DNA from: Hyphomicrobiales bacterium
GTDB taxonomy: Bacteria; Pseudomonadota; Alphaproteobacteria; Rhizobiales; Rhizobiaceae
Length of the DNA stretch: 64,000 nucleotides
Direction: 5' to 3'
Assembly (NCBI GenBank): GCA_900466575.1
Contig: UBMP01000016.1
Location: forward strand, 62,001 to 126,000
The notes under the pieces were generated by a model. It did no database searches, had not been told where the DNA came from, and saw only the letters and a list, made by a program, of their open reading frames with translations. Positions 1 through 64,000 of this stretch are shown piece after piece (position 1 is the first letter of the stretch; each line of letters opens with the position of its first letter). The position numbers and the translations under genes were made by a program.

Positions 1-646
1 CGGCAAGCGTCAGAGCCAGAAGCAGTTCGTTCCAGACGAGCACGAAGGTGAAGACCAGCGCGCCGAACAGCGACGGCATGGCGATCGGCAGCGCGAATTT
101 CAGGAAGATTTCTCCCGGCCCGCAGCCCTCCATGGCGGCCGCCTCCTCGATCTCCTTGGGGACCCGCTCGAAGGCAGGCACGGAGAGCCAGATCACGGTC
201 GAGATCGTCGTGACGAGATAGACCAGGATGAGGCCGGCCAGGGTGTCGTAGAGACCGAGGTCGAGATAGAGCACGATGAACGGAATGGCTATCGCCACCG
301 GCGGCATGAAGCGCAACGACAGCACGAAGAATTGCATGTCGTCCTTCAATGCGCGGACATGGCGGGCCAGCGAATAGGCTGCGGGAACGCCGAGTATGGC
401 GCCGATGATCACCGCGGCTCCGACCACGATGACGGAATGGCCGAGCCCCTGCCGGATCGACGGGTTTTGCAGGATGGTGACGAAATTCTCGAGCGTGGGC
501 GAGAAGAACAGTTTCGGCACGGGGGTGACGATGTCCTTCAGACGCTTGAAAGAGCCGAGAATGGTCCACAGGATCGGCGTCAGCGCGATGAAGACCATGA
601 GCGCCAGAAAGATGCTGGCAAGGGAGCTGCGGATCAGACGGCCCAT
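1..646 (-). CDS. Carbohydrate ABC transporter permease, MalG-type (3' end cut off)
   Basis: Inner-membrane permease subunit of a sugar or polyol importer. The visible N-terminal 215 residues show a hydrophobic first helix after MGRLIRS, several further membrane segments and the ATPase-docking EAA loop (EEAAAMEGCGPGEIF). This is the MalG/BPD_transp_1 pattern. The ATG overlaps the end of the upstream permease by 13 bp, so the two are translationally coupled. The C-terminus and any following ATPase gene lie outside the window. The substrate cannot be read from the sequence. Confidence 0.9.
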   Translation of the reverse strand, partial: MGRLIRSSLASIFLALMVFIALTPILWTILGSFKRLKDIVTPVPKLFFSPTLENFVTILQNPSIRQGLGHSVIVVGAAVIIGAILGVPAAYSLARHVRALKDDMQFFVLSLRFMPPVAIAIPFIVLYLDLGLYDTLAGLILVYLVTTISTVIWLSVPAFERVPKEIEEAAAMEGCGPGEIFLKFALPIAMPSLFGALVFTFVLVWNELLLALTLA

Positions 647-1506
647 TTGCGGATACCTTTCCAGATGAGGGTGAAGACGATCGTGGTGAGCACAAGCAGC
701 AGGATCGACATGGCTGAGGCATAGGAGATGCGTCCGCCGAGATTGATACCCGCCTGATAGGCGTAGAGATCGAGCGTCTCGGTGGCCGTGCCAGGCCCGC
801 CGCCGGTCATCACATAGATGAGGTCGAAAGAGCGCAGCGATTCCACGGCCTTGACCAGCGCCAGACTGATGATCGGGGCCTTCAGCATGGGCAGCGTGAC
901 ATAGGCGTGGATTTCCCACGTCTTCGCATGGTCCAGCTGCGCGGCCTCGATCGGATCCTTCGGCAGGGTTTCCAAGAGCTTCAGCATGATGACGGTGAAG
1001 AACAGGCCCCATTGCCAGATATCGACAATGGCCACCGACATGAGCGCCAACGACGGGTCGGCAAGAAACTCGACGGGACCGAGACCCGTCAACCCGACGA
1101 GATAGTTGATGAGGCCGAGCGACGGAGAATAGAGAAAGCGCCAGATGAAGGCGGCCGCCACGCGCGGCAGAAGGACTGGTGCGAGGAAGGCAAAGCAGAT
1201 CAGATTGCGGAGCCAGAACGACTTTACCGTCTCGAAAATAAGGACGGAGAGCAGCGTTGCGACAACCAGAGCACCGGCCACCGTGACCACCTCCCAGATC
1301 GCAGAAATCTGAAGCGCGTTCAGGAAACGCCGGTCGGACAGGAGACGCTGGTAGTTGTAGAGCCCGGCAAAATGATAGTCGGAGTAACGCAGCGAACGGT
1401 CCATGACCGAGAAATACAGCGCCCCGGCGATGGAGATCAGCGCCAGGGTGGCAAGCACAGCAAAGCCCGGCGTCAGCGTCCAGAATAGGAAACGTCGATT
1501 GTTCAT
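634..1506 (-). CDS. Carbohydrate ABC transporter permease, MalF-type
   Basis: A 290-residue inner-membrane permease, partner of the following MalG-type subunit. It starts MNNRRFLFWTLTPG, has about six hydrophobic segments and carries an EAA loop (EAAQLDHAKTWEIHAYVTLP) in which the usual Gly is replaced. An in-frame upstream start exists at 1605, but it would add a non-hydrophobic 33-residue extension, so the ATG at 1506 is preferred. It is the fourth gene of the leftward catabolic operon, 125 bp after the binding protein. Confidence 0.9.
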   Translation of the reverse strand: MNNRRFLFWTLTPGFAVLATLALISIAGALYFSVMDRSLRYSDYHFAGLYNYQRLLSDRRFLNALQISAIWEVVTVAGALVVATLLSVLIFETVKSFWLRNLICFAFLAPVLLPRVAAAFIWRFLYSPSLGLINYLVGLTGLGPVEFLADPSLALMSVAIVDIWQWGLFFTVIMLKLLETLPKDPIEAAQLDHAKTWEIHAYVTLPMLKAPIISLALVKAVESLRSFDLIYVMTGGGPGTATETLDLYAYQAGINLGGRISYASAMSILLLVLTTIVFTLIWKGIRKWAV

Positions 1507-1631
1507 AACGTGCTCTTCGGATGGAGGATTGCGGCCGGCCCGTCCAAGGCACCGGCCGCTAGAGTCTTTGTTTTCGTTTGTCTGTTCGGGAAAACCGGGT
1601 TCCACTTTTCCCTGACAAACTCTAGGGTGGC

Positions 1632-2912
1632 TTATTTCACGCGGCGAAGCGCATCCTCGGCCTGGAAGGCCACGTCATCGAGTGACTGCTGGATGTCCTT
1701 GTTGGTGCCGGTAAAGATCTCTTCGAGCGCCAGGCCCAGATTGTCGCCGATTTCCGGCCAGGCCGGGCTCGCCATGATCAGGAGCTTGGTGCGCGAGCCG
1801 GTCGCCAGCAGCGCGTCGATATACTCAGCCGGCACGGCCTTCTTGAAGGCGTCGCTCTGCAGCGTGGACTTGCGGCCGATATCGGATGCGACACCGTCTT
1901 TAAGGCGGCGCTGTTCCATTTCTTTCGACGTAGCCCAGCCGACGAAGTCACCTGCGACCTTGCGCGTGCATTCGTCCTTGGCGCCGCTCTTGGAGACGGC
2001 AAAACCATGACCCCAGCCGGCAGAGCCCAGCGGCTCCGGCGGCGGCATGTAGCCGACTTTGCCCTTGATGGCCGACTTTTCCGGATCTTCCATCCAGGGG
2101 CCGAACACGTCGGACTCGATGAGGAAGGCCACCTGCCCGCCGCGGAAGGCTTCGACCGAATCCGACCAGTTGAACGTGCCGACGCCGGGAGGCGCGTACT
2201 GCATCAGGTCGAGATAAAGCTTGGTGGCTTCGACACCCTTTTCGGAATTGAAGATCGGCTTGCCGTCCTTGTCCTGCCACTCGCCGCCGAGGCCGCGGAA
2301 GAAGGGTGTCCATCGCCAGACATTCATGCCCGAGCCGCGCTGGCCACGTGCCGACCAGCCATAGAGCTTGTGGCTGGGATCATTGACCTTTTTGATGTCG
2401 GCCACCAGTTCGTCCAGCGTCTTCGGCGGCTTCAGGCCAGCCTTTTCGAGCACGTCCTTGCGATACATGAGAATGTCGCCACCGCCGACGAGCGGCGCGA
2501 AATACTGCGTTCCCTTGAAGGTCGCGACGTTGCTCAGGTCGGAACGGAAGTCGGCCATGTCGTAGTCCGCAGGCAACACGTCCTTGAGCGGATAGACCCA
2601 GCCGGCGGTCGCATATTCCGGGGTATTCGCTTCGTCGACATAATAGACCTGATAAGCGCCGGCGCCGGTCGAAGCGTCAAGGCGTGCCTTGGCGCGCCGC
2701 TCGTTCTCGCCGAGCAGGTTGATCTTGACCGTGGTCTTCCATTTCGCATTGAACTCGCTGAGATATTTGTCGAGTTCGGTCACCGAGGGCATGCCCTGGG
2801 CGATCACATTGATCGCGGGGACCTTGCCCACGCAGGCGTCGTCAGCGGCGAGCGCCGCCCCCGACATGGCAAAAAGGCTTGCAGAGATCAGCAGTGCAGA
2901 TTTCAGTCTCAT
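1632..2912 (-). CDS. Extracellular solute-binding protein, family 1
   Basis: A 426-residue periplasmic binding protein for the ABC importer encoded downstream. It has a classical Sec signal peptide (MRLKSALL, hydrophobic core, cleavage after SGAALA). The mature part begins with a typical lobe-I strand (INVIAQGMPSVTELDKYLSEF) and ends in a Lys/Arg tail. Length and layout fit family 1 carbohydrate-binding proteins. The adjacent kinase and GlpD-like oxidoreductase suggest a sugar alcohol or related polyol as ligand, which is inference. Confidence 0.9.
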   Translation of the reverse strand: MRLKSALLISASLFAMSGAALAADDACVGKVPAINVIAQGMPSVTELDKYLSEFNAKWKTTVKINLLGENERRAKARLDASTGAGAYQVYYVDEANTPEYATAGWVYPLKDVLPADYDMADFRSDLSNVATFKGTQYFAPLVGGGDILMYRKDVLEKAGLKPPKTLDELVADIKKVNDPSHKLYGWSARGQRGSGMNVWRWTPFFRGLGGEWQDKDGKPIFNSEKGVEATKLYLDLMQYAPPGVGTFNWSDSVEAFRGGQVAFLIESDVFGPWMEDPEKSAIKGKVGYMPPPEPLGSAGWGHGFAVSKSGAKDECTRKVAGDFVGWATSKEMEQRRLKDGVASDIGRKSTLQSDAFKKAVPAEYIDALLATGSRTKLLIMASPAWPEIGDNLGLALEEIFTGTNKDIQQSLDDVAFQAEDALRRVK

Positions 2913-2940
2913 GATTTTCCTCCTCCAAGACTGTCAGACT

Positions 2941-4428
2941 TCAGTATTCGGACGACGGGTCGAAAAGCCCCGCCAGCCGGCGATCCAGGCGAAGAAACTC
3001 GCCATATCGTTCATCGTAGAAATTGCGCAGAGACGGGCGCGGCGCGGCGGTGCGCTCGACGCGGCACATCGCCTGTGCAGCAAAGACGAGGTCCGGATAG
3101 TGGCCTGTCGCCACCGCCGCACACATTGCGGCCCCCAGCGCACCTATTTCGTCACCTTCCGGCACTTCGACCGGAAGGCCGCAGACATCGGCAAACACTT
3201 GAGCCCAGACGACGCTTTTCGACGCGCCGCCGGCTAACCGGATCTTTTGCGGGCTTTGCGGCGCGACATAGCTCACGACGTTTTCGGCATGGCGGCGGTG
3301 CTGGAAGGCGACGCCCTCGTAAATCGCCCGCAGCATCGAGCCCTGATCATCATTGTTGGTCATGCCGACGAAGGCGCCGCGACGCGGCGCAGGACCACTG
3401 ACGAAAGGCATGTAATGGCAGCGTCTTGTCTCGATCGGGCTCTGCGCAACGAGCGCGTTCGCCTGTTGCACGTCGATGGAGGCACCCAGAGCGCGGCTCA
3501 GATACCAATGCAGGTTCGCCGCCGATGTCGGGCTGCCGTCGGCGAGAAGGCGGCAGGCGCGATCGCGATGGAGCATGTTGAGAATTGGTGGCCGCTTCAT
3601 CATCGGCGCGCGCGATTCCACCGCATTGATCGACCAGGTACCGGCAATCATCGTGAGCGTGTCGGCGCCGACCGATCCCGCACCGAGCACGCAGGCGCTG
3701 ACATCCATCATCGCGGCGACGACAGGCGTCCCAACGATCAGCCCGGTTTCCTCTGCCGCCTTGCGTGAGACATGTCCGGCAATGCCCGAATTCTCGACAA
3801 TCTCGGGTACGCGGTCGGCAAATTCAGGAATCCCGGCTGCATCGAAAAGCGCATCGCTAAAAGCGCCACGCGCCAGATCGAGCAGGCCGCCGCCGCTCGC
3901 ATCCGTCGGGTCCGTAGCGGCGACGCCGGTCAGCCGCATCCGCAGGAAATCCTTGCATGCCAGCGCCCATCGGGTGCGGCGGACGACATCGGGCTCGTTT
4001 CGCGCAAGCCAGACCAGTTGCATGAGTGTCTGGCCACCCCAGATCTGGTGACCGGTGATCGCTTCGATCCGCTCCGCGGTGCCGTCGCGGTTGAATTCAT
4101 CGGCAATGCCTTGAGCCCTGTGGTCGACGGAGACGATACCGTCTCGCGTTCCCCTGCCCTCGGCATCCACCAGAAACACGCCATTGCCAAAACCCGTGCA
4201 GGCTACGGCCGCGATGCGGTCCGCAGCAATCTCCCCGCGCGTCAATTGACGGATTGCGGTCGCCGTGCCGTTCCAGAAGGCTTCCGGCTCGCGCTCCACC
4301 CAACCGTTTTCGCGATGGATCGTAACAACATCGATGCTGCGTTGAGCAACAAGTCGGCCTGTCATGTCAAAGACCGCAGCCTTGACTGCAGTGCCGCCGG
4401 CGTCGATCGCGAGGAACAGATCAGCCAT
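2941..4428 (-). CDS. FGGY-family carbohydrate kinase
   Basis: ATP-dependent cytoplasmic sugar or polyol kinase of 495 residues. The N-terminal phosphate-binding strand-turn (LFLAIDAGGTAVKAAVFD) and the C-terminal FGGY signature region (LAGGASKSVVWAQVFADVCGLPVEV, then GDEIGALGAA) are intact. The ATG at 4428 is chosen over an upstream start at 4467 because it begins right at the first strand and overlaps the oxidoreductase stop by 8 bp. Kinase plus GlpD-like dehydrogenase resembles polyol pathways of the glycerol or erythritol type; the actual substrate is unknown. Confidence 0.9.
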   Translation of the reverse strand: MADLFLAIDAGGTAVKAAVFDMTGRLVAQRSIDVVTIHRENGWVEREPEAFWNGTATAIRQLTRGEIAADRIAAVACTGFGNGVFLVDAEGRGTRDGIVSVDHRAQGIADEFNRDGTAERIEAITGHQIWGGQTLMQLVWLARNEPDVVRRTRWALACKDFLRMRLTGVAATDPTDASGGGLLDLARGAFSDALFDAAGIPEFADRVPEIVENSGIAGHVSRKAAEETGLIVGTPVVAAMMDVSACVLGAGSVGADTLTMIAGTWSINAVESRAPMMKRPPILNMLHRDRACRLLADGSPTSAANLHWYLSRALGASIDVQQANALVAQSPIETRRCHYMPFVSGPAPRRGAFVGMTNNDDQGSMLRAIYEGVAFQHRRHAENVVSYVAPQSPQKIRLAGGASKSVVWAQVFADVCGLPVEVPEGDEIGALGAAMCAAVATGHYPDLVFAAQAMCRVERTAAPRPSLRNFYDERYGEFLRLDRRLAGLFDPSSEY

Positions 4429-6133
4429 GGCGGCGCACTCCCTGCGGGCCCTGCTCGCGCGCTGCAAACGAGAGCACGGGGTTGTTCAGGCAACGGTCGA
4501 TTTCACTTTCGGCCCACTCGAGAGTCTGGCCACGCTCGTCGGCCAGAATTTGCCCCAGTTCGCGGACCAGCGAAGGCGTGCACCCGCCATCGAGCGCGAT
4601 CTGGGAGCGACGGAAAATCAGGTCGTCGAGATGCACGGCCGCACGTTCGTTGATCAGCCAGGAGATCTCATTGCGGGTGAAGTTCGGCAGGTTCAAAAGC
4701 GGCTGGTCGGGCCTACCCGCACAAAAGGCAGCAACGCGTTCGCCAATGGCCCCATAGCGGGAAAAGAGGTCACCTGCCCTTTCCGTGGAAACATTGAAAC
4801 GGGCGGCCAGCGACTGTCTGGCGCGAGCCAGGCTCATCTCGTCGCGTGGAAAGCCGATCGAACCGGGATAGTCGCGACCCGCGGTGCTGGTTCGGCGGGT
4901 GACATGGAGGTGTCGAAATACCTGGTCGGCCGCCTGCTCGCCAAAGGCGCGGAAGGTCGTCCACTTGCCGCCGATCAGGGACAGAAGCGGCACGCCACCC
5001 TTGATCCGGTCCTCGGCGAGACGATGGTCACGGTTGGCGCGATTGGCATCGGCGGAGCCGCCGGCCTGCAGCGGACGGATGCCGGTCGTCATGAACACGA
5101 TGTCCTTCGGTCCGATGTCGATGTCATCGAACAGGCTCGATATCGAACGCGTCAGATAGGAAATCTCCTGTGCGGCAATCGTATCGTCGGAAGGGTCGCT
5201 CACCGTGATTTCGGTGGTTCCAAGCAGGACCGTGCGATCGAGCGGATAGGCGATGACCATCCGCCCCGTTCCGTCGTCGAAATAGAACGCGCGGTTCGCC
5301 ATGCGGTCGAGAAGCGCATCGTTTCGGATCAGAAGATGCGCACCCTTGACCGGGCGGATATATCTGGTCGAGCAGCCGAGTGCCGCATTGACCTCATCGA
5401 CCCAGGCGCCGGCCGCGTTGACGACCAGTTTAGGGCGGACCGATCTGCTCAGGCCAGCATCACCCGCGGTGATCGTGAACGCGCCATCGCCGTCATGGCG
5501 CCAGCCCACATGATTGAGTGCTGCACTGAGAGGTTGCGCGCTCAACGCCTCCTCGATCATTTCCAGCACCAATGCTTCAGGATTGCGGATCCGGGCATCG
5601 AAATAGCTGACGACCGCCTTGTAACGCTGCGCCAGCCGGCGCGGGAATTTCTCGCGGGAAAGGACAGTCTTGTGACGCGGAAGGGCGCGCTCCTCGCGTC
5701 CCAGATATTCATAGAGCGTGAGTGCGATCTTCAGGCCGGCCGTGCTGAACGTGCTGCCTTTCCAGTCGAATCCAAAGAAGCGAAGGATCGAACCTGGAAG
5801 CCCACGCAGAAAGGTGGTGAGCGGCACCGCCACTTCGAGAGGGCGCGTAAAATGCGCAGCGTGGTGCAGCAGCCGGTTGCGCTCGCGTGCCGATTCAGCC
5901 ACGAGCTTGAATTCCCGGTTCTCGAGATAGCGCAGACCGCCATGCGCCATCCGCGAGGAAGCACCCGTCGCGCCCCGGCAAAAGTCGGCGGTATCAATGA
6001 GAAGTGCAGACACGCCGTTCAACGCGAGTTCGCGCAGGACAGCGACGCCATTCACGCCACCGCCCAAAATGAGCACGTCAAAACCCTCGCCGGACGCAAG
6101 CCGCGCCAGGCTTTCCTCCCGAATTTTCATCAT
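4421..6133 (-). CDS. FAD-dependent glycerol-3-phosphate dehydrogenase-like oxidoreductase
   Basis: A 570-residue GlpD/DAO-family flavoprotein. The Rossmann FAD motif is at residues 20-30 (DVLILGGGVNG), followed by the family segment around RGATGASSRMAHGGLRYLE. A C-terminal region typical of GlpD-type enzymes follows. It probably oxidises a polyol phosphate made by the neighbouring kinase and passes electrons to quinone. It is the first gene of the operon; the start ATG (preceded by GGGAGA) lies 56 bp from the proposed -10. It could be true glpD or an EryB-like paralogue. Confidence 0.85.
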   Translation of the reverse strand: MMKIREESLARLASGEGFDVLILGGGVNGVAVLRELALNGVSALLIDTADFCRGATGASSRMAHGGLRYLENREFKLVAESARERNRLLHHAAHFTRPLEVAVPLTTFLRGLPGSILRFFGFDWKGSTFSTAGLKIALTLYEYLGREERALPRHKTVLSREKFPRRLAQRYKAVVSYFDARIRNPEALVLEMIEEALSAQPLSAALNHVGWRHDGDGAFTITAGDAGLSRSVRPKLVVNAAGAWVDEVNAALGCSTRYIRPVKGAHLLIRNDALLDRMANRAFYFDDGTGRMVIAYPLDRTVLLGTTEITVSDPSDDTIAAQEISYLTRSISSLFDDIDIGPKDIVFMTTGIRPLQAGGSADANRANRDHRLAEDRIKGGVPLLSLIGGKWTTFRAFGEQAADQVFRHLHVTRRTSTAGRDYPGSIGFPRDEMSLARARQSLAARFNVSTERAGDLFSRYGAIGERVAAFCAGRPDQPLLNLPNFTRNEISWLINERAAVHLDDLIFRRSQIALDGGCTPSLVRELGQILADERGQTLEWAESEIDRCLNNPVLSFAAREQGPQGVRRHG

Positions 6134-6188
6134 GTCTCCCGCAGCACTTCCAACTGCGCCTCATGGCGCCAAGTGCATCTACGGCGAG

Positions 6189-6217
6189 ATATAGAGACCT
6201 ATGTTAATAATTGTCAA
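6189..6217 (-). promoter_or_regulatory. Sigma70-type promoter of the polyol operon
   Basis: On the minus strand a perfect -35 TTGACA (6212-6217) is separated by exactly 17 bp from CTATAT (6189-6194). It faces the oxidoreductase gene and explains transcription of the five-gene operon. Confidence 0.65.
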
Positions 6218-6226
6218 TACGATTTT

Positions 6227-6240
6227 ACTTTTATAAAAGT
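6227..6240. promoter_or_regulatory. 14-bp perfect palindrome, candidate operator
   Basis: ACTTTTATAAAAGT is a perfect palindrome lying 9 bp upstream of the -35 box of the polyol operon. Its position fits an upstream activator site or one half of a repressor loop. No regulator gene is visible next to it in this window. Confidence 0.45.
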
Positions 6241-6273
6241 GTCCGTGTTTCAAATATGCGCCAATGGAACGGA

Positions 6274-6545
6274 TCAGCCCACTCCGCGTTTGGGTTGCCA
6301 AAGAGCGCGCCTTCGAATGGACTTCGGATCCCATGATGCCTCCGGCTGGGACGGCACGGAATCAATGCCCTCGAAGGCAATCGCTGCGCTGTGAATGGGA
6401 TCATTGGCGATCTCGGCAATCGCCGTGCCGAGGCGCACCTTTGCTGTCCGCCGGTCAGGTCCGAGCGGGCTGCGCATCTCGGTCTTGTTATCGAGGAAGG
6501 CTCGAAGGTCTTTCGGGATCACACCGCCGGCGAAACAGCTGCCAT
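6274..6545 (-). pseudogene. N-terminal fragment of a DUF6538-type tyrosine integrase
   Basis: The leftward frame starting MAAVSPAVIPKDLRAF then reads LDNKTEMRSPLGPDRRTAKV. This matches the N-terminal pattern of DUF6538/phage integrases common in Rhizobiales (V-P-K-D-L-R, then L-R-S-L-G-DRR). The frame runs into unrelated sequence and stops after about 90 residues, with no catalytic domain. It lies just beyond the 3' end of the original tRNA-Pro target, so it is probably the relic of an earlier element at the same site. Family assignment is from recalled motifs. Confidence 0.5.
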
Positions 6546-6654
6546 GACGGTTCAGAAGCCTACCATGCCCCTCTTCTGTTACAGAGTTTGCAACAAAAGG
6601 CTGGCCGCAATCCCATCTAAACCAATGATTTCAGGGATATCAGCTATTTTCGAA

Positions 6655-6703
6655 TGGTCGGAGTGGAGAGATTCGAACTCCCGACCCTCTGGTCCCAAAC
6701 CAG
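6655..6703 (-). other. attL core: 3' fragment of tRNA-Pro(TGG)
   Basis: These 49 bp are identical to 49161-49209 and comprise the tRNA from the anticodon arm to the CCA end. The sequence beyond 6703 does not continue as a tRNA, so this is the displaced original 3' end, next to the integrase. Identity stops at A6654 versus G49160 and at C6704 versus A49210. Confidence 0.92.
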
Positions 6704-6792
6704 CGCATCGGATGCAAGAACCCCAGATTTCCGCCTTTCCCATTTCCCTTCGATAACGTCTAGTTCCGTTTCGTTCCCGCTCGGTTCCGTTG

Positions 6793-6816
6793 TTTCCGTG
6801 GCGAATTCGTGGCGGT
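6793..6816. repeat. Candidate integrase arm-type sites, left end
   Basis: Two near-direct repeats, TTTCCGTGGCGAA and ATTCGTGGCGGT, lie 90 bp inside attL. The same motif occurs at 8408-8420 (TTTTCGTGGCGAA) and as two head-to-tail copies at 49135-49160. Repeats flanking a core on both sides are expected for arm-type binding sites of a lambda-family integrase. Confidence 0.4.
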
Positions 6817-6863
6817 GACTTTTCGTTCTCTTGTCCCCCGGATGCACCATGCAGAACGCGGAG

Positions 6864-8027
6864 TCAAGCCGCTTTCCTGCCAGCCTTTCCTCGACTGAAC
6901 GCATGGTCGGCCTCGGCATGAAAATCTGGATGGTGATGACCGTAAACTTCCTCGATGACCTTTTCGGTCGCCGACAGATATTTGGCTACAAGGGAAATCG
7001 AGACGCCAGCTTGCATGAGCCATGTCGCGCACGTATGCCTGAAGGTATGTCGGTTTACCTGCGCCGCCCGCTGCTCCCCAAGTGCCAGTTCCTTTACCGT
7101 GGAGAAAGCCCCAGATACCGATGCTGGGCGTCCCTGGTATTCGATAAGGTACCTATCTCCCCTTAGCTTCCATCTTCTCATATGCTCGAGTAGCGGCTTC
7201 GGAATGCGAACGGGATCTGCTCTCTTGTTCGACGGGACGCGCTCACCTTTCGCCGAACGGTAAAAAATCCCGTGGTCGAGATCGAGCCACGGACGACCGT
7301 CTTCTTCGTAGTACGACGCTTGCTCGATGCGGTCTGCGCGTGTCCCGGTATAGACCGCCGTCAGGATGAAGCGGACGACATGCCGCGTGCTGTAGTACTC
7401 TCCGAAACCAGGTGCAGAGTGCTTCCTCCTCCAAGCCGTCCAGAGCAGCTTGGCGACCTCGCTCCTGCTGTAGTAATGAATACGAGACTTAGCCTTGGTT
7501 GGCATCGCGTAGTCGAGACGACGGTTCCCTTTATCTAGTTTCCCCTTAAACTCGCCGAAGTTGATGATGGCCTTCAGGATACCGAGTTCCAATCGCACCG
7601 TGTTCGGGTTTCTTCCTTCCTGATATTCGAGCGCCGTCATCTCGTTGATTTCCGAGACCGTTCTGTCACCCCAGAATTCGTTTAGTCTATCGATCTGGTT
7701 CACGAACTCACGACGCCTTTCGTCTTTCATTCGATCAAAGCGCGCTACCTGCCATTTCGACATCAGATAGAACTTGATCAAGTCGCCGATGATGACGCTG
7801 TGTGCGTCACCACCGTCATCGAGCGGCTGACCTGCACGCTTCTCGATGAGATACCGCTCTAGCGCTTCTTCAGCCCCTGCACGATCATCCTCACCGCATC
7901 CCGTGCTGACGGTGTTTGCGACGTCTGGATCGTAGATGACCCATGTCGCACGGTGCGTGACACTGCCGTCTTTTCCTCGGCGGGCTTTGCGGAGCTTGAG
8001 CTTAATGCCGCCTTGTGGTCTTGCCAT
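6864..8027 (-). CDS. int: Phage tyrosine integrase
   Basis: A 387-residue tyrosine recombinase for integration into tRNA-Pro. Catalytic residues seen: Arg230 (TAVYTGTR), His327-x-x-Arg330 (HTFRHTCATWL), a His in YGHHH, and nucleophile Tyr362. The N-terminal 100 residues are basic and suit arm binding. The start at 8027 is supported by AGGAGG nine bases upstream, although that site lies inside the preceding reading frame. The gene sits between attL and the rest of the phage, transcribed toward attL. Confidence 0.95.
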   Translation of the reverse strand: MARPQGGIKLKLRKARRGKDGSVTHRATWVIYDPDVANTVSTGCGEDDRAGAEEALERYLIEKRAGQPLDDGGDAHSVIIGDLIKFYLMSKWQVARFDRMKDERRREFVNQIDRLNEFWGDRTVSEINEMTALEYQEGRNPNTVRLELGILKAIINFGEFKGKLDKGNRRLDYAMPTKAKSRIHYYSRSEVAKLLWTAWRRKHSAPGFGEYYSTRHVVRFILTAVYTGTRADRIEQASYYEEDGRPWLDLDHGIFYRSAKGERVPSNKRADPVRIPKPLLEHMRRWKLRGDRYLIEYQGRPASVSGAFSTVKELALGEQRAAQVNRHTFRHTCATWLMQAGVSISLVAKYLSATEKVIEEVYGHHHPDFHAEADHAFSRGKAGRKAA

Positions 8028-8395
8028 GTCTGTATTGCCTCCTTGACCTGTCTGTATGTCGTGAAATGATTTGCGTTCGGAGACGTGATACGCAGTGTCC
8101 CCTTCGCGACGGCCGCCCGCAGTGTCTTGACGCGGACGGTTTCAGATGGCGTCGAGAACGCATTATTCCGACGAAGGTCGCCACCGAATTCTGGAAGACA
8201 TGCCGCTTGCTCGAGCGTCAGCAGCGTGTCGTCGGTCAACGGAAGCCTATCCATGCCTGCTTCCGCTCTCCTGAAATCCGACATAGCGCCGTGCAGGTCA
8301 CCGAGAAACTGACGGTCTTCCGCCTGCCACCGAGCGCGATCAGACTCGAGCCTGTCGGCCAGCGCCTGCATCCTGTCGACTGCTTCATCACTCAT
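7859..8395 (-). CDS. Probable excisionase / HTH DNA-binding protein
   Basis: A 178-residue protein whose middle region (LLTLEQAACLPEF, then LRAAVAKGTLRI and TTYRQVKEAIQTW) has the layout of an excisionase or MerR-like winged helix. The ATG at 8395 follows GAGGTG by 5-7 bases. The last 56 codons run through the first 169 bp of int in another frame, an unusually long overlap. Position beside int supports a directionality role, which is inferred. The C-terminal tail is basic and low in hydrophobics. Confidence 0.6.
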   Translation of the reverse strand: MSDEAVDRMQALADRLESDRARWQAEDRQFLGDLHGAMSDFRRAEAGMDRLPLTDDTLLTLEQAACLPEFGGDLRRNNAFSTPSETVRVKTLRAAVAKGTLRITSPNANHFTTYRQVKEAIQTWQDHKAALSSSSAKPAEEKTAVSRTVRHGSSTIQTSQTPSARDAVRMIVQGLKKR

Positions 8396-8514
8396 ACGCA
8401 CACCTCGTTTTCGTGGCGAAAGAAAGCATGTAAGAAGTCATTAAGTCAACAACTTTTTGCAACCATCAGGTGTGGCTTTTTTACTCGTTATAAGAAGTAA
8501 TTTTGGAACCTTTT

Positions 8515-8551
8515 CAAAGAAAACGGAACATAACAAAAACGCTATGTTCCG
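8515..8551 (-). terminator. Terminator of the leftward early operon
   Basis: A perfect 9-bp stem CGGAACATA / TATGTTCCG (8524-8532, 8543-8551) is followed on the minus strand by TTTTCTTTG. It closes the operon that ends at 8614 and insulates the xis-int genes. Confidence 0.7.
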
Positions 8552-8613
8552 TTCTGGGACAATTCAAAATCGCAACCCTGCCGCGTGCGTTACCGAACAT
8601 TAACGACGTAGGA

Positions 8614-8895
8614 TCACATGTATCTCTTGCACTCAGCGCAGATCCTGTTGCCTACGCCTTCAGAACCGAAATCCTCTCGGCACGTCATGCATGCTCGGAC
8701 TCTCCAGCCATCAGGACGTGGCTGACCTGCTGACAACAGTCCCTTGCGCGATGCCCTAGCCAGCAACGCCGAGACCGTCAGACCGAGACGTTTTGAGAGT
8801 TCATTGATGGGAGTGCCGGAGACGTATTCTTTGACAAAGAGGTTGTTTAGCTCTCGCGTCCAGACGGGGGAATGGTAGTCGGTGTATGCATGCAT
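8614..8895 (-). CDS. Small HTH protein with C-terminal zinc-ribbon-like Cys pairs
   Basis: A 93-residue protein. Residues 12-50 (WTRELNNLF, then INELSKRLGLTVSALLARASRKG) look like a GcrA- or SANT-like helix-turn-helix. The C-terminus has CMTC and CAEC pairs about 17 residues apart, fitting one zinc ribbon. It is the last gene of the leftward early operon. A CGCCGGCGG box lies 43-52 bp upstream (8938-8946), just after the previous stop. A transcription-regulator role is inferred; GcrA homology is weak. Confidence 0.7.
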   Translation of the reverse strand: MHAYTDYHSPVWTRELNNLFVKEYVSGTPINELSKRLGLTVSALLARASRKGLLSAGQPRPDGWRVRACMTCREDFGSEGVGNRICAECKRYM

Positions 8896-8946
8896 GGACT
8901 TAGCTCTGTGAATACCTGCATCATGCCACGACCATATCGCCGGCGG

Positions 8947-9717
8947 TTATTTTTCTTGGTCGTCGATGAAATGGCGCAGGTACACGTAGACCCTCGCGAG
9001 CCACGTCGCAGTGTCCGCATCCGCTGGCAGCGGTACATGTTTCCCATGCGACACAAGATATCCTGTTTGCGACACTGTAGCATACGTGTCGAGAACGTCG
9101 CCGGCGACGGAAAAATAGCGAAGATCAGGCCAACCTGGGCGCAGCTTGCGGAGGACGCGGGAGACCTCATCGAAATCCTGTTCGTCGTAAAGGCCGACAT
9201 CCGTAGCTGTACCAGGCTCGACCATTCGCTCAATAGCTTCAGAAATAGGATCGTATCGCAGCCAGCCGTCCAGAGTCAGTTTCGTCGGCCTGCGAACTTC
9301 GTCGTAGAGCAGACGCCCGTTCAAAAGCTCTGGCGTCTGATGGAAAGCGCAGCGGCATGCGACCCAGCCGTCTTCCGTCTTTCTGAACTCACCCCGTTCA
9401 CCGCACTCGTCACAGGTGTAATAGGCTCGAAAATGAGCAAGAAGGACGGCCCTGTCAACAAGCGGCTGGTCTTCTCGGCTGTATGCGCGGATGCTGGCTT
9501 CCAGTCGTCCGCCATGCTCGCGCACATATTCCACGCGGCATTTTGAACGCCGAGGCCAGAGGGCTTCGATATGACGGAAAAGACGGTCGACAACATTCTC
9601 CCATCCGATGCCGATATCGATGTCTGGTCTGGAGGCCATTTCGTCAAAGAGAAATGGGTGCCGTTCGATGAGCTTTTCCATACCAGCGTTTGGAAGCTTA
9701 TGTGAGATAGGTTCCAT
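8947..9717 (-). CDS. Phage protein of unknown function with Cys cluster
   Basis: A 256-residue soluble protein. A central CDEC with a later CRC (YYTCDECGERGEFRKTEDGW, then VACRC, about residues 98-121) suggests zinc binding. No recognisable catalytic motif was seen. Its ATG overlaps the stop of the upstream gene by one base (TAATG). It shares operon and Cys-cluster style with the 216-residue neighbour, so the two may be partners. Confidence 0.7.
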   Translation of the reverse strand: MEPISHKLPNAGMEKLIERHPFLFDEMASRPDIDIGIGWENVVDRLFRHIEALWPRRSKCRVEYVREHGGRLEASIRAYSREDQPLVDRAVLLAHFRAYYTCDECGERGEFRKTEDGWVACRCAFHQTPELLNGRLLYDEVRRPTKLTLDGWLRYDPISEAIERMVEPGTATDVGLYDEQDFDEVSRVLRKLRPGWPDLRYFSVAGDVLDTYATVSQTGYLVSHGKHVPLPADADTATWLARVYVYLRHFIDDQEK

Positions 9718-10367
9718 TAGGACACTCTCTTGATGATTTCGTCGATATCAATTTTGTCGACAAGCTGTTGATATACCTCGAAATCTGACACCTGTTTTTT
9801 GAGATTCTTGGTCACCATGATATCGAGTTCGGAGACTACAAGACGGAAAGCCTGGTTCATCGACTCGCGCTTGATTTCACTGTCTTTCCGCCAGCGGTGG
9901 AGAGCATAATCAGATGTCGTGATCCAGTTTCCTGCGGCGGCCGACTTGGCGCACCAGTCGCGGACGGCGGCGACGATTTCGGTTCGCCGGCGGTCAAGCT
10001 GGTCACGAACTCGGGCGGCCGACAGGCATGTGTCGCACATGACTTCTGTTGTTTTCAGAGGCCAATCTGATCTCATATGAGAGGGTCCACCGCAGCGGTT
10101 GCAGATACGTAGCGCTCGGTCTTCGGCGGCCGCTACGTACTGAAAAAAGCGGTCGGCATGCGGTCCTTCGTATTCTAGATGGATCCGAAGATGACCGAAT
10201 TTTTCCTTGACCTGGTGGACTTTTAACGCGGCTTCGAGATCGGTCTCGTGGAGCATCTTGAAGACGGTTTCGACGAGCGTGCGCCAGCCTCGCGGAAAGT
10301 CGATTTCGGCGTCGGGGTCAGCACCGTACTTGTCGACAAGCCGCTTATGAAAGTCACTCGTAGTCAT
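9717..10367 (-). CDS. Phage protein of unknown function with two Cys pairs
   Basis: A 216-residue protein starting MTTSDFHKRL. It has CNRCGG and CDTC pairs about 22 residues apart (around residues 90-120), a probable zinc ribbon, between two helical halves. Frames reaching farther upstream begin inside the previous gene, so the ATG at 10367 is preferred. No family was recognised. It belongs to the leftward early operon downstream of the metallophosphoesterase. Confidence 0.7.
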   Translation of the reverse strand: MTTSDFHKRLVDKYGADPDAEIDFPRGWRTLVETVFKMLHETDLEAALKVHQVKEKFGHLRIHLEYEGPHADRFFQYVAAAEDRALRICNRCGGPSHMRSDWPLKTTEVMCDTCLSAARVRDQLDRRRTEIVAAVRDWCAKSAAAGNWITTSDYALHRWRKDSEIKRESMNQAFRLVVSELDIMVTKNLKKQVSDFEVYQQLVDKIDIDEIIKRVS

Positions 10368-10527
10368 GGCGCTCGATCTCCGCACTCTTCTTGACGGGCG
10401 GCGTCTCGATTGCGCGCACGACCACGGGAGCCTCCGGCAGTCGTTGACCAGCGAGTTCCCAGACCCGTTCAAAAACGACGTCTGCGAGCGACTGCCAGTA
10501 GTCATCGTCTTCACGATCAGCACCCAT
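10354..10527 (-). CDS. Small acidic phage protein
   Basis: A 57-residue frame starting MGADREDDDYWQSLADVVF and ending in a charged tail. It overlaps the upstream gene by 11 bp and the downstream gene by 14 bp, consistent with a compact coupled operon. An in-frame start at 10662 would overlap the upstream gene by about 146 bp and is less likely. Function unknown. Confidence 0.55.
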   Translation of the reverse strand: MGADREDDDYWQSLADVVFERVWELAGQRLPEAPVVVRAIETPPVKKSAEIERHDYE

Positions 10528-10915
10528 GACAGACGATCCCACGCTTGTCCTGGCACACGAGACAGAGGACGCGCCTGCCCTCTCGCGCGTTGACAAGGAT
10601 CCCGCGCGCACCACAGTCGACACATTTTGTTTTGACAGCCTCTTTTGCTGTCGCGTATGCATCGCGGATCCGCTGTACCCCGTCAGGCGGCATGAGGTGC
10701 ATACAGGCGATCAGAGACAGTACGAGGTCGCCATCTTTTTCGACGAAGATTCCATCGATCATGAGGAAACACCGCGTCTCAGTCGGGAGTTCGTCGAGCG
10801 TTCGAAGCATGACCTCAACGTCGTCCTGCCAGCCGAGCGGGACTTGCGCGCAGGTCGGCGAAATGAGGAGCGTGTACCTCTCGAAGAGGTATGCCGCGAT
10901 GAGGTTTTCCATCAC
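10517..10915 (-). CDS. Phage protein of unknown function with C-terminal Cys pairs
   Basis: A 132-residue protein with a hydrophobic and acidic N-terminal two thirds. The C-terminus has CVDCGARG and CLVC, with a final CHGC: a zinc-ribbon-like cluster. The ATG overlaps the metallophosphoesterase stop by 4 bp (ATGATG/TGA). This is the third Cys-pair protein of the operon; no family was recognised. Confidence 0.65.
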   Translation of the reverse strand: MMENLIAAYLFERYTLLISPTCAQVPLGWQDDVEVMLRTLDELPTETRCFLMIDGIFVEKDGDLVLSLIACMHLMPPDGVQRIRDAYATAKEAVKTKCVDCGARGILVNAREGRRVLCLVCQDKRGIVCHGC

Positions 10916-11448
10916 TTCATCCCTCTCGTCAGTTCTGAAAACGTGCGCGGCGTGAAGCCGACGTCACTCATGTCGACGCCGACATCGCGGCTGCGTCCGA
11001 CCCCGGGAAGATCGCCGTGAGAGTGGCCGTAGAAATGGTACGACCCCTTGTGCTGGCCGGGCCACGTGCGCAGAGCGTAGTGACACAGGACGACCCGCTG
11101 ACCTTCGTCAGACGTCTCGAGAAGCGGTGTCGGCGGCTGGTACCAGTCGAGCGCTGCGAGCGTCGGGTGGACGTCTCCGCCCTTCCTGAAATCATGATTC
11201 CCAAGGATGAGGATCTTGCGGCCGTTCAAGCGTCCGAAGACATTCCTGATGGCGAACTCGTCGGCGAGGCCGAAAGCAAAGTCACCGAGGTGATAAACGA
11301 TGTCGTTATGCTCGACGACGGAGTTCCAGCGCCTGACGATTTCGTTGTCCATTTCATCGGCGGATTTGAAAGGACGCTTGCACAGTTCGATGACGCGGGC
11401 GTGCCGGAAATGGGTATCCGAGATGTAAAATTTGCGGACAAATGCCAT
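10912..11448 (-). CDS. Calcineurin-like metallophosphoesterase
   Basis: A 178-residue single-domain phosphoesterase with all metal-site motifs: Asp11-x-His13 (ISDTHF), Gly-Asp56 (HLGDFA), Asn84-His85 (GNHD), His123 (CHYA) and His142-x-His144 (GHSHG). A strong AGGAG precedes the ATG at 11448. Phages carry such enzymes as nucleases, nucleotidases or 2',3' end-processing phosphatases. The substrate cannot be read here. Its place in the early operon argues for nucleic-acid metabolism. Confidence 0.9.
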   Translation of the reverse strand: MAFVRKFYISDTHFRHARVIELCKRPFKSADEMDNEIVRRWNSVVEHNDIVYHLGDFAFGLADEFAIRNVFGRLNGRKILILGNHDFRKGGDVHPTLAALDWYQPPTPLLETSDEGQRVVLCHYALRTWPGQHKGSYHFYGHSHGDLPGVGRSRDVGVDMSDVGFTPRTFSELTRGMK

Positions 11449-11602
11449 GTCCTGTCTCCTTCAAATATCAAAGCCAAGCCGCCATGGAGCGGCAGTAAGT
11501 CAGTCGGCTATGGATATTCGGGGAGCGTGCATGCTTGTTATTTCCGTCGTTGTTGGCTTTGGTGACGGTTATTTCCGACACCTGCGTTTCAAATCTGTGG
11601 AC

Positions 11603-11644
11603 AACTTTGCCGCGTACGACTGCGTGTGTCAACGCGGCAAAGTT
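11603..11644. repeat. 12-bp perfect inverted repeat in the early-operon gap
   Basis: AACTTTGCCGCG (11603-11614) and CGCGGCAAAGTT (11633-11644) are exact reverse complements around an 18-bp loop. They lie in the 213-bp gap between the metallophosphoesterase start and the upstream stop. On the minus strand the loop begins with TTGACA, so this could combine a hairpin or operator with a promoter for the distal half of the operon. The gap otherwise shows no gene. Confidence 0.5.
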
Positions 11645-11661
11645 AGGTTGCGATCGGTTGG

Positions 11662-12552
11662 TTAACGGGACGCGATCGACGATTTTATCGTCTTCCCTTT
11701 GAGCACTTTGGCGGCATAGTAGCCTTGGCTGTCGAGGTCGTTTCGACCCCAGGCCTTCGTCGTGCTAAACTCGGCATGCATGGTTTCCTCGTTGTACTCG
11801 GTGGCCTTCTCGTTAGCTGACCCGATCTTTGATTTCATGTTCTTGAGGTGTTTCTCGAGGTTTAGCAGATCGCATGAATCGATGTCACGGAACGGTGACA
11901 GTAGATCCCAGGGCTTCATATCGCGGTGATGGCTTCCGAAAATTTCGACGGCTTCGCGGATTTGTCCTCCGAAAAATTTATCGAGTTCTACGATATGAGG
12001 ATACAGGTGCCATATGTCCTTCAGGAAGTAATCGATGAGTTCCTTCGTCCGATCCCGCGTAGCTGAAAGGTTGTACTCGATGAACTTCCGAGCGAACTTC
12101 CTACCTTCCTCGCGGGCCTCGTCGCACATGAAGAACCGCAGACCAGGAGGGACATCCATCACTCCGAGTCCCTTCTTCTCTGTTTCTGGATACACGATCT
12201 TTTTTTCGGAGCGGTTGACCTTGACCTTCTTTTTCCCTGTCCTAAGAGCGTAGTCGACGGACATCTCGCGGACTCCTGTCAGCTCTGGAACAGACTTCAC
12301 TATTTCTTTCATACGAGCCAAGTCGCCGTCTGACGTAAATGACGCCAGAAACCAGGTCTTGACCGTGTCAACGCCGTCGAACCAAATCCATACCGGGACT
12401 CCGCCGACTTCGGGTGAGCGGGTTCTGACGGCAGCGTTAACGGCGGTTATGATATCGGATGCCTGTTGCATGGAGACGTCTCCAGCGCGCAGGACGATGG
12501 CGTCGTGAGTTGACTTGTGCAGGTCGTTGTATGTGCTACCGATGAGTTCCAT
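11662..12552 (-). CDS. Phage protein of unknown function, coupled to rep
   Basis: A 296-residue soluble protein, start MELIGSTYNDLHKST. The ATG overlaps the rep stop by one base (TAATG). The N-terminal half has alternating strand-like segments (IVLRAGDV, VPVWIWFDGV, WFLASFTSDG). The central part is basic, rich in Lys around KKKVKVNRSEKK, and the C-terminus is helical. A replication accessory role follows only from the coupling to rep. Confidence 0.7.
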   Translation of the reverse strand: MELIGSTYNDLHKSTHDAIVLRAGDVSMQQASDIITAVNAAVRTRSPEVGGVPVWIWFDGVDTVKTWFLASFTSDGDLARMKEIVKSVPELTGVREMSVDYALRTGKKKVKVNRSEKKIVYPETEKKGLGVMDVPPGLRFFMCDEAREEGRKFARKFIEYNLSATRDRTKELIDYFLKDIWHLYPHIVELDKFFGGQIREAVEIFGSHHRDMKPWDLLSPFRDIDSCDLLNLEKHLKNMKSKIGSANEKATEYNEETMHAEFSTTKAWGRNDLDSQGYYAAKVLKGKTIKSSIASR

Positions 12553-14165
12553 TATTTGATCCTCCTGAACGTGGCTTCCCCGTCTGTGAATTCGGAAATC
12601 GTCTTCATGAAATTCCCGAATTCAGCAAGATCGTATGGCTTGATGTCGACTTCAAAACGGTCGTAGACGCCCGCCGTCGTGCGGAATTTGACATGCATTC
12701 TGACCTTTCGATCCCCAGTCCAGTCGTATGCCTGAACACGTCCCCAGATCTGGTTATCGACATCGTGCTGGTTGAAGGCATCGTCGATATCGACAACGAT
12801 AACATTTGCCTCTTCGAATCGAACGAAACCATCATCGACATTATCGGGTGTCGTTTTCGGCGCTGATTTAGTCAGCTTTGAAATCCTGTTCTCTGCCATC
12901 CCGGAACGAGGACGACCGACGGCCTTCTTCTCTTTCTTGGACTTCATAAAGCGCTTCAGGCGATCTCGGTCCGCATCTTGCAGTAGACGCTGGACATGCT
13001 TGCTACCGCAAACCTCGGCACCGAGTTCAGCTTCCTCTGCGAAGAAACCCCAGGCGGCAGCTTTCACGCCGTCGGCGTCAATTGCGTCGAGAAGACGACG
13101 GCCGCGATAGCGTCTGGTCTCGTATCCAGGTGTCAGAGCCTTGTCGTCGAGAGCTTCCTTCAGGACGACGAGCCATGCACGGTGAGCCATAAAATTAACG
13201 AGGACGAGCTTCTCAAATTTCCTGGCGACTTTTACCCAAAAAACGGAGTCGATGCGGTATTTGGGCGCGTCAGGCGCTCCGATACCAGCGTCGGCTTTGA
13301 TCTTTCCTCGCACAACGTGATACGTGTCAGGGTGAACTTTGACGGTCAGTTCGATGGCTTGGACAGACTGACCACGACCGCGAGCCGGCGCTGGCTTGCC
13401 GTCGTAGGCAACGTCGAGATCGAATTTTTTAACGCCAGAGAAGTCGTCAGATATATGGCGCATGACCCTGTCGCGCAGCGTTCCGAGCAGGCCAGATTGC
13501 GGCTTCGGCATGCCGACCAGATCGGCGAAAGCCTCGGGTGAATATGAAAGTGTAAACGTGTTGTCTACGTCTTCAGACCACGGACGTTGTGAGACTTCGT
13601 CCGCCAGAATCTTGTAGAGCGTCTGCGAGTAGCGTGAGCGCATTGATCCCTGACCGACGGCGGCGAGTTCGATATATCCGTATCTCGGCATGCGTCGCAT
13701 GAGCGCACGGATCGGTTCTGGAAAAGAATAACCGACCAGCGACGTCGTTTCAGAAAGGACGCGCCAGGCTGTCAGCATTTGAACGCCTTCATACGTGCGG
13801 CCATCGCCTCCACGGAACGTCAGGCGGATTTGCTCCATCTTTGAGAGCGCCGTCACTACATCATGCTGACGGGCATCTGCGCCGCAGAAACGGATGCATT
13901 CGGACATCGGTATTTCATACTGCGGAGCGCGCATCTCTGGATCGGACTCATATGCTTTGGAGATCAAAAGCTCATGGATTGCTATGTCGTTTGAGGTCAG
14001 GCTCACGTCTCCATCGACCGAAACGCCTGAAAGCATTTCAGGCGGACGCGGTGACTGGGGTGCGATGGCGACGAGAGCCTTTGACGACGTCAGCGCAGCC
14101 GAGATGTCACCACGTGACCGGGGGCGAAAGTCGTGCTTGGCGTTTGAGAAACCGAACGATGGCAT
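12552..14165 (-). CDS. Rep_3-like replication initiator
   Basis: A 537-residue protein with the tandem winged-helix layout of Rep_3/RepB initiators in about residues 85-290. First comes a strand-rich part ending FPEPIRALM. Then YGYIEL, the signature-like helix SRYSQTLYKILADE, and FTLSYSPEAFADLVGMP followed by RDRVMRHISDDF. A Lys/Arg-rich linker (KRFMKSKKEKKAVGRPR) separates a C-terminal domain of about 120 residues of unknown nature. AGGAGG precedes the ATG. Iteron-like repeats lie 131-317 bp upstream, where an iteron-controlled origin would be expected. Family assignment is from recalled pattern. Confidence 0.65.
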   Translation of the reverse strand: MPSFGFSNAKHDFRPRSRGDISAALTSSKALVAIAPQSPRPPEMLSGVSVDGDVSLTSNDIAIHELLISKAYESDPEMRAPQYEIPMSECIRFCGADARQHDVVTALSKMEQIRLTFRGGDGRTYEGVQMLTAWRVLSETTSLVGYSFPEPIRALMRRMPRYGYIELAAVGQGSMRSRYSQTLYKILADEVSQRPWSEDVDNTFTLSYSPEAFADLVGMPKPQSGLLGTLRDRVMRHISDDFSGVKKFDLDVAYDGKPAPARGRGQSVQAIELTVKVHPDTYHVVRGKIKADAGIGAPDAPKYRIDSVFWVKVARKFEKLVLVNFMAHRAWLVVLKEALDDKALTPGYETRRYRGRRLLDAIDADGVKAAAWGFFAEEAELGAEVCGSKHVQRLLQDADRDRLKRFMKSKKEKKAVGRPRSGMAENRISKLTKSAPKTTPDNVDDGFVRFEEANVIVVDIDDAFNQHDVDNQIWGRVQAYDWTGDRKVRMHVKFRTTAGVYDRFEVDIKPYDLAEFGNFMKTISEFTDGEATFRRIK

Positions 14166-14200
14166 GTGATGTATCCTCCTTTGTACATCTTTATGATGAT

Positions 14201-14210
14201 CGCCGGCGGA
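14201..14210 (-). promoter_or_regulatory. GCCGGC box in the rep leader
   Basis: CGCCGGCGGA lies 36 bp upstream of the rep ATG, on the transcript side of any promoter in the AT-rich region beyond. It is one of the recurrent GC-rich boxes of this phage and could be an operator controlling rep. Confidence 0.4.
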
Positions 14211-14295
14211 GAAGTAATCAATAACATCTGGTGTATTTTTTTGAGTATATATTTTGTTTAATAAATGGTATTCGAAATTACACCATATATTAAAG

Positions 14296-14482
14296 ACGGG
14301 ATTGAGTAGATATTAAACACGAAATCAAGGATAGACATCGATTATTAATTCGAAATCCGAACTATAATAGACATTAATATATGGTTTCACGAAAATTAGC
14401 CGATATTAACGCAAAAACACGGGATTGGGGCGATATTAAATATGTAGCTTTTCGCTTACATACGGGATTGGGGCGATATTTT
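14296..14482. repeat. Iteron-like array, candidate replication origin
   Basis: Four 21-bp units share the consensus ACGGGATTGGGGCGATATT: 14296-14316, 14389-14409, 14419-14439 and 14462-14482. The last two agree over 19 bases. A degenerate unit is at 14319-14338 and possibly another near 14350. All are in the same orientation within AT-rich DNA directly upstream of the Rep_3-like gene. Such direct repeats are the binding sites of Rep_3 initiators in theta-replicating plasmids. Confidence 0.6.
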
Positions 14483-14923
14483 ACAGTTGACGAATTGAGA
14501 TCTGGCAAGGGCTAATCGTTCGAAAACTTCGTGAAAAAGGGGGTAATACAAAGTGTAGGTTACGCTGTCGCTTCACCTTGCTCGCTCCGCTCGGAAGAGT
14601 GATTTTGACGACCGATTCTCGGTCATTTTGGTTTTAACGGGGGCGCTGCACTCCGTTCCGCTCGAGGGATTTTTCAGTGCCAGACCCGAGCGTATCACCC
14701 AGACGATCCTCCGAGCATCGGCCGCACAAAGCAAGAACCTTCCAGACCGTAGCAATGTCGTTTCAGGCGACGCGGTTGACAAACGTCAAGTCCAATCACG
14801 CACGACGCGCTTCAATTTGACTTTGGTTCTTTTCGGGACCCATTCATCGGCGCTTGTGCCATGCCCGCCGGCAGTCAATCCTCTGTATAGAGACACACGT
14901 AGTGACGCGACGGAGACCGACAC
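14483..14923. other. Non-coding origin-to-early-gene interval
   Basis: No convincing gene was found. It holds a 6-bp stem GACCGA/TCGGTC (14610-14624) followed by TTTTGGTTTT, a weak terminator. It also holds a hairpin CGGCG/CGCCG (14848-14870) running into a GCCGGC box, and TATAGA at 14886-14891 as a candidate -10 for the rightward operon. The 14848 hairpin closely resembles the one at 16986-17014. Confidence 0.45.
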
Positions 14924-15271
14924 ATGCCCCGTAAGCCAGACCCCAGCAACAAGGCCCAGCAAGAGCGCACAGCACGCTGGCGTAGCGGCATGCGCGCAAA
15001 TGCGGTTCCTGAGACAGACGCAGTCGACACGGCGCTAGCCGCCGCTCTGGCGGTCTACGCTGACGCTGCTGGCGCTCGACAGTCGGAGAAAGACGTCCGC
15101 CGTATCGTGGCGCTCGAGACCATGGCTGTCTCATATCTCGTGTCGAAAGGCTTCGCCCCGAAGCACGCTAAGCTTCGCGTCGCCCGTCGTCTTCACCGTC
15201 CTGACGTGGCTGACCTGGTTCCTCTCGTAAACGGATCCGACACGACTACCGTCACAACGACGCATTCCTAA
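14924..15271 (+). CDS. Small phage protein of unknown function, first rightward early gene
   Basis: A 115-residue protein starting MPRKPDPSNKAQQERTARWR, with a basic N-terminus and an Ala-rich helical middle. It contains RRIVALETMAVSYLVSKGFA, then KHAKLRVARRL, which might form a helix-turn-helix, and a Thr-rich tail. The ATG follows CGGAGACCGACAC. As first gene of the rightward block it could be regulatory, which is unproven. Confidence 0.55.
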   Translation: MPRKPDPSNKAQQERTARWRSGMRANAVPETDAVDTALAAALAVYADAAGARQSEKDVRRIVALETMAVSYLVSKGFAPKHAKLRVARRLHRPDVADLVPLVNGSDTTTVTTTHS

Positions 15272-15302
15272 ACGACCGCATTCCCCCCGTTACTTCCTAT
15301 TC

Positions 15303-15497
15303 ATGAATCCGATTTTCATCGGTTCTCTACGTGACATTTCGGATGAGATCCTCGTTTCTTGCAGACGACCGTGGTCGCATCCGGACATGACCGAAGATGA
15401 CGAAAAGACACCGAAGACGAATCCTGACGACCACGACGCGCAGCGCGCCGTGAAGACGCTGTCTAACCGTCGTCAAAAGCCAGGAGCGACGAGATGA
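15303..15497 (+). CDS. Possible small phage protein
   Basis: A 64-residue frame with a charged C-terminal half (MTEDDEKTPKTNPDDHD). It overlaps the next start by 4 bp (ATGA), which favours translation. There is no good ribosome-binding site at 15303 or at the internal ATG 15387. No family was recognised. Confidence 0.35.
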   Translation: MNPIFIGSLRDISDEILVSCRRPWSHPDMTEDDEKTPKTNPDDHDAQRAVKTLSNRRQKPGATR

Positions 15498-16015
15498 CGA
15501 CTGAAACGACCAGCAAATCCGCAGATTTTTCAAGCGTCGCGCTGCGCCTGCATCTGGTTGAAGAGAAGGTCAAGCACGGCTCGGCTCCAGATCTCGCTGA
15601 CGTCATCGAAGGACTAAATCGACTATACGAAATGACCATGCGCGGGAGCCAATATACGACCGCGTCCATACCGCTCGCATACAACCAAGAAGATGGAACT
15701 TTTTGGTACGACGACCCCACACACGGAGCCATCGGAACCGAGACCGGGAAATCCCTTTTTGACACTATCCTCGGGACTCAAGACAACGCCGAGAAGACAG
15801 CAGACAGGTCTTTCTGGGAACAAACATTCGGCAGCGGGTCGGCACATTGGTCCGAAATCGAGGCTGGTGAGTGGACACTGGCGCATGCTGTTTTCAAGAC
15901 GCCAGCTACGTTTACCTCGTTCGTCGCTGGCGGATCTATGGTCGACCAATTGATGACCGCTCAGGCCGAGATAAACACGCTAAAGGCACGTCTGGCGGCT
16001 GCTGGGATACCGTGA
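15494..16015 (+). CDS. Phage protein of unknown function
   Basis: A 173-residue soluble acidic protein. It has an N-terminal helical segment (RLHLVEEKVKHGSAPDLADV), a Trp/Gly-rich middle and a C-terminal helix (LMTAQAEINTLKARLAAAG). It is followed after 3 bp by the 320-residue virion-like gene. No family was recognised. Confidence 0.6.
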   Translation: MTTETTSKSADFSSVALRLHLVEEKVKHGSAPDLADVIEGLNRLYEMTMRGSQYTTASIPLAYNQEDGTFWYDDPTHGAIGTETGKSLFDTILGTQDNAEKTADRSFWEQTFGSGSAHWSEIEAGEWTLAHAVFKTPATFTSFVAGGSMVDQLMTAQAEINTLKARLAAAGIP

Positions 16016-16018
16016 CGC

Positions 16019-16981
16019 ATGGAAGACTTAGACATCGCCTATGAGGACAACGTCGACGCCTGGGCCAAAGGCCTGAACGAGCTCGGCCGTGTCGTCCTGC
16101 CTCGCGTCCTCGCTCGCATGCTCAACAATGGTGCCGCGCAGACCAGAAACAAGCTGAAGGAGTATACTGAAAAGGTCATCGACAAGCCTAACGCTTTCAC
16201 GAAGCGCGCATGGTCATACGTGCAGGCAAAGCCGGCCGATGGAGACGACATGAAGGTGACTATTCAAGCTAACCCGAAGCAGGCGCAATACCTGTGGTGG
16301 CTCGTCTTCGGAGGAATGCGCGAGCCAGGAGATGCAGGCACGAACCCGAAATTCGGTGACATGTTCGCGTCGGCCGAGAAGCTTTCGCGCTATGGCGGCG
16401 TCGACCTGAAATACGTCAAGCGTCTCATGAAAAAGGTCAAGGAAGAGCGTGCGCAAAGGTCAGCATACCGCGAGCGTCGGAAAATGCTTTCGTCGACTGT
16501 CATGCCTGCGGCGGAGAAGCAGGCGGCAATGGAACAACTCAAGTGGAACTTCGTGTCGAAAAACAAGCCAGGAGTCTTCATCGGCACGATACACGGCATA
16601 AAAGGTGTATGGGAGCGTCCTCAGAGGATGAAGGCTAAGCAGCGTCAACGGGTCATCAAAAAAGCCCGCAAGGAACGTGGCGACGCGTGGGACGAACATT
16701 TCGGCGGTGCGACCAAATATAAGACGCAGGGACTTGGTTGGACGAAGCCAGGGTCTCAGGCCAAGCTGCTGGTCGCCATGGCTCGCGAGACCAAATATAA
16801 GCCGACATTTGACTTCTTCGGCGTCACTCAGGCTGCCATGTCCGAGCAAATGACGGCCGAAAACTTCGCTCAGCTTCTGAACACCGAAATGACGTCCGCG
16901 AAAAAGCTTCGATCTGATGGACTGTCAGACGAAGCAATTGTGTCCCGCACTCTGAACAACTCGGCAGGCTACCGGAAGTAA
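16019..16981 (+). CDS. Probable tail-completion/virion-type phage protein
   Basis: A 320-residue basic protein. Residues 10-85 follow the pattern of phage connector or tail-completion proteins: an Ala-rich helix (LPRVLARMLNNGAAQTRNKL), a D-x-P-x-x-FT segment (DKPNAFTKRAW), strands (MKVTIQANPKQAQYL), then FGGMREPGD. The remainder is Lys-rich and specific to this phage. It lies in the early block, about 4.7 kb before the terminase, which is odd for a structural gene. The alternative is a DNA-binding accessory protein. Confidence 0.45.
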   Translation: MEDLDIAYEDNVDAWAKGLNELGRVVLPRVLARMLNNGAAQTRNKLKEYTEKVIDKPNAFTKRAWSYVQAKPADGDDMKVTIQANPKQAQYLWWLVFGGMREPGDAGTNPKFGDMFASAEKLSRYGGVDLKYVKRLMKKVKEERAQRSAYRERRKMLSSTVMPAAEKQAAMEQLKWNFVSKNKPGVFIGTIHGIKGVWERPQRMKAKQRQRVIKKARKERGDAWDEHFGGATKYKTQGLGWTKPGSQAKLLVAMARETKYKPTFDFFGVTQAAMSEQMTAENFAQLLNTEMTSAKKLRSDGLSDEAIVSRTLNNSAGYRK

Positions 16982-16985
16982 AATC

Positions 16986-17014
16986 CGTCGGCGCTTGCTC
17001 CATGCACGCCGACG
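16986..17014 (+). promoter_or_regulatory. Hairpin before the AbiEii-like gene
   Basis: CGTCGGCG and CGCCGACG form a perfect 8-bp stem around a 13-base loop containing CTTGCTCCATGC. The loop and arms match the hairpin at 14848-14870 closely. There is no T-run, so an operator or RNA element is more likely than a terminator. The AbiEii-like ATG is 39 bp downstream. Confidence 0.45.
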
Positions 17015-17052
17015 ACGAATTCTAAATCATCGACATCGATGGAGGGAATTCG

Positions 17053-17955
17053 ATGGCAAAGACTTTTTCGATATCTGCGCAGAGCCTCGGCGACAAGTTG
17101 AAGGCTCATGCTCGCAACCTTAAGCTCGACGTCAACCACGCAGCTTCACGTCACGTCGCAGAGCGCCTCTTATACCAGATCGCAGACTACAGAAATGGCC
17201 GTGTAATCGTCGCTGGTGGTATGCTATTTCCTCAGACCGTCCGCGAAACGGTCGACCTCGACATCATCATTCCCGACCACTCGAGCGACCGTGAGATAAT
17301 GCTATCGACGATCGGTGCATGCAAAGCGCTATCCGTCGAGGGTATCGATGCCAAGGTCGTATCCGAGGAGCCAGAGTACATCGACGTTGGCTACGGTGAC
17401 CCAGTGCGTCGTATCCGCATCGCGGCTTCGGCCGGCGGAATCCGAGCAAACACGCATATCGATATAAAGACCGTGACAAAGCGCGCAGGAATGCCGCTCG
17501 AGCGTGCTGAGCTCGTCGTCAAGTCAATAATCCCAGGCGTCCCCGATTTCACGGTGTTGGCGCAGTCATGGGATGCAGTGATCGCCGAGAAATTTCTGGC
17601 ATGCATAACCAGGCATGAAGGTGACCGCCGCACGAAGCATTTCGACGACATTTCGCTCCTCGCCCGCAAAGGAAAGCTGAATCCGCGCAAGGTCGCAGAG
17701 GAACTCGAGCGCATCGTCAAGTATCGCGGGTTGTCTATGGGTCTCTGCACGCCAGCACCGACGAATCTGATGACGCATCCAGACCCCGTACCATTCGCAG
17801 CTTGGATGACCGTTCACCGAGAACTTCAGGCCAGCTTCCTGCGCGATCTCATGAACGACAGCTACACATACCATTTTGACATCGACGCGCTGCTCAGCAC
17901 GCCGACGGTCACTTACGACTACACACCAGGCTACAAGCAAGAGGACGCAGCATGA
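17053..17955 (+). CDS. AbiEii/AbiGii-like nucleotidyltransferase
   Basis: A 300-residue protein with a DNA polymerase-beta-type nucleotidyltransferase core as in AbiEii toxins. Seen are Gly55-Gly56 (VIVAGGMLFP), then Arg64-E-T-V-Asp68-L-Asp70, and a third acidic strand at Asp137 (HIDIKT). The C-terminal pattern IAEKFLACITRHEGDRRTKHFDD (Glu179, Lys180, Arg192, Lys195, Asp198) matches the family's E-K...R...K-D motif. AbiEii enzymes modify tRNA ends and abort infection; they normally pair with an AbiEi antitoxin. No AbiEi-like HTH protein is adjacent. GGAGGG precedes the ATG. Confidence 0.75.
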   Translation: MAKTFSISAQSLGDKLKAHARNLKLDVNHAASRHVAERLLYQIADYRNGRVIVAGGMLFPQTVRETVDLDIIIPDHSSDREIMLSTIGACKALSVEGIDAKVVSEEPEYIDVGYGDPVRRIRIAASAGGIRANTHIDIKTVTKRAGMPLERAELVVKSIIPGVPDFTVLAQSWDAVIAEKFLACITRHEGDRRTKHFDDISLLARKGKLNPRKVAEELERIVKYRGLSMGLCTPAPTNLMTHPDPVPFAAWMTVHRELQASFLRDLMNDSYTYHFDIDALLSTPTVTYDYTPGYKQEDAA

Positions 17956-18284
17956 TCACCCAATTTACCGACCAACACGGACGCGATTATCTGCTGCTCG
18001 ACAGCCTCGACATCGCCGAACTTCCAGACGATGGGCTTGTCGCGGCTCTATCGGTCGCAGAGACTTCGCTGGCTGCATACGCCGCTTTCGAAGCGTCGGC
18101 CGACGACGTGCAGCGCGAAGACCTAGCTGCACTGGTGTCCGTCAGTGAGCAAGTGCGCGACCTTGTCCTGAAGGAGCGCAACAGGCGCTACCTGATCGAC
18201 CGTATGGTCAACGGACGCCTGCGCGGCGGGCTGGACGTCACACACATGCCGCAGGCTATGAAGACTGTCGGAGGGCTGAACTGA
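17952..18284 (+). CDS. Small acidic protein downstream of the AbiEii-like gene
   Basis: A 110-residue acidic, mostly helical protein starting MITQFTDQHGRDYLLLD. ATGA overlap with the nucleotidyltransferase stop implies coupled expression. It could be a partner or antitoxin by position only; it lacks the AbiEi winged-helix pattern. Confidence 0.6.
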   Translation: MITQFTDQHGRDYLLLDSLDIAELPDDGLVAALSVAETSLAAYAAFEASADDVQREDLAALVSVSEQVRDLVLKERNRRYLIDRMVNGRLRGGLDVTHMPQAMKTVGGLN

Positions 18285-18625
18285 TGGCCTCACGCAAACA
18301 AGCAATCCAGACCGTCGTCGCTCCAGAGGTCGCAGACGTCACTATCGAGAGACACGTGGAATTTATCCGCGGCATCCGTAAGCTTCTCATGCCGACGGCA
18401 GTCACCAGTCAGGCAGACGAGAGCATCAAGCGCGGTGTCGCGGAGACGCTTGCGCGGATCGAAAGCGATATCAACGCATCGGTCGACCGTCTCGTCGACG
18501 ATGGCCTGACGCTCGATGAAATCAACGATTTCGCATGTTTGCAAATTGCGTTGTTGCCGGAAGTCGAGCGTACTGGAGGTCGTGTAAAGTTTTCGTGGAA
18601 GTACAAGGTCGTGCTTCCAGAGTAG
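18284..18625 (+). CDS. Small helical protein of unknown function
   Basis: A 113-residue helical protein (ERHVEFIRGIRKLL, then AETLARIESDINASVDRLV). Its ATG overlaps the previous stop by one base (TGATG). It forms a three-gene translational chain with the nucleotidyltransferase. The C-terminal strand part ends KFSWKYKVVLPE. Confidence 0.6.
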   Translation: MASRKQAIQTVVAPEVADVTIERHVEFIRGIRKLLMPTAVTSQADESIKRGVAETLARIESDINASVDRLVDDGLTLDEINDFACLQIALLPEVERTGGRVKFSWKYKVVLPE

Positions 18626-18644
18626 TATTCATACAATTTAACTT

Positions 18645-18717
18645 GCGGCCGGCGGTTTTTACTCTCACACTTGTAAATAGTTTCCGCAAGACGGAAATAC
18701 AAAAGGGAGGAAATACT
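18645..18717 (+). promoter_or_regulatory. Cassette leader A: GC box, ACTTGTAAATA, hairpin, strong RBS
   Basis: The leader has, in order, GCGGCCGGCGG (18645-18655), then after 16 bp ACTTGTAAATA, then a small hairpin TTTCCG/CGGAAA, then GGGAGG as ribosome-binding site. It is almost identical over about 75 bp to the leader at 19570-19645. The TAAATA may be the -10, with the GC box replacing the -35 region or binding a regulator. Confidence 0.55.
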
Positions 18718-19344
18718 ATGCATTTTGGAAACTGGCATATACGCGACATGCTTGGACATTCATACAGGGCTTCATCCTTGTTTTTGCAGGCAAAGGATTC
18801 AGACGAGGTTCTTAAAATAATTGGCAGAATCGCAAAAATTCTTTCAGAATCTGAATTTCAGCTTTTGAACGAAGAAGACGAAAATCTGTACAACTATTAT
18901 TTTTCTAGTAAAAATAATAGCCGCCTTAAGCCGAAAGACTTCCTCGCTCTTGAGGAGATAATTAAGTCCAGACTTCCGAAAGAAGAAAAGTCGTCTAAAC
19001 TCGACGACGCTTTCGATGAAGTACTTTCAACGCTTGCTCCAGCGCCGAAGTCTGACGAAGTCATGGTTGCAGTACCGAGTGCGACGCTCGGACTGCCAGT
19101 CCATGAGCCGACCGTCTTCGACCGCAACGAGATACGCAAGCTTATAGAAAAAGCTGGCGAACGCGCTGTCCTTGGCGGAAACAACTCACCGACAGACAGA
19201 CAAATGGACTTTCTTGCGGACCTGGTCACCAAGGCCCGCGACGAGGAATATCTGTCGACGCTCGAGTGGCCGAAGTATGAACTGACGCGCTCGGAATGCT
19301 CGAAATGGATTGACACGTATCTCGGAAAACGGAGGTCGGCATGA
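18718..19344 (+). CDS. Phage protein of unknown function with DUF3072-like C-terminus
   Basis: A 208-residue protein. The first half is AT-rich and Lys/Glu/Asn-rich, unlike neighbours, suggesting separate origin. The last 50 residues (SPTDRQMDFLADLVTKARDE, then LTRSECSKWIDTYLGK) follow the T-x-x-Q-x-x-x-L ... S-x-x-I-D-x-L pattern often found at the ends of phage DNA-binding proteins and in DUF3072. It is the first gene of cassette A, followed by a 4-bp overlap. Confidence 0.65.
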   Translation: MHFGNWHIRDMLGHSYRASSLFLQAKDSDEVLKIIGRIAKILSESEFQLLNEEDENLYNYYFSSKNNSRLKPKDFLALEEIIKSRLPKEEKSSKLDDAFDEVLSTLAPAPKSDEVMVAVPSATLGLPVHEPTVFDRNEIRKLIEKAGERAVLGGNNSPTDRQMDFLADLVTKARDEEYLSTLEWPKYELTRSECSKWIDTYLGKRRSA

Positions 19345-19547
19345 GAGACCTTTTCGCCGACTACCTAGCACTCCGTCGTCAGGATCTGCGTGAGGAAATG
19401 CTCAAGCCCGTCGTCGACTTCCGATCGGTAACGGATATCCGTGAGGAAATCGCCATGCTGGTCAGCGGAGCAATGGATCCGCGAGAGCGGTGGGTCATGG
19501 ATGGGATCGCGGAAGCGATTTTCGGATTGGACAACGGGGCGGCCTAG
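19341..19547 (+). CDS. Small phage protein, second gene of cassette A
   Basis: A 68-residue helical acidic protein starting MRDLFADYLALRRQDLREEM. The ATGA overlap with the preceding gene and a terminator beginning within its last codons define the end of the cassette. No family was recognised. Confidence 0.6.
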   Translation: MRDLFADYLALRRQDLREEMLKPVVDFRSVTDIREEIAMLVSGAMDPRERWVMDGIAEAIFGLDNGAA

Positions 19548-19559
19548 AGCCGCCCTTTT
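19537..19559 (+). terminator. Terminator of cassette A
   Basis: GGGCGGC (19537-19543) and GCCGCCC (19549-19555) form a perfect 7-bp stem with a 5-base loop, followed by TTTTCTTTT. The same stem recurs at 19924-19942. Confidence 0.85.
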
Positions 19560-19569
19560 CTTTTATAAT

Positions 19570-19645
19570 ACTTGTCGCCGGCGATTTTTACTCACATACT
19601 TGTAAATAGTTTCCGAAAGACGGAAATAAAAAGGGAGGAAATACA
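19570..19645 (+). promoter_or_regulatory. Cassette leader B, near-copy of leader A
   Basis: CGCCGGCGA box, 16 bp to ACTTGTAAATA, hairpin TTTCCG/CGGAAA, then GGGAGG seven bases before ATG. It differs from leader A at only a few positions. A duplicated leader driving an unrelated gene points to cassette-wise acquisition or a shared regulator. Confidence 0.55.
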
Positions 19646-19894
19646 ATGTTTAGACCAGGAACAGAATTCATTTATACCCTTCTGTATATACAGAAGGGTT
19701 TTCGGAATGCCGAAGTTGCAGTTGACGAAAAACTGCTCTTCGCTGTCGAGCGTTTTGCGGAAGACTTTTCCGACATATTCGACGAAGAGCTCTTTAAGAA
19801 ATACTTCCCAAACAAAGCTCAAGAGGAAAATAAATTTACACTAGAGCAGTTCGAGGAGTTTAAAGAGGAAGTCAAACGTCGCATGGAGGAGTAA
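19646..19894 (+). CDS. Small charged phage protein of cassette B
   Basis: An 82-residue protein, AT-rich, starting MFRPGTEFIYTLLYIQKGFR. The acidic helical C-terminus (FTLEQFEEFKEEVKRRMEE) could form a coiled coil. It lies between cassette leader B and its own terminator, so it is a stand-alone unit. Function unknown. Confidence 0.6.
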   Translation: MFRPGTEFIYTLLYIQKGFRNAEVAVDEKLLFAVERFAEDFSDIFDEELFKKYFPNKAQEENKFTLEQFEEFKEEVKRRMEE

Positions 19895-19923
19895 TAAATA
19901 TAGTTCGGATTTCGGATATAACA

Positions 19924-19946
19924 GGGCGGCTCCAGGCCGCCCTTTT
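19924..19946 (+). terminator. Terminator of cassette B
   Basis: GGGCGGC/GCCGCCC 7-bp stem (19924-19930, 19936-19942) with loop TCCAG, then TTTTCTTTT. The arms are identical to the cassette A terminator. Confidence 0.85.
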
Positions 19947-19999
19947 CTTTTGTCCGTTTCCGCCGACGGTACGAAGATCGTGGTCAAGGAGATGAGACC

Positions 20000-20899
20000 A
20001 TGAAGCACTACGACCGTTATTTTAGCGCCGACGAGATTTTTGCATTGCGCGAGCTTGCCCGCGAATTTGACCTGGACGGACCGCAGCGCCCTGAAGCGCA
20101 GGCCCTCTTTGTATGGTCACTGGGTCGAACCTTCTTGAAGCTCTGGAAGTCGCTCGACGTCGCTGCGGGAGGCCTTTGCGACAGCTACACAGATCGCGAT
20201 GGACGCATGCACCAGGTAGACGGTACGGTGTGGAAATCCCGCACTGGATCGGTCTATGTCGGCGAGAGGCTGAAATGGGAGCGTCGCGTCAGAGCGTGGT
20301 ATGCGGACTACTATCAGGAGGCTCGACATGTCGTAGATTGGCTGCATACGTCATTCCAAGACCGCGCTGACTGGCTTACACGCGTCGACGAACACGGTAG
20401 GCCGAAGAAGCTTATGAAGTGCGGCAGCCTAGATAGATTGCTGCATGAAGCCGACAAGGCCATGGCCCGCGCTCACTCTCTCGTGCCGAACTCTGAACGT
20501 GCTCGCGAGGAGGTTGTTGGCACTTACGAGGGGTACGAAGTCGTCCTTCTCCAGTCACCTGAAGCGCTTGACGTAGAAGGCAGGCGCATGGGTCACTGTA
20601 TAGGCCACGGATCGTACGACCAGCGTTTATCTGACCCTGGCTTGAAGTATGCGTCGATACGGAAGAACGGCGTTCCTGTGGCTACTGTCGAAGCTGTGCA
20701 GCACACCGATGGCCACTGGTATATCAGACAAGCATATGGCCCGCGCAATCGTCACGTGGATGCCGAGGTCATGGACTTTATGGTACGACACCTGCACCTG
20801 CGCACGTATGCCGAATTCAGGGCTGTCGAGCGCGCCGTCCGTATCGCAGACCAAGAACGCCGAGACGAAGAGCAAGGAATTCGTCCATTTCGGCTTTGA
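20000..20899 (+). CDS. PcfJ-like protein, paralogue 1
   Basis: A 299-residue protein. The hallmark is MGHCIGHGSYDQRL around His199-Cys200. After it come KYASIRKNGVPVATVEA and a segment with QAYGPRNRHVD, the pattern of PcfJ-like domains found in mobile elements. The stretch VVDWL...GRPKKLMK...SLD...EADKAMA (residues 111-156) and the HCIG core match the leftward protein at 44115-44960. The ATG follows AAGGAGATGAGACC. PcfJ function is unknown; it was first named on an Enterococcus conjugative plasmid. Confidence 0.65.
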   Translation: MKHYDRYFSADEIFALRELAREFDLDGPQRPEAQALFVWSLGRTFLKLWKSLDVAAGGLCDSYTDRDGRMHQVDGTVWKSRTGSVYVGERLKWERRVRAWYADYYQEARHVVDWLHTSFQDRADWLTRVDEHGRPKKLMKCGSLDRLLHEADKAMARAHSLVPNSERAREEVVGTYEGYEVVLLQSPEALDVEGRRMGHCIGHGSYDQRLSDPGLKYASIRKNGVPVATVEAVQHTDGHWYIRQAYGPRNRHVDAEVMDFMVRHLHLRTYAEFRAVERAVRIADQERRDEEQGIRPFRL

Positions 20900-20904
20900 G
20901 AAAT

Positions 20905-20914
20905 CCGCCGGCGG
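20905..20914 (+). promoter_or_regulatory. CCGCCGGCGG palindrome before a small gene
   Basis: A perfect 10-bp palindrome 32 bp upstream of the ATG at 20946, followed by a strong AGGAGG. The gap between the two genes is only 46 bp, so the box lies within the leader of the downstream gene. Confidence 0.4.
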
Positions 20915-20945
20915 ATGCATGCTTATGTAACAGGAGGATATAAGC

Positions 20946-21182
20946 ATGGGTACTATACTTGATCAGATCACATATATGGCGCTGGCCGATTTTATCGAGA
21001 GCGAGGTTCTCGACTCTGAAGACCGCGCTATCGCTATGCAGGAGATGCTCCGACTTGAGGTTAGGCATTTAGGTCTTGCCGATGAAGTCCGTCGGCATCG
21101 TCGGCTGATGCAGGAGATCGCTTTGAACAACGCGGATGCCGACATGTCACCTACCGCTCCAACATGGCTTCGGTATGCCTGA
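20946..21182 (+). CDS. Small helical phage protein
   Basis: A 78-residue protein starting MGTILDQITYMALADFIESEV. It is rich in charged helices (RLEVRHLGLADEVRRHRRLMQE). A strong AGGAGGATATAAGC precedes the ATG. It is the last gene before the RNA region. No family was recognised. Confidence 0.65.
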   Translation: MGTILDQITYMALADFIESEVLDSEDRAIAMQEMLRLEVRHLGLADEVRRHRRLMQEIALNNADADMSPTAPTWLRYA

Positions 21183-21187
21183 AATAT

Positions 21188-21216
21188 TTTCCGCCGGCTA
21201 TTGTGGCCGGCGGAAA
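21188..21216 (+). promoter_or_regulatory. 11-bp perfect hairpin built on the GCCGGC box
   Basis: TTTCCGCCGGC (21188-21198) pairs perfectly with GCCGGCGGAAA (21206-21216) around loop TATTGTG. Seventeen bases of it (GGCTATTGTGGCCGGCG) recur exactly at 40446-40462. There is no T-run on the plus strand, so an RNA element or operator pair is more likely than a terminator. Confidence 0.55.
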
Positions 21217-21237
21217 CATAGATCATCGTAAGTATAC

Positions 21238-21310
21238 CAGCAGTTTTCGTCCTTTCTTTACTGCTGAAATTTACGCCGTGACTTTCGGGTTGAAGTCACG
21301 GCGTTTTCTT
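21238..21310 (+). ncRNA. Candidate phage small RNA 1
   Basis: A 7-bp hairpin CAGCAGT/ACTGCTG (21238-21244, 21260-21266), then AAATTTACG, then a perfect 11-bp terminator stem CGCCGTGACTT/AAGTCACGGCG (21274-21303) and TTTTCTTTT. There is no reading frame and no clear promoter of its own. The same order of elements recurs in the next RNA, so the pair looks like a tandem duplication. Confidence 0.5.
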
Positions 21311-21323
21311 TTGCATATAGGGG

Positions 21324-21353
21324 TTGACACATGATTATTATTCGAGTAATAAT
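21324..21353 (+). promoter_or_regulatory. Consensus sigma70 promoter with overlapping palindrome
   Basis: TTGACA (21324-21329), a 17-bp spacer, TAATAA (21347-21352). The imperfect palindrome ATTATTATTCGAGTAATAAT (21334-21353) covers the spacer and -10, placed as a repressor site would be. The start point would be about 21359, just before the second structured RNA. Confidence 0.7.
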
Positions 21354-21358
21354 GATCT

Positions 21359-21434
21359 TGCATTGGAAATCTCCAAATTTACGTGCAACAACTCCGTGAC
21401 TTTGGGTGGGCCACAGTCACGGAGTTTTCTTTTT
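21359..21434 (+). ncRNA. Candidate phage small RNA 2
   Basis: A transcript of about 75 nt bounded by a consensus promoter and a terminator. A stem TTGCA/TGCAA encloses a hairpin TTGGA/TCCAA (21363-21376), with AAATTTACG shared with RNA 1. A perfect 11-bp terminator ACTCCGTGACT/AGTCACGGAGT (21391-21424) and TTTTCTTTTT follow. No plausible peptide is encoded. It may act in trans or as an antisense regulator; no target was identified. Confidence 0.6.
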
Positions 21435-21435
21435 C

Positions 21436-21713
21436 AATTATACTTGACGAATGCGGATTTGTACTTCATCGTCAATATCATCCGCCATCGAGGCGGGCAT
21501 GGACGATGAACGTCAACAAAATTTTAGGCTGGGGACCCTGACGGTCTCCGGCCTTATGCGGTTGATTGGCCACCGCATTCTGTCCGTCGATTAGAAATTT
21601 TCAAACTCAACTCAACATCAGCACCCCACCACGCTAACTGCCCTGCGCGTTGAATCTTGCAGATGCATAAAGCCCAATGTTCTCAACCATTTTCACGCTT
21701 GGAGGAGAACGGA
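21436..21713 (+). other. Non-coding region before terminase, candidate cos
   Basis: No gene was found. It contains inverted repeats ATGCGGT/ACCGCAT (21556-21578) and CCGCC/GGCGG (21482-21496), plus an imperfect dyad near 21532. In phages with GpA-type terminases the cos site lies just upstream of the small-subunit gene, so this is the natural place to look for it. The final bases GCGTTGAATCTTGCAG resemble repeats at 26695 and 31095. Confidence 0.35.
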
Positions 21714-22337
21714 ATGGCACGTAATCCGACGACGACGAGGGTGCTGAAACGGACTGAAATTGAGAACGGAACATCAGCACCCCCTGCTGAACAATCAGCA
21801 CCCGCGTTGACGAAACGGGAAGAAGCCAAGCAGCGCCACGTCTCACTGAAGCAAGCGGCAACCCTAATTGGTCGCGACCGCAACACGCTCATGAAATACC
21901 TGGATGACGGAATGCCATTTGTTGAAAAGGCGGACAGGGATCGCGGTGCTTCATGGATTCTTGATCTCGCCGACGTTGTCCGTTGGCTCGAGAAGCGTGC
22001 GGCCGAGAACGCCAGCGAAAAGGTTGGGAGCAAAGAGGGCCAGATCACTGAAGACGAAGCGAAGAGACGCCGTGCTGTCGCACAAGCCTTTACGGCAGAG
22101 CTTGAGTACGCTGAAACAGCTCGCATCGTCGCCCGCATCAATGACATGCTCGATCTCGTTAAGCGAGATTACTCTGAGGTCAGTCAGAGGCTCAAGGGTG
22201 TCCCCGATGCGATTGCGTCAAAGGTCGATGCAAAGGTATCTGAGCGTGTCCGTGCAACTGCGACTGAGCTAATCGGAAATACCCTAAAGGGTCTGTCTGC
22301 GGTCAAGGACATCGAGCGCATCGCATCCGGGACGTGA
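21714..22337 (+). CDS. Terminase small subunit (DNA-binding)
   Basis: A 207-residue packaging protein. Its N-terminal region (RHVSLKQAATLIGRDRNTLMKYL, then WILDLADVVRWLEKR) is a winged helix like lambda Nu1/DUF1441-type small subunits. The C-terminal half is a coiled coil (RRRAVAQAFTAELEYAET). The ATG at 21714 follows GGAGGAGAACGGA and is preferred to the start at 21657. It overlaps the large-subunit start region. Confidence 0.8.
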   Translation: MARNPTTTRVLKRTEIENGTSAPPAEQSAPALTKREEAKQRHVSLKQAATLIGRDRNTLMKYLDDGMPFVEKADRDRGASWILDLADVVRWLEKRAAENASEKVGSKEGQITEDEAKRRRAVAQAFTAELEYAETARIVARINDMLDLVKRDYSEVSQRLKGVPDAIASKVDAKVSERVRATATELIGNTLKGLSAVKDIERIASGT

Positions 22338-22339
22338 CC

Positions 22340-24556
22340 ATGAACGCGGTTGATATGACATTCTCGGAGGCAAGAGCATACTTTGAAGGCCATACTTTCG
22401 AAGAAGGTTTGGACGAGTTTGCGCGCAAGCTGCACGAGTACAGATCGGAATATCTGGAGTGGCCGACACTCCAGGGTCCAATCGCTTGGATTTACGACAA
22501 CATCGAAATCCCCGCGACAGAGTCGACACGTGCCGGGAACATGAGGTTGACCGTCTACCAGCGCCTCATGGCTGAGTGTGCGGTTGACCCTGACGTGACA
22601 CAGGTCACTGTCCTGAAGGGCGTTCAGATCGGCTATTCGAAGGCTCTGAAAGCCATCTACGCCTATGTCGTCGCGTACATGCAGAAGAACGTGGCGGTCG
22701 CCTTTCCGACAAAAGAAGATGTTGCTCGATTCTGGAAGGACGAAATCGTCGACATGTACTCAACGGTCGATGCGTTCAAGAAAATCGTCCGAGATATTGA
22801 GCGTGGTCAGGCTCAGGACACACTGCGAGAGCAGCGCTTTTCGACTGGAGTTAAGACCTACTTCCGTGGGGCGTTTAACGAGGACGATCTTCAGGGTTTC
22901 ACATCATGGCTGATGATGGCCGACGAAGTCGACCGCAGCGGCTGGCTACCAAAGAAGGGTAGCCAAGGCGATAAACTCAAGCAGTTTCGAAACCGTGGGA
23001 CGAACTTTCGCGACTCGAAGCTCTTCGTCGGGTCTACACCTGGTCTTCGACACATGTCTCTCGTCTGGAAGGAATGGCAAACATCGGACAAGCGCAGGCT
23101 TAAAGTCACCTGTCCTCACTGTGGTCATCGCCAGGAACTCAAGTGGACGACTGGAGACGAGGATTACGGGTTTCGTTGGGATCTCGACGAGCAGACTGGA
23201 CGCGTCGAGGTAGCATACTATCGATGTGCAGGTCCGAAGCACTGTCGCATCGACGAAGACATCAAGGACGACATGATCGATGCTGGTGTCTATGAAGCGA
23301 CCGAAATAGCAGCCGTACCAGGTAATGTAGGTATCCACGCTCCATCATGGCTATCACCTGCTCCGAAGGCATCGTGGAAGAACCTTGCTCAAGAATGGCT
23401 GAACGCTCAGGACGATCCTGAACTCCTGAAGGAATTCTACAACTTTAAGATGGCGGAGCCGTGGGATGAGTTCATATCCCAATCGATCGGAGAAGCTGGG
23501 GTCGCCGTACATCGACGTCCATATCCTGCAGAAGTCCCAGATGACGTTGTCGTCCTGACATGCGGCGGTGATGACCAAACCAACAAAGAAGGGACAACGC
23601 TCGAGAAGCTAGCTTCTCGAGAAATTTCAGTTGTTGGATGGACTAGAAGAAGAAAGCCACGTCTGATCGGTCACTGGGTCATCCCTGGTGAAGTCGGAGA
23701 TCCAGACGCCGATGCGGCATATACGTTCTTCCTTAAACGACCATACCGAAAGCGCGACGGGACTGAAATGCATATCATGGCAACGGCAATGGATATGGGT
23801 GGTCACCATCCCGACGAGACACGTATCTTTGCGGCGTCTTTCCCGTCCGCCATGAACGTATTTGCAATCCGTGGCTCAAACCAATCGGAAGGCAGTAGAC
23901 TACCGAGCATATGGCCGAATGGAAGCACAACGAAAGTCAAGCGTGGTCGCAAGATGAAGTCGTATACCGTAGATTCACAGCAAGCACGTGATAAAATTGC
24001 GGAGTTGCTTCTCGGGTCGGCTGACGATGCCCCGATGTTTCCTGACGCGATGCCAGACGAGTATTTTACGAAGCTTCTCTGTGAACAGAGAACCCTGAAA
24101 CCGAACGGAGGTTATCACTGGCATCCGAAAAAAGGAGGGCGACCTGAAGAGGAATGGATGTGCCTTGCATATGCATATGTGGCTCTTGAGGGACTTCGCT
24201 ACGAAAGACCAAAGTGGCGTAACTTGAATCTTGCAGCGACTGCCGCCGGAATACCCGACATCATGTTCGACCCAGAGACTGGGGAGATAGGATACACGGG
24301 GCCAGACCTTTCTATTCCCGCACTCCAATACTCTGTCGATGGACTGATACCGGACTTGGTCAAGGACCACTCTGAAGTCAAGCGGAGTACACTTGTTGAG
24401 CAACGGAAGGCAGTAATCGGAAAGACCAAGGATCCAGTAGTGAAACCAGAAACACCTTCAGTTCCAGACTTGACGAGCCAACCCGCTCAGAAGAGGAGCA
24501 GAAAGTCAGGATGGTCTAGCGGAGGTTCGAGGCCTGGACGAGTTGGGAGATGGTAA
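22340..24556 (+). CDS. Terminase large subunit, lambda GpA type
   Basis: A 738-residue packaging ATPase-nuclease. The N-terminal ATPase has an adenine/Walker-A-like segment around VTVLKGVQIGYSK (about residue 92) and Walker B MMADEVDRS (about 195). A zinc ribbon follows (CPHCGH at about 260, YRCAGPKHC at about 295). The C-terminal nuclease begins near VLTCGGDDQTN. The protein ends in a basic tail. The ATG at 22340 is preferred over a GTG at 22334 that overlaps the previous stop. GpA-type enzymes usually cut at cos. Confidence 0.92.
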   Translation: MNAVDMTFSEARAYFEGHTFEEGLDEFARKLHEYRSEYLEWPTLQGPIAWIYDNIEIPATESTRAGNMRLTVYQRLMAECAVDPDVTQVTVLKGVQIGYSKALKAIYAYVVAYMQKNVAVAFPTKEDVARFWKDEIVDMYSTVDAFKKIVRDIERGQAQDTLREQRFSTGVKTYFRGAFNEDDLQGFTSWLMMADEVDRSGWLPKKGSQGDKLKQFRNRGTNFRDSKLFVGSTPGLRHMSLVWKEWQTSDKRRLKVTCPHCGHRQELKWTTGDEDYGFRWDLDEQTGRVEVAYYRCAGPKHCRIDEDIKDDMIDAGVYEATEIAAVPGNVGIHAPSWLSPAPKASWKNLAQEWLNAQDDPELLKEFYNFKMAEPWDEFISQSIGEAGVAVHRRPYPAEVPDDVVVLTCGGDDQTNKEGTTLEKLASREISVVGWTRRRKPRLIGHWVIPGEVGDPDADAAYTFFLKRPYRKRDGTEMHIMATAMDMGGHHPDETRIFAASFPSAMNVFAIRGSNQSEGSRLPSIWPNGSTTKVKRGRKMKSYTVDSQQARDKIAELLLGSADDAPMFPDAMPDEYFTKLLCEQRTLKPNGGYHWHPKKGGRPEEEWMCLAYAYVALEGLRYERPKWRNLNLAATAAGIPDIMFDPETGEIGYTGPDLSIPALQYSVDGLIPDLVKDHSEVKRSTLVEQRKAVIGKTKDPVVKPETPSVPDLTSQPAQKRSRKSGWSSGGSRPGRVGRW

Positions 24557-24814
24557 GTGAACGAATGGATTTTTAAGCGATGGACGAAAGAGCGCTGCCT
24601 GACGGCACTCAACGATTTGTCGGAAAATGTTGCGATGAATATTCAATCTGTTTCGAATCCGAAACAGGGCGGAATTTCGTACAATTCGCTCGAACACGCA
24701 TCCATCCTGGCGAAGCTCCTCGAAGCTCGAATCAATGAACTTGACGGCATCAAGACAAAGCCAGCGTTCAAGCGCGGAGTCTTCTTTGGAGTGGGATCAT
24801 GGCGGAATTGCTGA
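24557..24814 (+). CDS. gpW-like head-tail joining protein
   Basis: An 85-residue protein with a GTG start directly after the terminase stop, overlapping the portal gene by 16 bp. Position and size match the small gpW-type connector or DUF6148-like protein found between TerL and portal in lambda-like phages. Two helical segments (KERCLTALNDLSENVAMNI and LEHASILAKLLEARINEL) are visible. Homology is by position more than motif. Confidence 0.6.
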   Translation: MNEWIFKRWTKERCLTALNDLSENVAMNIQSVSNPKQGGISYNSLEHASILAKLLEARINELDGIKTKPAFKRGVFFGVGSWRNC

Positions 24815-26652
24815 TATCGAAACCGAATAGATCGGCTGCCAAGACACCAAGGAAAAATGTATCTCGGTCGAACGTTAAAGTCACGGCCATGGCTCAGACT
24901 GGACCAGAACTAAAGTCGGTCAGGAATAGATCCTTTGGCTCAGCCAAGAAATCTATGTCTGCTCGCTCTATGTTGTCTGATCCTTTTTCTCCGTGGACTG
25001 GTCGCTACGTCTTCGAAGCCTCGTCAGATTCGCCACGTCTTGCGAATGTTCCAGACACGGGTCCGAATTCGCACAATGGAGAAATCGAAAAGGTCCGAGC
25101 GCGCTCTCGTTGGATGTATCTTAACGACGCGATGTATCGACAGGCATGCAAACAGGTAGGAAATAACGTAGTCCACTACGGAATCAAACCGAATACAAAG
25201 GATCGCGAACTACGTCGTTTTTGGAAGAAGTTCGCCCGTGAGTCCGATGCTCGAGGTAAGTCCGATTTCTACGGACAGCAATACTTTGCAGCGATAACAA
25301 CTGCTCGCGATGGTGAAGTTTTCCCGCTCATAGTGCCGTGTGATCCATCTACAACGAAATCTGGTATCGGATTCAAAATCAAAATTCTTGAGGCTGATCA
25401 CGTCCCGATTTCTGAAACAAGATCACTCGGAGAAAACTTTGTTATGTCAGGCATAGAGACCGATGCACATGACCGAGTCGTCGCTTATTGGATGTTGGAT
25501 CATCATCCAAAAGATTACATCTTGCGTGGAAACACGGATTTTACTCCAAAGCGTGTTGAAGCTGAGCAGGTTCTGCACGTCTATATGCAAGAGCGCTTCA
25601 GCGACTGCCGAGGCTATCCTTGGGGTGCCTCTGCGCTCAACGTCACCGAGCGGTATCGGACGTATGATGATGTAGAACTCGAGCGCAAGATCATGTCCTC
25701 GAGCAAGGGCGGATACTTTAAGAAGCCAAGATATGCGGGTGATGAAGAGGATCCGTTTGATCCAGAACAGGATCTTTCCGAAGCTTTCATCCCGATGTCC
25801 CCTGGTGAATATGTCCAGGTTCCTGAAGGCTGGGATATCCAAGAGACGACACCCGCAGCAAGCGACACGAACTATGAAGTCTATAAGCGCGAACAGCTTT
25901 CAGGCCTCGCCGTCGCCTTCGGTTTCGCCGTCGAGCTCGTGTCAATGAACTGGCGCTACCTTGCGTCCGACCGCCAGTATCGCGCCCTCATGCTCGAAGT
26001 CGTTAGGCTCATCGAGAGTATCCAGTACCACATGATGGTTTTTCAATTCTGTCAACCAATTTGGGAACGCTTCGTCTCTGAAGCTTTTGCCAACGGCTTG
26101 TGGAAACCAGAAGAAGGCAAAGACCTCGAAGACTATTTCGATGTTGAGTGGATCACGCCTAAGCGCGGTTACATCCACCCAGTCCAAGACGTCACCGCTG
26201 TCATGGCGGCTATCTCTGCTGGTCTAGACAGCCGTAAGCGTGCCGTTGGTGCTATCGGTGAAGACGTCGAGGATATTGATGACGAAAATGCCGAAGACAT
26301 GCGTCGGTCAAAGAGCATGGGTCTACCTTATTCCGTCCTTGGTCTCAACGCACCGACGCAAGTCGGCGGTCTTCTTGGTCTCGGAGACGCCTACGGTATC
26401 GCAGTCCGTGCTGGTCTCATCACTCCTCAGCTTGATGACGAAAAAGCAGCGCGTCAGGCTGCTGGTCTTCCAGCACTGTCGGTCGATGCTATCAACGCTT
26501 GGACGGCAAGCGGCGGCGTAAGGGGTCCGATCACGCTCAAAGAGGCCGATCCTACGCCGATCGGTAGTCCATCTGGATCGTCACCTAACCCAGCGCTGGC
26601 CGACTTGCTCAGCAAGATAAATGACATCTACGACATGATGTCGACGACATGA
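24799..26652 (+). CDS. Portal protein, lambda family
   Basis: A 617-residue portal, the dodecameric DNA gate at one capsid vertex. Family features are the basic N-terminus, VRARSRWMYLNDAMYRQ, MKYHYTD-like central strands with HVPISETR, and GVPWGASAL-like DCRGYPWGASALNVT. Later come a helix-rich wing with LSGLAVAFGFAVELVSMNWRY and the acidic C-terminus. It is followed by a strong terminator. Confidence 0.9.
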   Translation: MAELLISKPNRSAAKTPRKNVSRSNVKVTAMAQTGPELKSVRNRSFGSAKKSMSARSMLSDPFSPWTGRYVFEASSDSPRLANVPDTGPNSHNGEIEKVRARSRWMYLNDAMYRQACKQVGNNVVHYGIKPNTKDRELRRFWKKFARESDARGKSDFYGQQYFAAITTARDGEVFPLIVPCDPSTTKSGIGFKIKILEADHVPISETRSLGENFVMSGIETDAHDRVVAYWMLDHHPKDYILRGNTDFTPKRVEAEQVLHVYMQERFSDCRGYPWGASALNVTERYRTYDDVELERKIMSSSKGGYFKKPRYAGDEEDPFDPEQDLSEAFIPMSPGEYVQVPEGWDIQETTPAASDTNYEVYKREQLSGLAVAFGFAVELVSMNWRYLASDRQYRALMLEVVRLIESIQYHMMVFQFCQPIWERFVSEAFANGLWKPEEGKDLEDYFDVEWITPKRGYIHPVQDVTAVMAAISAGLDSRKRAVGAIGEDVEDIDDENAEDMRRSKSMGLPYSVLGLNAPTQVGGLLGLGDAYGIAVRAGLITPQLDDEKAARQAAGLPALSVDAINAWTASGGVRGPITLKEADPTPIGSPSGSSPNPALADLLSKINDIYDMMSTT

Positions 26653-26655
26653 TCA

Positions 26656-26686
26656 GAAGCCCGGGAAACCGGGCTTCATTTTTTTT
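26656..26686 (+). terminator. Strong terminator inside the head operon
   Basis: GAAGCCCGG (26656-26664) and CCGGGCTTC (26669-26677) form a perfect 9-bp stem with a GAAA tetraloop, then ATTTTTTTT. It separates portal from protease, so downstream head genes need antitermination or another promoter. Confidence 0.85.
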
Positions 26687-26709
26687 CGTGACTAGCGTCG
26701 AATCTTGCA

Positions 26710-27825
26710 GTGGACTTCTTCATCGTCGGCTCAAATGACGAATTTGAGTTTTCGAACGCGATGACGAAACGGACTGCACGCACTGTTGAAATGAGCCGCC
26801 GGGCTATGTCTGGCGCTCCGTCGACCGTGAACGCGGATACCCGTAGTTTCGATATTGTCATCACCACAGAGGCCCCAGTCCGCACATGTATCCCTGATCC
26901 GTACTCGGATGGATACATCGACGTTGACGAGGTTCTCCTCGCTGATGGTCTCGACTACTCGCGCACACCTCGCATGCCGTTGATCGATAATCATGACACG
27001 TTCGGCGGTGTGAAATCAGTCCTCGGTCGTGTCGACAACGTGCGATCTGAGAACAAGGAAATTGTAGGAACTGCCGTCCTGACGAGCCAGTCCGCGCCGC
27101 TGCTGCAAGACATCGCCGACGGTTTTTTTGGACAAGTCTCTGCCGGCTACGTCGTCAACGAGTACAAAATCGAAACCCGTGACGGAAACGTCCCGCTCGC
27201 TCTGGCGACATCCTGGACGCTGCACGAAGCTAGCCTTGTGCCTATCGGCGCTGATCCGAATGCGTCCGTCCGCTCCTCGAAGAAAACTTTCCCCGCGCCG
27301 ACCGTGCGCGGCCTAACCAACATGAAAGGTAAAACTATGGATCTCGAAGCACTGCTTTCCGCTGCTGAGGAAGCCCTGGATGCACTCGACGGCGCTCCCG
27401 AAGACGGCGCAACTGACGACACCGTCGCTCGCGCCGCACGTCTCCGCAAACTGCGCGCTGACATGCTCGCCGAGGAAGACCCGAATGCCAAGCCGAACGA
27501 AGACCCCGGCATGCGCGCAGAAGGCGATCCCACGGATGGAACGCTGACGCCGGCTGAGGACAAGGAAAACGCGGACCTCGAGACTGCCGCCCGCGCCTTT
27601 GGACTGAGCAAGTTCGTCGCAGACCTTCGCGCCCTGAAGGCAAAGCCTGCTGCAATTCGATCTGCGCTCGTCGCCGAAAGGATCAAGCTGGGCGCATCGG
27701 CGTCGGCGTCTGGATCGCGGTCGGCTCTTGAGGTTCGCAAGCCAAGCACCTCTTCGACGATATCGAACGCCGAACGCGCTCGTCGCTCGTACGAGAAACT
27801 CAACAACGCTCACAAGGCGAAATAA
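26710..27825 (+). CDS. Prohead serine protease fused to scaffold-like domain
   Basis: A 371-residue protein. Residues 35-200 have the HK97-type prohead protease fold, with catalytic His95 (PLIDNHDTFGG) and Ser144 (FFGQVSAGY). The C-terminal 170 residues are acidic, Ala-rich and helical, as in scaffold or delta domains cleaved during capsid maturation. The start is uncertain: GTG at 26710 or ATG at 26761 (MTKRTARTVEMSRR); neither has a good ribosome-binding site. It processes the capsid made by the genes downstream. Confidence 0.8.
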   Translation: MDFFIVGSNDEFEFSNAMTKRTARTVEMSRRAMSGAPSTVNADTRSFDIVITTEAPVRTCIPDPYSDGYIDVDEVLLADGLDYSRTPRMPLIDNHDTFGGVKSVLGRVDNVRSENKEIVGTAVLTSQSAPLLQDIADGFFGQVSAGYVVNEYKIETRDGNVPLALATSWTLHEASLVPIGADPNASVRSSKKTFPAPTVRGLTNMKGKTMDLEALLSAAEEALDALDGAPEDGATDDTVARAARLRKLRADMLAEEDPNAKPNEDPGMRAEGDPTDGTLTPAEDKENADLETAARAFGLSKFVADLRALKAKPAAIRSALVAERIKLGASASASGSRSALEVRKPSTSSTISNAERARRSYEKLNNAHKAK

Positions 27826-27836
27826 GGAGAAAATAG

Positions 27837-28244
27837 ATGACTGCATATATCCAGAAAAGGCCAGACTACGCCTTCGTTTCCTCGCTGGGGAACGGCACGC
27901 AGTCGCTCTCTACAGTGAAGCTGAAGACCTCTTCCGTACCGTACGTTTCTGGCGAGGTTCTCGTTGAAGAGTTCACCGAGACGACCGCAGGATCCGGCAC
28001 ATTCAACGTCGCCACAGGGAAGTTCATCAAGGCCTCTGGTCTCACCAGCATCAGCGGATACTCGCACGTCAACGTCGCCATCAATGGCGAGTGGAAGGAT
28101 GCATCCGCTGGCGATGTCCAGTCTCTCGTCGTCGATTGGGGTGCAGAAATCACCGCAAATAGGACGACGCTGTCCGCCGTCGCATCCGCCGTCGCGCCTT
28201 ATATCGCGGCCGCACTGAAATCTCAGGGCATCAAGGCCCTCTAA
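27837..28244 (+). CDS. Head decoration protein (gpD-like)
   Basis: A 135-residue protein in the lambda gpD position between protease and capsid. It has the small strand-rich pattern (VPYVSGEVLVEEF, GTFNVATGKFIKASGL) of capsid-stabilising proteins. AAGGAGAAAATAG precedes the ATG. Its C-terminal helix (SAVASAVAPYIAAALKSQGI) extends the usual length. Confidence 0.75.
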   Translation: MTAYIQKRPDYAFVSSLGNGTQSLSTVKLKTSSVPYVSGEVLVEEFTETTAGSGTFNVATGKFIKASGLTSISGYSHVNVAINGEWKDASAGDVQSLVVDWGAEITANRTTLSAVASAVAPYIAAALKSQGIKAL

Positions 28245-28263
28245 GCTTTAAGGAGCAAGTCAC

Positions 28264-29274
28264 ATGGAATTCACTTTTGCAGATCTGGCTGCTGCCGACA
28301 GCTTCAAAATGGCGACGATGATCGACTATGTCGACGCGAAGCCGTATATCCCGCAGAACTTCAGCGCATGGCTTCCCTGGAATACCCAGGGTGTCTACCT
28401 GAACGATGCATATATCGAACTGCGTGACGGTACGCTGTCACTCATCCCGGAAGCAGAACGCGGCGCTGCCGGCGACTCCAATGCCTTGGACAACCGTAAA
28501 GTCGTTCCTGTTCGCATCCCTCACTATCCGCAGACGGATAAGCTGATGGCCGAGTCCCTGCGTGGCGTGCGCGCTTTTGGTTCTGACCTCATGGAGGCAG
28601 CAGAAGAAAAGCGCAACGAGATCCTCGACCAACAGCACAAGCGCAACCTGATGCGCTGGGAATGGGCAAAGGGCGGCGCTCTCACTGGTATCCAGTATGA
28701 GTATGACAAGGCTGGAAACCCATCCGCACGCCTCAACTGGTACGACATTTTCGGAGTCCAGCAGCAGGTAGTCGAGATTGACCTGGATTCGGCGACGACC
28801 GATATCGTGGGAACCATCATTGACGCCAAGGGTCTGTCCGAGGATGCTCTCGGGATGTTCGACGCGAGCGGATACAAGCTCATCTGCGGCAAGAACTTCG
28901 GAAAGAAGATCACCGCTCACCCGAATACCCGTGAGGACTACCAGCGCTGGAACAGCGGCCAGTTTCTGCGTGACGACAACAGGAACGGGTTCCCGCTCGC
29001 TACCGACGTTGACGTCGTCACCTACAGCCGCGGCAAGATCGCCGGGCACTGGCTCATCGATCCAGATGCGGCTTACCTCTGCCCGATCGCCGACGGCATG
29101 TATCAGGTTCGTCACGCACCTGGTGTTGGGTTCTCCACGCTCGGAGAAAAAGGCCTGCCGGAATATTTCCGCGCTAAGCCGATCGACGATGACGCTATCG
29201 AGCTTAAGTCGACCACTGACGCCATCGCTTACACGCAGCGCCCGGCCGCAATCATCAAGCTTGTGCAGCCCTAA
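28264..29274 (+). CDS. Major capsid protein, lambda gpE family
   Basis: A 336-residue capsid subunit. Length, order after the decoration protein and the pattern of strands and Pro/Gly turns (VPVRIPHYPQTDKLMAESL, the long helix AEEKRNEILDQQHKRNLMRW, late YFRAKPIDDDAIELKSTTDA) fit the gpE/HK97-fold family. AAGGAGCAAGTCAC precedes the ATG. A hairpin follows the gene. Confidence 0.9.
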   Translation: MEFTFADLAAADSFKMATMIDYVDAKPYIPQNFSAWLPWNTQGVYLNDAYIELRDGTLSLIPEAERGAAGDSNALDNRKVVPVRIPHYPQTDKLMAESLRGVRAFGSDLMEAAEEKRNEILDQQHKRNLMRWEWAKGGALTGIQYEYDKAGNPSARLNWYDIFGVQQQVVEIDLDSATTDIVGTIIDAKGLSEDALGMFDASGYKLICGKNFGKKITAHPNTREDYQRWNSGQFLRDDNRNGFPLATDVDVVTYSRGKIAGHWLIDPDAAYLCPIADGMYQVRHAPGVGFSTLGEKGLPEYFRAKPIDDDAIELKSTTDAIAYTQRPAAIIKLVQP

Positions 29275-29290
29275 TACGGCTGCACAAACC

Positions 29291-29319
29291 GCCGACGGCA
29301 TCACCTCCATGCCGTCGGC
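29291..29319 (+). terminator. Hairpin after the capsid gene
   Basis: GCCGACGGCAT and ATGCCGTCGGC form a perfect 11-bp stem with a 7-base loop, then ACCCCCCCCTCTTT. Lack of a T-run makes it a weak terminator or an RNA-stability element limiting read-through from the highly expressed capsid gene. Confidence 0.55.
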
Positions 29320-29359
29320 ACCCCCCCCTCTTTCACGCATCCCGGGAGCCTGACAAACC

Positions 29360-29734
29360 ATGACCGCTACCAATAAAGTCGTCGAGCTCGCAGTAGCCAA
29401 CAATCCCAGCTATGACGCCGTCCAGGCGATGCCTTTGGATACCGCGAGGATCCAGAAATACGACGCCAACATCACTTACAACAGCGTCGATTTCGAACTC
29501 GCCGACGATACACTACTCGTCGAGCTTTCGATTTTTGTCGATCAGGGATCGACGAATTGCTTTGTTTGCTACACGGATTCCGAAGAGCGAAATTATTCGA
29601 CTCAAATGAGAATCCCGGTGGGCGAGTCGACCATCAGGACTTTCGCGACGACATGCAAGTCCAGGACTTTTTCGGTCATACTCGATAGCCCGAGTCAGGA
29701 TTTCATCGGGCTCATCCAGATTCTGGAGTGCTGA
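29360..29734 (+). CDS. Phage protein of unknown function, structural region
   Basis: A 124-residue strand-rich protein starting MTATNKVVELAVANNPSYD, without signal or membrane segments. It lies between capsid and the glycine-rich gene with a 1-bp gap to the latter. It may form part of the fibre or head decoration; no family was recognised. Confidence 0.6.
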   Translation: MTATNKVVELAVANNPSYDAVQAMPLDTARIQKYDANITYNSVDFELADDTLLVELSIFVDQGSTNCFVCYTDSEERNYSTQMRIPVGESTIRTFATTCKSRTFSVILDSPSQDFIGLIQILEC

Positions 29735-29735
29735 C

Positions 29736-30590
29736 ATGTACGCGAATTTACTCACCCAGAAAAAAGCATCGACATCAGGCTTCGCCGCGCGCCGTCTTGT
29801 GCGTCTTGCATCTGGAAAGACATATGTCGAGTACTCCACGACGCAAACAATTCCGCGTTCAGGCTTGCTTGGTCTCGTCAAGTCTGCGGCAGCAAAGTAC
29901 GCGTCCATAAAGGCTGAACAGGTCGAGGTAACAATGCGATGCATCGGCGGCGGAGGCGGCGGTGCATGGGGTGGTGCTGGTAGATATGGAGGCCTTCCTG
30001 GTGCTGTAGCTACGAGAACTGTATGTCTCGCTGACATCCAGGACAACACGTTGTCATTGATAATCGGCGCTGGCGGATCTCCTGGTAATTTCGGAGGAAA
30101 TACAAGCATTGCGCTTCCAAGCGGCAGCGAAATTATGCGTGCTTGGGGTGGACCACTTGGAGGAAACACGGACGCTGAAGAGCAGCAGCGGTATGCGCTC
30201 GCAGCCCTGCGCGGCGGGATTCTTGTGCCCAATCCCGTCCTTTTTTCGTCGACCGACTTCTCCCTAGCACCGTCATCTCCCGACGGACCTGGCGGCGGTG
30301 GTCACCAAAATGCAGCGAAACCTCTGACGGGCGGAACGTCTTCATACAACAACCAGTCCTCGATGGTCGACGGTGCGACAGTAGACGGCGCTGACGGCTC
30401 AAACGCTACTGACGCATACGATGACGGTTTCAATTCTTACGGTTCTGGAGGCGCTGGCTCGCGTGCTGGAGCAGGCGGAAACGGTGGCTTACCTGGCGGA
30501 GGTGGCGGTGGCTCTTACATCTCTAATCCCACAAAGGGCTACGGCGGAAACGGCGCGATAAGGTTCCAATTTCACGTCTACGAAATTTAA
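29736..30590 (+). CDS. Glycine-rich fibre/adhesin-like protein
   Basis: A 284-residue protein. From residue 67 onward it is packed with Gly runs (IGGGGGGAWGGAG, DGPGGGGHQN, GAGGNGGLPGGGGGGS) separated by short strands and ending GAIRFQFHVYEI. This resembles the polyglycine-sandwich receptor-binding domains at the tips of phage fibres (T4-type gp38) and similar glycine-rich domains. It sits in the head-to-tail interval, not behind the tail genes where fibres usually lie. Confidence 0.65.
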   Translation: MYANLLTQKKASTSGFAARRLVRLASGKTYVEYSTTQTIPRSGLLGLVKSAAAKYASIKAEQVEVTMRCIGGGGGGAWGGAGRYGGLPGAVATRTVCLADIQDNTLSLIIGAGGSPGNFGGNTSIALPSGSEIMRAWGGPLGGNTDAEEQQRYALAALRGGILVPNPVLFSSTDFSLAPSSPDGPGGGGHQNAAKPLTGGTSSYNNQSSMVDGATVDGADGSNATDAYDDGFNSYGSGGAGSRAGAGGNGGLPGGGGGGSYISNPTKGYGGNGAIRFQFHVYEI

Positions 30591-30601
30591 AGGATCACAC
30601 C

Positions 30602-30790
30602 ATGAAGCGCTATCTCATCGTCGAAAAAAGCATCGTCACGAATGTCATTGTCATCGATCCTGTCGTCATCTCGGCATTCCAAGCGTCGATGCCGTCGGCC
30701 GTTTTCGTCGAGCAGACATCGGACAAACTCGGCGTCGGCATGGGCTGGACATATGACTCCGCGACGCAATCCTTCGCGGCCCCGGCGTGA
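30602..30790 (+). CDS. Small tail-fibre-associated protein
   Basis: A 62-residue protein. Its end (GVGMGWTYDSATQSFAAPA) is the short W-x-Y-D/N ... F-x-x-P motif seen at the N-terminus of many tail-fibre assembly proteins. It follows the glycine-rich gene by 11 bp, so it may be the fibre's chaperone or partner. Confidence 0.6.
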   Translation: MKRYLIVEKSIVTNVIVIDPVVISAFQASMPSAVFVEQTSDKLGVGMGWTYDSATQSFAAPA

Positions 30791-30799
30791 GGTAGACGC

Positions 30800-31159
30800 A
30801 TGCCAGCCAACCCTTTTCTCGCCATCGCCCGAATGCAAATGAAGGTCTTCCGAGACACCAGATCGGAAAACCGCTGGTTTCGTTTCGATGGCCCTGTCGA
30901 CGGCGACGTCGTCGACCTGATGTTTGATGAATCATACGCCGAGACTGACACGACGGGTATCGCGGTCGAAGCTCCGATGCCGACTGCATGGATCCTACAG
31001 TCGACGGTTTTGGCTCTCGCACCAGGACGCGCAGGGTCACCAGACATCTATGTCAACAACGACGATCAATTCGTCGTAAATGGTGTCCGCTATAGCGTCG
31101 AATCTTGCAGTCCAGACGGGTATGGCTTGATCGAAGTAAAGCTTATCAGGAAGCGCTGA
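30800..31159 (+). CDS. Head-tail joining protein
   Basis: A 119-residue protein between capsid and tail terminator genes, the slot of FII- or ATP-binding-sugar-like head completion proteins. The C-terminal strands (PDIYVNNDDQFVVNGVRYSV, YGLIEVKLIRK) follow the common pattern of a small barrel. A 19-bp sequence near its end is repeated at 26693. The assignment is by order. Confidence 0.55.
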   Translation: MPANPFLAIARMQMKVFRDTRSENRWFRFDGPVDGDVVDLMFDESYAETDTTGIAVEAPMPTAWILQSTVLALAPGRAGSPDIYVNNDDQFVVNGVRYSVESCSPDGYGLIEVKLIRKR

Positions 31160-31162
31160 CGA

Positions 31163-31618
31163 ATGACGCACGTAAAAACACAGGTCCGCAAGGCCGTCGA
31201 GGACAGACTGAGAGCAGTCGTCCCTGAGCTTGCGCTTGTCGTCTCGAGTGCGCGTATGAACAGGCCTTTTCAGACCGACGAGTTGCCCGGTGCGACTGTC
31301 GAGGTTGCGGAGACTATCGACACGCTTGGAAACCAGCGCCCAGAGAACAGGCCGATCAAACGCAACTTGACGGTAACCGTGATCCTATTCGCGCCGTCTG
31401 ACATCGACAGCGTCGAAGACGACCTTGAAGCACTTCAGGTGACTGTTGAGCGCGGTCTTCTCGACGGCGCTGACCTCGGTGTCCGTGGTCTCAATGACTG
31501 GATTCTCGAGTCCGCGTCCAGCGTCGAGATATCAGTCGAGGCTGGGCTTGGCGTCATCCAGCTACGCTACACCGCATTCATAACAACACGTGCTGGCGAC
31601 CCGACTATGTCGATCTGA
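31163..31618 (+). CDS. Minor tail protein / tail terminator (gpU-like)
   Basis: A 151-residue protein, N-terminal helix VRKAVEDRLRAVVPEL, then strands including LPGATVEVAETIDTL and RNLTVTVILFAP. This matches the alpha-beta layout of gpU/tail-completion proteins that cap the tail tube. It directly precedes the tube protein gene. Confidence 0.65.
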   Translation: MTHVKTQVRKAVEDRLRAVVPELALVVSSARMNRPFQTDELPGATVEVAETIDTLGNQRPENRPIKRNLTVTVILFAPSDIDSVEDDLEALQVTVERGLLDGADLGVRGLNDWILESASSVEISVEAGLGVIQLRYTAFITTRAGDPTMSI

Positions 31619-31645
31619 CGACCAGAACAAAAGGAGAACAAACAC

Positions 31646-32425
31646 ATGTCAGGCCAAATTTTCAAGAGCATCGAAGACAAATATCTTCGCTTCCTTAACC
31701 AGGCGACTTTTCAAGTCGACGGACAGGACTACGAGGTATCTCTCGGTGACCTATCCGATCTCAAGCTAACGCCTGAATACAAGGATATCGAGCGCGCCAG
31801 CAACGAGTTTTCGATGGAAACGATCGTTCGCATCGACACGATTGGAATCGACTACAAGATCGCGCTGTCGACGAAGTCTTTCACGCGCCAGGCGGCTGCT
31901 GCTCTCTGGGGTGACAACGACGGGACGACCGCTGCGCAGGCATCCGCGACGGGTCTGACGAAGACCTTTATGGGTATCAAAGTCGGACGTATCTACAACC
32001 TCGGACATGAGAACGTCACCGTAAATTCGGCTGACGATGGGTCTGTCACTCCGATTTCATTTGAACTCGGTGTCCACTACTCGCTCAACGAAGAACTCGG
32101 CCGCATCGAAATCCTATCTATCCCAGCCGGCGCTACACAGCTTGAAGTTACTTTCGACGCGGCAGCTATCACGTCGACTGACGATATCGCGGTCTACGGC
32201 GGTGGTAACAGCAACGGTATCATCGGCACCTTGAGACTCTACGGTATCTCGAACATTGGACAGAACTATTGCATCGAGATCTGGCGCGTCCGTCTGCGTC
32301 CGACGGGTGACATCACCTTCATTGCTTCGGACTACTCCGACCTCGCACTCGAAGGCCGTGTTCTCGCCGACCGCACGAAGGTCGAAAAGTTCCGCTTCTT
32401 CAAGGTCCGTGAGATCGCTAACTGA
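31646..32425 (+). CDS. Major tail tube protein
   Basis: A 259-residue protein, preceded by AAAAGGAGAACAAACAC. Strand-rich throughout (QATFQVDGQDYEVSLGDL, VRIDTIGIDYKIALS, IGTLRLYGISNIGQNY), as in the tube subunit family. Its position between tail terminator and the chaperone-tape-measure pair is diagnostic. An acidic central insertion lies around residues 120-150. Confidence 0.75.
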   Translation: MSGQIFKSIEDKYLRFLNQATFQVDGQDYEVSLGDLSDLKLTPEYKDIERASNEFSMETIVRIDTIGIDYKIALSTKSFTRQAAAALWGDNDGTTAAQASATGLTKTFMGIKVGRIYNLGHENVTVNSADDGSVTPISFELGVHYSLNEELGRIEILSIPAGATQLEVTFDAAAITSTDDIAVYGGGNSNGIIGTLRLYGISNIGQNYCIEIWRVRLRPTGDITFIASDYSDLALEGRVLADRTKVEKFRFFKVREIAN

Positions 32426-32439
32426 TCGAAGGGGTCTAG

Positions 32440-33105
32440 ATGAATGCGGGCCGCGATGTAAAAGCACACGAACTCTTGGCGGTGACATCCGCCGCCGAGA
32501 CCACTATTCGTTGGCCTATTCGTCCGCTGCACATCCGTCCGCTTTCAGTCAGACAGATCGTCGAACTGTCGACCACTTTTCCGAATGTCGTCGACATCTT
32601 CGCACCTCACTCGTCGACGACACATCAGGATTTCGTCGATCGCTTCGGGCGTCCACTGCTTGTAGCCATCGTGTCGAAAAGCACCCGACGGCCAACATGG
32701 CGTTTCTGTTTTCATCACGACGCGCTTCTCGTACACGCGTTCATCAAGATCATGGAAGTGTCCTTCGGCACCCGCAAGGCCGATGATTTCTTCGAGCAAA
32801 CCAAGGTCGAAGATAAGAAGAAGGAAGACGATAGCATCTCGCTGTCGTTCAACCCGCCTGACCGAGATGGATCTCGGAACAAGAAGTCCGCTGACGACGG
32901 CACGAAGACGCTCGTTGTCCTCGTGCGACTGGCTTCTGAATACCAGGCGCGGACAGGCGTCGACGCTCTCGACTGGTCTCCTGCTCGCGTTCTTTTCGGT
33001 CACCGTGCGCTTGCCGAGGTCGACATAAAATTCCGCCTGGATGTCGCCCGGGCTGCCGCTGCGATCATGTCAAAAGACGCGGCAAAGACGTTGACGGAGG
33101 TATAA
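32440..33105 (+). CDS. Probable tail assembly chaperone
   Basis: A 221-residue protein immediately before the tape measure gene, the place of gpG/GT-type chaperones. It has the short RPLSVRQIVELSTTF helix typical of these proteins and a charged linker (KVEDKKKEDD). No obvious slippery frameshift site was recognised, so a G/GT-like extension is not claimed. Confidence 0.6.
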   Translation: MNAGRDVKAHELLAVTSAAETTIRWPIRPLHIRPLSVRQIVELSTTFPNVVDIFAPHSSTTHQDFVDRFGRPLLVAIVSKSTRRPTWRFCFHHDALLVHAFIKIMEVSFGTRKADDFFEQTKVEDKKKEDDSISLSFNPPDRDGSRNKKSADDGTKTLVVLVRLASEYQARTGVDALDWSPARVLFGHRALAEVDIKFRLDVARAAAAIMSKDAAKTLTEV

Positions 33106-33108
33106 CAG

Positions 33109-35652
33109 ATGGCATCGATTAAAGAGATTGTAACGAGATTTTCGATCAAGGGTGTCGATGCAGCGCAGAACGGATTGCGTCGCATCGGAGACACTGCAAC
33201 GTCTATCGGAGCGCGTCTACGTCAAGCATTCTCCATTAAAAACATCGGCCGTCTCATGTCCGATGGAACCGTAGGAGCGCTTAAGCTTTCAGCGGCCTCG
33301 GCGAAAATTTCTTTCACAGCAGGTATCGAGTCGGCAAAAAAGCTGGCCGAGGTCGTCGTCTCACTGACGACAAAAATCGCGAAAATCCCACTCGCGATCG
33401 CTAAGGTTTCATTCAACGGAATCATAGGTGGAGCGCAGAAGCTCGCGTCAATTTCGTTTGCTGGGCTGACGCTCGGTCTTAAGACGGCTGTCATCAGCGG
33501 CGCGGCCTACATGACGCTCTACGCCAGCAAGCTTCTGGCTGTTGCGAAAGCTGCACGGACGGCCGCAGACGAGACCAGCGCGATGATGGACACGATATCC
33601 AAGGACTCGCGTCGTACTGGTATTTCCGAGCGTGACCTGTCTGTGCTTCGATACGCAGCCGAGCGCGAGGGTATCGATCCAAACCAGATTCAGCCCGCGT
33701 TTAGTCATGCGATCGGCCAGTTTTCGATGGTCAACAAGTCGATCACGACTGCTGACCAGAAATTTAAACAACAAGCACTCTGGAACAACCGCGCGGCACT
33801 CGTCGCATACCAGGGAGGCGATGATGAGGCTGCTCGTGCATATCTCGACGACACTGTCCAAAAGCGTATGTCATCGCTTTTTGGCGTGCAAGCCCGCATG
33901 GCCGCCATCGAAAAGCAGGTTCGCCAGACTAATACAGGAGGCGCGTACTGGAACTTGCCAAGCATGCAAGGCAAGGACGCACAGGAGCGTGAGGCCATAC
34001 TCGCGCAGACCCGTCGCTCGCTTGTTGACGAATACCGTCAACTCGCCGAAGCTCAGGAACAGATCAAGCAGTCGACTGGACCAGTCGGTCAGGCGCTTTT
34101 TGAACTCCAGGATCACGGTCTAAATCTCGACAAAACTCTTAAGGGCGGCATCGATTCGATCTATGAGCTTGCCGATGCTTTTAAACGCGTCGAGGATCCT
34201 GCCAAGCGTCTCGAGCTTTCGGCCTACATTTTCGGTGACGACCAAGGTGCTCGTTTTCTCACGCTGCTCGAGAATGGTCGTGAGGGACTAGACGCATACG
34301 CTAAGGAACTCGAAAAAACTGGCGCTGTCGTGTCCAAGCAACAAGCGGACATGGCTGCTGCATATGAGGACTCAAAAACTAATCTGAAATTTGCGTGGCA
34401 GGGTGTCAAAAATGACATCACGACTGGCCTCGACCCGATCCTGACTGAGACCAATAAAAAGGTCACGGATTTCCTGACGAGAAACAAGGACGTCATTGCG
34501 AAGTATGTTGAGGACGCTTTTAAGTCCGTGAATCTCATGTTCACCGACACGCTGAAGCTACTCGACGGAGATCACAATTTTGATTCCTGGCTTTTTAAAA
34601 AGGGGCAGGCGATCTACGACGTCGCGACGAAATACGTCGAGATGATTAAAATTTTGGCAATGGTGTCATGGCGTCAGATACGCCTGATACTAGACGGCCA
34701 GCCGACGGATTTCGATTGGCTCAATAAAGCTGTCCTGCAAGCAAAAGAGACCTTCTACGCCATCGAAAAGTTCGCATTCGATGCTTTCGGTGCGATTAAG
34801 ACATTCGCCAGCGATGCATATGCTGTCCTAACTGGGGGCAACGCGAAGACCTACGATAGCCTAAATAAGGTCAGGGACGGCGTCCTTGCGTTCTGGTCAT
34901 CGCTGAAAAAAGCATGGGACATGTTCTACTCGCTCGTGTCTGGCATCCATGACGCGATAGCTCCAGTCCTGAAATTCTTCGGCACCGACATCCTGACGGC
35001 GTCCCTGTTCCTTGGCATGCTCAGATTCTCGGGCTTGCTGAAATTGATGACTGGGACGGTCGGTATCCTTATCGGCGGATTCGGAACACTCTTTGGCGCA
35101 GTCGGAAAGTCTGGTGCGGCCGTCGGTGCTCTCGAAGGCGCTTTCGGCGGTGTCCTAAAGTCTGGTCTTGCTCTCATATCTCGCGTCGCCGTTCCGCTCG
35201 CCGCTCTAGTAGGCGGCCTTGGTATCGGCGCGAAAATTGGAGAGTGGGCAGCCCAGCCGACCGTTGATCGTTATAATGCCCAGCAGGATCAGATCGCCGC
35301 TTTTATGAAAGAGACTGGCGACGCATACATGCAAGAGCAGATGCCTCACACATATTGGGATTACCGAGGCATCCACGCCGGCGGAGCTTTGACACAGCGG
35401 GAAGAATACCAACAACGTCAGCAGGATATTGAACACATCAGTTCAAGCGGCATGGTCGTTGGCGGTGATATGTCGACCATGGACAACGATCTTTTGCACA
35501 ACATTGCAACAGCATGGGGTCGCGAACCGACGACTACAATTAATCTCGGTGTCGGTATCGACACTGTCAAAGCCATCGTCAAAAATTCTGGTCTCGATGT
35601 CATAAAGAAGGCTGAGCAGATCTATCGAGCAACCGGCGGAGGATACGAATAA
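33109..35652 (+). CDS. Tail tape measure protein
   Basis: An 847-residue protein, the ruler of a siphovirus tail. It begins with a basic helical part, has several long hydrophobic helices around residues 65-150 (IPLAIAKVSFNGIIGGAQKL, LKTAVISGAAYMTLYASKLL) and 630-710, and long Ala/Lys/Gln coiled stretches between. Length implies a tail of roughly 120-130 nm by the usual 0.15 nm per residue rule. Its TAA overlaps the next ATG. Confidence 0.92.
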   Translation: MASIKEIVTRFSIKGVDAAQNGLRRIGDTATSIGARLRQAFSIKNIGRLMSDGTVGALKLSAASAKISFTAGIESAKKLAEVVVSLTTKIAKIPLAIAKVSFNGIIGGAQKLASISFAGLTLGLKTAVISGAAYMTLYASKLLAVAKAARTAADETSAMMDTISKDSRRTGISERDLSVLRYAAEREGIDPNQIQPAFSHAIGQFSMVNKSITTADQKFKQQALWNNRAALVAYQGGDDEAARAYLDDTVQKRMSSLFGVQARMAAIEKQVRQTNTGGAYWNLPSMQGKDAQEREAILAQTRRSLVDEYRQLAEAQEQIKQSTGPVGQALFELQDHGLNLDKTLKGGIDSIYELADAFKRVEDPAKRLELSAYIFGDDQGARFLTLLENGREGLDAYAKELEKTGAVVSKQQADMAAAYEDSKTNLKFAWQGVKNDITTGLDPILTETNKKVTDFLTRNKDVIAKYVEDAFKSVNLMFTDTLKLLDGDHNFDSWLFKKGQAIYDVATKYVEMIKILAMVSWRQIRLILDGQPTDFDWLNKAVLQAKETFYAIEKFAFDAFGAIKTFASDAYAVLTGGNAKTYDSLNKVRDGVLAFWSSLKKAWDMFYSLVSGIHDAIAPVLKFFGTDILTASLFLGMLRFSGLLKLMTGTVGILIGGFGTLFGAVGKSGAAVGALEGAFGGVLKSGLALISRVAVPLAALVGGLGIGAKIGEWAAQPTVDRYNAQQDQIAAFMKETGDAYMQEQMPHTYWDYRGIHAGGALTQREEYQQRQQDIEHISSSGMVVGGDMSTMDNDLLHNIATAWGREPTTTINLGVGIDTVKAIVKNSGLDVIKKAEQIYRATGGGYE

Positions 35653-36194
35653 TGGCTTACGAAACACCGTCCGCTCTCATATGCTCTGACCTCGCGCTCG
35701 GTTGGCAGACCGCCATGGATCTCTCTGTCTCTATCCAGCCGATTTCCATGTCGGCCGATATCCGACGGACATGGAACGGCCGCGCTATAAATGTCGCCGA
35801 TGACGCTTTTCGGCTTTACGCCGTCCGTCTGTCGTCTGGGCAGGCTGAACTCCGTGCGCCGGCGCTATCGAAGCTTTGGCCTGGCGTCATCTTTGACCTA
35901 GTCCCGTCGACCGAACTCGTTGACAAAATCGGCGTCGGTGGGGCGACCGTGACCTTGTCGCGGCCTCCGTATGCTGGATCCGTGCGCTGTCTGGATGCTG
36001 GACATAATGACATACCGTTTACGGTATCCGGAAGCATTGTCACGCTCGCTGCACCAGCGTCCGCACAGGTGCGCGTTTTCTTTAGACCCGTGCTGACATG
36101 CATGGTCGTCGCGCCGTGGACGCAGTCTTTGAAAGAGGTGACCGCTGAAGTCGCGTGGGAACTGTCGGCAGAAGAAGTCGGGGGGACGCTCTGA
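35652..36194 (+). CDS. Distal tail / tail-tip protein 1
   Basis: A 180-residue strand-rich protein directly after the tape measure, overlapping it by one base (TAATG). Order suggests a distal-tail or minor tail component joining tube to tip. Patterns such as WNGRAINVADDAFRLYAVRL and VRVFFRPVLTCMVVAPW fit a beta-sandwich. No specific family was recognised. Confidence 0.6.
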   Translation: MAYETPSALICSDLALGWQTAMDLSVSIQPISMSADIRRTWNGRAINVADDAFRLYAVRLSSGQAELRAPALSKLWPGVIFDLVPSTELVDKIGVGGATVTLSRPPYAGSVRCLDAGHNDIPFTVSGSIVTLAAPASAQVRVFFRPVLTCMVVAPWTQSLKEVTAEVAWELSAEEVGGTL

Positions 36195-38047
36195 TGTGGT
36201 ATCTCGCACCTCTGACTGCTTACGACACGCCATTTGATCCAGCGGTCCATTCTGCCGCGAACAGCATATCTGTCTTCTCGGCGCGTGTTTTCGAGTCCCG
36301 TTCTGGCCTCGTCGTCACGCCTGGATTTTCCGTTGACCGCGACAACCCCGGCATCGACGGCTTGTCGATGACACCTGGGTCTTACTGGACGATATCCGAG
36401 GACGGCACCGAGATCGCTCGCGGCCGCCTGACGGGATTGCCAACGGACATCGGGAAAGTTACTGCGACGCTGGAATTTTTGTGCTTGCCGCCCGATGATA
36501 CCGACGTGTTGATTGATGCGGCTGATGCTCTGCGTGTCGGTGAGGATTTTCCATACAACCCGACGTTGGATGAAAGTGTTCGCGAAGCTGCGGAACGCTA
36601 CGACCCCCTGTATTTCAACACGCAAGCCAGCCTAGACCCAACCAACGTCTTGCTCGCACGTCGTCACCTTTGGCGCTGGAACAGGCTTACGCTCGTGCCA
36701 GAGCTTATACCGCTCGATGTCGGAAACACGACATCGACAGTGACGACCGCGTTCAAGGACAGCTTGTCCTTCCGCGTTAAGAATCCCCCGAAGAATAAGA
36801 GCCGTCTGCGCGTCGTAGCTGGATGGACGCAGGTCGCCAAAGGCAAGCAGCTTATGCCGCACACGCAAGCGGACGGCGATGGTTTTCTCAGCTACACGTA
36901 CCAAGATCTACTGTCTCAAGTTCCAAAACCAGGCGACCCGATCGGCTCAAATACTGGGTGGAGTTTTGCCGACTTTTCGATGACGTCGACCCCAGCGGCG
37001 ACGCCTATCACGTATGCCGCCAAGTCGGAAAACTACGGCGACGCGGCCGGGAATTTCGTCACCCTCCGTGGTCATCTCGTCGAATACACGTTCTGGGCTG
37101 CATATGACTACGCGCAGGATCGAGAAGAACTACTGACGATCACCATGCCGTCGGCAACGCAGATGATCCTCGGAGACTTGCAGGTCGAAAACATTGAGAC
37201 CCTCACGCTCGGACGTCTCGATCTTGATCTCGTGACTCCCGAATGGTCATACGAAGATCCAGTCACTCTTGACCGAAATCACTTCTCTGTCGGCGACCGT
37301 GTGCAGGCTGCTGGCCTGACGTGGTCGTGCGTCCTTGAGCATGACGCCACGCCGACTTTCTCGCGGCTAAACCCGTCCGACGGGACAACGCCGCTGTGGG
37401 AAGCCGTCTATAGATACTCGGCTCTGCGCGATCTCAGAGCAGCCCAATTTTTTGATTTGGAACGCGGACAGCGGGCGCTGCGCTATGCCGTCCGTCGCCT
37501 CGACCGCGTCGTCTGCGAGCGAGGTCTGGCAGCCGTCGTTGGCTTTGAGTGTCCACTGGCGGACGTGCGCGATCTGACGACAGGTGACAGCGTCACGCTG
37601 ACGCATAATCGGCTGATCGGTGGTGAATGTACGGGTATCATCAACTCAATTGAGCTTGATATCGCTGCTGGATCGCGGACTGCCCGCGTGGAAATCCTGT
37701 GCGGTATCGGTGATGGTTCTGCTCCAGCGGTCGCTGAGGAAGGTCAGTATTCGACTGGCGGAGTCGTGTACTATCCGACGTATCCGACACCAGTCATGCC
37801 AGAAGACCCATCCATGCTTGCGACGAAAGCACCCTACGCCAACGACATCACGCATGCTGGCGGAGAACAAGAAAGCGCGGCTTATACAGCCGAGAGCGCG
37901 AGCCTCGACCCAGTCGCTGCAATCGCATCACTTCCGACCCAGATCCACATCGCTTTCGAGCCGATCCGTCAAGAAGACAAGCTTACTCGTCGGATCGATG
38001 TCGTCTGCGAGCCTATCACTATAACAAAGGGGATAACGATATCATGA
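36194..38047 (+). CDS. Large tail-tip protein with carbohydrate-binding-like insert
   Basis: A 617-residue tail-tip or hub protein starting MWYLAPLTAYDTPFD; the ATG overlaps the previous stop (TGATG). The first 370 residues are strand-rich, as in tail hubs. Around residues 382-424 the segment HFSVGDRVQAAGLTWSCVLE ... P-x-F ... TTPLWEAVY resembles CBM5/12 modules (Y/F-x-x-GD-x-V, aromatic, P, final W), suggesting surface-glycan contact. The C-terminus has Tyr/Pro-rich and acidic stretches. Confidence 0.65.
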   Translation: MWYLAPLTAYDTPFDPAVHSAANSISVFSARVFESRSGLVVTPGFSVDRDNPGIDGLSMTPGSYWTISEDGTEIARGRLTGLPTDIGKVTATLEFLCLPPDDTDVLIDAADALRVGEDFPYNPTLDESVREAAERYDPLYFNTQASLDPTNVLLARRHLWRWNRLTLVPELIPLDVGNTTSTVTTAFKDSLSFRVKNPPKNKSRLRVVAGWTQVAKGKQLMPHTQADGDGFLSYTYQDLLSQVPKPGDPIGSNTGWSFADFSMTSTPAATPITYAAKSENYGDAAGNFVTLRGHLVEYTFWAAYDYAQDREELLTITMPSATQMILGDLQVENIETLTLGRLDLDLVTPEWSYEDPVTLDRNHFSVGDRVQAAGLTWSCVLEHDATPTFSRLNPSDGTTPLWEAVYRYSALRDLRAAQFFDLERGQRALRYAVRRLDRVVCERGLAAVVGFECPLADVRDLTTGDSVTLTHNRLIGGECTGIINSIELDIAAGSRTARVEILCGIGDGSAPAVAEEGQYSTGGVVYYPTYPTPVMPEDPSMLATKAPYANDITHAGGEQESAAYTAESASLDPVAAIASLPTQIHIAFEPIRQEDKLTRRIDVVCEPITITKGITIS

Positions 38048-38250
38048 GTGCGGCAGTCACACAGATGACAATGATCCAGGAACTCGTCGATCGACGACTG
38101 AAGGTCTGGGCGGCGAAGCAGACGGAACATGTCCTATACTCGCAAGGGCGGACGTATTCGACAGAGACCGATGGAGTGACGATTGGGTCGAAAACTCCGG
38201 TTGACATTAGCTATGCAATCGAGGGGACAACAGTCACTTATACGTACTAA
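38044..38250 (+). CDS. Small protein after the tail-tip gene
   Basis: A 68-residue protein, start overlapping the previous stop by 4 bp (ATGA). It has an N-terminal helix (MIQELVDRRLKVWAAKQ) and a strand-rich end (TPVDISYAIEGTTVTYTY). It is likely a minor virion or chaperone protein because of the coupling. Confidence 0.6.
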   Translation: MSAAVTQMTMIQELVDRRLKVWAAKQTEHVLYSQGRTYSTETDGVTIGSKTPVDISYAIEGTTVTYTY

Positions 38251-38317
38251 GTGACCTCGTTTCTTGCACCGCATTCGGATTCGATGAGACATCGACATTC
38301 GAGAATGCTGACGAACT

Positions 38318-38581
38318 ATGTCCGAAATAAACCTGACCGAAAAAGTGATCGTGCTCATCGAGAGAATGACCGCACTCGAGAGCAAAATAGACCGTTTTCT
38401 TGAAAAACAATCGTCTCACGAAAAAGATCTTGCGACGCTCCGATCCGAGGTCGAGGTCATCAGCGACACCCTGGCATCGTACAAAACATACTTCAAAATC
38501 TTGATGGGTTTGTTCACGGCTGGCTGGTCGATGGTAACAATTTTCGTCCTCCCGTACATACAAAAGAAATTCGGTCTCTGA
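38318..38581 (+). CDS. Coiled-coil membrane protein, XhlA-like holin candidate
   Basis: An 87-residue protein. Residues 5-57 form an amphipathic coiled coil (IERMTALESKIDRFLEKQSS, then LRSEVEVISDTLASY). One membrane helix follows near the C-terminus (ILMGLFTAGWSMVTIFVLPYI) with a basic end. This is the XhlA/hemolysin-type layout seen in phage lysis cassettes. A second holin candidate lies at 42237. Confidence 0.6.
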   Translation: MSEINLTEKVIVLIERMTALESKIDRFLEKQSSHEKDLATLRSEVEVISDTLASYKTYFKILMGLFTAGWSMVTIFVLPYIQKKFGL

Positions 38582-38612
38582 CGCAAGTCATTGATTTCTC
38601 TTGTTTCTCATT

Positions 38613-38622
38613 CCGCCGGCGG
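38613..38622 (+). promoter_or_regulatory. CCGCCGGCGG palindrome before the HTH-phosphoesterase gene
   Basis: A perfect palindrome 42 bp upstream of the ATG at 38664, in an 82-bp gap. It is followed by GGCATGG as in the inverted form of the 14861 element, and then AAGGAAGG. Confidence 0.4.
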
Positions 38623-38663
38623 GCATGGTTGCGTTATTGGCTCGCTAAAAAGGAAGGAAACCG

Positions 38664-40319
38664 ATGCGAGGCACCAGAAAACAGATCAACGAGCGTGTAA
38701 ATGCCGTAATCAAGCAGTCGCTCACGAAAGAAACTTTTGCCACTATTGCCGAGGCTCTTGGTATATCACTCAAACAAGCACGATCAGCACGTGAAAAAGC
38801 CATCGAAATCCTGAGGCAGGAACAGTCTTCACAACCTACTGCTCCAGAACCTGAAAAATCAGAGAAACCCAAACCAATCCGCATCTCGAAAATCGACGAA
38901 ATCGTCGTCGACATCAAGCCCGACAAAGTCCATCGCTACATCCTGACGGCCGCACAGGATGACACTCCAGTACACAAAGATTTCTGGAATAACCTGGCTG
39001 CTTTCGCGGTCTATAAGTCAGCCGAGGTCGTCGTTGCCGGATACACGTACCAAAAAGGTCTCTTCGAGGATCACGCCGTGGCAACCGCGGCATACGCCAG
39101 CGAGATTCGTGACCACATCGTCTACGACCGCGTGCGCTTTGGATCGGATCTCCTATTCGTCTCTGACGCCAATATCTTGCCGACGGCCGCGAACCCCCTT
39201 CAGGGCTGGCAGACGACGAACAGTGGTCAGCACGTCGTCGTACCGCATGCGCGTATTGCACTTGAGAGTATCCCGCGCATGCAAGGCCAGCCGCCGCGCT
39301 ACGCGATATCGACAGGCTGCTGCACTGTCCCGTCATATGCTCCAAGAGCCGCAGGAAGGAAGGCCATCTTCCATCACACATATGGCGCTCTGCTCGTCGA
39401 AATCGATATCGATGGAGAGGTCTTCTTTCACCAGATCGTCGGAGACGACGATGGAAGCTTTCAAGTCCTAGATGAAGTTGTGTCAGGAGGAAAGATTTTC
39501 ACCGAGCAGCGCGTCGCGGCGATAACCTGGGGTGACATACACCACGACCAGCTTGACCAGGCTCAAGGTATGGCAGCCTGGGGATATGACCGAAAGACTA
39601 GGTCTTTTGTAGATGTCGACAATTTACTCGACAGGCTGCGCCCGCACTACTCGATACTCGAGGATACGCTTGATTTCCGTTGGCGCAACCACCACAACAT
39701 TCAAGACCCGATCTCCATGGCAAAGATGGCCGCTCGCGGGACAGTCTGCGTCGAGCAAGAAGTCACGGAAGCCGTGCGTTTTGCAAACGGCCTACTACGT
39801 GACTGGTGCCAGACAGTCGTAATCGAAAGCAACCATGACAGTGCTATCGCAAAGTGGCTTCGCGGAGACGAAGGTCGGTACGATCCAGAAAATGCATACC
39901 TATGGCATCGGTTAAATGCAGACTGGCATGATGCTGTTCGGATGATGCTCGATGACTTCAACATCACATACCATGCGTTCCGTTCGTGTGGTCTATCAGA
40001 AGATGTTTTCTTCGTTCCAGCCGGCGGATCGTTGGTCGTTCAGGATGTCGAGCATGGTCTGCATGGAGACATCGGTGTCAATGGCGCGCGCGGGACGCCC
40101 ACGCAGTTCCGACGCTTCGGACGTAAGGTCACCAGCGGACATACTCACAGTCCCAGGATCCAAGACGGATCCTATGTCGCTGGCGTCTCCGCTAAACTTG
40201 ACCAGGGATACAATGTCGGACCGACGACATGGGCGCATGCGCACGTCGTTCTGTACCCGAACGGGAAACGCGGGATGATTTCGATGTCGGCAGATGGACG
40301 ATACGAAGCACGAAATTGA
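38664..40319 (+). CDS. HTH-metallophosphoesterase fusion, T5 A1-like
   Basis: A 551-residue protein. Residues 22-52 (KETFATIAEALGISLKQARS) form a helix-turn-helix. The C-terminal calcineurin-like site has Asp291-x-His293 (WGDIHHDQLD), Asn390-His391 (ESNHDS), His467-Gly-Asp (GLHGDIG) and His493-x-His495 (SGHTHSP). Length and motif order recall proteins annotated as phage T5 A1 (second-step DNA transfer and host DNA breakdown); that link is from memory and untested. It stands alone between box and terminator, downstream of tail genes. Confidence 0.75.
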   Translation: MRGTRKQINERVNAVIKQSLTKETFATIAEALGISLKQARSAREKAIEILRQEQSSQPTAPEPEKSEKPKPIRISKIDEIVVDIKPDKVHRYILTAAQDDTPVHKDFWNNLAAFAVYKSAEVVVAGYTYQKGLFEDHAVATAAYASEIRDHIVYDRVRFGSDLLFVSDANILPTAANPLQGWQTTNSGQHVVVPHARIALESIPRMQGQPPRYAISTGCCTVPSYAPRAAGRKAIFHHTYGALLVEIDIDGEVFFHQIVGDDDGSFQVLDEVVSGGKIFTEQRVAAITWGDIHHDQLDQAQGMAAWGYDRKTRSFVDVDNLLDRLRPHYSILEDTLDFRWRNHHNIQDPISMAKMAARGTVCVEQEVTEAVRFANGLLRDWCQTVVIESNHDSAIAKWLRGDEGRYDPENAYLWHRLNADWHDAVRMMLDDFNITYHAFRSCGLSEDVFFVPAGGSLVVQDVEHGLHGDIGVNGARGTPTQFRRFGRKVTSGHTHSPRIQDGSYVAGVSAKLDQGYNVGPTTWAHAHVVLYPNGKRGMISMSADGRYEARN

Positions 40320-40355
40320 TTAAATCTTGATTCAAATCGTGCACATCAAATAATA

Positions 40356-40367
40356 TCGTACGTACGA
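40356..40367. promoter_or_regulatory. 12-bp perfect palindrome TCGTACGTACGA
   Basis: It lies 36 bp after the HTH-phosphoesterase stop in AT-rich DNA, upstream of that gene's terminator. Possibly a protein-binding site; nothing else supports a function. Confidence 0.3.
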
Positions 40368-40392
40368 AAAATAAAAATTCGTCTACCTCTTG

Positions 40393-40440
40393 AATCCGTG
40401 ACCACAACAACAGCAAGTATGTCGCGTCGCGGATTTTTTT
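40393..40440 (+). terminator. Terminator after the HTH-phosphoesterase gene
   Basis: AATCCGTGAC (40393-40402) pairs with GTCGCGGATT (40426-40435) with one G-U pair around a 23-base loop, followed by a run of seven or more T. Confidence 0.65.
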
Positions 40441-40445
40441 CTGTC

Positions 40446-40520
40446 GGCTATTGTGGCCGGCGAAAATCGGAGACACACTTGTAAATACGAGGTCACATAA
40501 ACCCCCTCGCAAGGAAGGAA
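40446..40520 (+). promoter_or_regulatory. Leader with GCCGGC box and ACTTGTAAATA
   Basis: GGCTATTGTGGCCGGCG (identical to 21196-21212) is followed after 14 bp by ACACTTGTAAATA and then AAGGAAGG before the ATG. The box-to-TAAATA distance of 19 bp equals that of cassette leader B, supporting a common promoter architecture. Confidence 0.5.
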
Positions 40521-40526
40521 ATGATC

Positions 40527-40772
40527 ATGAAATTTACTAAGCATTCAGCAGCTTGGACGAGCGAAGACCATCAACGTTATCTCGATTGCGGGTGGTACTT
40601 CGCTTCGAAGCAGGATGCCATCAACAGCCTCCAGTCCTTCGCTGAAGAACTTATTTTGGAGTCCTCTAACGATGAACAAAGGTCGGACATCTACCATGGC
40701 GACTTCATCGTCTATGGTGGCGGAGACAAGATTTTTCTACCCGTCTCCGATTTCTACCAGATCGCCGCATGA
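40527..40772 (+). CDS. Small phage protein of unknown function
   Basis: An 81-residue soluble protein starting MKFTKHSAAWTSEDHQRYLD. The second ATG (40527) is preferred because the first lies only 1-3 bases from AAGGAAGG. It contains an acidic helix (QSFAEELILESSNDEQ) and short strands; no family was recognised. Confidence 0.6.
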   Translation: MKFTKHSAAWTSEDHQRYLDCGWYFASKQDAINSLQSFAEELILESSNDEQRSDIYHGDFIVYGGGDKIFLPVSDFYQIAA

Positions 40773-40784
40773 TGCCCCGCTCTA

Positions 40785-40811
40785 TCCCCTTCTGGACAAC
40801 CCAGAAGGGGA
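40785..40811 (+). terminator. Hairpin between two small genes
   Basis: TCCCCTTCTGG and CCAGAAGGGGA form a perfect 11-bp stem around ACAAC. There is no T-run, so it may attenuate or protect rather than terminate. Confidence 0.5.
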
Positions 40812-40867
40812 TATTGAGGTGCACCAAACCCATACAACTCGCACCCAAAAGGAAGGAAAGCGATCAC

Positions 40868-41176
40868 ATGCTTAAATCGATTGGACGAGATTTTTATGTT
40901 TTCGAAAATGGGGACGTAAGGAAGATCGATAACGAGGTATTTCACATCGGTAAGGTCGACTGGAAAAACGTCGCTGTTGCATGCGCACCGAATAAAGAGT
41001 GTGCCAAGGAGGCGTTCGATGTCTTCTTCATCCATGGATATGACATCGATGGTATCAGTCACTGGAATTCAGACATTTTCTTGGACGCTGACGGTAATAA
41101 AACGACGCACGTAGACGCTATCTACTGGTCTAAATATCTGTCTAAAATCGCAACAAACTTGAAGAAGCAATCATAA
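40868..41176 (+). CDS. Small phage protein of unknown function
   Basis: A 102-residue protein starting MLKSIGRDFYVFENGDVRKI after AAAGGAAGGAAAGCGATCAC. An in-frame start at 40769 would lie before the hairpin and lacks a ribosome-binding site. Strand-rich middle with Cys-containing VAVACAPNKECAKEAFDVFF. No family was recognised. Confidence 0.6.
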   Translation: MLKSIGRDFYVFENGDVRKIDNEVFHIGKVDWKNVAVACAPNKECAKEAFDVFFIHGYDIDGISHWNSDIFLDADGNKTTHVDAIYWSKYLSKIATNLKKQS

Positions 41177-41231
41177 TTCCTTCAAAATCTGAAGCAAGTT
41201 GCCACCTATCAACTTCAAAAAGTTCCCCGTA

Positions 41232-41254
41232 GTTCCCCGCGGGGAACTTTTTTA
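41232..41254. terminator. Terminator before the endolysin
   Basis: GTTCCCCGCGGGGAAC is a 16-bp perfect palindrome (41232-41247) followed by TTTTTTT. A partial extra copy of the left arm (AGTTCCCCGT) lies just before it. Confidence 0.8.
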
Positions 41255-41310
41255 TTGCGCATTGCAAGATTTATTCAAATTATATCTGTATCCATTTTCG
41301 AGGATGCACT

Positions 41311-41967
41311 TTGGATACCAACATTTTCTTCGCCGAATGCCGACAAAGCATCTTCGGCGGCTCACTCTCTCAGGCTCAAGTCGACGGTCTTAATGCACTT
41401 CTGGAAGCTTGCGACCTCGCAAAAATCACCGACGTCAGACAAAAAGCATATGTCTTCGCAACGCCCGGACGCGAGACGGGTATGCGATATGAGCCGATCA
41501 TCGAGAACCTGAGCTATGACGCACGCGGGCTTCTGAGCACTTTTCCGACGCACTTCACCGCCGCCGACGCTGCTCGGTATTCCAGGAAGCCCATGAACAT
41601 CGCGAACCGGGCCTACGGCGGTCGCATGGGAAATGGTCCAGAAAGTTCCGGGGACGGCTGGAAATATCGTGGACGTGGTTTCGTTCAGATCACAGGACGT
41701 CGCAATTATACGATCTTCTCAAAGTTGCTCGGCATCGATCTGATCGGAAATCCAGATGCTGCATGTGATGTAAAAACGGCCGCTGAAATCGCCGCCGTCG
41801 GCATGCGTGATGGCGTCTTTTCGACGCGCAAGCTGTCCGACTACATCGACGGAGACCGCTGCGACTACGTCAACGCGAGACGCATCATTAACGCACTCGA
41901 CCACGCTCAAGAGATCGCGACACTCGCCAAGGGATTCGAGCAGGCTTTCAGAAGGGCGGGTGCATAA
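41311..41967 (+). CDS. Endolysin, glycoside hydrolase family 19-like
   Basis: A 218-residue peptidoglycan hydrolase. Catalytic Glu55 lies in ATPGRETGMRYEPI, and the family stretch AYGGRMGNGPES, then GDGWKYRGRGFVQITGR, is complete (about residues 100-130). There is no signal peptide, so export needs the holin. The start is TTG at 41311, seven bases after GAGG; no in-frame ATG exists nearby. It begins the lysis cluster with holin and spanins. Confidence 0.9.
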   Translation: MDTNIFFAECRQSIFGGSLSQAQVDGLNALLEACDLAKITDVRQKAYVFATPGRETGMRYEPIIENLSYDARGLLSTFPTHFTAADAARYSRKPMNIANRAYGGRMGNGPESSGDGWKYRGRGFVQITGRRNYTIFSKLLGIDLIGNPDAACDVKTAAEIAAVGMRDGVFSTRKLSDYIDGDRCDYVNARRIINALDHAQEIATLAKGFEQAFRRAGA

Positions 41968-42240
41968 ATGGGTCTCTACCGTCCGAAATCCTCGAATCCG
42001 TATGTCCCAGACTCGTTGAAGACGATGAAAGAACAGATCTCCGAGGCCATCGCCGCAGAGATCGAGGCCACCGGGGTCAAGTCGCCAGACGTCGCGAAGC
42101 GTGTCCCATCCTGCCGAGCATCCAATTTTACCGATTTCAAGGACGGCTTCGGCGACCGTTACGGCATGGCTAGGCTGATCAAAGTCGCCGAAGCCCTCGG
42201 TCTGCGTGTCGAACTCCATATCAAAGGGAGGACGGCATGA
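41968..42240 (+). CDS. Small XRE-like protein in the lysis cluster
   Basis: A 90-residue protein following the endolysin directly. Residues 20-80 (ISEAIAAEIEATGVKSPDVA, then MARLIKVAEALGLRVELHIK) have an XRE-like helix-turn-helix layout like small phage regulators. It overlaps the holin gene by 4 bp. It could regulate lysis or be a divergent antitoxin. Confidence 0.55.
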   Translation: MGLYRPKSSNPYVPDSLKTMKEQISEAIAAEIEATGVKSPDVAKRVPSCRASNFTDFKDGFGDRYGMARLIKVAEALGLRVELHIKGRTA

Positions 42241-42575
42241 AGAAGCACGAGCCAAAAGCCAGGTCTTTCTCGAAAAAGCTTACCGTACTGAGCATGAGCG
42301 GAATCTTCGCGATGTGTGGATACGGCATATTCACAGGACTTGCCGACCTCGCCAACGTTCTCTCCGTTCTCTCGGCCGCCAGCGTTGCCCACCTGCTGAT
42401 CTATATGGGCGTCGGACACCTGGACTACAGACAAGTCATCGCGTCTGGTCTCCTGAAAATGACATCAGTTCCAGTGACATCGGAGACACTGACGCCGCTC
42501 GACAATGGCTCTCCGCTGCCTCCGCTGACGGCGGCCGAGGACAAGGCGCAGGAGGCTGACAATGGCGCTCATTGA
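42237..42575 (+). CDS. Holin candidate with two membrane helices
   Basis: A 112-residue protein. A basic N-terminus (KKHEPKARSFSKK) precedes two hydrophobic segments (LSMSGIFAMCGYGIFTGL and VLSAASVAHLLIYMGVGHL). A hydrophilic Pro/Thr/Asp-rich tail follows. Size, topology and place between endolysin and spanins fit a class II-type holin. It overlaps both neighbours. Confidence 0.7.
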   Translation: MKKHEPKARSFSKKLTVLSMSGIFAMCGYGIFTGLADLANVLSVLSAASVAHLLIYMGVGHLDYRQVIASGLLKMTSVPVTSETLTPLDNGSPLPPLTAAEDKAQEADNGAH

Positions 42576-42945
42576 TCTCGGAATTGGGACATATCTTAAG
42601 ATCGGCATTGCAGTTGCGGCGGCCGCTTCTGTCGGTCTCGCGTACTGGCACTACACATCCGTTGTCGGGGATCTGGCGAAGGCGCAGGCGCAGGTGACGG
42701 CGCTGACGACCGAGCGCGACCAGGCGATCAAACTCGCGAACGACAACGCCGTTGCAGTCCTGCGCGCCGACAAGCAGCGCCAGAACGCGGTCGACGCACT
42801 CGAACAGGTGCAAGCCGAAAAGAGCAAGCAGGTCGACGCCGAGGCGCAAGCAAGAGCCGACATCGCGGCGACGCCAAGGTCTACAGCGTGCATCGACAGC
42901 CCAGCTATCAAGGCGCTCGCCAAGGCTCTCGGAGGTGCGAAATGA
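42562..42945 (+). CDS. Inner-membrane spanin (Rz-like)
   Basis: A 127-residue protein with an N-terminal membrane anchor (IGIAVAAAASVGLAYWHY) and a long periplasmic coiled coil (AKAQAQVTALTTERDQAIKL onward). It ends with a region containing one Cys. It overlaps the lipoprotein partner by 4 bp. Together they fuse the membranes at lysis. Confidence 0.8.
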   Translation: MALIDLGIGTYLKIGIAVAAAASVGLAYWHYTSVVGDLAKAQAQVTALTTERDQAIKLANDNAVAVLRADKQRQNAVDALEQVQAEKSKQVDAEAQARADIAATPRSTACIDSPAIKALAKALGGAK

Positions 42946-43223
42946 AGAGAACATCGATCATCATCGTTGCCGCCATATCGGCGATCATGCTCTCAGGATG
43001 CGAAACGACATCTGAGCCGAAAGTCGTCATAAAAGTCGTCGAGAGGACGGGATTCGAGATTCCGAAGAGCCTTCAGACATGCCCGATCACGAAAGCGGGG
43101 CCATGGGCAAACGATCAAGAATTCGCTGTTTATGCTCTTAAAGCTATCGGAGACGGCCCGAACTGCCAGCGAAATTTGCTCGCGGTGGTCGATCTCTGGA
43201 AGAAGTGGAAGGCTGGCAAATGA
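42942..43223 (+). CDS. Outer-membrane spanin lipoprotein (Rz1-like)
   Basis: A 93-residue lipoprotein with signal MKRTSIIIVAAISAIMLSGC, lipidated at Cys20. The mature part is short with two further Cys (LQTCPITKAGPW, GPNCQRN). ATG overlaps the Rz-like stop, the usual paired arrangement. Confidence 0.8.
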   Translation: MKRTSIIIVAAISAIMLSGCETTSEPKVVIKVVERTGFEIPKSLQTCPITKAGPWANDQEFAVYALKAIGDGPNCQRNLLAVVDLWKKWKAGK

Positions 43224-43384
43224 AGACGTCAACCATAGCTGGCAACGACCGAAAAGGAACTCATCAAGACGTTTGGCGTGAATACATCTCGTGCGTCAAC
43301 CGCGGCATCGATCAGGCGAAATCGTTTCATATCGGCGATTGGGAACCGATTGGCTCAAGCCGTTCCGCGATCTTCAAACGGTAG
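43220..43384 (+). CDS. Possible small protein after the spanin pair
   Basis: A 54-residue frame (MKTSTIAGNDRKGTHQDVW onward) with ATGA overlap to the Rz1-like stop and ending TAG. Its last 58 bp overlap the 3' end of the convergent regulator gene. Start coupling supports translation; there is no recognisable domain. Confidence 0.45.
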   Translation: MKTSTIAGNDRKGTHQDVWREYISCVNRGIDQAKSFHIGDWEPIGSSRSAIFKR

Positions 43385-44118
43385 TTACTCTCAAGGTTCA
43401 CCCACATCACCGGATCAGTGTCCAAAACACGGCCGAATTGGATCGCAGTTTCCTCAGTGAGGGGAGCTTTACCTGAAATTATCTCGCTGATGAATTTCGC
43501 CGACCGACCGCAACGTGTCGCGAAATCCTGTTTGTTCAGGTCCCGCGAATCCAGAAAATCCTCCAGAACTTCACCTGGAGAGACTATGTAATCGGTTCCT
43601 ATGTGTGCAACGCTCATGGGTGGTAGTCCCCTATATAAACAATCTCGACCGATGTAACTAGGTCGATCCCGCGCTAGGCTCTGGATGGCGAGCGCCTCAC
43701 GCTGCATGACTGTTGTCACCATTTTACGGGTCAAAGGCAGGTCGCCGACGATGCCGACTAGACGGACGTGATAGATATCAGTCCCCGAGACGCCAGCCAG
43801 GAATTCCCGTGACACGAAACCGTCGTCGATCGCCGAAATCCAGTGCTCGCGCAGCCATGCCTGTTCGTCCGACATCGTGCTGAGATCTGGCTCCGAGGCC
43901 TGAACGACGAGGTCGACGGTAGCTATGCTCGGCGTCCTGTGACCAGTTTTGTCGGGATGCATGAGATATTGGCGCACGGTCTGCTCGGTACGGCCGATGG
44001 CGTCTGCGATTTCAGCAGCGAGACGTCCGCCCGGGAAAGTATCGCGGGCGACTTCGAAGGCAGCGGTGAAAGCGTGCCAGGCGGCAATTTTTGTCGAGTA
44101 GGGTATAGGTAGGGTCAT
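43327..44118 (-). CDS. Double-HTH regulator with HigA-like C-terminus
   Basis: A 263-residue protein. An N-terminal HTH is around residues 30-55 (GGRLAAEIADAIGRTEQTVR). The last 95 residues (SPGEVLEDFLDSRDLNKQDF, SAKFISEIISGKAPLTEETA, then LDTDPVMWVNLESNY) match the HigA/VapI XRE antitoxin family. No HigB-like toxin is adjacent. It is coupled (4-bp overlap) to the PcfJ-like gene upstream. It could be the lysogeny repressor or an antitoxin-derived regulator. Confidence 0.7.
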   Translation of the reverse strand: MTLPIPYSTKIAAWHAFTAAFEVARDTFPGGRLAAEIADAIGRTEQTVRQYLMHPDKTGHRTPSIATVDLVVQASEPDLSTMSDEQAWLREHWISAIDDGFVSREFLAGVSGTDIYHVRLVGIVGDLPLTRKMVTTVMQREALAIQSLARDRPSYIGRDCLYRGLPPMSVAHIGTDYIVSPGEVLEDFLDSRDLNKQDFATRCGRSAKFISEIISGKAPLTEETAIQFGRVLDTDPVMWVNLESNYRLKIAERLEPIGSQSPI

Positions 44119-44960
44119 TGTGCATTCACATCCGTTTGCGCGCCTGGTGCGTGTAAAAATCTTATTCCTGATGCGTGTAAAAATAGTACTCCAATTTTTT
44201 CAAGAAAATGACAAAGAACCAGAAGATATTTTTCGTCAGGCCTTCTATTCTGCTTTCCTTGAATCTGGGAAATTGTTTCAATGCTTCCTAGAGACCTATT
44301 TAGATATGCCTCAATCGTCACATGCGGCTTTCCGAAGCGGTCCCGCAGCGAGTGGTAGGCATACTTATCCGTCAGTTTCACGCGGTCGTCATAAGCACCC
44401 TGTCCGATGCAGTGCTGCATCTGGGCGCTTTCCCTGTCCAGTGCCGCTGGGGTCAGCATGCGGACGACGTAGTAGCCATCCTCGAGTCGATCGACGACCT
44501 CCTCGTCTTCGGTCGACATCGGGACGGACATAGCTTTCTGGTACTCACGCTCGGCAGCAAGACGCATAGCTTTGTCGGCCTCGGCTACGATCTGGTCCAA
44601 CGATGAGAACTTCATCAGCTTCTTAGGACGACCTTGGTCATCGACGTTCTTCAGCCATGGTTCGTTGTTTCTGATGGCCGCTCGCAGCCAGTCAACAACA
44701 TGCCAAAAATCACGCGAACCAAAGCCCTGATATGACAGAAAATCCTTGGCTGCGATTAGGTCAGTCTTCTTTTTCCGACTAGAAAGTATATTTCGAACGA
44801 CGCGCATAATGCTGCAATCAATAAAATTGCGAAGATTACCATTTAAGTCTTTCTCTTCGTAAAATATGTAGCCATCAAAGTAATCCATAACTGATTTAAT
44901 TTTATTGACTATGTAATCTTCGGCATTGCATCCGATATTTTCGTCAATTAAATACGTCAT
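44115..44960 (-). CDS. PcfJ-like protein, paralogue 2
   Basis: A 281-residue protein. The core MQHCIGQGAYDDRV (His183-Cys184), KYAYHSLRDRFGKPHVTIEA and QGKQNRRPDEK match the PcfJ-like pattern and the paralogue at 20000-20899. The preceding DWL...VDDQGRPKKLMKFSSLD...EADKAM segment (residues 90-132) also matches. The first 75 residues are AT-rich and unrelated to paralogue 1, so this is a mosaic. A leader with ACTTGTAAATAACCGCCGATGG lies upstream. Confidence 0.65.
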   Translation of the reverse strand: MTYLIDENIGCNAEDYIVNKIKSVMDYFDGYIFYEEKDLNGNLRNFIDCSIMRVVRNILSSRKKKTDLIAAKDFLSYQGFGSRDFWHVVDWLRAAIRNNEPWLKNVDDQGRPKKLMKFSSLDQIVAEADKAMRLAAEREYQKAMSVPMSTEDEEVVDRLEDGYYVVRMLTPAALDRESAQMQHCIGQGAYDDRVKLTDKYAYHSLRDRFGKPHVTIEAYLNRSLGSIETISQIQGKQNRRPDEKYLLVLCHFLEKIGVLFLHASGIRFLHAPGAQTDVNAQ

Positions 44961-44999
44961 GTTAGAAAGCCTCCATTTTTTTATTATTTTATAGTCACC

Positions 45000-45026
45000 C
45001 CATCGGCGGTTATTTACAAGTCATAA
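45000..45026 (-). promoter_or_regulatory. Leader element of PcfJ-like paralogue 2
   Basis: On the minus strand ACTTGTAAATA is followed directly by ACCGCCGATGGGG, the same two motifs as the cassette leaders but with the GC box downstream instead of upstream. The ATG is 40 bp further, after ATGGAGG. Confidence 0.4.
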
Positions 45027-45117
45027 GTCATAATTCATTTTGTCAGCCGACAAATTTATCGATTTATACTGCAATTTCATGATGTTGATGACGTAATTTG
45101 ATCTTTGCGAACACGAT

Positions 45118-45146
45118 TTATACTATTTGTCGTCAATATAGTATAA
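45118..45146 (+). promoter_or_regulatory. 9-bp inverted repeat next to RBS
   Basis: TTATACTAT and ATAGTATAA are exact complements around TTGTCGTCAAT, ending at AAGGAGG. TATACT inside the left arm could serve as a -10 with TTTGAT 16 bp upstream. The arrangement fits a repressor site or a translation-controlling hairpin for the gene at 45159. Confidence 0.5.
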
Positions 45147-45158
45147 GGAGGACATGAC

Positions 45159-45695
45159 ATGTTGAGAGCAATCGCCCGGGCGCTGGCGGCAGCCGCAGAC
45201 CTGATCGGACGGGGTTTCGATATCTTTGGAAAAGTCGCGAGGACGCCGTTCGACTGGATATTCGGAGGGCGCGCATGGCCGCACTACGACGAAGGCGAGC
45301 AGCCAGACGTCAGGCTATCCAGGCTTTTCCCCGAGGATCCGAAGACTGACACGGACCGCGTCGTGCGCGCTGATGCATACACCCAGGTGCGTGATTACCT
45401 CATGAAGCCACACCTGCGCGGGACCATTGACCTGTTGTCTGTCAAACAGGAAGTCGTAGACCTCCTATTCGACATGTCGCCGGCGGAATGCGACGCGCTG
45501 GCGCGTGCTGGGGACTCGAAAATCAGGCTGTTCGCAGACGGCCAAGACCATGGCGTTTTCGGTGTTCCGCGTGTCGGCATGGTTGCCTCGAAGACAGCGG
45601 AAACGATCCACGAAGTCCCTGTCGTCGAAAGCCTCCAAGAACGCATCCAGCGCAAGCTTGCGAGCGTTCAGTTCGACGTTCCGAAGATCGCCTGA
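45159..45695 (+). CDS. Phage protein of unknown function
   Basis: A 178-residue soluble protein with an Ala-rich amphipathic N-terminus (MLRAIARALAAAADLIGRGF) and a charged middle. It has AAGGAGG before the ATG and its own terminator after the stop, so it is a separate moron-like unit. No family was recognised. Confidence 0.65.
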   Translation: MLRAIARALAAAADLIGRGFDIFGKVARTPFDWIFGGRAWPHYDEGEQPDVRLSRLFPEDPKTDTDRVVRADAYTQVRDYLMKPHLRGTIDLLSVKQEVVDLLFDMSPAECDALARAGDSKIRLFADGQDHGVFGVPRVGMVASKTAETIHEVPVVESLQERIQRKLASVQFDVPKIA

Positions 45696-45704
45696 TCACA
45701 CACA

Positions 45705-45738
45705 AAGAAGCCCGCCATATCACTCGGCGGGCTTCTTC
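45705..45738. terminator. Bidirectional terminator
   Basis: AAGAAGCCCGCC and GGCGGGCTTCTT form a perfect 12-bp stem with a 9-base loop. T-rich flanks on the plus strand (CTTCTTCTG) and A-rich DNA on the left serve the convergent genes at 45159 (+) and 45720 (-). Confidence 0.8.
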
Positions 45739-45890
45739 TGTTGTACCTGTTCTTTATTTTCAGCAACAACCTCGTCGTCGTCGAGAAATGACATCGCGAA
45801 TTCAGGGTAGAGTGACAGGAAGCCGCGCGAGTTTCTGAGCGCGCGATCCCATTCCTCATCCGTCAGGTCTTCCCAAGTCCGATCCTTCAT
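45720..45890 (-). CDS. Small acidic phage protein
   Basis: A 56-residue frame starting MKDRTWEDLTDEEWDRALRN, with an acidic helical body and Lys/Gln-rich end. ATG overlaps the stop of the upstream gene by 4 bp. The stop codon falls inside the terminator stem. It was found by reading the gap; no family was recognised. Confidence 0.6.
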   Translation of the reverse strand: MKDRTWEDLTDEEWDRALRNSRGFLSLYPEFAMSFLDDDEVVAENKEQVQQKKPAE

Positions 45891-46198
45891 GCCGCCGTCC
45901 TGGCGCGCATGCGTTCGATCACGCCCTGGCGCTGCTCACATGCTCTCCTCAGTGCGGCGTTCTCGGCGCGGAGTTCAGCGACGACCTCAAGCGCCGTTTC
46001 GAAAGCCACGTCCATCTGCCTGGCGTGCGCGATGGCACGGCCAAGGGCGTCGTTGTATGCTTGGTCGTAGCGGGCGTCACGGATGTCGTCGAGCGCCGCA
46101 AAAATCCCAGATGCAAGCGAGACTACGCCAGCGCCGGCGACGCCAAGCAACATCCCGTTTGCGGCTGCAACGGGGCCTGCGGGTCCAGTTCCATGCAT
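45887..46198 (-). CDS. Small membrane-associated coiled-coil protein
   Basis: A 103-residue protein. Residues 10-36 are hydrophobic and Gly/Ala-rich (ANGMLLGVAGAGVVSLASGI), probably one membrane helix. A coiled coil follows (ALEVVAELRAENAALRRACE). An accessory role at the membrane is possible; no family was recognised. Confidence 0.6.
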   Translation of the reverse strand: MHGTGPAGPVAAANGMLLGVAGAGVVSLASGIFAALDDIRDARYDQAYNDALGRAIAHARQMDVAFETALEVVAELRAENAALRRACEQRQGVIERMRARTAA

Positions 46199-46312
46199 TT
46201 GCGTGTCTCCTTTACCAAAACTTGTTGACGACAGATATGACGCGGCATAGTTGCGTGCGCAAGTGGGCAGATGGCGTTATAGCGATCGGAAAGTTAACGA
46301 GGCTTTGATGGC

Positions 46313-46543
46313 ATGCAGTGGATTGTGAAGGCGGCAGACTGGTGGCGGAGACGTGTGCATCCGAGTACGGCAGACCGCGATGCGGATCGACTTGGACTTC
46401 ATGAGGACGGTCGGAAACGGCTGCACGAAAACTACGAAGCCAGCCTGCCGAGCATTCGGTCGGCGATCGTCGAGGTGGTATTGGCAGCAGTCTTCGTATT
46501 GGGCGTGATAGGACTCGGCATCGGCGCATGGCTATCGCGGTAG
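46313..46543 (+). CDS. Small C-tail membrane protein
   Basis: A 76-residue protein. A basic, polar N-terminal 48 residues (WWRRRVHPSTADRDADRLGL) are followed by a single hydrophobic helix (IVEVVLAAVFVLGVIGLGIG) at the C-terminus. The ribosome-binding site is weak. Function unknown. Confidence 0.5.
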   Translation: MQWIVKAADWWRRRVHPSTADRDADRLGLHEDGRKRLHENYEASLPSIRSAIVEVVLAAVFVLGVIGLGIGAWLSR

Positions 46544-46579
46544 CTTGAGCTTGATACAGTCTACCGCGAACAATTATTG

Positions 46580-47113
46580 CTATTGCGGCACACCGTGACC
46601 ATGCGCAATTTCATCGTCAACATACTTCTGATCCATCCTAAAAGGTAAAAACCTCATTGAGGCTTTATCAATGTGCGATGAATCACGAGAAACAACCACT
46701 CGTGCGGTGAATCTGACCGTATGAAGTGGGTCCGTCGGATCTCCGAATGGAATTTCCAATGTCTGGCTACTGTCGACGGTGATGATGTCGAGGGTATAGT
46801 TGTCTGGTTCAATTGGCGCATTAGTGTCTGGCATGCCCACGATGAAACTGAATTTCCCGTTGCGGATATCTGCGCCTCCAGCAAACCCGCATTGAACTGT
46901 ACACCCGGGTATGTCGCCTCTTAGCGAGTATGGTAGAAGACCATCTGGAAGGTTTGTGGTGCCGTAGAACTTCGGCGGGTTCGTTGACGACACATTTATG
47001 TCTATGTGCACTGTAGCATTGCTGTTTCTAGGTTTATCCGCTGCAATGGACGAAAACGCGGTTAGCAACATTCCGCTGACTAACAGAACTCTCGACGCGA
47101 AATTCATCCTCAT
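46580..47113 (-). CDS. Secreted protein with beta-sandwich-like domain
   Basis: A 177-residue protein with a Sec signal peptide (MRMNFASRVLLVSGMLLTAF, cleavage near IAA-D). The mature part, with FYGTTNLPDGLLPYSLRGDI, CTVQC, NGKFSFIVGMPD and PDNYTLDIITVDSS, looks like an Ig-like sandwich with one disulfide. It is the second gene of a leftward two-gene operon. Lysogenic conversion or surface exclusion is possible but unproven. Confidence 0.65.
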   Translation of the reverse strand: MRMNFASRVLLVSGMLLTAFSSIAADKPRNSNATVHIDINVSSTNPPKFYGTTNLPDGLLPYSLRGDIPGCTVQCGFAGGADIRNGKFSFIVGMPDTNAPIEPDNYTLDIITVDSSQTLEIPFGDPTDPLHTVRFTARVVVSRDSSHIDKASMRFLPFRMDQKYVDDEIAHGHGVPQ

Positions 47114-47436
47114 TCCCCCGCTTGCTTCAGCCAGTCATTGATGACGAGCTTTAAATCATCATAACACGCATCCTGGGGGTATCCAGCAGCCTGACACTGG
47201 TAGACATACGACTGCAAAAATCCAGAGCACTGGACGGCCAGCATGCTCTGAACATTGAGGCCCATTTTTATTGCCCCGTGCAGGCCACTGCCAGCCATTA
47301 TCACGTTTGCTCTGACGCAGTTTGAGAAGCCCGTCATGCTGTTTAGCATGAGATCAGTCGGCTGTGCTGACGCGCAGACTGATGGGGACAAGGCCGCGAT
47401 TACAGCCGCCATAATCGCCAGTCTTTTCATATCCAC
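47110..47436 (-). CDS. Secreted Cys-rich protein
   Basis: A 108-residue protein with a signal peptide (MDMKRLAIMAAVIAALSPSV, cleavage after ASA). The mature part has four Cys (SNC, VQC, YQC, DAC), likely two disulfides, in helical segments. It resembles Rap1a/Tai-type periplasmic immunity proteins only in general layout. It is coupled by 4 bp to the secreted beta-sandwich protein, suggesting a working pair. Confidence 0.6.
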   Translation of the reverse strand: MDMKRLAIMAAVIAALSPSVCASAQPTDLMLNSMTGFSNCVRANVIMAGSGLHGAIKMGLNVQSMLAVQCSGFLQSYVYQCQAAGYPQDACYDDLKLVINDWLKQAGE

Positions 47437-47504
47437 AGATACCCTCCGACAATGCTCGCAAAAATTGATCTCTACTTCATATCGTAAACTGCGAGTGTCT
47501 CAAA

Positions 47505-47577
47505 CGGAAGTTTGCGCGTTGCGCGCCGGCGGACGATCATAGCTCCAGACGTCTCATTTCGGCGTTGGGAGGAAACC
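47505..47577 (+). promoter_or_regulatory. Cassette leader C (GC box, repeated)
   Basis: GTTTGCGCGTTGCGCGCCGG continuing into CGGA, then CAGACGTC and GGGAGGAAACC before the ATG. The leader is repeated almost base for base at 47918-47988, although the genes behind differ. Confidence 0.5.
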
Positions 47578-47901
47578 ATGAGTAAGGGACTGACTGTAAC
47601 TATAAATAGTGCTGGCGCGATAACGATTCGAATATCAGCCGCTGATCTAAAGAGAGCGGCGCAGAGAAGTCCGGGATTGCTTGAAACTTTCGATGGTGAA
47701 ACGGGGGATTTTTTACTTCCGAAAATCGACGCAAAGGTATTCGCCAAGGAAGTCTGGCGTGAACTTATCCGAGAAGATGAAGATGGCTCTACGCCAGTGA
47801 CTGATCTTTTTGATAAATGCTTCAATGAAGCGTGTGAGCGTGGTGCAGATGGAATTCGAATGCCGACAGACCATGATTACGGACGGAAGCTACGGGCCTA
47901 A
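47578..47901 (+). CDS. Small phage protein of unknown function
   Basis: A 107-residue protein starting MSKGLTVTINSAGAITIRIS after GGGAGGAAACC; a start at 47512 would lie inside the leader repeat. It has an N-terminal strand pair, a helix with KVFAKEVWRELIREDED and a Cys-containing C-terminal helix. No family was recognised. Confidence 0.6.
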   Translation: MSKGLTVTINSAGAITIRISAADLKRAAQRSPGLLETFDGETGDFLLPKIDAKVFAKEVWRELIREDEDGSTPVTDLFDKCFNEACERGADGIRMPTDHDYGRKLRA

Positions 47902-47909
47902 TTCAGAAG

Positions 47910-47988
47910 TCCGCCGGCGTTTGCGCGTTGCGCGCCGGCGGACAACCATACTCCTCAGACGTCATCATTCCGACGTTTGGAGGAAACC
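47910..47988 (+). promoter_or_regulatory. Cassette leader D (GC-box hairpin, copy of leader C)
   Basis: TCCGCCGGCG (47910-47919) and CGCCGGCGGA (47933-47942) form a perfect 10-bp hairpin; the right arm and the 50 bp after it repeat leader C. GGAGGAAACC precedes the ATG. Confidence 0.5.
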
Positions 47989-48144
47989 ATGGACATTCTT
48001 TTTGCTGGCCTAACGATCCTATTCGTCGGCCTGAAACTTACCGACAAAATCAAGTGGTCCTGGTGGGCCGTCACTGCTCCGATCTGGGGACCGCTGGCAG
48101 CGCTTTTCGTCGTCGGTTTTCTCATCGGTTTTGCGGGAGCTTGA
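47989..48144 (+). CDS. Small two-helix membrane protein, Fragile-X-F-like
   Basis: A 51-residue protein (MDILFAGLTILFVGLKLTDK, then IKWSWWAVTAPIWGPLAALF). The L-x-F-x-x-LKL ... I-x-WSWWxVxxPxWxP pattern matches small phage proteins annotated as transmembrane Fragile-X-F protein, a name without known function. Two membrane helices flank a Trp-rich turn. It was too short for routine frame calling but has a strong ribosome-binding site. Confidence 0.75.
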   Translation: MDILFAGLTILFVGLKLTDKIKWSWWAVTAPIWGPLAALFVVGFLIGFAGA

Positions 48145-48147
48145 GCG

Positions 48148-48471
48148 ATGGACAGCGATATCGAAAGGATCACGAAGAAACTGCAGGCGTGTGAAAATCA
48201 GATCGTCAATGACGTCGCAGACCGTATCTTGGCTATGATCGCGTCGTCAGGAGAAGGATTCGAGACCACGTTGATCGCATTGCCAGGGATGCTGAAGAGT
48301 GCTGTCGTCATGCATGTGCATCCAGATGTCTTCGATGCGGTGCGGGAGAAGACAAATGCGTATGAGAAGCCGACGAAGCGGACGGCTCAGGACTTCTACG
48401 ACGCAGAAATCGACGAGAACTTTTATATCACGTTCCGTCCTATGGCGGATATTGGGATACATAAATGGTAA
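48148..48471 (+). CDS. Small phage protein of unknown function
   Basis: A 107-residue protein 3 bp after the membrane protein. It has a helical N-terminus (IERITKKLQACENQIVNDVA) and an ending YITFRPMADIGIHKW. A terminator follows immediately. No family was recognised. Confidence 0.6.
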   Translation: MDSDIERITKKLQACENQIVNDVADRILAMIASSGEGFETTLIALPGMLKSAVVMHVHPDVFDAVREKTNAYEKPTKRTAQDFYDAEIDENFYITFRPMADIGIHKW

Positions 48472-48492
48472 GGGGCCAGTCGGCCCCTTTAT
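48470..48492 (+). terminator. Terminator AAGGGGCC/GGCCCCTT, copy 1
   Basis: A perfect 8-bp stem (48470-48477, 48482-48489) with loop AGTC, then TTATC. The exact reverse complement of the core occurs at 49084-49103. Confidence 0.7.
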
Positions 48493-48498
48493 CATTTC

Positions 48499-48508
48499 CG
48501 CCGGCGGT
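48499..48508 (+). promoter_or_regulatory. CCGCCGGCGG palindrome before the glutaredoxin-like gene
   Basis: A perfect palindrome 57 bp upstream of the ATG at 48565; GAGGAGG follows as ribosome-binding site. AATAAT at 48532-48537 could be a -10. Confidence 0.4.
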
Positions 48509-48564
48509 TTGCTTCATCCGCGATGGCGCTCAATAATCAAGGGTAGCTGAGGAGGAAAGCAAAA

Positions 48565-48876
48565 ATGGAACGCAACGTTCAGATATACGCATACACCGAT
48601 CTCGCATGCGTCGACTCGTGCAGGGCAACAATCGAACGCTTCAAGGCAAAGGGATGCGCACTAGAAATCATCTGGGCAAACCTGGATGACATACTCATGC
48701 TGCACAGCCAGGGACACAAGATTTTTCCAGTCGTCAAGCTTCGGCGTGAAGGTGTTTCGTGGGAAGGTCACCAGCCTGCTCGCATTGATGAATATCAGCC
48801 GAAGTTATCGGAAATGAAGCTGACGTTCAGGGCGCTGCCGGGTCCGAGGTTGGGAGTGTGGAGGAAGCGGGCATGA
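48565..48876 (+). CDS. Glutaredoxin/NrdH-like protein with atypical Cys motif
   Basis: A 103-residue thioredoxin-fold candidate. Strand 1 and active-site loop VQIYAYTDLACVDSCRATIE, middle strand LEIIWANLDD, cis-Pro segment IFPVVKL, and end WEGHQPARIDEY follow the NrdH order. The active site reads C-V-D-S-C, a CxxxC instead of CxxC, so redox activity is doubtful or altered. It may serve phage ribonucleotide reduction or act as an inhibitor. Confidence 0.55.
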   Translation: MERNVQIYAYTDLACVDSCRATIERFKAKGCALEIIWANLDDILMLHSQGHKIFPVVKLRREGVSWEGHQPARIDEYQPKLSEMKLTFRALPGPRLGVWRKRA

Positions 48877-49085
48877 CAGAATGGGTAGAAGACAGCTTTC
48901 CTGAATGGATCAAGGAAGGTGCATGGTTTACGACGCATCGAGGGAAATATCATGTGCGTGGATTTGTAGACGGACATATGGTCGTCAAGACCTGGAGAGA
49001 GTCAAAACAGTATTGGAACTATGAGTTGATGAACTCGTATCACTTTTTCCCGTATAAGTCGGTGATAAAGGATCACTCAAAGTAA
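48873..49085 (+). CDS. Small phage protein of unknown function
   Basis: A 70-residue protein starting MTEWVEDSFPEWIKEGAWFT, rich in aromatic residues. ATGA overlaps the glutaredoxin-like stop. It is the last phage gene before the right attachment site and is followed at once by a terminator. Confidence 0.6.
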   Translation: MTEWVEDSFPEWIKEGAWFTTHRGKYHVRGFVDGHMVVKTWRESKQYWNYELMNSYHFFPYKSVIKDHSK

Positions 49086-49107
49086 GGGGCCGACTGGCCC
49101 CTTCTTC
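49084..49107 (+). terminator. Terminator AAGGGGCC/GGCCCCTT, copy 2
   Basis: Perfect 8-bp stem (49084-49091, 49096-49103) with loop GACT, then CTTC. It isolates the phage end from the tRNA gene. Confidence 0.7.
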
Positions 49108-49134
49108 ATGTCCGTCATGCTTTCACCGCCATGG

Positions 49135-49160
49135 TTTTCGTGGCGGTTTTCGTGGCGAAG
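49135..49160. repeat. Candidate integrase arm-type sites, right end
   Basis: TTTTCGTGGCGG and TTTTCGTGGCGA are adjacent direct repeats ending exactly at the attachment core. The same motif occurs at 6793-6816 and 8408-8420 near the left end. Confidence 0.45.
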
Positions 49161-49237
<77 letters not shown>

Positions 49238-49319
49238 CCAAATTCGAGCCCCGCTGATACACGCTTGAAATCCCTATCGCAACAGCAAAGTTGCGCTTTG
49301 CAGGACTGGTTCGGCACTG

Positions 49320-49808
49320 TCAGTCGCGTGCCTTGAATCCCAGCGCGGGACCGCTGACCTTGTCGCCTGCTGCAAGATGCAGGCGGCTGGCCTCGCCGCC
49401 GGCAAGTTCCACCACATAAGCCGAAACGCCGCGCGACGGAATAATGGTCTCGTCCATCGGTCTGGCGTTTTCAGCGATATTGATGACCTTGCCGCTCGTA
49501 TCGATGAAGAGCATGTCCAGCGGGATGAGGGTATCCTTCATCCACATCATCACTTCCTTCGGCTGCGGGAACACGAAGATCATGCCCTTGCCTTCGGCAA
49601 GCGATTTTCGGTTCATCAGGCCTGTGGCGCGGCTCTGTTCAGAGGCCGCGACCTCCACCTCGAATTCATGAGCCTTGCCATCCTGCGCCGCGATCACCAG
49701 CGTGCTGACGGGCAGTCCCTGAGCGGCGACAGGAAGAGCGAGCCAGCCGACAAGGAAAAGCGCGCCGAGCGCGCTTGCAAGCCTGTGATACGAAGAGGCA
49801 AACCGCAT
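49320..49808 (-). CDS. DUF192 family exported protein
   Basis: A 162-residue exported protein with signal peptide (LGALFLVGWLALPVAAQG). DUF192 hallmarks are RATGLMNRKSL, GMIFVFP, MWMKDTLIPLDMLFID and the final YVVELAGG. Function unknown; archaeal and bacterial members have a barrel fold. Stop-start contact with the cold-shock gene upstream suggests cotranscription. Confidence 0.9.
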   Translation of the reverse strand: MRFASSYHRLASALGALFLVGWLALPVAAQGLPVSTLVIAAQDGKAHEFEVEVAASEQSRATGLMNRKSLAEGKGMIFVFPQPKEVMMWMKDTLIPLDMLFIDTSGKVINIAENARPMDETIIPSRGVSAYVVELAGGEASRLHLAAGDKVSGPALGFKARD

Positions 49809-50386
49809 CAGTGCGAACGTGCCGGGGGAGCCGGAACATCGGGATGGATTTCGGCTGCCATCAGGCCCTTTTCACCGTCCCCGAAGCGGATGAGCACGGT
49901 CTGGCCCGGACGCAGCTCCGTCATGCCGAAGCGGCGAAGCGTTTCCATATGGATGAAGATATCCTCGGTCCCCTCGCCGCGCGTCAGGAAGCCGAAGCCC
50001 TTCGTGCGGTTGAACCACTTGACCAGCACGCGTTCCAGCCCGCTCGTGGGGGTCACCTGCACATGCGTCTTCACCGGCGGCAACTGCGACGGATGCACTG
50101 CGGTCGACTGGTCCATGGAAAGAATGCGGAATGCCTGGTAGCCGCGGTCGCGCTTCTGCACGAGGGCCACGATGCGAGTGCCTTCGAGAATCGTCTGGTA
50201 ACCGTCGCGACGCAGGCAGGTCACATGAAGCAGAACATCCTGCATCCCGTTATCCGGGACGATAAAACCGAAACCCTTGGCAACGTCGAACCATTTCACG
50301 ACACCGGTGATTTCAACGAGATCGACGGATTCACCGGAAACATCGTCAACAGTAGAAATATCTTTCGTCGATATTCTGTCCGCCAT
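49808..50386 (-). CDS. Two-domain cold-shock protein
   Basis: A 192-residue protein with two cold-shock domains. RNP1-like KGFGFI is at about residue 37 with GVVKWFDVAKGFGF, and the second domain has VKWFNRTKGFGFL near residue 122. The linker is Pro-rich. It binds RNA or single-stranded DNA. Double-CSD proteins of this size are usual in Rhizobiales. The 215-bp leader upstream has no gene and may carry thermosensing structure. Confidence 0.92.
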   Translation of the reverse strand: MADRISTKDISTVDDVSGESVDLVEITGVVKWFDVAKGFGFIVPDNGMQDVLLHVTCLRRDGYQTILEGTRIVALVQKRDRGYQAFRILSMDQSTAVHPSQLPPVKTHVQVTPTSGLERVLVKWFNRTKGFGFLTRGEGTEDIFIHMETLRRFGMTELRPGQTVLIRFGDGEKGLMAAEIHPDVPAPPARSH

Positions 50387-50601
50387 TTCCCGTTGCCCCT
50401 CGTTTACGCGTCACATGCAATCACGGTTAACTGATTCTCGCCACAAAGATTAACATTGTGTTCGGGTTTCAGTGCAAGTGGCAGTTTGCATTTAACCCCA
50501 CCGACTCGCGTCTTCCACAGCTCGATTCGTGCCATTTCGGGCTTGCCCCAGGCTTTATCCGTCCGCATATGAAGGCGGCCACCAACTGAAGGACACCCCG
50601 T

Positions 50602-51042
50602 ATGCGCTATCTGCACACCATGGTCCGCGTGACCGATCTTGACGCATCGCTGGAATTCTACCGCAATGTCATGGGTTTTGAAGAAACAAGACGCATCGAA
50701 AACGAGGCCGGTCGCTTCACGCTCGTCTTCCTGGCGGCGAAGGAAGACAAGGCCAATGCCGCCGAGACGGGCGCACCGTGCCTCGAGCTGACCTACAACT
50801 GGGATCCGGAAGCCTATTCAGGCGGTCGCAACTTCGGCCATCTCGCTTATGAAGTCGATGACATCTACGCCTTCTGCGAGAATGCCCAGAAGCATGGCGT
50901 GACCATCAATCGCCCTCCGCGTGACGGTCACATGGCCTTCATCCGTTCGCCCGACGACATCTCCTTCGAGATTCTGCAAAAAGGCAAAAGTTTGGCACCG
51001 CAGGAGCCCTGGGCGTCGATGAAGAACACCGGAACGTGGTGA
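50602..51042 (+). CDS. gloA: Lactoylglutathione lyase (glyoxalase I)
   Basis: A 146-residue VOC-fold enzyme that isomerises the methylglyoxal-glutathione adduct. It has the GloA opening MRYLHTMVRVTDLDASLEFY, ELTYNWDPEAYSGG and the C-terminal GHMAFIRSPDDISFEILQ. Metal ligands His5, Glu in CLELTYNW, His in FGHLAYEV and Glu in FEILQ are present. Single gene with its own terminator. Confidence 0.95.
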   Translation: MRYLHTMVRVTDLDASLEFYRNVMGFEETRRIENEAGRFTLVFLAAKEDKANAAETGAPCLELTYNWDPEAYSGGRNFGHLAYEVDDIYAFCENAQKHGVTINRPPRDGHMAFIRSPDDISFEILQKGKSLAPQEPWASMKNTGTW

Positions 51043-51066
51043 TCCGATATTTTTTGAACGCCTCAT

Positions 51067-51091
51067 ACCCCTGAAATCCTTGGGGGTTTTA
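51067..51091 (+). terminator. Terminator of gloA
   Basis: ACCCC (51067-51071) and GGGGG (51082-51086) close a loop of about 10 bases, followed by TTTTAT, 25 bp after the gloA stop. Confidence 0.6.
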
Positions 51092-51193
51092 TCAACCGCA
51101 TCTCAAATTGACGCAACGGAAGGCTCGGGCAGTTTACATCGCCCGGGCCTTTCCTTAGAAATTTGCGCCAGTTCGAGATTTGGGAGCCAGCGT

Positions 51194-52582
51194 TTGAGAA
51201 TTCGGCAGCAAAGAGGATCGGCGGAATGGAGGCTTTACGCCCTCTCCACCGGACTGCTGACAGTGCTTGCACTGTCGGGCTGCATGTCCTCTTCGTTCGA
51301 GAGTTCCTTCGACCCCAAACTCGTCGCCGATTCCCGCTCGCAACCGCCGAAGCAGCAGCCCGCCCAGACCGCTCAGAATACGGCAAGCCCCAAGACACAG
51401 CGGCTGGCCATCAATCCCGACACGGCCCAGGAGGTGGAAATCCGCAATGGCGAGCCTGTGACCGCGGATCAGCAGGCGGTCATCGCCGCAGCCACGCAGG
51501 CGCGCATGGGTGCGATCCCGATTCCGAAGAATGCGGCGGCCTTCCGGCCCACCAGTACGGATCACCAGATGCAGGTGGCCCTGAATGCTGCCCGCGGCAG
51601 CATCTTCTCCACGGCCCCGCCGAAGCCCGAAGAACAGGCCGCCGCACAGAAGAGTGGCGTCACCGTGCCGACGTCAGTTCCGGCCCCGAGCTTCAACCCG
51701 TCCGTCATCAACATCTATACACCGGCAGACGCCGAGACCGCGGCACCTGATGCGGCACCGGCTGCGACCGCCAACGCAACCCGCGAGGAGCTGTCAGCGA
51801 CGCCGAAGGGTGGCCGCGTGTTGATGCCGTCGGACACGCAGCAGCCGGCAAAGGTCGCCAGCCTCTTCACGATGCAGCCTCAAAATCCCGTGGCCGTCCC
51901 GACGCCTACGGAGCCGCCCGTCCAGGATTTCAACGCAGGACGGTTCAGCCAGCCGCCGGCCGAAGACAAGACCAGCAAACTCGAGCCGGCCAACCCATTG
52001 CGCCTGCAGACGCCGCAACCGGCAAACCCGCTGAGCGCAACACAGGATGACGGCAGTCGTCCCGTTGCGAAACTCAATGCTTTCTTCCCGCCCAAGCCCG
52101 CGCCAGCAACCGTTGAAGGCGAAGGCGACGACGGCGACAGCGCAGACGACAGTGGGGATGACAACGAACCCGCCGGTCTGATGCGGCTTATTTCCGCGCC
52201 GGGACTTGCCCGGGTCGCCCCGAACGGCATCTGGATTCAGACGCCCTATGTCGAGACAGACTGCTTCAAGCCTGAACTGATGAAGATGCTTCATACGGTG
52301 GAGAAGCATTACGGCAAACCGCCAATCGTCACCTCTGGCTATCGTCCGCCCGTCTGGAACGCCAAATCTGGCGGCGCGGAGCATTCGTTGCACACAACCT
52401 GCAGCGCCGCCGACATTCAGGTCAATGGCGTGTCCAAGCGCGAGCTGGCGAGCTTCCTGCGCGCGCTGCCCGAGCGCGGCGGCGTCGGCACCTACTGCTA
52501 TACGAACTCCGTGCACATCGACACCGGCGACCAGCGCGACTGGGACTGGCGCTGCCAACGCAAGAAAAAGAAGCATCGCTGA
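51194..52582 (+). CDS. Lipoprotein with peptidase M15A-like domain
   Basis: A 462-residue envelope protein. The TTG at 51194 (after GGGAG) gives signal MRIRQQRGSAEWRLYALSTG then LLTVLALSGC, lipidated Cys30. A long Pro/Ala/Gln-rich linker follows (residues 31-350). The C-terminal 110 residues carry the M15A/DUF882 fold with GYRPP, HSLHTTCSAADIQ and VHID, the zinc ligands of D-Ala-D-Ala peptidases. The first acidic ligand is set in an altered context, so activity is not certain. Confidence 0.8.
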   Translation: MRIRQQRGSAEWRLYALSTGLLTVLALSGCMSSSFESSFDPKLVADSRSQPPKQQPAQTAQNTASPKTQRLAINPDTAQEVEIRNGEPVTADQQAVIAAATQARMGAIPIPKNAAAFRPTSTDHQMQVALNAARGSIFSTAPPKPEEQAAAQKSGVTVPTSVPAPSFNPSVINIYTPADAETAAPDAAPAATANATREELSATPKGGRVLMPSDTQQPAKVASLFTMQPQNPVAVPTPTEPPVQDFNAGRFSQPPAEDKTSKLEPANPLRLQTPQPANPLSATQDDGSRPVAKLNAFFPPKPAPATVEGEGDDGDSADDSGDDNEPAGLMRLISAPGLARVAPNGIWIQTPYVETDCFKPELMKMLHTVEKHYGKPPIVTSGYRPPVWNAKSGGAEHSLHTTCSAADIQVNGVSKRELASFLRALPERGGVGTYCYTNSVHIDTGDQRDWDWRCQRKKKKHR

Positions 52583-52755
52583 GATCGGCTAACAGGCTGA
52601 AATCATTTCCGAATGCTGCACACATGGCCCATCGGCCCGACTTCATGATTTTTTTTTGAAAAACGCGAATTTCCTGCTTGCGGGATGAAATTCCCCTGAC
52701 TATAAGGTCGCCACACCGCGAGATGCTTCGCAAGAAACCTCCCGCGGTTCGGCAT

Positions 52756-52830
52756 GCGCCCTTCGTCTATCGGTTAGGACGTCAGATTTTCATTCTGAAA
52801 AGAGGGGTTCGACTCCCCTAGGGCGTGCCA
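52756..52830 (+). tRNA. tRNA-Glu(TTC), copy 1
   Basis: A 75-nt tRNA with CCA encoded. Acceptor GCGCCCT/AGGGCGT, anticodon loop TTTTCAT (anticodon TTC), T-arm GGGGTTCGACTCCCC. Upstream CTTGCGGGAT and GACTATAAGG form a stable-RNA-type promoter. Confidence 0.97.
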
Positions 52831-53051
52831 TTTTCCCCACGTGACATGACTGGCTTCAGCACTCTTGTGTTGCATTAAGACATGCGTCTAGCACGCTGAC
52901 TTGCCTTGTCTTTCAGCCCTCGGGATTTCCCCAATAAATCTGCCTCGGTTCCATCAGAAAACGGCGATTTCGTCTTGCAGGAATCTGAAGCGCTGACTAT
53001 AAGGACGCCACATCGCAAGATGGTTCGAATGAACATCGCGCGATACGGCAT

Positions 53052-53126
53052 GCGCCCTTCGTCTATCGGTTAGGACGTCAGATTTTCATTCTGAAAAGAG
53101 GGGTTCGACTCCCCTAGGGCGTGCCA
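53052..53126 (+). tRNA. tRNA-Glu(TTC), copy 2
   Basis: Sequence identical to copy 1 over the full 75 nt. It has its own copy of the promoter (CTTGCAGGAAT, then TGACTATAAGG), so tRNA and promoter were duplicated together, 221 bp apart, with the flanks since diverged. Confidence 0.97.
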
Positions 53127-53150
53127 CCCCTCCCCAGGAAAATGATGAAC

Positions 53151-53762
53151 CTATTCGAGCGGCCAGCTTGGTCTGAAGAGTTCGAACACATCGCCGGCGT
53201 CGCAATAGTCCATGTAGCCGAGACGCCCCAACGGGCGCACCAACGCCATGTCGAGCCGCCCCTCCCGGATCGCCTCGTCGCGGATATGGACCCCGACCAC
53301 CTGACCGATGATCATCGTATTCTCTGATTCCACACCGTCGAGCCCGCGAAGGGGCTTTACCTCCACGACGCGGCATTCCAGCGCTGCGTAGGCTTCCGCA
53401 ACGACGGGCGCATCGACAAGCCGTCCCATGACAGGCGTCAGCCCGGACAGGGCGAATTCATCGATATCGGACGGCGCGGATGCCGAGCTGAGGTTCATTG
53501 CGTCCAGCAAGGCGCGACCGGCCAGATTCGTCGTGAAGACCCCTGTCTCCTCGACATTCCGCTGGCTGTCCTTGCGACCGCTAGACGAAAACATCACGAG
53601 CGGCGGGCGATCCGCGATCGCGGCAAAAAAGGAATAGGGCGCGAGATTGAGTCCCCCCGCCTTCGATTTCGTCCCTATCCAGCCGATTGGCCGCGGCGAG
53701 ACGATCGCCTTGAATGGATCGTGCTTCAGAACGGGCGGACGATGACCGGTTTCGTAGAACAT
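53151..53762 (-). CDS. Flavin reductase-like FMN-binding protein
   Basis: A 203-residue protein. The family opening is KAIVSPRPIGWIGTKSKAGG, then NLAPYSFFAAIADRPPLVMF and DSQRNVEETGVFTTNL. It probably reduces or binds FMN for a partner oxygenase or acts on unknown substrates. It lies 5 bp from the nitroreductase gene, likely one operon. Confidence 0.9.
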   Translation of the reverse strand: MFYETGHRPPVLKHDPFKAIVSPRPIGWIGTKSKAGGLNLAPYSFFAAIADRPPLVMFSSSGRKDSQRNVEETGVFTTNLAGRALLDAMNLSSASAPSDIDEFALSGLTPVMGRLVDAPVVAEAYAALECRVVEVKPLRGLDGVESENTMIIGQVVGVHIRDEAIREGRLDMALVRPLGRLGYMDYCDAGDVFELFRPSWPLE

Positions 53763-53767
53763 GAGTC

Positions 53768-54346
53768 TCAGCCTTCCATCCAGGTGATCTTTTCGGTGAG
53801 TTCAGGGCGCGGTCGTTCAACCGCGGGAAAGTCTGACGAACCGATGTGGATGAAGCCCGCAACCTTTTCGCCCGGCTGCACGCCCAGCAGCGGAAATGCC
53901 TTTTCGTCGAACGCAAACCACTCGGAGAGCCAGTTTGCCACATAGCCATGCGCGTTGGCGGCCATCAGGACGTTCAGGCAGACGGCGCCGGCGGACATGA
54001 TCTGCTCCCATTCAGGGATTTTCACATGGGGCGCAGCCGTGCTGATGACACCGATGACGACGGGGGCACGCGTGAACCGGCTACGCTCGACCTGGATCAT
54101 CTCGCCGGAAAGATTCGGGTCACGCTCCAGCGCCATTGCCAGCAGCTTCTCGCCAATCTCTGCCCGAATGTCGCCCGCATAGACGATAAAGCGCCAGGGT
54201 GCGATCTTCCCGTGATCAGGCACGCGCACTGCCAGTCGAAGAATGTCTTCGATCCCAACCCTGTCCGGCCCCGGCGCACGCATCTGGAAGGCCGGAATGG
54301 AACGGCGGATCCTGAGATAGTCGAGAAGTGCGGGATTGGGTTCCAT
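53768..54346 (-). CDS. Nitroreductase family protein (YdjA-like)
   Basis: A 192-residue FMN enzyme starting [20 protein letters not shown] after AGGACAGATC; the ATG at 54364 lacks a ribosome-binding site. RIRRSIP binds [18 protein letters not shown] and [20 protein letters not shown] are conserved family segments. Substrate unknown. Confidence 0.9.
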
Positions 54347-54546
54347 GATCTGTCCTGTTCGCATTCGGATAACAGGAGAAGCTTATTGCCTTGTGCTCTC
54401 GCCTATGCAAGCCGGCCTTGCGGCGCAAAGCGTCGCGGTCATCAAATTGCCAGACCGGCACGGTTTATGCTCGCCTCCGCAGAATGCCATATGGTATGAC
54501 AGCGACGGCTCCGGCGACCCCGGCGCTCGGCATCAAGCAGGACGAC

Positions 54547-55554
54547 ATGACGCGAACGAAAACCTCCGTTTCCCTGGCTGCCGCGACCGCCCTTCTGGTC
54601 GCGATGGCCCCGGCCATGGCCGGCGCGGTCGATCCGTTTGCATCGTCCGGTGAACCCAAGCTGAAGCTCCCGGGAATCAACAGCTTCTCCCCCGCGGGTG
54701 AGCCGCCAGCGCTCTCCAAGGACGCACGCACGGTTCACTGTGACGCCAAGCTGACGGCCGATGGCCCGCCGATGCAGAACGGCATTTCCTGGCACGTCTT
54801 TTCCGCCATTCCCGGACAGGACGGCAAACTGCAGCTGATCGCGGCCTCCGAAGGCGGTTCGCACAGCTTCCGTCTTGCGCCCGGCGACTACTTCCTCAAC
54901 GCCGCGTTCGGCCGCGCAACCGCCACCAAACGCGTGACGGTGCCGACGAGCGGCGAAGTCGCGAACCAGGAACTGGTTCTGGACGCCGGCGGGATCGTGC
55001 TGCACGCAGTCTCCGGCAGCGACACGAAGATCCCCGACAAGGATCTCAAATTCTCGATCTATACCAACGATGTCCAGGACGATGGCGAACGCGGTCTGGT
55101 CATGCAGGATGTCGCTCCCAACAAGGTGGTGCGCCTCAATTCTGGAACCTATCACGTGGTGTCCACCTATGGCGCACTCAATGCCGTCATCCGGGCCGAC
55201 ATCCAGATCGCGGCCGGCAAGCTGACGCAGGCAACCATCCAGCACCGCGCCGCGCGCATCACCTTCAAACTCGTCTCGACGGCCGGCGGCGAAGCGATCG
55301 CAGACACGGCGTGGTCGATCCTGACGGGCTCCGGCGATATCATTGCTGAAAATGTCGGCGCGTTCGCCACCATGGTTCTGGCGGAAGGCAATTACACCGC
55401 AGTGGCCAGAAACAAGGACAAGATCTATCAGCGCGATTTCGAGGTGAAGGCCGGCAAGAACTCGGACGTCGAACTCCTTCTCGGCCGTGACGACGCGAAC
55501 CAGAACCAGATCCCGCAGTCCAACGCCGCCGGCGACATGACATCCCCGGACTGA
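54547..55554 (+). CDS. Exported protein of unknown function
   Basis: A 335-residue protein with a Sec signal peptide (MTRTKTSVSLAAATALLVAM, cleavage after AGA). The mature part has repeated strand-rich modules of carboxypeptidase-regulatory-like type (GDYFLNAAFGRATATKRVTV, SGTYHVVSTYGALNAVIRAD, AEGNYTAVARNKDKIYQRDF). It ends in an Asp/Gln-rich tail. AGGAC precedes the ATG. Conserved-hypothetical style; no activity is evident. Confidence 0.75.
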   Translation: MTRTKTSVSLAAATALLVAMAPAMAGAVDPFASSGEPKLKLPGINSFSPAGEPPALSKDARTVHCDAKLTADGPPMQNGISWHVFSAIPGQDGKLQLIAASEGGSHSFRLAPGDYFLNAAFGRATATKRVTVPTSGEVANQELVLDAGGIVLHAVSGSDTKIPDKDLKFSIYTNDVQDDGERGLVMQDVAPNKVVRLNSGTYHVVSTYGALNAVIRADIQIAAGKLTQATIQHRAARITFKLVSTAGGEAIADTAWSILTGSGDIIAENVGAFATMVLAEGNYTAVARNKDKIYQRDFEVKAGKNSDVELLLGRDDANQNQIPQSNAAGDMTSPD

Positions 55555-55618
55555 CGCCGAAGCACGGCGGCGGCGGCGGCGATTTGACGACGCACGCGCA
55601 TCATCTTCCAAACATCAA

Positions 55619-55651
55619 CAAAAAAGGCGGCCCGTCAGGACCGCCTTTTTT
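55619..55651. terminator. Bidirectional terminator between convergent genes
   Basis: AAAAAGGCGG and CCGCCTTTTTT form a 10-bp stem with A- and T-runs on both sides, serving the gene at 54547 (+) and tig (-). Confidence 0.85.
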
Positions 55652-55676
55652 CAATTCTTTCCAATGTCGCAGACGA

Positions 55677-57170
55677 TTACTCGTCGGCTGCCTTCTTCTT
55701 GGCCGGAGCCTTCTTCTTGGCAGCCGGCTTTTCTTCGGCGGCGGCCTCGTCGGCCGGAGCCTCTGCAGCGGCTTCCTTCTTGGCAGCAGCCTTCTTCTTC
55801 GGCGCAGCCTTTTTGCCGTCAGACTTGCCTTCGGCTTCGTCGTCAGCCATCAGCTCGTCCTTGGAGACCTTCTTGTCCGTGACCGAGATTTCGTTCAGCA
55901 GATGGTCGATGACCTTCTCTTCGAAGATCGGCGCGCGCAGCGAAGCGGCTGCACCGGGCGTGTTGCGGAAGTAGTCGAGGATTTCCTTCTCCTGGCCGGG
56001 GAACTGGCGCAGCTGTGCGAACAGCGACTGCTGCATTTCCTCGTCGGAGACTTCGATCTTGGCCTTGTCACCGATTTCGGAGAGAACGAGGCCGAGACGA
56101 ACGCGACGTTGTGCGAGCTTGTTGTACTCTTCGCGTGCGGCTTCTTCCGTCGTGTCTTCGTCAGCAAAGGTCTTGCCGGACTGTGCGAGATCGGTGTTGA
56201 TCTGGCGCCAGATGTTGTCGAACTCGGCCGAAACCAGCTTCTCAGGCGTGTCGAAGTCATACATTTCGTCGAGCTGGTCGAGGATCTGACGCTTCAGCTT
56301 CTGGCGCGTGACCGAGCCATACTGGCTTTCGAGCTGGCTGCGAACGATTTCGCGCAGCTTTTCAGCGGATTCGAGGCCGAGCTGCGTTGCCAGTTCGTCG
56401 TTGATCTCGACGTCCTTGGCACCGGCAACGTCCTTGACCTTGATGTCGAAGGTGGCTTCCTTGCCAGCAAGGTTTGCAGCCGGATAGTCAGCCGGGAAGG
56501 TTACGGTGATGACCTTTTCGTCGCCAGCCTTGACGCCGACGAGCTGGTCTTCGAAGCCCGGGATGAAGCGGTTCGAGCCGATGACGAGCTCAGCGTCTTC
56601 GTCCTTGCCGCCATCGAAGGCAACGCCGTCAACCTTGCCGAGGTAATCCATCGTGACGCGGTCGCCCTTGGCGGCCTTGCCCTTCTTGCTTTCGTAGGTC
56701 TTGGCGCTTTCGGCGATCTGCAGGACCTGCGTGTCGACTTCTTCGTCGGCGATATCGACGACTTCGCGCGTCACCTTGATCTTCGAAACGTCCTTGAGTT
56801 CGAACTTCGGGATCACTTCATAGGCGATCGTGAATTCGAAATCGGCTTCGGCGGCGAGGATCTTGTCGGCTTCTGCCTCGTCCTCGGTCATCGAGATATC
56901 CGGCTGCGTCGCGGACTTCTCGCCGCGCTCGGTCAGGATTTCGTTCGGACGAACGCGGACGATCTCGTTGACGAGTTCGGCCATGACCGACTTGCCATAC
57001 ATCTTCTTGAGCTGTGCGAACGGCACCTTGCCCGGACGGAAACCGTTGATCCGGACGCGGTCCTTCACCCCTTCAAGACGCTCGTTCATCTGAGCTTCCA
57101 TGTCCTTGGCCGGGATGACGACCTTGATTTCGCGCTTCAGCCCTTCAGCGAGCGTTTCGATTACCTGCAT
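55677..57170 (-). CDS. tig: Trigger factor chaperone
   Basis: A 497-residue ribosome-bound folding factor with peptidyl-prolyl isomerase activity. The ribosome signature GFRPGKVP is at residues 43-50. The FKBP-like domain is around residues 165-245, and the helical C-terminal arms follow. The last 45 residues are an Ala/Lys/Glu-rich extension ([31 protein letters not shown]) common in rhizobial homologues. Confidence 0.97.
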
Positions 57171-57350
57171 GTTAAAACCTTCATTTCCAAGCGGCGGCGC
57201 GTGACTTGTGCCTCATTCATCGCGAGGCGCGCTGCCGGAACCTCGATTTGCCGGAGTGGCTTCTATGCAAATTCAGGGCGCTTTGGCAAGCAAAATGGCG
57301 CATCTCGCGCGCAAAAGCCTCTCGTTCGCCTGCCAATCTGCCTCTCTATA

Positions 57351-57435
57351 TGGTGCGGGTAGAGGGACTCGAACCCCCACGCCTTTCAGCGGTGGAACCT
57401 AAATCCACTGCGTCTACCAATTCCGCCATACCCGC
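57351..57435 (-). tRNA. tRNA-Leu(TAG)
   Basis: An 85-nt class II tRNA with CCA. Acceptor GCGGGTA/TACCCGC, anticodon loop ATTTAGG (anticodon TAG), variable arm CGCTGAAAGGCG, T-loop GTTCGAGTC. Confidence 0.96.
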
Positions 57436-57776
57436 TCTCACAGCAGGCCCGCCCTCTCCTCAAGAAGCCGGCCCGCACGGAAGCCGCCTCTATATCACCC
57501 GTCATGAAGATCGCAACAAAAAATAGCGGCTCATGCTCCTGCACAGCCGGACCTGCCACCTATATATAAGGTATTCGTGCCGCAGGCGGCATTAGAACAC
57601 GCTTAAGAGAGGCGTGATATCGTCTCCTAAGATGATAGACAAAAGCCATGCGACTACTGCATGCCACGTATGTCTATTTCGCACTGCACAAAACGGAATG
57701 AACGATCTATATTAAGACCATCAGACGAGCGCAGGAACCTGCTGAACGAACTGATAGACGAAATTCGAATTCGAGA
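57436..57776. other. Intergenic region upstream of the small RNAs
   Basis: No convincing gene. A frame from 57661 contains LLNELIDEIRIRD, which recalls the conserved end of DUF1127 proteins (L-x-D-I-G-I-x-R-x-D) and may be a decayed DUF1127 gene. Promoter elements were not identified with confidence. Confidence 0.3.
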
Positions 57777-57890
57777 CTGCCCACTCCTCCTCCCAGGGCG
57801 TCTCGTTTATGACTGGCAACACTCCTCCTCCCAGTTGTCAGTCGCCTATATGACGCCCGCCGCACCTCCTCCCGCGGCGGGCGTTATAGT
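57777..57890 (+). ncRNA. Tandem cuckoo/CcsR-type small RNAs (three CCTCCTCCC hairpins)
   Basis: Three hairpins in a row each display CCTCCTCCC in the loop, at 57786-57794, 57824-57832 and 57865-57873. Stems are GCCC/GGGC, GACTGGCAAC/GTTGTCAGTC (one mismatch) and a perfect CGCCCGCCGC/GCGGCGGGCG; the last acts as terminator. This is the pattern of cuckoo RNAs, including Rhodobacter CcsR1-4, which are stress-induced and associated with DUF1127 genes. Two DUF1127 genes lie just downstream here. Confidence 0.75.
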
Positions 57891-58234
57891 TTCAAGCTCC
57901 CCCTTCCCGCGTGCCATTTTCAGATTAGTCTCGGCAATTGACGATTCCGGGCTAGTACGGAACATCCATTCCATATTTTAGGTGCATCACCCTACAAACC
58001 TGAGGCGAGCACGTTTCGGGCACGGGCCGCGCGCTCCTGAGGTTCGCAGCAGCGAAAACGGCGACCGGTAAAGAATTCATTAACGAATTCGGGCCATTGC
58101 AAGGCGTCATGCGTGGGGCGCATGGGTGCCTTGAGACAATTGCGCTTTATCATTGCTGCGATGCAACATATAACCGTTCTCAGAGATGAAGAGGCAGCCA
58201 GAAGCGTTGCCAAACCCTAGAGAAGGAAAAGGCC

Positions 58235-58378
58235 ATGAACATTGCTCGCTCTTTTGCCACCTGGCGCAAGTATCGTCAGACGGTTGTTGAACTCGACCGT
58301 ATGTCGAACCGCGAACTGACCGACCTCGGCATTGCCCGTTCGGACATCCAGCGCGTTGCCCGCGCCGCCGTTCGTTAA
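58235..58378 (+). CDS. DUF1127 small protein 1
   Basis: A 47-residue basic protein (MNIARSFATWRKYRQTVVEL, then the conserved LTDLGIARSDIQRVAR). DUF1127 proteins in this group bind RNA or affect sRNA turnover and phosphate or stress metabolism. AGAAGGAAAAGGCC precedes the ATG. It is a monocistronic unit with its own terminator. Confidence 0.93.
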   Translation: MNIARSFATWRKYRQTVVELDRMSNRELTDLGIARSDIQRVARAAVR

Positions 58379-58401
58379 TCGGCACAAACACCTCCCTTTT
58401 A

Positions 58402-58434
58402 AAAGCCCCGCCGGCGTCGCCCGCGGGGCTTTTT
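58402..58434 (+). terminator. Terminator of DUF1127 gene 1
   Basis: AAAGCCCCGC and GCGGGGCTTT form a 10-bp stem followed by TTTT, 23 bp after the stop. Confidence 0.85.
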
Positions 58435-58576
58435 GCTGCCCGCTTTTCGAAAAGACATTCATAAATTCTTAACACTCGGTTTTATAAGGCGAATTTCGAC
58501 CAGGAGCGACGCGCTCTATCTCAAAAGCGACCCATCTCCCTGCCTATTTTCGGAGCAACGATTGCGGCTTGGGCAA

Positions 58577-58592
58577 GCATTTGCACAAATGC
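58577..58592. promoter_or_regulatory. Palindrome upstream of DUF1127 gene 2
   Basis: GCATTTGCACAAATGC has perfect 7-bp arms around CA and lies 143 bp before the second DUF1127 ATG. About 30 bp further on is CATTGCTGCTGCAATGCATT (58621-58640), which resembles CATTGCTGCGATGCAACATA before gene 1. These are candidate regulator sites. Confidence 0.4.
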
Positions 58593-58734
58593 ATGGCAGA
58601 TGATGAAATTCCGCACTGCACATTGCTGCTGCAATGCATTATATGAGCCTCATCGAAAGACCACAGCGATGACGGGGCGGTTATGCGACGCATACCGGCG
58701 CATGTGGATCTAGAAAACGTTTGAGGAAACCACC

Positions 58735-58878
58735 ATGAACCCGATCCGTCTTGCCAAGAACTGGCTGTCCTATCGCCGCACTCTGTCTGAACTGAGCAAC
58801 CTGCCCTCGCACACGCTCAGCGACATTGGTCTGACGCGCTATGACATCCGGATGGTCGCTGCCCGTCAGGCACGCTGA
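58735..58878 (+). CDS. DUF1127 small protein 2
   Basis: A 47-residue basic protein (MNPIRLAKNWLSYRRTLSEL, then LSDIGLTRYDIRMVAARQAR). It is a clear paralogue of the gene at 58235, same length. TTGAGGAAACCACC precedes the ATG. The 355-bp gap before it holds only the terminator and candidate regulatory repeats. Confidence 0.93.
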   Translation: MNPIRLAKNWLSYRRTLSELSNLPSHTLSDIGLTRYDIRMVAARQAR

Positions 58879-58906
58879 ACCATCTGAAAGATCGTTGAAT
58901 GTCCGC

Positions 58907-58932
58907 AACGGCGCCATAAGGGCGCCGTTTCG
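58907..58932 (+). terminator. Terminator of DUF1127 gene 2
   Basis: AACGGCGCC and GGCGCCGTT form a perfect 9-bp stem with loop ATAAG, followed by TTCGATTCT. Confidence 0.75.
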
Positions 58933-59009
58933 ATTCTATCGGAACGACTCGAATTGAATGCCGAATTTTTTGTCGTGCTTGCGCCCGCGCTCATGATATG
59001 GAGCCGCCC

Positions 59010-60428
59010 ATGACACATATCTTCGCGACATCCATCTCTCCCGTTCACGTTGTCGGCGGCGGCCTCGCCGGCTCGGAGGCCGCCTGGCAGCTCGCCCGCG
59101 CCGGCGTCCCGGTCATCCTGCATGAAATGCGCGGCGTCAAAGGCACCGATGCGCACAAGACCGACGGTCTTGCAGAATTGGTCTGTTCGAATTCCTTTCG
59201 ATCCGACGACGCAGAGACCAACGCGGTTGGTGTGATTCATGCCGAAATGCGCATGGCAGGTTCTCTGATCATGTCCTGTGCCGACCGCCATCAGGTGCCG
59301 GCCGGCGGCGCGCTTGCCGTCGACCGTGACGGATTTTCGGACGCGGTCACCCGCGCATTGGATGCAGAGCCTCTGATCACCATCGTCCGCGAAGAAATCG
59401 ACGACCTGCCGCCCGAAGAGTGGGATCTTGCCATCGTTGCAACCGGCCCGCTGACATCGCCCGGCCTCGCAAAGGCGATCCAGAAGGCGACCGGCGAAGA
59501 TCAGCTTGCCTTCTTCGACGCGATCGCCCCGATCGTCCATCGCGATTCGATCGACATGGACATCTGCTGGTACCAGTCACGCTACGATAAGGTCGGCCCC
59601 GGCGGCACGGGCAAGGACTATATCAACTGCCCGATGGATGAAGCGCAGTACAACGCCTTCGTCGATGCGCTGATCGCCGGCGACAAGACCGGTTTTCACG
59701 AATGGGAAGGCACGCCTTATTTTGACGGCTGCCTGCCGGTCGAGATCATGGCCGAGCGCGGCCGCGAGACACTGCGTCACGGCCCGATGAAGCCCATGGG
59801 CCTGACCAATGCGCATAACCCGACCGTCAAGGCCTATGCCGTCGTGCAGTTGCGCCAGGACAACGCGCTCGGCACGCTCTACAACATGGTCGGCTTCCAG
59901 ACGAAGCTGAAATACGGCGCGCAGGCGGAGATCTTTCGCATGATTCCGGGCCTGCAGAATGCCGAATTCGCGCGCCTCGGCGGCCTGCACCGCAACACCT
60001 ATATCAACTCGCCGATCCTGCTCGACCGCTCGCTGACGCTGAAGTCGCGCCCCGGCCTGCGCTTTGCCGGCCAGATCACCGGCTGCGAAGGCTATGTCGA
60101 AAGCGCCAGCATCGGCCTGCTCGCAGGCCGCTTTGCCGCCGCAGAACGGCTCGGCCGCAAGATCGTACCGCCACCGCCAGAAACGGCGCTCGGCGCCCTG
60201 CTTGGCCACATCACCGGCGGGCATCTCTCGACCGATGAAGAACCGGGCAAACGCTCCTTCCAGCCGATGAACGTCAATTTCGGTCTCTTTCCGGAGCTGG
60301 AACCGGGCTCGATCGTCAGGCCGGAGGGAATCAAGCGCTTTCGCGGCAAGGACAAGGCCATCGCCAAGAAGAAGGCGATGAGCGCCCGTGCGCTGAGTGC
60401 CTGCAAAACCTGGCTGGAAACCGCGTAA
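59010..60428 (+). CDS. trmFO: tRNA (uracil-5-)-methyltransferase TrmFO
   Basis: A 472-residue folate- and FAD-dependent enzyme making ribothymidine at position 54 of tRNA. FAD motif [13 protein letters not shown] (residues 14-26), the family stretch [12 protein letters not shown] with the likely catalytic Cys59, and [11 protein letters not shown] are present. The ATG at 59010 lies six bases after GGAG; the in-frame ATG at 58998 overlaps that site and is less likely. Confidence 0.96.
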
Positions 60429-60492
60429 CGAAAGCCACGTACCTTGTACCATTCAGCACCGAGATCGTGCTGAACTGGTGGATGTGTGCGGC

Positions 60493-60948
60493 TCAGGCCG
60501 GGCTCAACGCCGTCGAATCGTCGCCGCCACCGCTGGCGGCAAAACTCCCGAGCAGCCAGAGCGAAACCTCGGCCGCCTGCCGCTCGCTCGCAAACACGAA
60601 CTGGCCACTGTCAGAGACGGAATTCCGGAAGTCGAGGCGGACGGCGTTCTCGCTGTCGCCGGGCAGAACCGTCACGGTTCCGGGATATAGCAGCCGGCAG
60701 GACATCGTGCGCCCGCGATACTGCACGCATCCCACCTTGTTGTCGAACAGCCTGAGAAACACCGTCTGCCGGTCGGCGGTGGTCACCACATCGCGCACGG
60801 CTTCCTTCGGGAAGGCGCGTCCGAACTCGATCAGTGCCGGCCCGGCATCCTCGTCCTCTTCCCGATGACGCGCGGCAAGCTGCATCGAATAGATGGAAAA
60901 CATGGTGATCAGGAAGATCGCCAGCAGCCAGACATAGGTGGCGGGCAC
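60493..60948 (-). CDS. Single-pass membrane protein of unknown function
   Basis: A 151-residue protein with an N-terminal anchor (YVWLLAIFLITMFSIYSMQL) and a soluble strand-rich part (TVFLRLFDNKVGCVQYRGRT, then MSCRLLYPGTVTVLPG) containing two Cys. It is convergent with trmFO; no family was recognised. Confidence 0.7.
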   Translation of the reverse strand: MPATYVWLLAIFLITMFSIYSMQLAARHREEDEDAGPALIEFGRAFPKEAVRDVVTTADRQTVFLRLFDNKVGCVQYRGRTMSCRLLYPGTVTVLPGDSENAVRLDFRNSVSDSGQFVFASERQAAEVSLWLLGSFAASGGGDDSTALSPA

Positions 60949-61022
60949 GGGTCATCTCCGCGGGTTCAGTCAGAAGCACAAGCGCCTTCTTTAAAAGCCG
61001 GAGCTTGTCCGAATTGTGCCGT

Positions 61023-61895
61023 TCAGAGCGTCCGCGTGCGGGATGCCCGCCAAAGCCGCCACTGCGCACCGAGCGGACCGGAGCCAATGTCTGTCTCGAA
61101 AACGCCAGCCTTCGCCTTCAATGCCTTCTTCAGGACGTTGCGCGTCAGCGCCACCGGCAGGAGTGGCGCGAAGGCCTCACCCGACATCGGCAGATGCGCG
61201 CGCGCCTTTTCCAGATGCTCCAGGCCAAAGGTCGCAAAGATCTCGATGGCCGTATCGATCCGGGCTTTGTCGCTCCGCGCCAGAAACGCATCCCTGTCGA
61301 GCCCTGCGGCCAACAGCATGTCCAGAGGCAGATAGACCTGTCCGCGTGCAGCATGGCGCGGCATCAGGAGAAGTGCACCGGCCACCGCCTGTGCGACGCC
61401 AGCATGGCCAGCGGTCTCCGCATGCGACTGGGCGTGCGCCGGTGCGGCAATCATCAGCCCGAGCTGGATCAGTGCGGACGCCGTCTCGCCGGCATAGCCC
61501 TCGAAATCATTTCGCGATGGCATCGGGTCGTCATAGAGGTCGAAGATGCGTGCTTCGCACATGCTCATCAGCACCTTGCGCGGCAACCGGTGGCGACCGA
61601 TGACATCAAAAAGGGCTGCCGCCAGCGGACCCGCATCCTCGCCGTTCGCCGACTTCTCAAGGAGATCGCGCCACCATTGCAGGCGGATTTCGCCCGGGAG
61701 GGGCTCGCGCACCAGATCCCGCACGCGGGCAATTTCTGCGTTGAAGAGATAGAGCGCCGCCATGTCGCGCCGCATTGCCTCCGGCATCAGCAGGCAGGCA
61801 AGATAGCGGTCGCGGTCAAGTTCCCGCAGCGTCGAAAGACAATAGTCGAAAGCGTCCTGAAGGGCAGAACGGACTGCGGGAGCGGGCGTCGGCAT
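61023..61895 (-). CDS. Squalene/phytoene synthase-like protein (NDUFAF6-type)
   Basis: A 290-residue all-helical protein of the trans-isoprenyl synthase fold. It has the pattern DRYLACLLMPEAMRRDMAAL, EIRLQWWRDLLE, ARIFDLYDDPMP and GYAGETASALIQLG. The DxxxD metal motifs are degenerate, and the arrangement beside the Mth938-like gene matches the mitochondrial complex I assembly pair NDUFAF6/NDUFAF3. A role in complex I assembly is more likely than carotenoid synthesis; inference. Confidence 0.8.
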   Translation of the reverse strand: MPTPAPAVRSALQDAFDYCLSTLRELDRDRYLACLLMPEAMRRDMAALYLFNAEIARVRDLVREPLPGEIRLQWWRDLLEKSANGEDAGPLAAALFDVIGRHRLPRKVLMSMCEARIFDLYDDPMPSRNDFEGYAGETASALIQLGLMIAAPAHAQSHAETAGHAGVAQAVAGALLLMPRHAARGQVYLPLDMLLAAGLDRDAFLARSDKARIDTAIEIFATFGLEHLEKARAHLPMSGEAFAPLLPVALTRNVLKKALKAKAGVFETDIGSGPLGAQWRLWRASRTRTL

Positions 61896-61911
61896 GCGCT
61901 TTCCTTAAGCC

Positions 61912-62292
61912 TCAAACGGCCACGAAGGCCGCTGCGACCGGCCGCTTCTCCGAGAGCATGATATTGTAGGTACGCACGGCGGCACCGGTGCTCATCGGAT
62001 CGGAATTCATTCCGTGTGACCGGAACAATGCCTTGAGCTCGGGCGATAGCGGCTTGATGTCCAGCCCCGTTCCAACCAGCAGAAACTCGATCCGTTCCGC
62101 CTCGGCAATCACCTTGGCGAAATCCTCGGGCTGCAAGGGCACTCCCTCCACCGCCGTCCAGGCATGAATGCCGGACGGCAGGCAGAGAATGGAGCCGCGA
62201 TGCGACATGTCGGCGAAGCGGAAGCCGCCATTGCCATAAACGTCGATCTGCGCCTGTTCGGGCAGATAGCCGGGACCTTCGCCCCTGCTCAT
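61912..62292 (-). CDS. Mth938-like domain protein (NDUFAF3-type)
   Basis: A 126-residue protein with the family core IDVYGNGGFRFADMSHRGSI, then FLLVGTGLDIKPLSPELKAL and MSTGAAVRTYNIMLSEKRPV. Human NDUFAF3 belongs here. It overlaps the secDF stop by 4 bp, so it is in the same operon. It precedes the NDUFAF6-like gene by 16 bp. Confidence 0.88.
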   Translation of the reverse strand: MSRGEGPGYLPEQAQIDVYGNGGFRFADMSHRGSILCLPSGIHAWTAVEGVPLQPEDFAKVIAEAERIEFLLVGTGLDIKPLSPELKALFRSHGMNSDPMSTGAAVRTYNIMLSEKRPVAAAFVAV

Positions 62293-64000
62293 TTTGCGCC
62301 CGCCGGCAGGGCCGCTTCTTCTTCGTCATCCTTGGAGTTCGCGCCATCGTCGGAGCGAAGCTTGAACAGGATGAGGATCGGCGCTGCGATATAGATCGAC
62401 GAATAGGTACCAACCACAACGCCAAACAGCATGGCAATCGTGAAGGACCGAATGACCTCGCCACCGAAGATCACCAGAGCCAGGATCGCCAGCGACGTTG
62501 TGATCGAGGTCATGATCGTGCGGGACATCGTCTGGTTCGTCGAGGCGTCGATGATCAGCGACATCGGCATCTTCTTGTATCGTCGCATCGTCTCTCGAAC
62601 GCGGTCGTAAATCACGACGGTATCGTTCAGCGAATAACCGACGATCGTCAGAACCGCCGCGATACTCGAGACGTTGAATTCCGTCCCCGTGACCACGAAC
62701 ATACCTATGGTCAGCAGCACGTCGTGAACGGTCGCTATGATCGCTCCCACCGCAAATTGCCACTCGAACCGGAGCCAGACATAGATGAGAATGCCGATCA
62801 GCGCGACGGTCACACCAATGGTGCCCGTCTTGGCAAGCTCACCCGAAACGGTCGGACCGACGACCTCGACGCGCGAGAAGCTGTAGTCCTTCTCGAGTTC
62901 GCCGCGCACCAGCGAATCCACCGACTGCTCGGCATTCTCGCCTCTGTTCTGAGCCTGGACGCGGATCAACGCTTCGGAAGGCGAGCCGAAGCCCTGAACC
63001 TGAACTTCGCCGAGGTTGAGGCCGGAGAGCCGTTCGCGCAGGCTTTCCAGGTTGGCGTCGCCCTGGATCGCCTTCACCTGGAAGATCGAGCCCCCGGTGA
63101 AGTCAATGCCGAGGTTCATCCCGATCGTCATGAAGCCGACAACGGAAATGACCGACAGCATGGCGGAAAGACCGAAATTGAAATTCCGCAGCCGCATGAA
63201 GCGGATGTTCGAACCGTCGAAGAAGCCCGTGCGGACACCCTTCGGCACGCCCTTCGGGCGCGCGCGCCGCACCCAGATGGCAACCAGCCAGCGGGTCAGC
63301 GTATAGGCAGTGAACACGGTCGTGACGATACCGATCATCAGCGTGATGGCAAAGCCGCGGATCGGACCGGAGCCCAGGAAGAAGAGGACGGCGGCGGCAA
63401 TGAAGTGCGTCACGTTCGCATCGACAATCGTCGCGAAAGCGCGCGTGAAGCCGCTTTCCACCGAGGGCAGGAAGGCCTTGCCACTCTTGAAGTCTTCTCG
63501 AATGCGCTCGTAGACGAGCACGTTGGCGTCCACAGCCACGCCGATCGTCAGCACGATACCGGCGATACCCGGCAGCGTCAGCGTCGCACCCAGCATGGTC
63601 AGGATCGCAAGGATCATGATGACGTTGAGCGTCACGGCCACGTTGGCGATGAAGCCCAGCAGACCGTAGAAGACCATCATGAAGACGATGACGAGTACGG
63701 AGCCCAGGGCACCGGCGATGACGCCGCTCTTGATCGAGTCGGCACCGAGGCCCGGACCGACCGTACGTTCTTCAACCACGGTGAGCTTGGCCGGCAAGGC
63801 ACCGGCACGCAGCAGAACCGCAAGGTCGTTCGCCGACTGTACCGAGAAGCTGCCCGAAATCTGGCCCGAACCGCCCAGGATCGGCTCGCGGATGACGGGG
63901 GCAGACAGGACATCGTTGTCGAGAACGATGGCAAAGGGCTTGCCGACATTCTCACTGGTCGCCTGGGCGAAACGCGTTGCGCCCTTGGAATCGAAGCGGA
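62289..64000 (-). CDS. secDF: SecDF fusion protein translocase subunit (N-terminus outside window)
   Basis: The visible 570 residues hold the end of SecD (GSGQISGSFSVQSANDLAVL, then LRAGALPAKLTVVEERTVGP and a six-helix RND domain). They continue without a stop into SecF (RNFNFGLSAMLSVISVVGFM, GMNLGIDFTGGS, then NDTVVIYDRVRE). The protein is a proton-driven helper of Sec export in the inner membrane. An acidic tail (DDGANSKDDEEEAALPAG) ends it. The frame stays open to the window edge. Confidence 0.95.
   Translation of the reverse strand, partial: RFDSKGATRFAQATSENVGKPFAIVLDNDVLSAPVIREPILGGSGQISGSFSVQSANDLAVLLRAGALPAKLTVVEERTVGPGLGADSIKSGVIAGALGSVLVIVFMMVFYGLLGFIANVAVTLNVIMILAILTMLGATLTLPGIAGIVLTIGVAVDANVLVYERIREDFKSGKAFLPSVESGFTRAFATIVDANVTHFIAAAVLFFLGSGPIRGFAITLMIGIVTTVFTAYTLTRWLVAIWVRRARPKGVPKGVRTGFFDGSNIRFMRLRNFNFGLSAMLSVISVVGFMTIGMNLGIDFTGGSIFQVKAIQGDANLESLRERLSGLNLGEVQVQGFGSPSEALIRVQAQNRGENAEQSVDSLVRGELEKDYSFSRVEVVGPTVSGELAKTGTIGVTVALIGILIYVWLRFEWQFAVGAIIATVHDVLLTIGMFVVTGTEFNVSSIAAVLTIVGYSLNDTVVIYDRVRETMRRYKKMPMSLIIDASTNQTMSRTIMTSITTSLAILALVIFGGEVIRSFTIAMLFGVVVGTYSSIYIAAPILILFKLRSDDGANSKDDEEEAALPAGAK

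Follow-up and report, generated by a model that had tools for sequence, protein, structure and literature searches.

The window analysed here, 64,000 nucleotides of a Hyphomicrobiales contig (UBMP01000016.1, positions 62,001 to 126,000), carries a prophage, for which counts refer to positions 8600-49160 of the window. In gene leaders of this prophage, the hexamer GCCGGC was found in 14 copies (at 8939, 14202, 14867, 18648, 19577, 20907, 21193, 21206, 38615, 40456, 47525, 47913, 47934 and 48500), each within 5 bases of the coordinate given in an earlier sequence-only reading, which had listed the same 14 copies. Half of the GCCGGC copies in the prophage (14/28) lie outside the gene set, with noncoding sequence making up 10-12% of the DNA (12.1% or 10.5%, depending on the hand-made gene set); the binomial p of 1.2e-7 refers to the 10.5% set, which has three wrong frames inside. 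GCCGGC was also the palindromic 6-mer with the most noncoding copies in the prophage. By comparison, 18 of 442 copies were noncoding in 240 kb of host DNA (p 0.997), where no excess was found. The count of intergenic versus coding copies that the sequence-only reading had proposed as a check thus showed a noncoding excess in the prophage, and not an equal frequency in coding DNA. The same reading had named the palindrome CCGCCGGCGG as the recurrent motif; while its GCCGGC core does recur, the full 10-mer was found only three times in the window (20905, 38613 and 48498) and, with 85 sites in the whole genome versus 55 for a reversed-word control, is not itself phage-specific. A terminator-like hairpin of the preceding gene was observed directly before some boxes (48500 and 19577).

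Most of the noncoding boxes (12/14, in ten promoters) were found at fixed offsets in the sense-strand pattern TTGnnn-N17-[CAG]AnnnT, compared to 0/14 on the antisense strand, 0/14 coding boxes and a mean of 0.19 in shuffled sequences (maximum 3 in 2000 runs); this pattern was first read by eye in the same leaders, including those of relatives, and then tested, with 47988-48194 taken as a gene where the real gene is 47989-48144. These putative promoters, here called class II, combine TTG at -35 with a spacer of 17 bp and a -10 that follows [C/A/G]A(Y)NNT and is missing the usual T at -12. Their boxes occur at offsets -8/-7, +6 and +14/15 only, such that the GCCGRC-type element is located immediately before the -35, immediately behind it or in the downstream half of the spacer. 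A GC box in place of the -35, as proposed, is therefore not supported: TTG occupies the usual -35 position, 17 bp upstream of the -10. TAAATA had also been reported 18-19 bp past the boxes at 18645, 19577 and 40456; ACTTGTAAATA is indeed present in all three leaders (18669, 19598 and 40477) and once more on the minus strand (45011-45021), but TAAATA begins 20 bp after the box. TAAATA was rejected as a -10, since the fixed-spacing pattern places the -10 at CACACT or CATACT just upstream and TAAATA overlaps the expected start.

On the minus strand, class II promoters precede the Rep3_N-like gene 12552-14165 (14193..14222; ATTGAT, GCCGGC in the spacer, -10 CATCAT, expected start 14186) and the operon 43327-44960 (44991..45020; CTTGTA, CCGCCGATGG in the spacer, -10 GACTAT). 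On the plus strand, they are found before 14924 (14846..14882; ATCGGC, CTTGTG, GCCGGC at 14867, -10 AATCCT, expected start 14889), before an AbiEii-like gene at 17053 (16987..17023; GTCGGC, CTTGCT, GCCGAC, -10 AATTCT, expected start 17030, without GCCGGC), before 18718 (18642..18671; CTTGCG, GCCGGC at 18648, -10 CACACT, expected start 18678), before 19646 (19571..19600; CTTGTC, GCCGGC at 19577, -10 CATACT, expected start 19607) and before a PcfJ-like gene at 20000 (19949..19978; TTTGTC, CCGCCGACGG in the spacer, -10 GAAGAT). Another plus-strand promoter, at 21193..21229 (GCCGGC, ATTGTG, GCCGGC, -10 CATCGT, expected start 21236), has no gene start of the gene set within 75 bp. Further plus-strand promoters precede a T5 A1-like DNA transfer gene at 38664 (38600..38629; CTTGTT, GCCGGC at 38615, -10 CATGGT, expected start 38636), 40521/40527 (40443..40479; GTCGGC, ATTGTG, GCCGGC at 40456, -10 CACACT, expected start 40486), 47578 (47511..47540; TTTGCG, GCCGGC at 47525, -10 GATCAT), 47989 (47913..47949; GCCGGC, TTTGCG, GCCGGC at 47934, -10 AACCAT, expected start 47956) and 48565 (48500..48537; GCCGGC, TTTGCT, -10 AATAAT, expected start 48544). 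The two window boxes missed by the frozen pattern are 20907, which by eye may belong to a class II promoter upstream of 20946, its spacer being shorter by one base (20896..20923, plus strand; TTGAGA, CATGCT), and 8939 (8939..8944, minus strand), in the leader of 8614-8895, where no TTG/-10 pattern was found. Perfect stems can be drawn for the box pairs 47913/47934 and 21193/21206, and in several relatives the partner of GCCGGC is GTCGGC.

A scan of TTG-Nk-[CAG]AnnnT, with identical leaders counted once, as also in the relatives' pattern test, the box-place counts and the class II folding comparison, found k=20 in 13/26 window leaders (0-5 at the other 23 spacings, 4 antisense) and in 75/427 leaders of relatives (27-56 at other spacings, 39 antisense). 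This sharp peak in both sets is that of a sigma70-type TTG with a 17-bp spacer; host leaders showed no peak (9/143 at k=20). A T at -12 (TA...T) gave no peak at k=20 either (relatives, 4/427 sense versus 7 antisense; window, 1/26 versus 0). The A at -11 and T at -7 are built into the class II pattern and hence are not independent there, and the base preference at the expected start is weak. Among the k=20 sites before window genes, 12/13 carry a box, and GCCG or CGGC at one of the three places was found in 56/80 k=20 sites from the window and relatives versus 44/308 at 13 other spacings, the three places having been defined on the k=20 set itself. Because GCCGAC or GCCGAT occupies the same places in relatives and in three other window promoters, the palindrome is one spelling of the element and not its essence.

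In relatives, where coding status came from a crude gene caller, a box entered the leader counts if it had a gene start within 30-110 bp on one side only. The frozen pattern matched 9/25 of these one-sided leader boxes in sense and 0 in antisense (0.16 in shuffles; host, 0/4). It missed 16/25 such boxes in relatives and 15/18 in GTDB stretches, some of which have the box one base further upstream. Leaders with GCCGAC matched in 3/17 cases in sense and 1 in antisense (0.15 in shuffles) and those with GTCGGC in 1/20 (0.19 in shuffles); of 139 boxes called coding in relatives, 10 (plus) and 3 (minus) also matched. Genome-wide, the class IIa pattern was not specific, with matches in 185/199 genomes. 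The idea of a phage-wide regulon is supported in the window as a set of promoters with their own extra DNA element, which relatives share less completely.

A sister class of promoters, overlooked in the sequence-only reading, has the form TYGAATCTTGCA-N16-T in the same spacer register as class II and is found before terS and other head genes, with one copy inside terL. Class I sites were assigned on the plus strand of the window before terS (start 21714; 21649..21678, TTGAATCTTGCA, -10 CCCAAT, expected start about 21685), in the coding DNA of terL (24223..24252, in codons for LNLA, T at -7, expected start 24259), before the gene at 26761, which by position would correspond to the head protease of lambda-type head modules (26697..26726, TCGAATCTTGCA, -10 CATCGT, expected start 26733), as a core before 31163 (31097..31126, TCGAATCTTGCA, C at -7) and as a weak core before 38318 (38256..38285, TCTTGCA without GAA, -10 TTCGAT). 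At 46 class I sites located 44-62 bases before a start (another leader scan used 30-75 bases), bases not required by the search included T at -7 in 39/46 and A at -11 in 22/46; A or G was present at the expected start in 37/46. In the 5.1-Mb genome, TYGAATCTTGCA-N16-T has 3 matches, all in the prophage (control, 0), and across 199 genomes it was found in 29 places in total versus 3 control matches; without the TY prefix, one more match, the fourth in this genome, falls outside the prophage (C19). GAATC is found in 36/45 class I sites, while GANTC is not part of the class II pattern. Two other assignments for class I were discarded by eye: a sigma54 promoter, prompted by TTGCA, has the wrong GG-GC spacing, and the S. 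meliloti RpoE1 motif, given as GAAT-N18-GTCT in the available excerpt of PMC3616915, has a GTCT part that is absent here.

The terL copy was compared among 29 relatives, using windows common to at least 12 of them. All 25 relatives that have Leu-Asn-Leu-Ala here encode it with an identical 12-mer, out of 288 possible codings; by comparison, the value was 0.38 for the best non-overlapping window and 0.15 for the median of 43 windows. One relative (L063) has the same altered core, AATGATGCA, in both the terS leader and terL. Such concerted change is not general, as another relative (L065) has an altered terL sequence without a leader copy. A third (L055) combines a normal core in the leader with GTTGCA in terL, a fourth (G107) carries AATGTTGCA in one leader and AATGTCGCA in terL, with a single normal core at another place, and one distant outgroup (L081) encodes Leu-Asn-Leu-Ala with other codons.

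Folding of 45 of the 46 class I leaders (the omitted one lacks T before CTTGCA) gave computed energies for opening the ribosome site of 12.3 kcal/mol in read-through RNA, 7.9 with the upstream part shuffled and 5.3 in promoter-made RNA, with read-through above shuffled in 42/45 leaders; the same comparison was weaker for class II (41/56). As the 5' arm of the class I hairpin overlaps the -10 and the start, the ribosome site is predicted to be sequestered in read-through RNA but accessible in promoter-made RNA, so that the former would be translated poorly and the latter well, as for T4 gene e.

Taken together, the GCCGGC boxes are probably parts of a two-class sigma70-type phage promoter system, in which the spacer would be read by a putative trans-acting factor. 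The host polymerase, with the main sigma factor, may transcribe these promoters only, or best, with this factor on the spacer element, and the GCCGRC and TCTTGCA promoters could represent two co-regulated gene sets. Candidates for the factor are a 93-aa protein with a putative GcrA-like helix-turn-helix and a Cys4 motif (8614..8895, minus strand), a 90-aa HTH_37 protein encoded after an endolysin-like gene (41968..42240, plus strand) and the host GcrA. As S. meliloti sigma70 promoters typically have a -10 of low conservation, according to the available part of PMC3616915, the lack of T at -12 speaks only weakly for an activator.

An alternative, possible though clearly less probable, is that the boxes are operators for a repressor of the prophage, such as the HTH protein 43327-44118, and that GCCGRC sites silence ordinary sigma70 promoters in the lysogen. 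Sites overlapping the -35 and the spacer are classic repressor places; moreover, CCGCCGATGG is found in the spacer of this protein's own operon, and its HTH is of the HigA type. Against this, the related loci searched, most of them partial, carry the boxes but gave no homologue of 43327-44118 at E 1e-5, and the weak -10s would point to promoters that have to be helped and not repressed.

It is unlikely that these promoters are read by the host alone, through GcrA and CcrM methylation in the class that carries GAATC and through housekeeping sigma70 in all others, and that the phage contributes no factor. The frequency of GAATC in class I, the presence of a host GcrA gene and, in the excerpt of PMC7987155, a report of a GcrA-dependent Brevundimonas prophage operon with a GpA terminase are consistent with this explanation; however, the class II pattern has no GANTC, the class I constraint reaches well past GANTC into TCTTGCA, and the altered core shared by the terS leader and terL of L063 points to a factor that varies between phages. 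As to the phage's own GcrA-like protein, 8614-8895 had no GcrA match in Pfam up to E 10, and the Pfam GcrA model found the host gene only in this genome; a homologue in G202 scored 20.6 bits, below the cut-off of 26.9. A profile comparison with the GcrA N-terminal domain gave 93% probability and E 2.8e-7 (one pair, 46 columns), while GcrA chains in the PDB reached only E 0.055-0.065, with two other proteins scoring better, and Foldseek with a low-confidence single-sequence model gave 0 matches at E 0.001 or better. Homologues at E below 0.001 were found in only 2/17 virus records searched, many of which are fragments. In a survey of phage genomes, predicted GcrA sites were without skewed distribution, as stated in the excerpt of PMC9437464.

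It is very improbable that the box acts in RNA, with two GCCGGC copies pairing as a leader hairpin that serves as an antiterminator, processing or stability element. The perfect stems noted above and the GCCGGC-GTCGGC pairs of relatives would fit such a role, but eight of the 12 pattern-matched boxes are without a second exact GCCGGC in the same promoter, and all 12 are upstream of the expected start and therefore absent from promoter-made RNA. Also, Rfam matches at gathering score were limited to four tRNAs and the host ar14 sRNA in the window, with none in six relatives, and a permissive search of the prophage added two sub-threshold matches besides tRNA. Chance, GC content, a repeat element or GC-rich words left from intergenic terminators can be dismissed almost entirely: some boxes do directly follow a terminator-like hairpin, but the prophage has a noncoding excess that host noncoding DNA, with its own terminators, does not, and the offsets to TTG and -10 are fixed, in the sense strand only.

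The proposed two-class promoter system resembles T4 middle promoters, in which a MotA box near -30 is combined with a sigma70 -10 and many genes are switched together; the difference is that TTG at -35 is also kept here and that the element is GCCGRC or TCTTGCA. Lambda CII promoters, with paired sites that flank the -35 about two helical turns apart, have a similar paired-site layout but a different sequence. S. meliloti sigma70 promoters share the conserved TTG and the poorly conserved -10, and the excerpt of PMC3616915 does not mention GCCGRC or TCTTGCA. GcrA/CcrM promoters of Alphaproteobacteria use a cofactor of sigma70 together with an adjacent methylation site (PMC7987155, excerpt), to which the GAATC of class I and the GcrA-like phage protein are similar, whereas the class II pattern is without GANTC and the fixed elements are much longer here. 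Phages of Alphaproteobacteria with CtrA boxes, as described in part of PMC9437464, also have intergenic regulatory boxes, but their motif is another and the regulator is that of the host. In T4 gene e, soc and I-TevI, the 5' arm of a hairpin is overlapped by a late promoter, and this hairpin sequesters the ribosome site of the longer RNA (PMC3014915, excerpt); the same overlap is seen here, as computed, before several virion genes in many phages.

It is tempting, though rather doubtful, to suggest that these phages encode their own putative GcrA-like sigma70 cofactor that reads the spacer, with TCTTGCA next to a methylatable GAATC marking virion genes and GCCGRC marking the rest; late transcription would thus be tied to methylation of freshly copied phage DNA, and hairpins in virion-gene promoters would silence read-through. 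If a GcrA-like phage protein is the factor, phage late transcription would be linked to methylation-based cell-cycle control of the host. The identical terL codons and the concerted change in L063 represent rare evidence, from sequence alone, for a promoter within a coding region that is read by a trans-acting factor. The two promoter classes provide a readable promoter code, from which gene sets can be predicted and through which the spacer-reading factor becomes testable, for a rhizobial prophage family without a close named relative in the phage collection. Among the matches listed, no literature report of a GCCGRC- or TCTTGCA-type motif in a phage was found. Neither a megablast of 24 kb against named phages nor a search of viral contigs with the major head protein gave a match, and TerL and A1 matches in the phage collection were all below 60% identity.

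The stretch lies on contig C38 of a 5.1-Mb genome, and its prophage appears to extend from an integrase gene (6864-8027) at one edge to a tRNA-Pro gene (49161-49237) at the other. Prophage genes include those encoding a lambda-type large terminase, a portal, a major head protein and a T5 A1-like DNA transfer protein (a label taken from annotations of database records), as well as AbiEii-like, PcfJ-like and Rep3_N-like genes identified by Pfam, with the Rep3_N match and one of two PcfJ matches falling below the cut-off. A megablast comparison with named phages gave no match to the prophage, and protein matches of A1 and TerL to named phages were all below 60% identity; for A1 (38664-40319), whose gene shares this prophage with a lambda-type terminase, tblastn matches were found in 1125 phage records. 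Among relatives drawn from viral contigs and genomes, A1 identity was 54-71%, including the best three genomes, and 30-39% in five more; TerL identity in the near set was 37-74%.

All 14 GCCGGC boxes that the sequence-only reading had placed in gene leaders were present. In the prophage, 14 of 28 occurrences are noncoding, as compared to 10-12% noncoding DNA, while 240 kb of host DNA has 18 of 442 in noncoding positions. GCCGGC also occurs in leaders of relatives; it lies between the previous stop and the start of the A1-type gene in 5 of 7 loci compared (the window and related loci L018, L019, L021 and L028), with the leaders of L020 and L029 lacking it, and genome G198 provides a sixth case. 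Over 16-22 kb each, the box is absent from L020/L026 (one contig), L027, L029, L054, L057, L060, L061 and L064, perhaps through avoidance of a restriction site. The G+C content of these stretches is nevertheless 48-56%.

These boxes had been proposed to represent a regulon operator or a promoter in which the GC box replaces the -35, which was right in kind, but the layout differs, as most boxes hold fixed offsets to a TTG and a -10. Judged from the sequence, the system is one of two-class phage promoters with sigma70 geometry and informative spacers. Phage-specific promoters are of a known kind; the two-class version with informative spacers is new, with no earlier report among the matches listed from the open-access literature, which misses most subscription journals.

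For the box-bearing class (class II), aligning leaders by eye revealed a TTG at constant spacing from a -10-like hexamer, and box positions were scored relative to a frozen pattern, [ACT]TTG[ACT]-N19-[CAG]AnnnT. On the sense strand, 12 of the 14 noncoding window boxes match, in ten promoters including that of the minus-strand gene at 14165, with offsets of -8/-7, +6 and +14/15 only; none of the 14 matches antisense, nor does any of the 14 coding boxes, and the mean over 2000 shuffles was 0.19 matching boxes (maximum 3). By eye, shortening the spacer by one base accommodates the box at 20907, and the box at 8939 fits neither form. Since the pattern had been picked after inspection, spacing was left free in a second scan. 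TTG-Nk-[CAG]AnnnT then peaked at k=20, equivalent to a spacer of 17 bp, both in the window (13 of 26 leaders) and in relatives (75 of 427); host leaders showed no such peak (9/143, like other spacings). GCCG or CGGC stands at one of three places, themselves defined on the k=20 set, in 56 of 80 k=20 sites versus 44 of 308 at 13 other spacings. At the two spacer places (n=43), GCCG is followed by GC in 16, AC in 10 and AT in 5. The element is thus GCCGRC/GCCGAT in most cases, with the palindrome as its commonest spelling. Class II promoters at 16994, 19949 and 45019 (minus strand) carry the element without GCCGGC, and 41254 has the geometry without any box.

In relatives, the frozen pattern matched 9 of 25 one-sided leader boxes in the sense direction and none antisense (shuffles, 0.16), and 3 of 18 boxes in GTDB stretches; some of the misses, as in L018 and L019, keep this layout but place the box one base outside the allowed range. 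It also matched boxes called coding in relatives (10/139 and 3/139 on the two strands), perhaps because the simple gene caller overlaps some leaders. Matches were 1 of 20 for GTCGGC leaders and 3 of 17 for GCCGAC leaders. Searched genome-wide, the class IIa pattern matched 185 of 199 genomes and is therefore useless as a specific probe.

A second peak in relatives, at k=13 (56 leaders), fits the sister class (class I), whose word, TCTTGCA, is among the enriched noncoding 7-mers of relatives, in phages with and without GCCGGC. Of 57 noncoding CTTGCA sites within the allowed 30-75 bases of a start codon, 53 lie 45-60 bases upstream of it; the word mostly occurs in the context TYGAATCTTGCA. Of 46 class I sites, 39 have T at the -7 place and 37 a purine at the expected start; the register is that of class II, with TCTTGCA filling the first spacer half behind a CTYGAA -35. 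Sites in the window are at 21655 (before terS), 26703 (before the gene at 26761) and 31103 (before 31163), with a weaker form before 38318. TYGAATCTTGCA-N16-T occurs at 3 places in the window's genome, all on the plus strand of this prophage (control, 0), and at 29 places across 199 genomes versus 3 control matches, with clusters of 3, 4 and 6 in genomes G135, G202 and G180. Without the TY prefix, one extra place was found in the genome, outside the prophage.

The third place within the prophage, 24223-24252, is a predicted class I promoter in the coding sequence of terL, where the site encodes Leu-Asn-Leu-Ala. These residues could be encoded in 288 ways, yet all 25 relatives that share them, some closely related to one another, have TTGAATCTTGCA as the 12 bases, suggesting that the promoter may fix the codons. 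Among 43 conserved four-residue terL windows, the runner-up (0.39) overlaps the site, the best non-overlapping window scores 0.38 and the median is 0.15. Four relatives (L055, L046, L063 and L065) have other residues and other bases there, and L081, a distant outgroup, has Leu-Asn-Leu-Ala in other codons. L063 carries AATGATGCA both in terL and in the terS leader, a concerted change that would be expected if one factor reads both sites; it is partial in G107 and absent in L055 and L065.

By eye, class I leaders also contain a hairpin with its 3' arm extending to the ribosome site and its 5' arm over the -10 and expected start. For 45 leaders, the computed mean energy for opening the start region was 12.3 kcal/mol in read-through RNA; shuffling the sequence upstream of the expected start lowered it to 7.9, and in promoter-made RNA it was 5.3. 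In 42 of the 45, the read-through value was above the mean of the shuffles. The effect was weaker in class II (8.9, 7.2 and 4.6, respectively; 41/56). By these computations, the class I ribosome site is hidden in read-through RNA and open in promoter-made RNA, as in T4 gene e, whose leader hairpin is described as working this way (PMC3014915).

Two products had been put forward as box-binding candidates, from 8614-8895 and 43327-44118. The former, a lead as a possible reader of the boxes, has 93 residues, a trihelical N-terminus (model pLDDT ~80 there, 68 overall) and a Cys4 motif. Profile comparison with host GcrA N-termini gave 93% probability, but the protein does not pass the Pfam GcrA test and is therefore named GcrA-like, not GcrA; against PDB, GcrA chains were weak, and a CAP repeat entry and a CRISPR-repeat-binding protein scored better. 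Homologues (E <0.001) were found in 6 of 27 records (G424, G436, G202, G180, G198 and G135, in the last on a different contig from the prophage pieces); of the 17 virus records, many of them fragments, only 2 contained a homologue. Seven aligned sequences, two entered as halves, share six invariant columns, including W12 and three of four cysteines. According to PMC7987155, GcrA works with sigma70 at promoters bearing GANTC sites, and Brevundimonas has a GcrA-dependent prophage operon with a GpA terminase; GAATC is present in 36 of 45 class I sites. Counting against a GcrA-like reader, a phage survey (PMC9437464) reports predicted GcrA sites without a skewed distribution. Alternative candidates are the HigA-type HTH protein (43327-44118) and the HTH_37 protein (41968-42240), homologues of which occur in several relatives.

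Other features include an AbiEii-like nucleotidyltransferase gene (17053-17955) with its own class II promoter, whose homologues in several related phages mostly adjoin the 16019 homologue, as in the window. The minus-strand 12552-14165 protein, with a weak, below-cut-off match to the Rep3 initiator N-terminus, has homologues in L058, L060, L061 and L064. Host DNA carries two tRNA-Glu(ttc) genes of equal score (52756-52830 and 53052-53126), about 300 bp apart. The class II promoter at 21193-21229 has no start from the gene set within 75 bp downstream and is followed by two hairpins (21236-21312), the second (21273-21312) with a T-rich end by eye; 21236-21312 is a candidate small RNA of ~77 bases.
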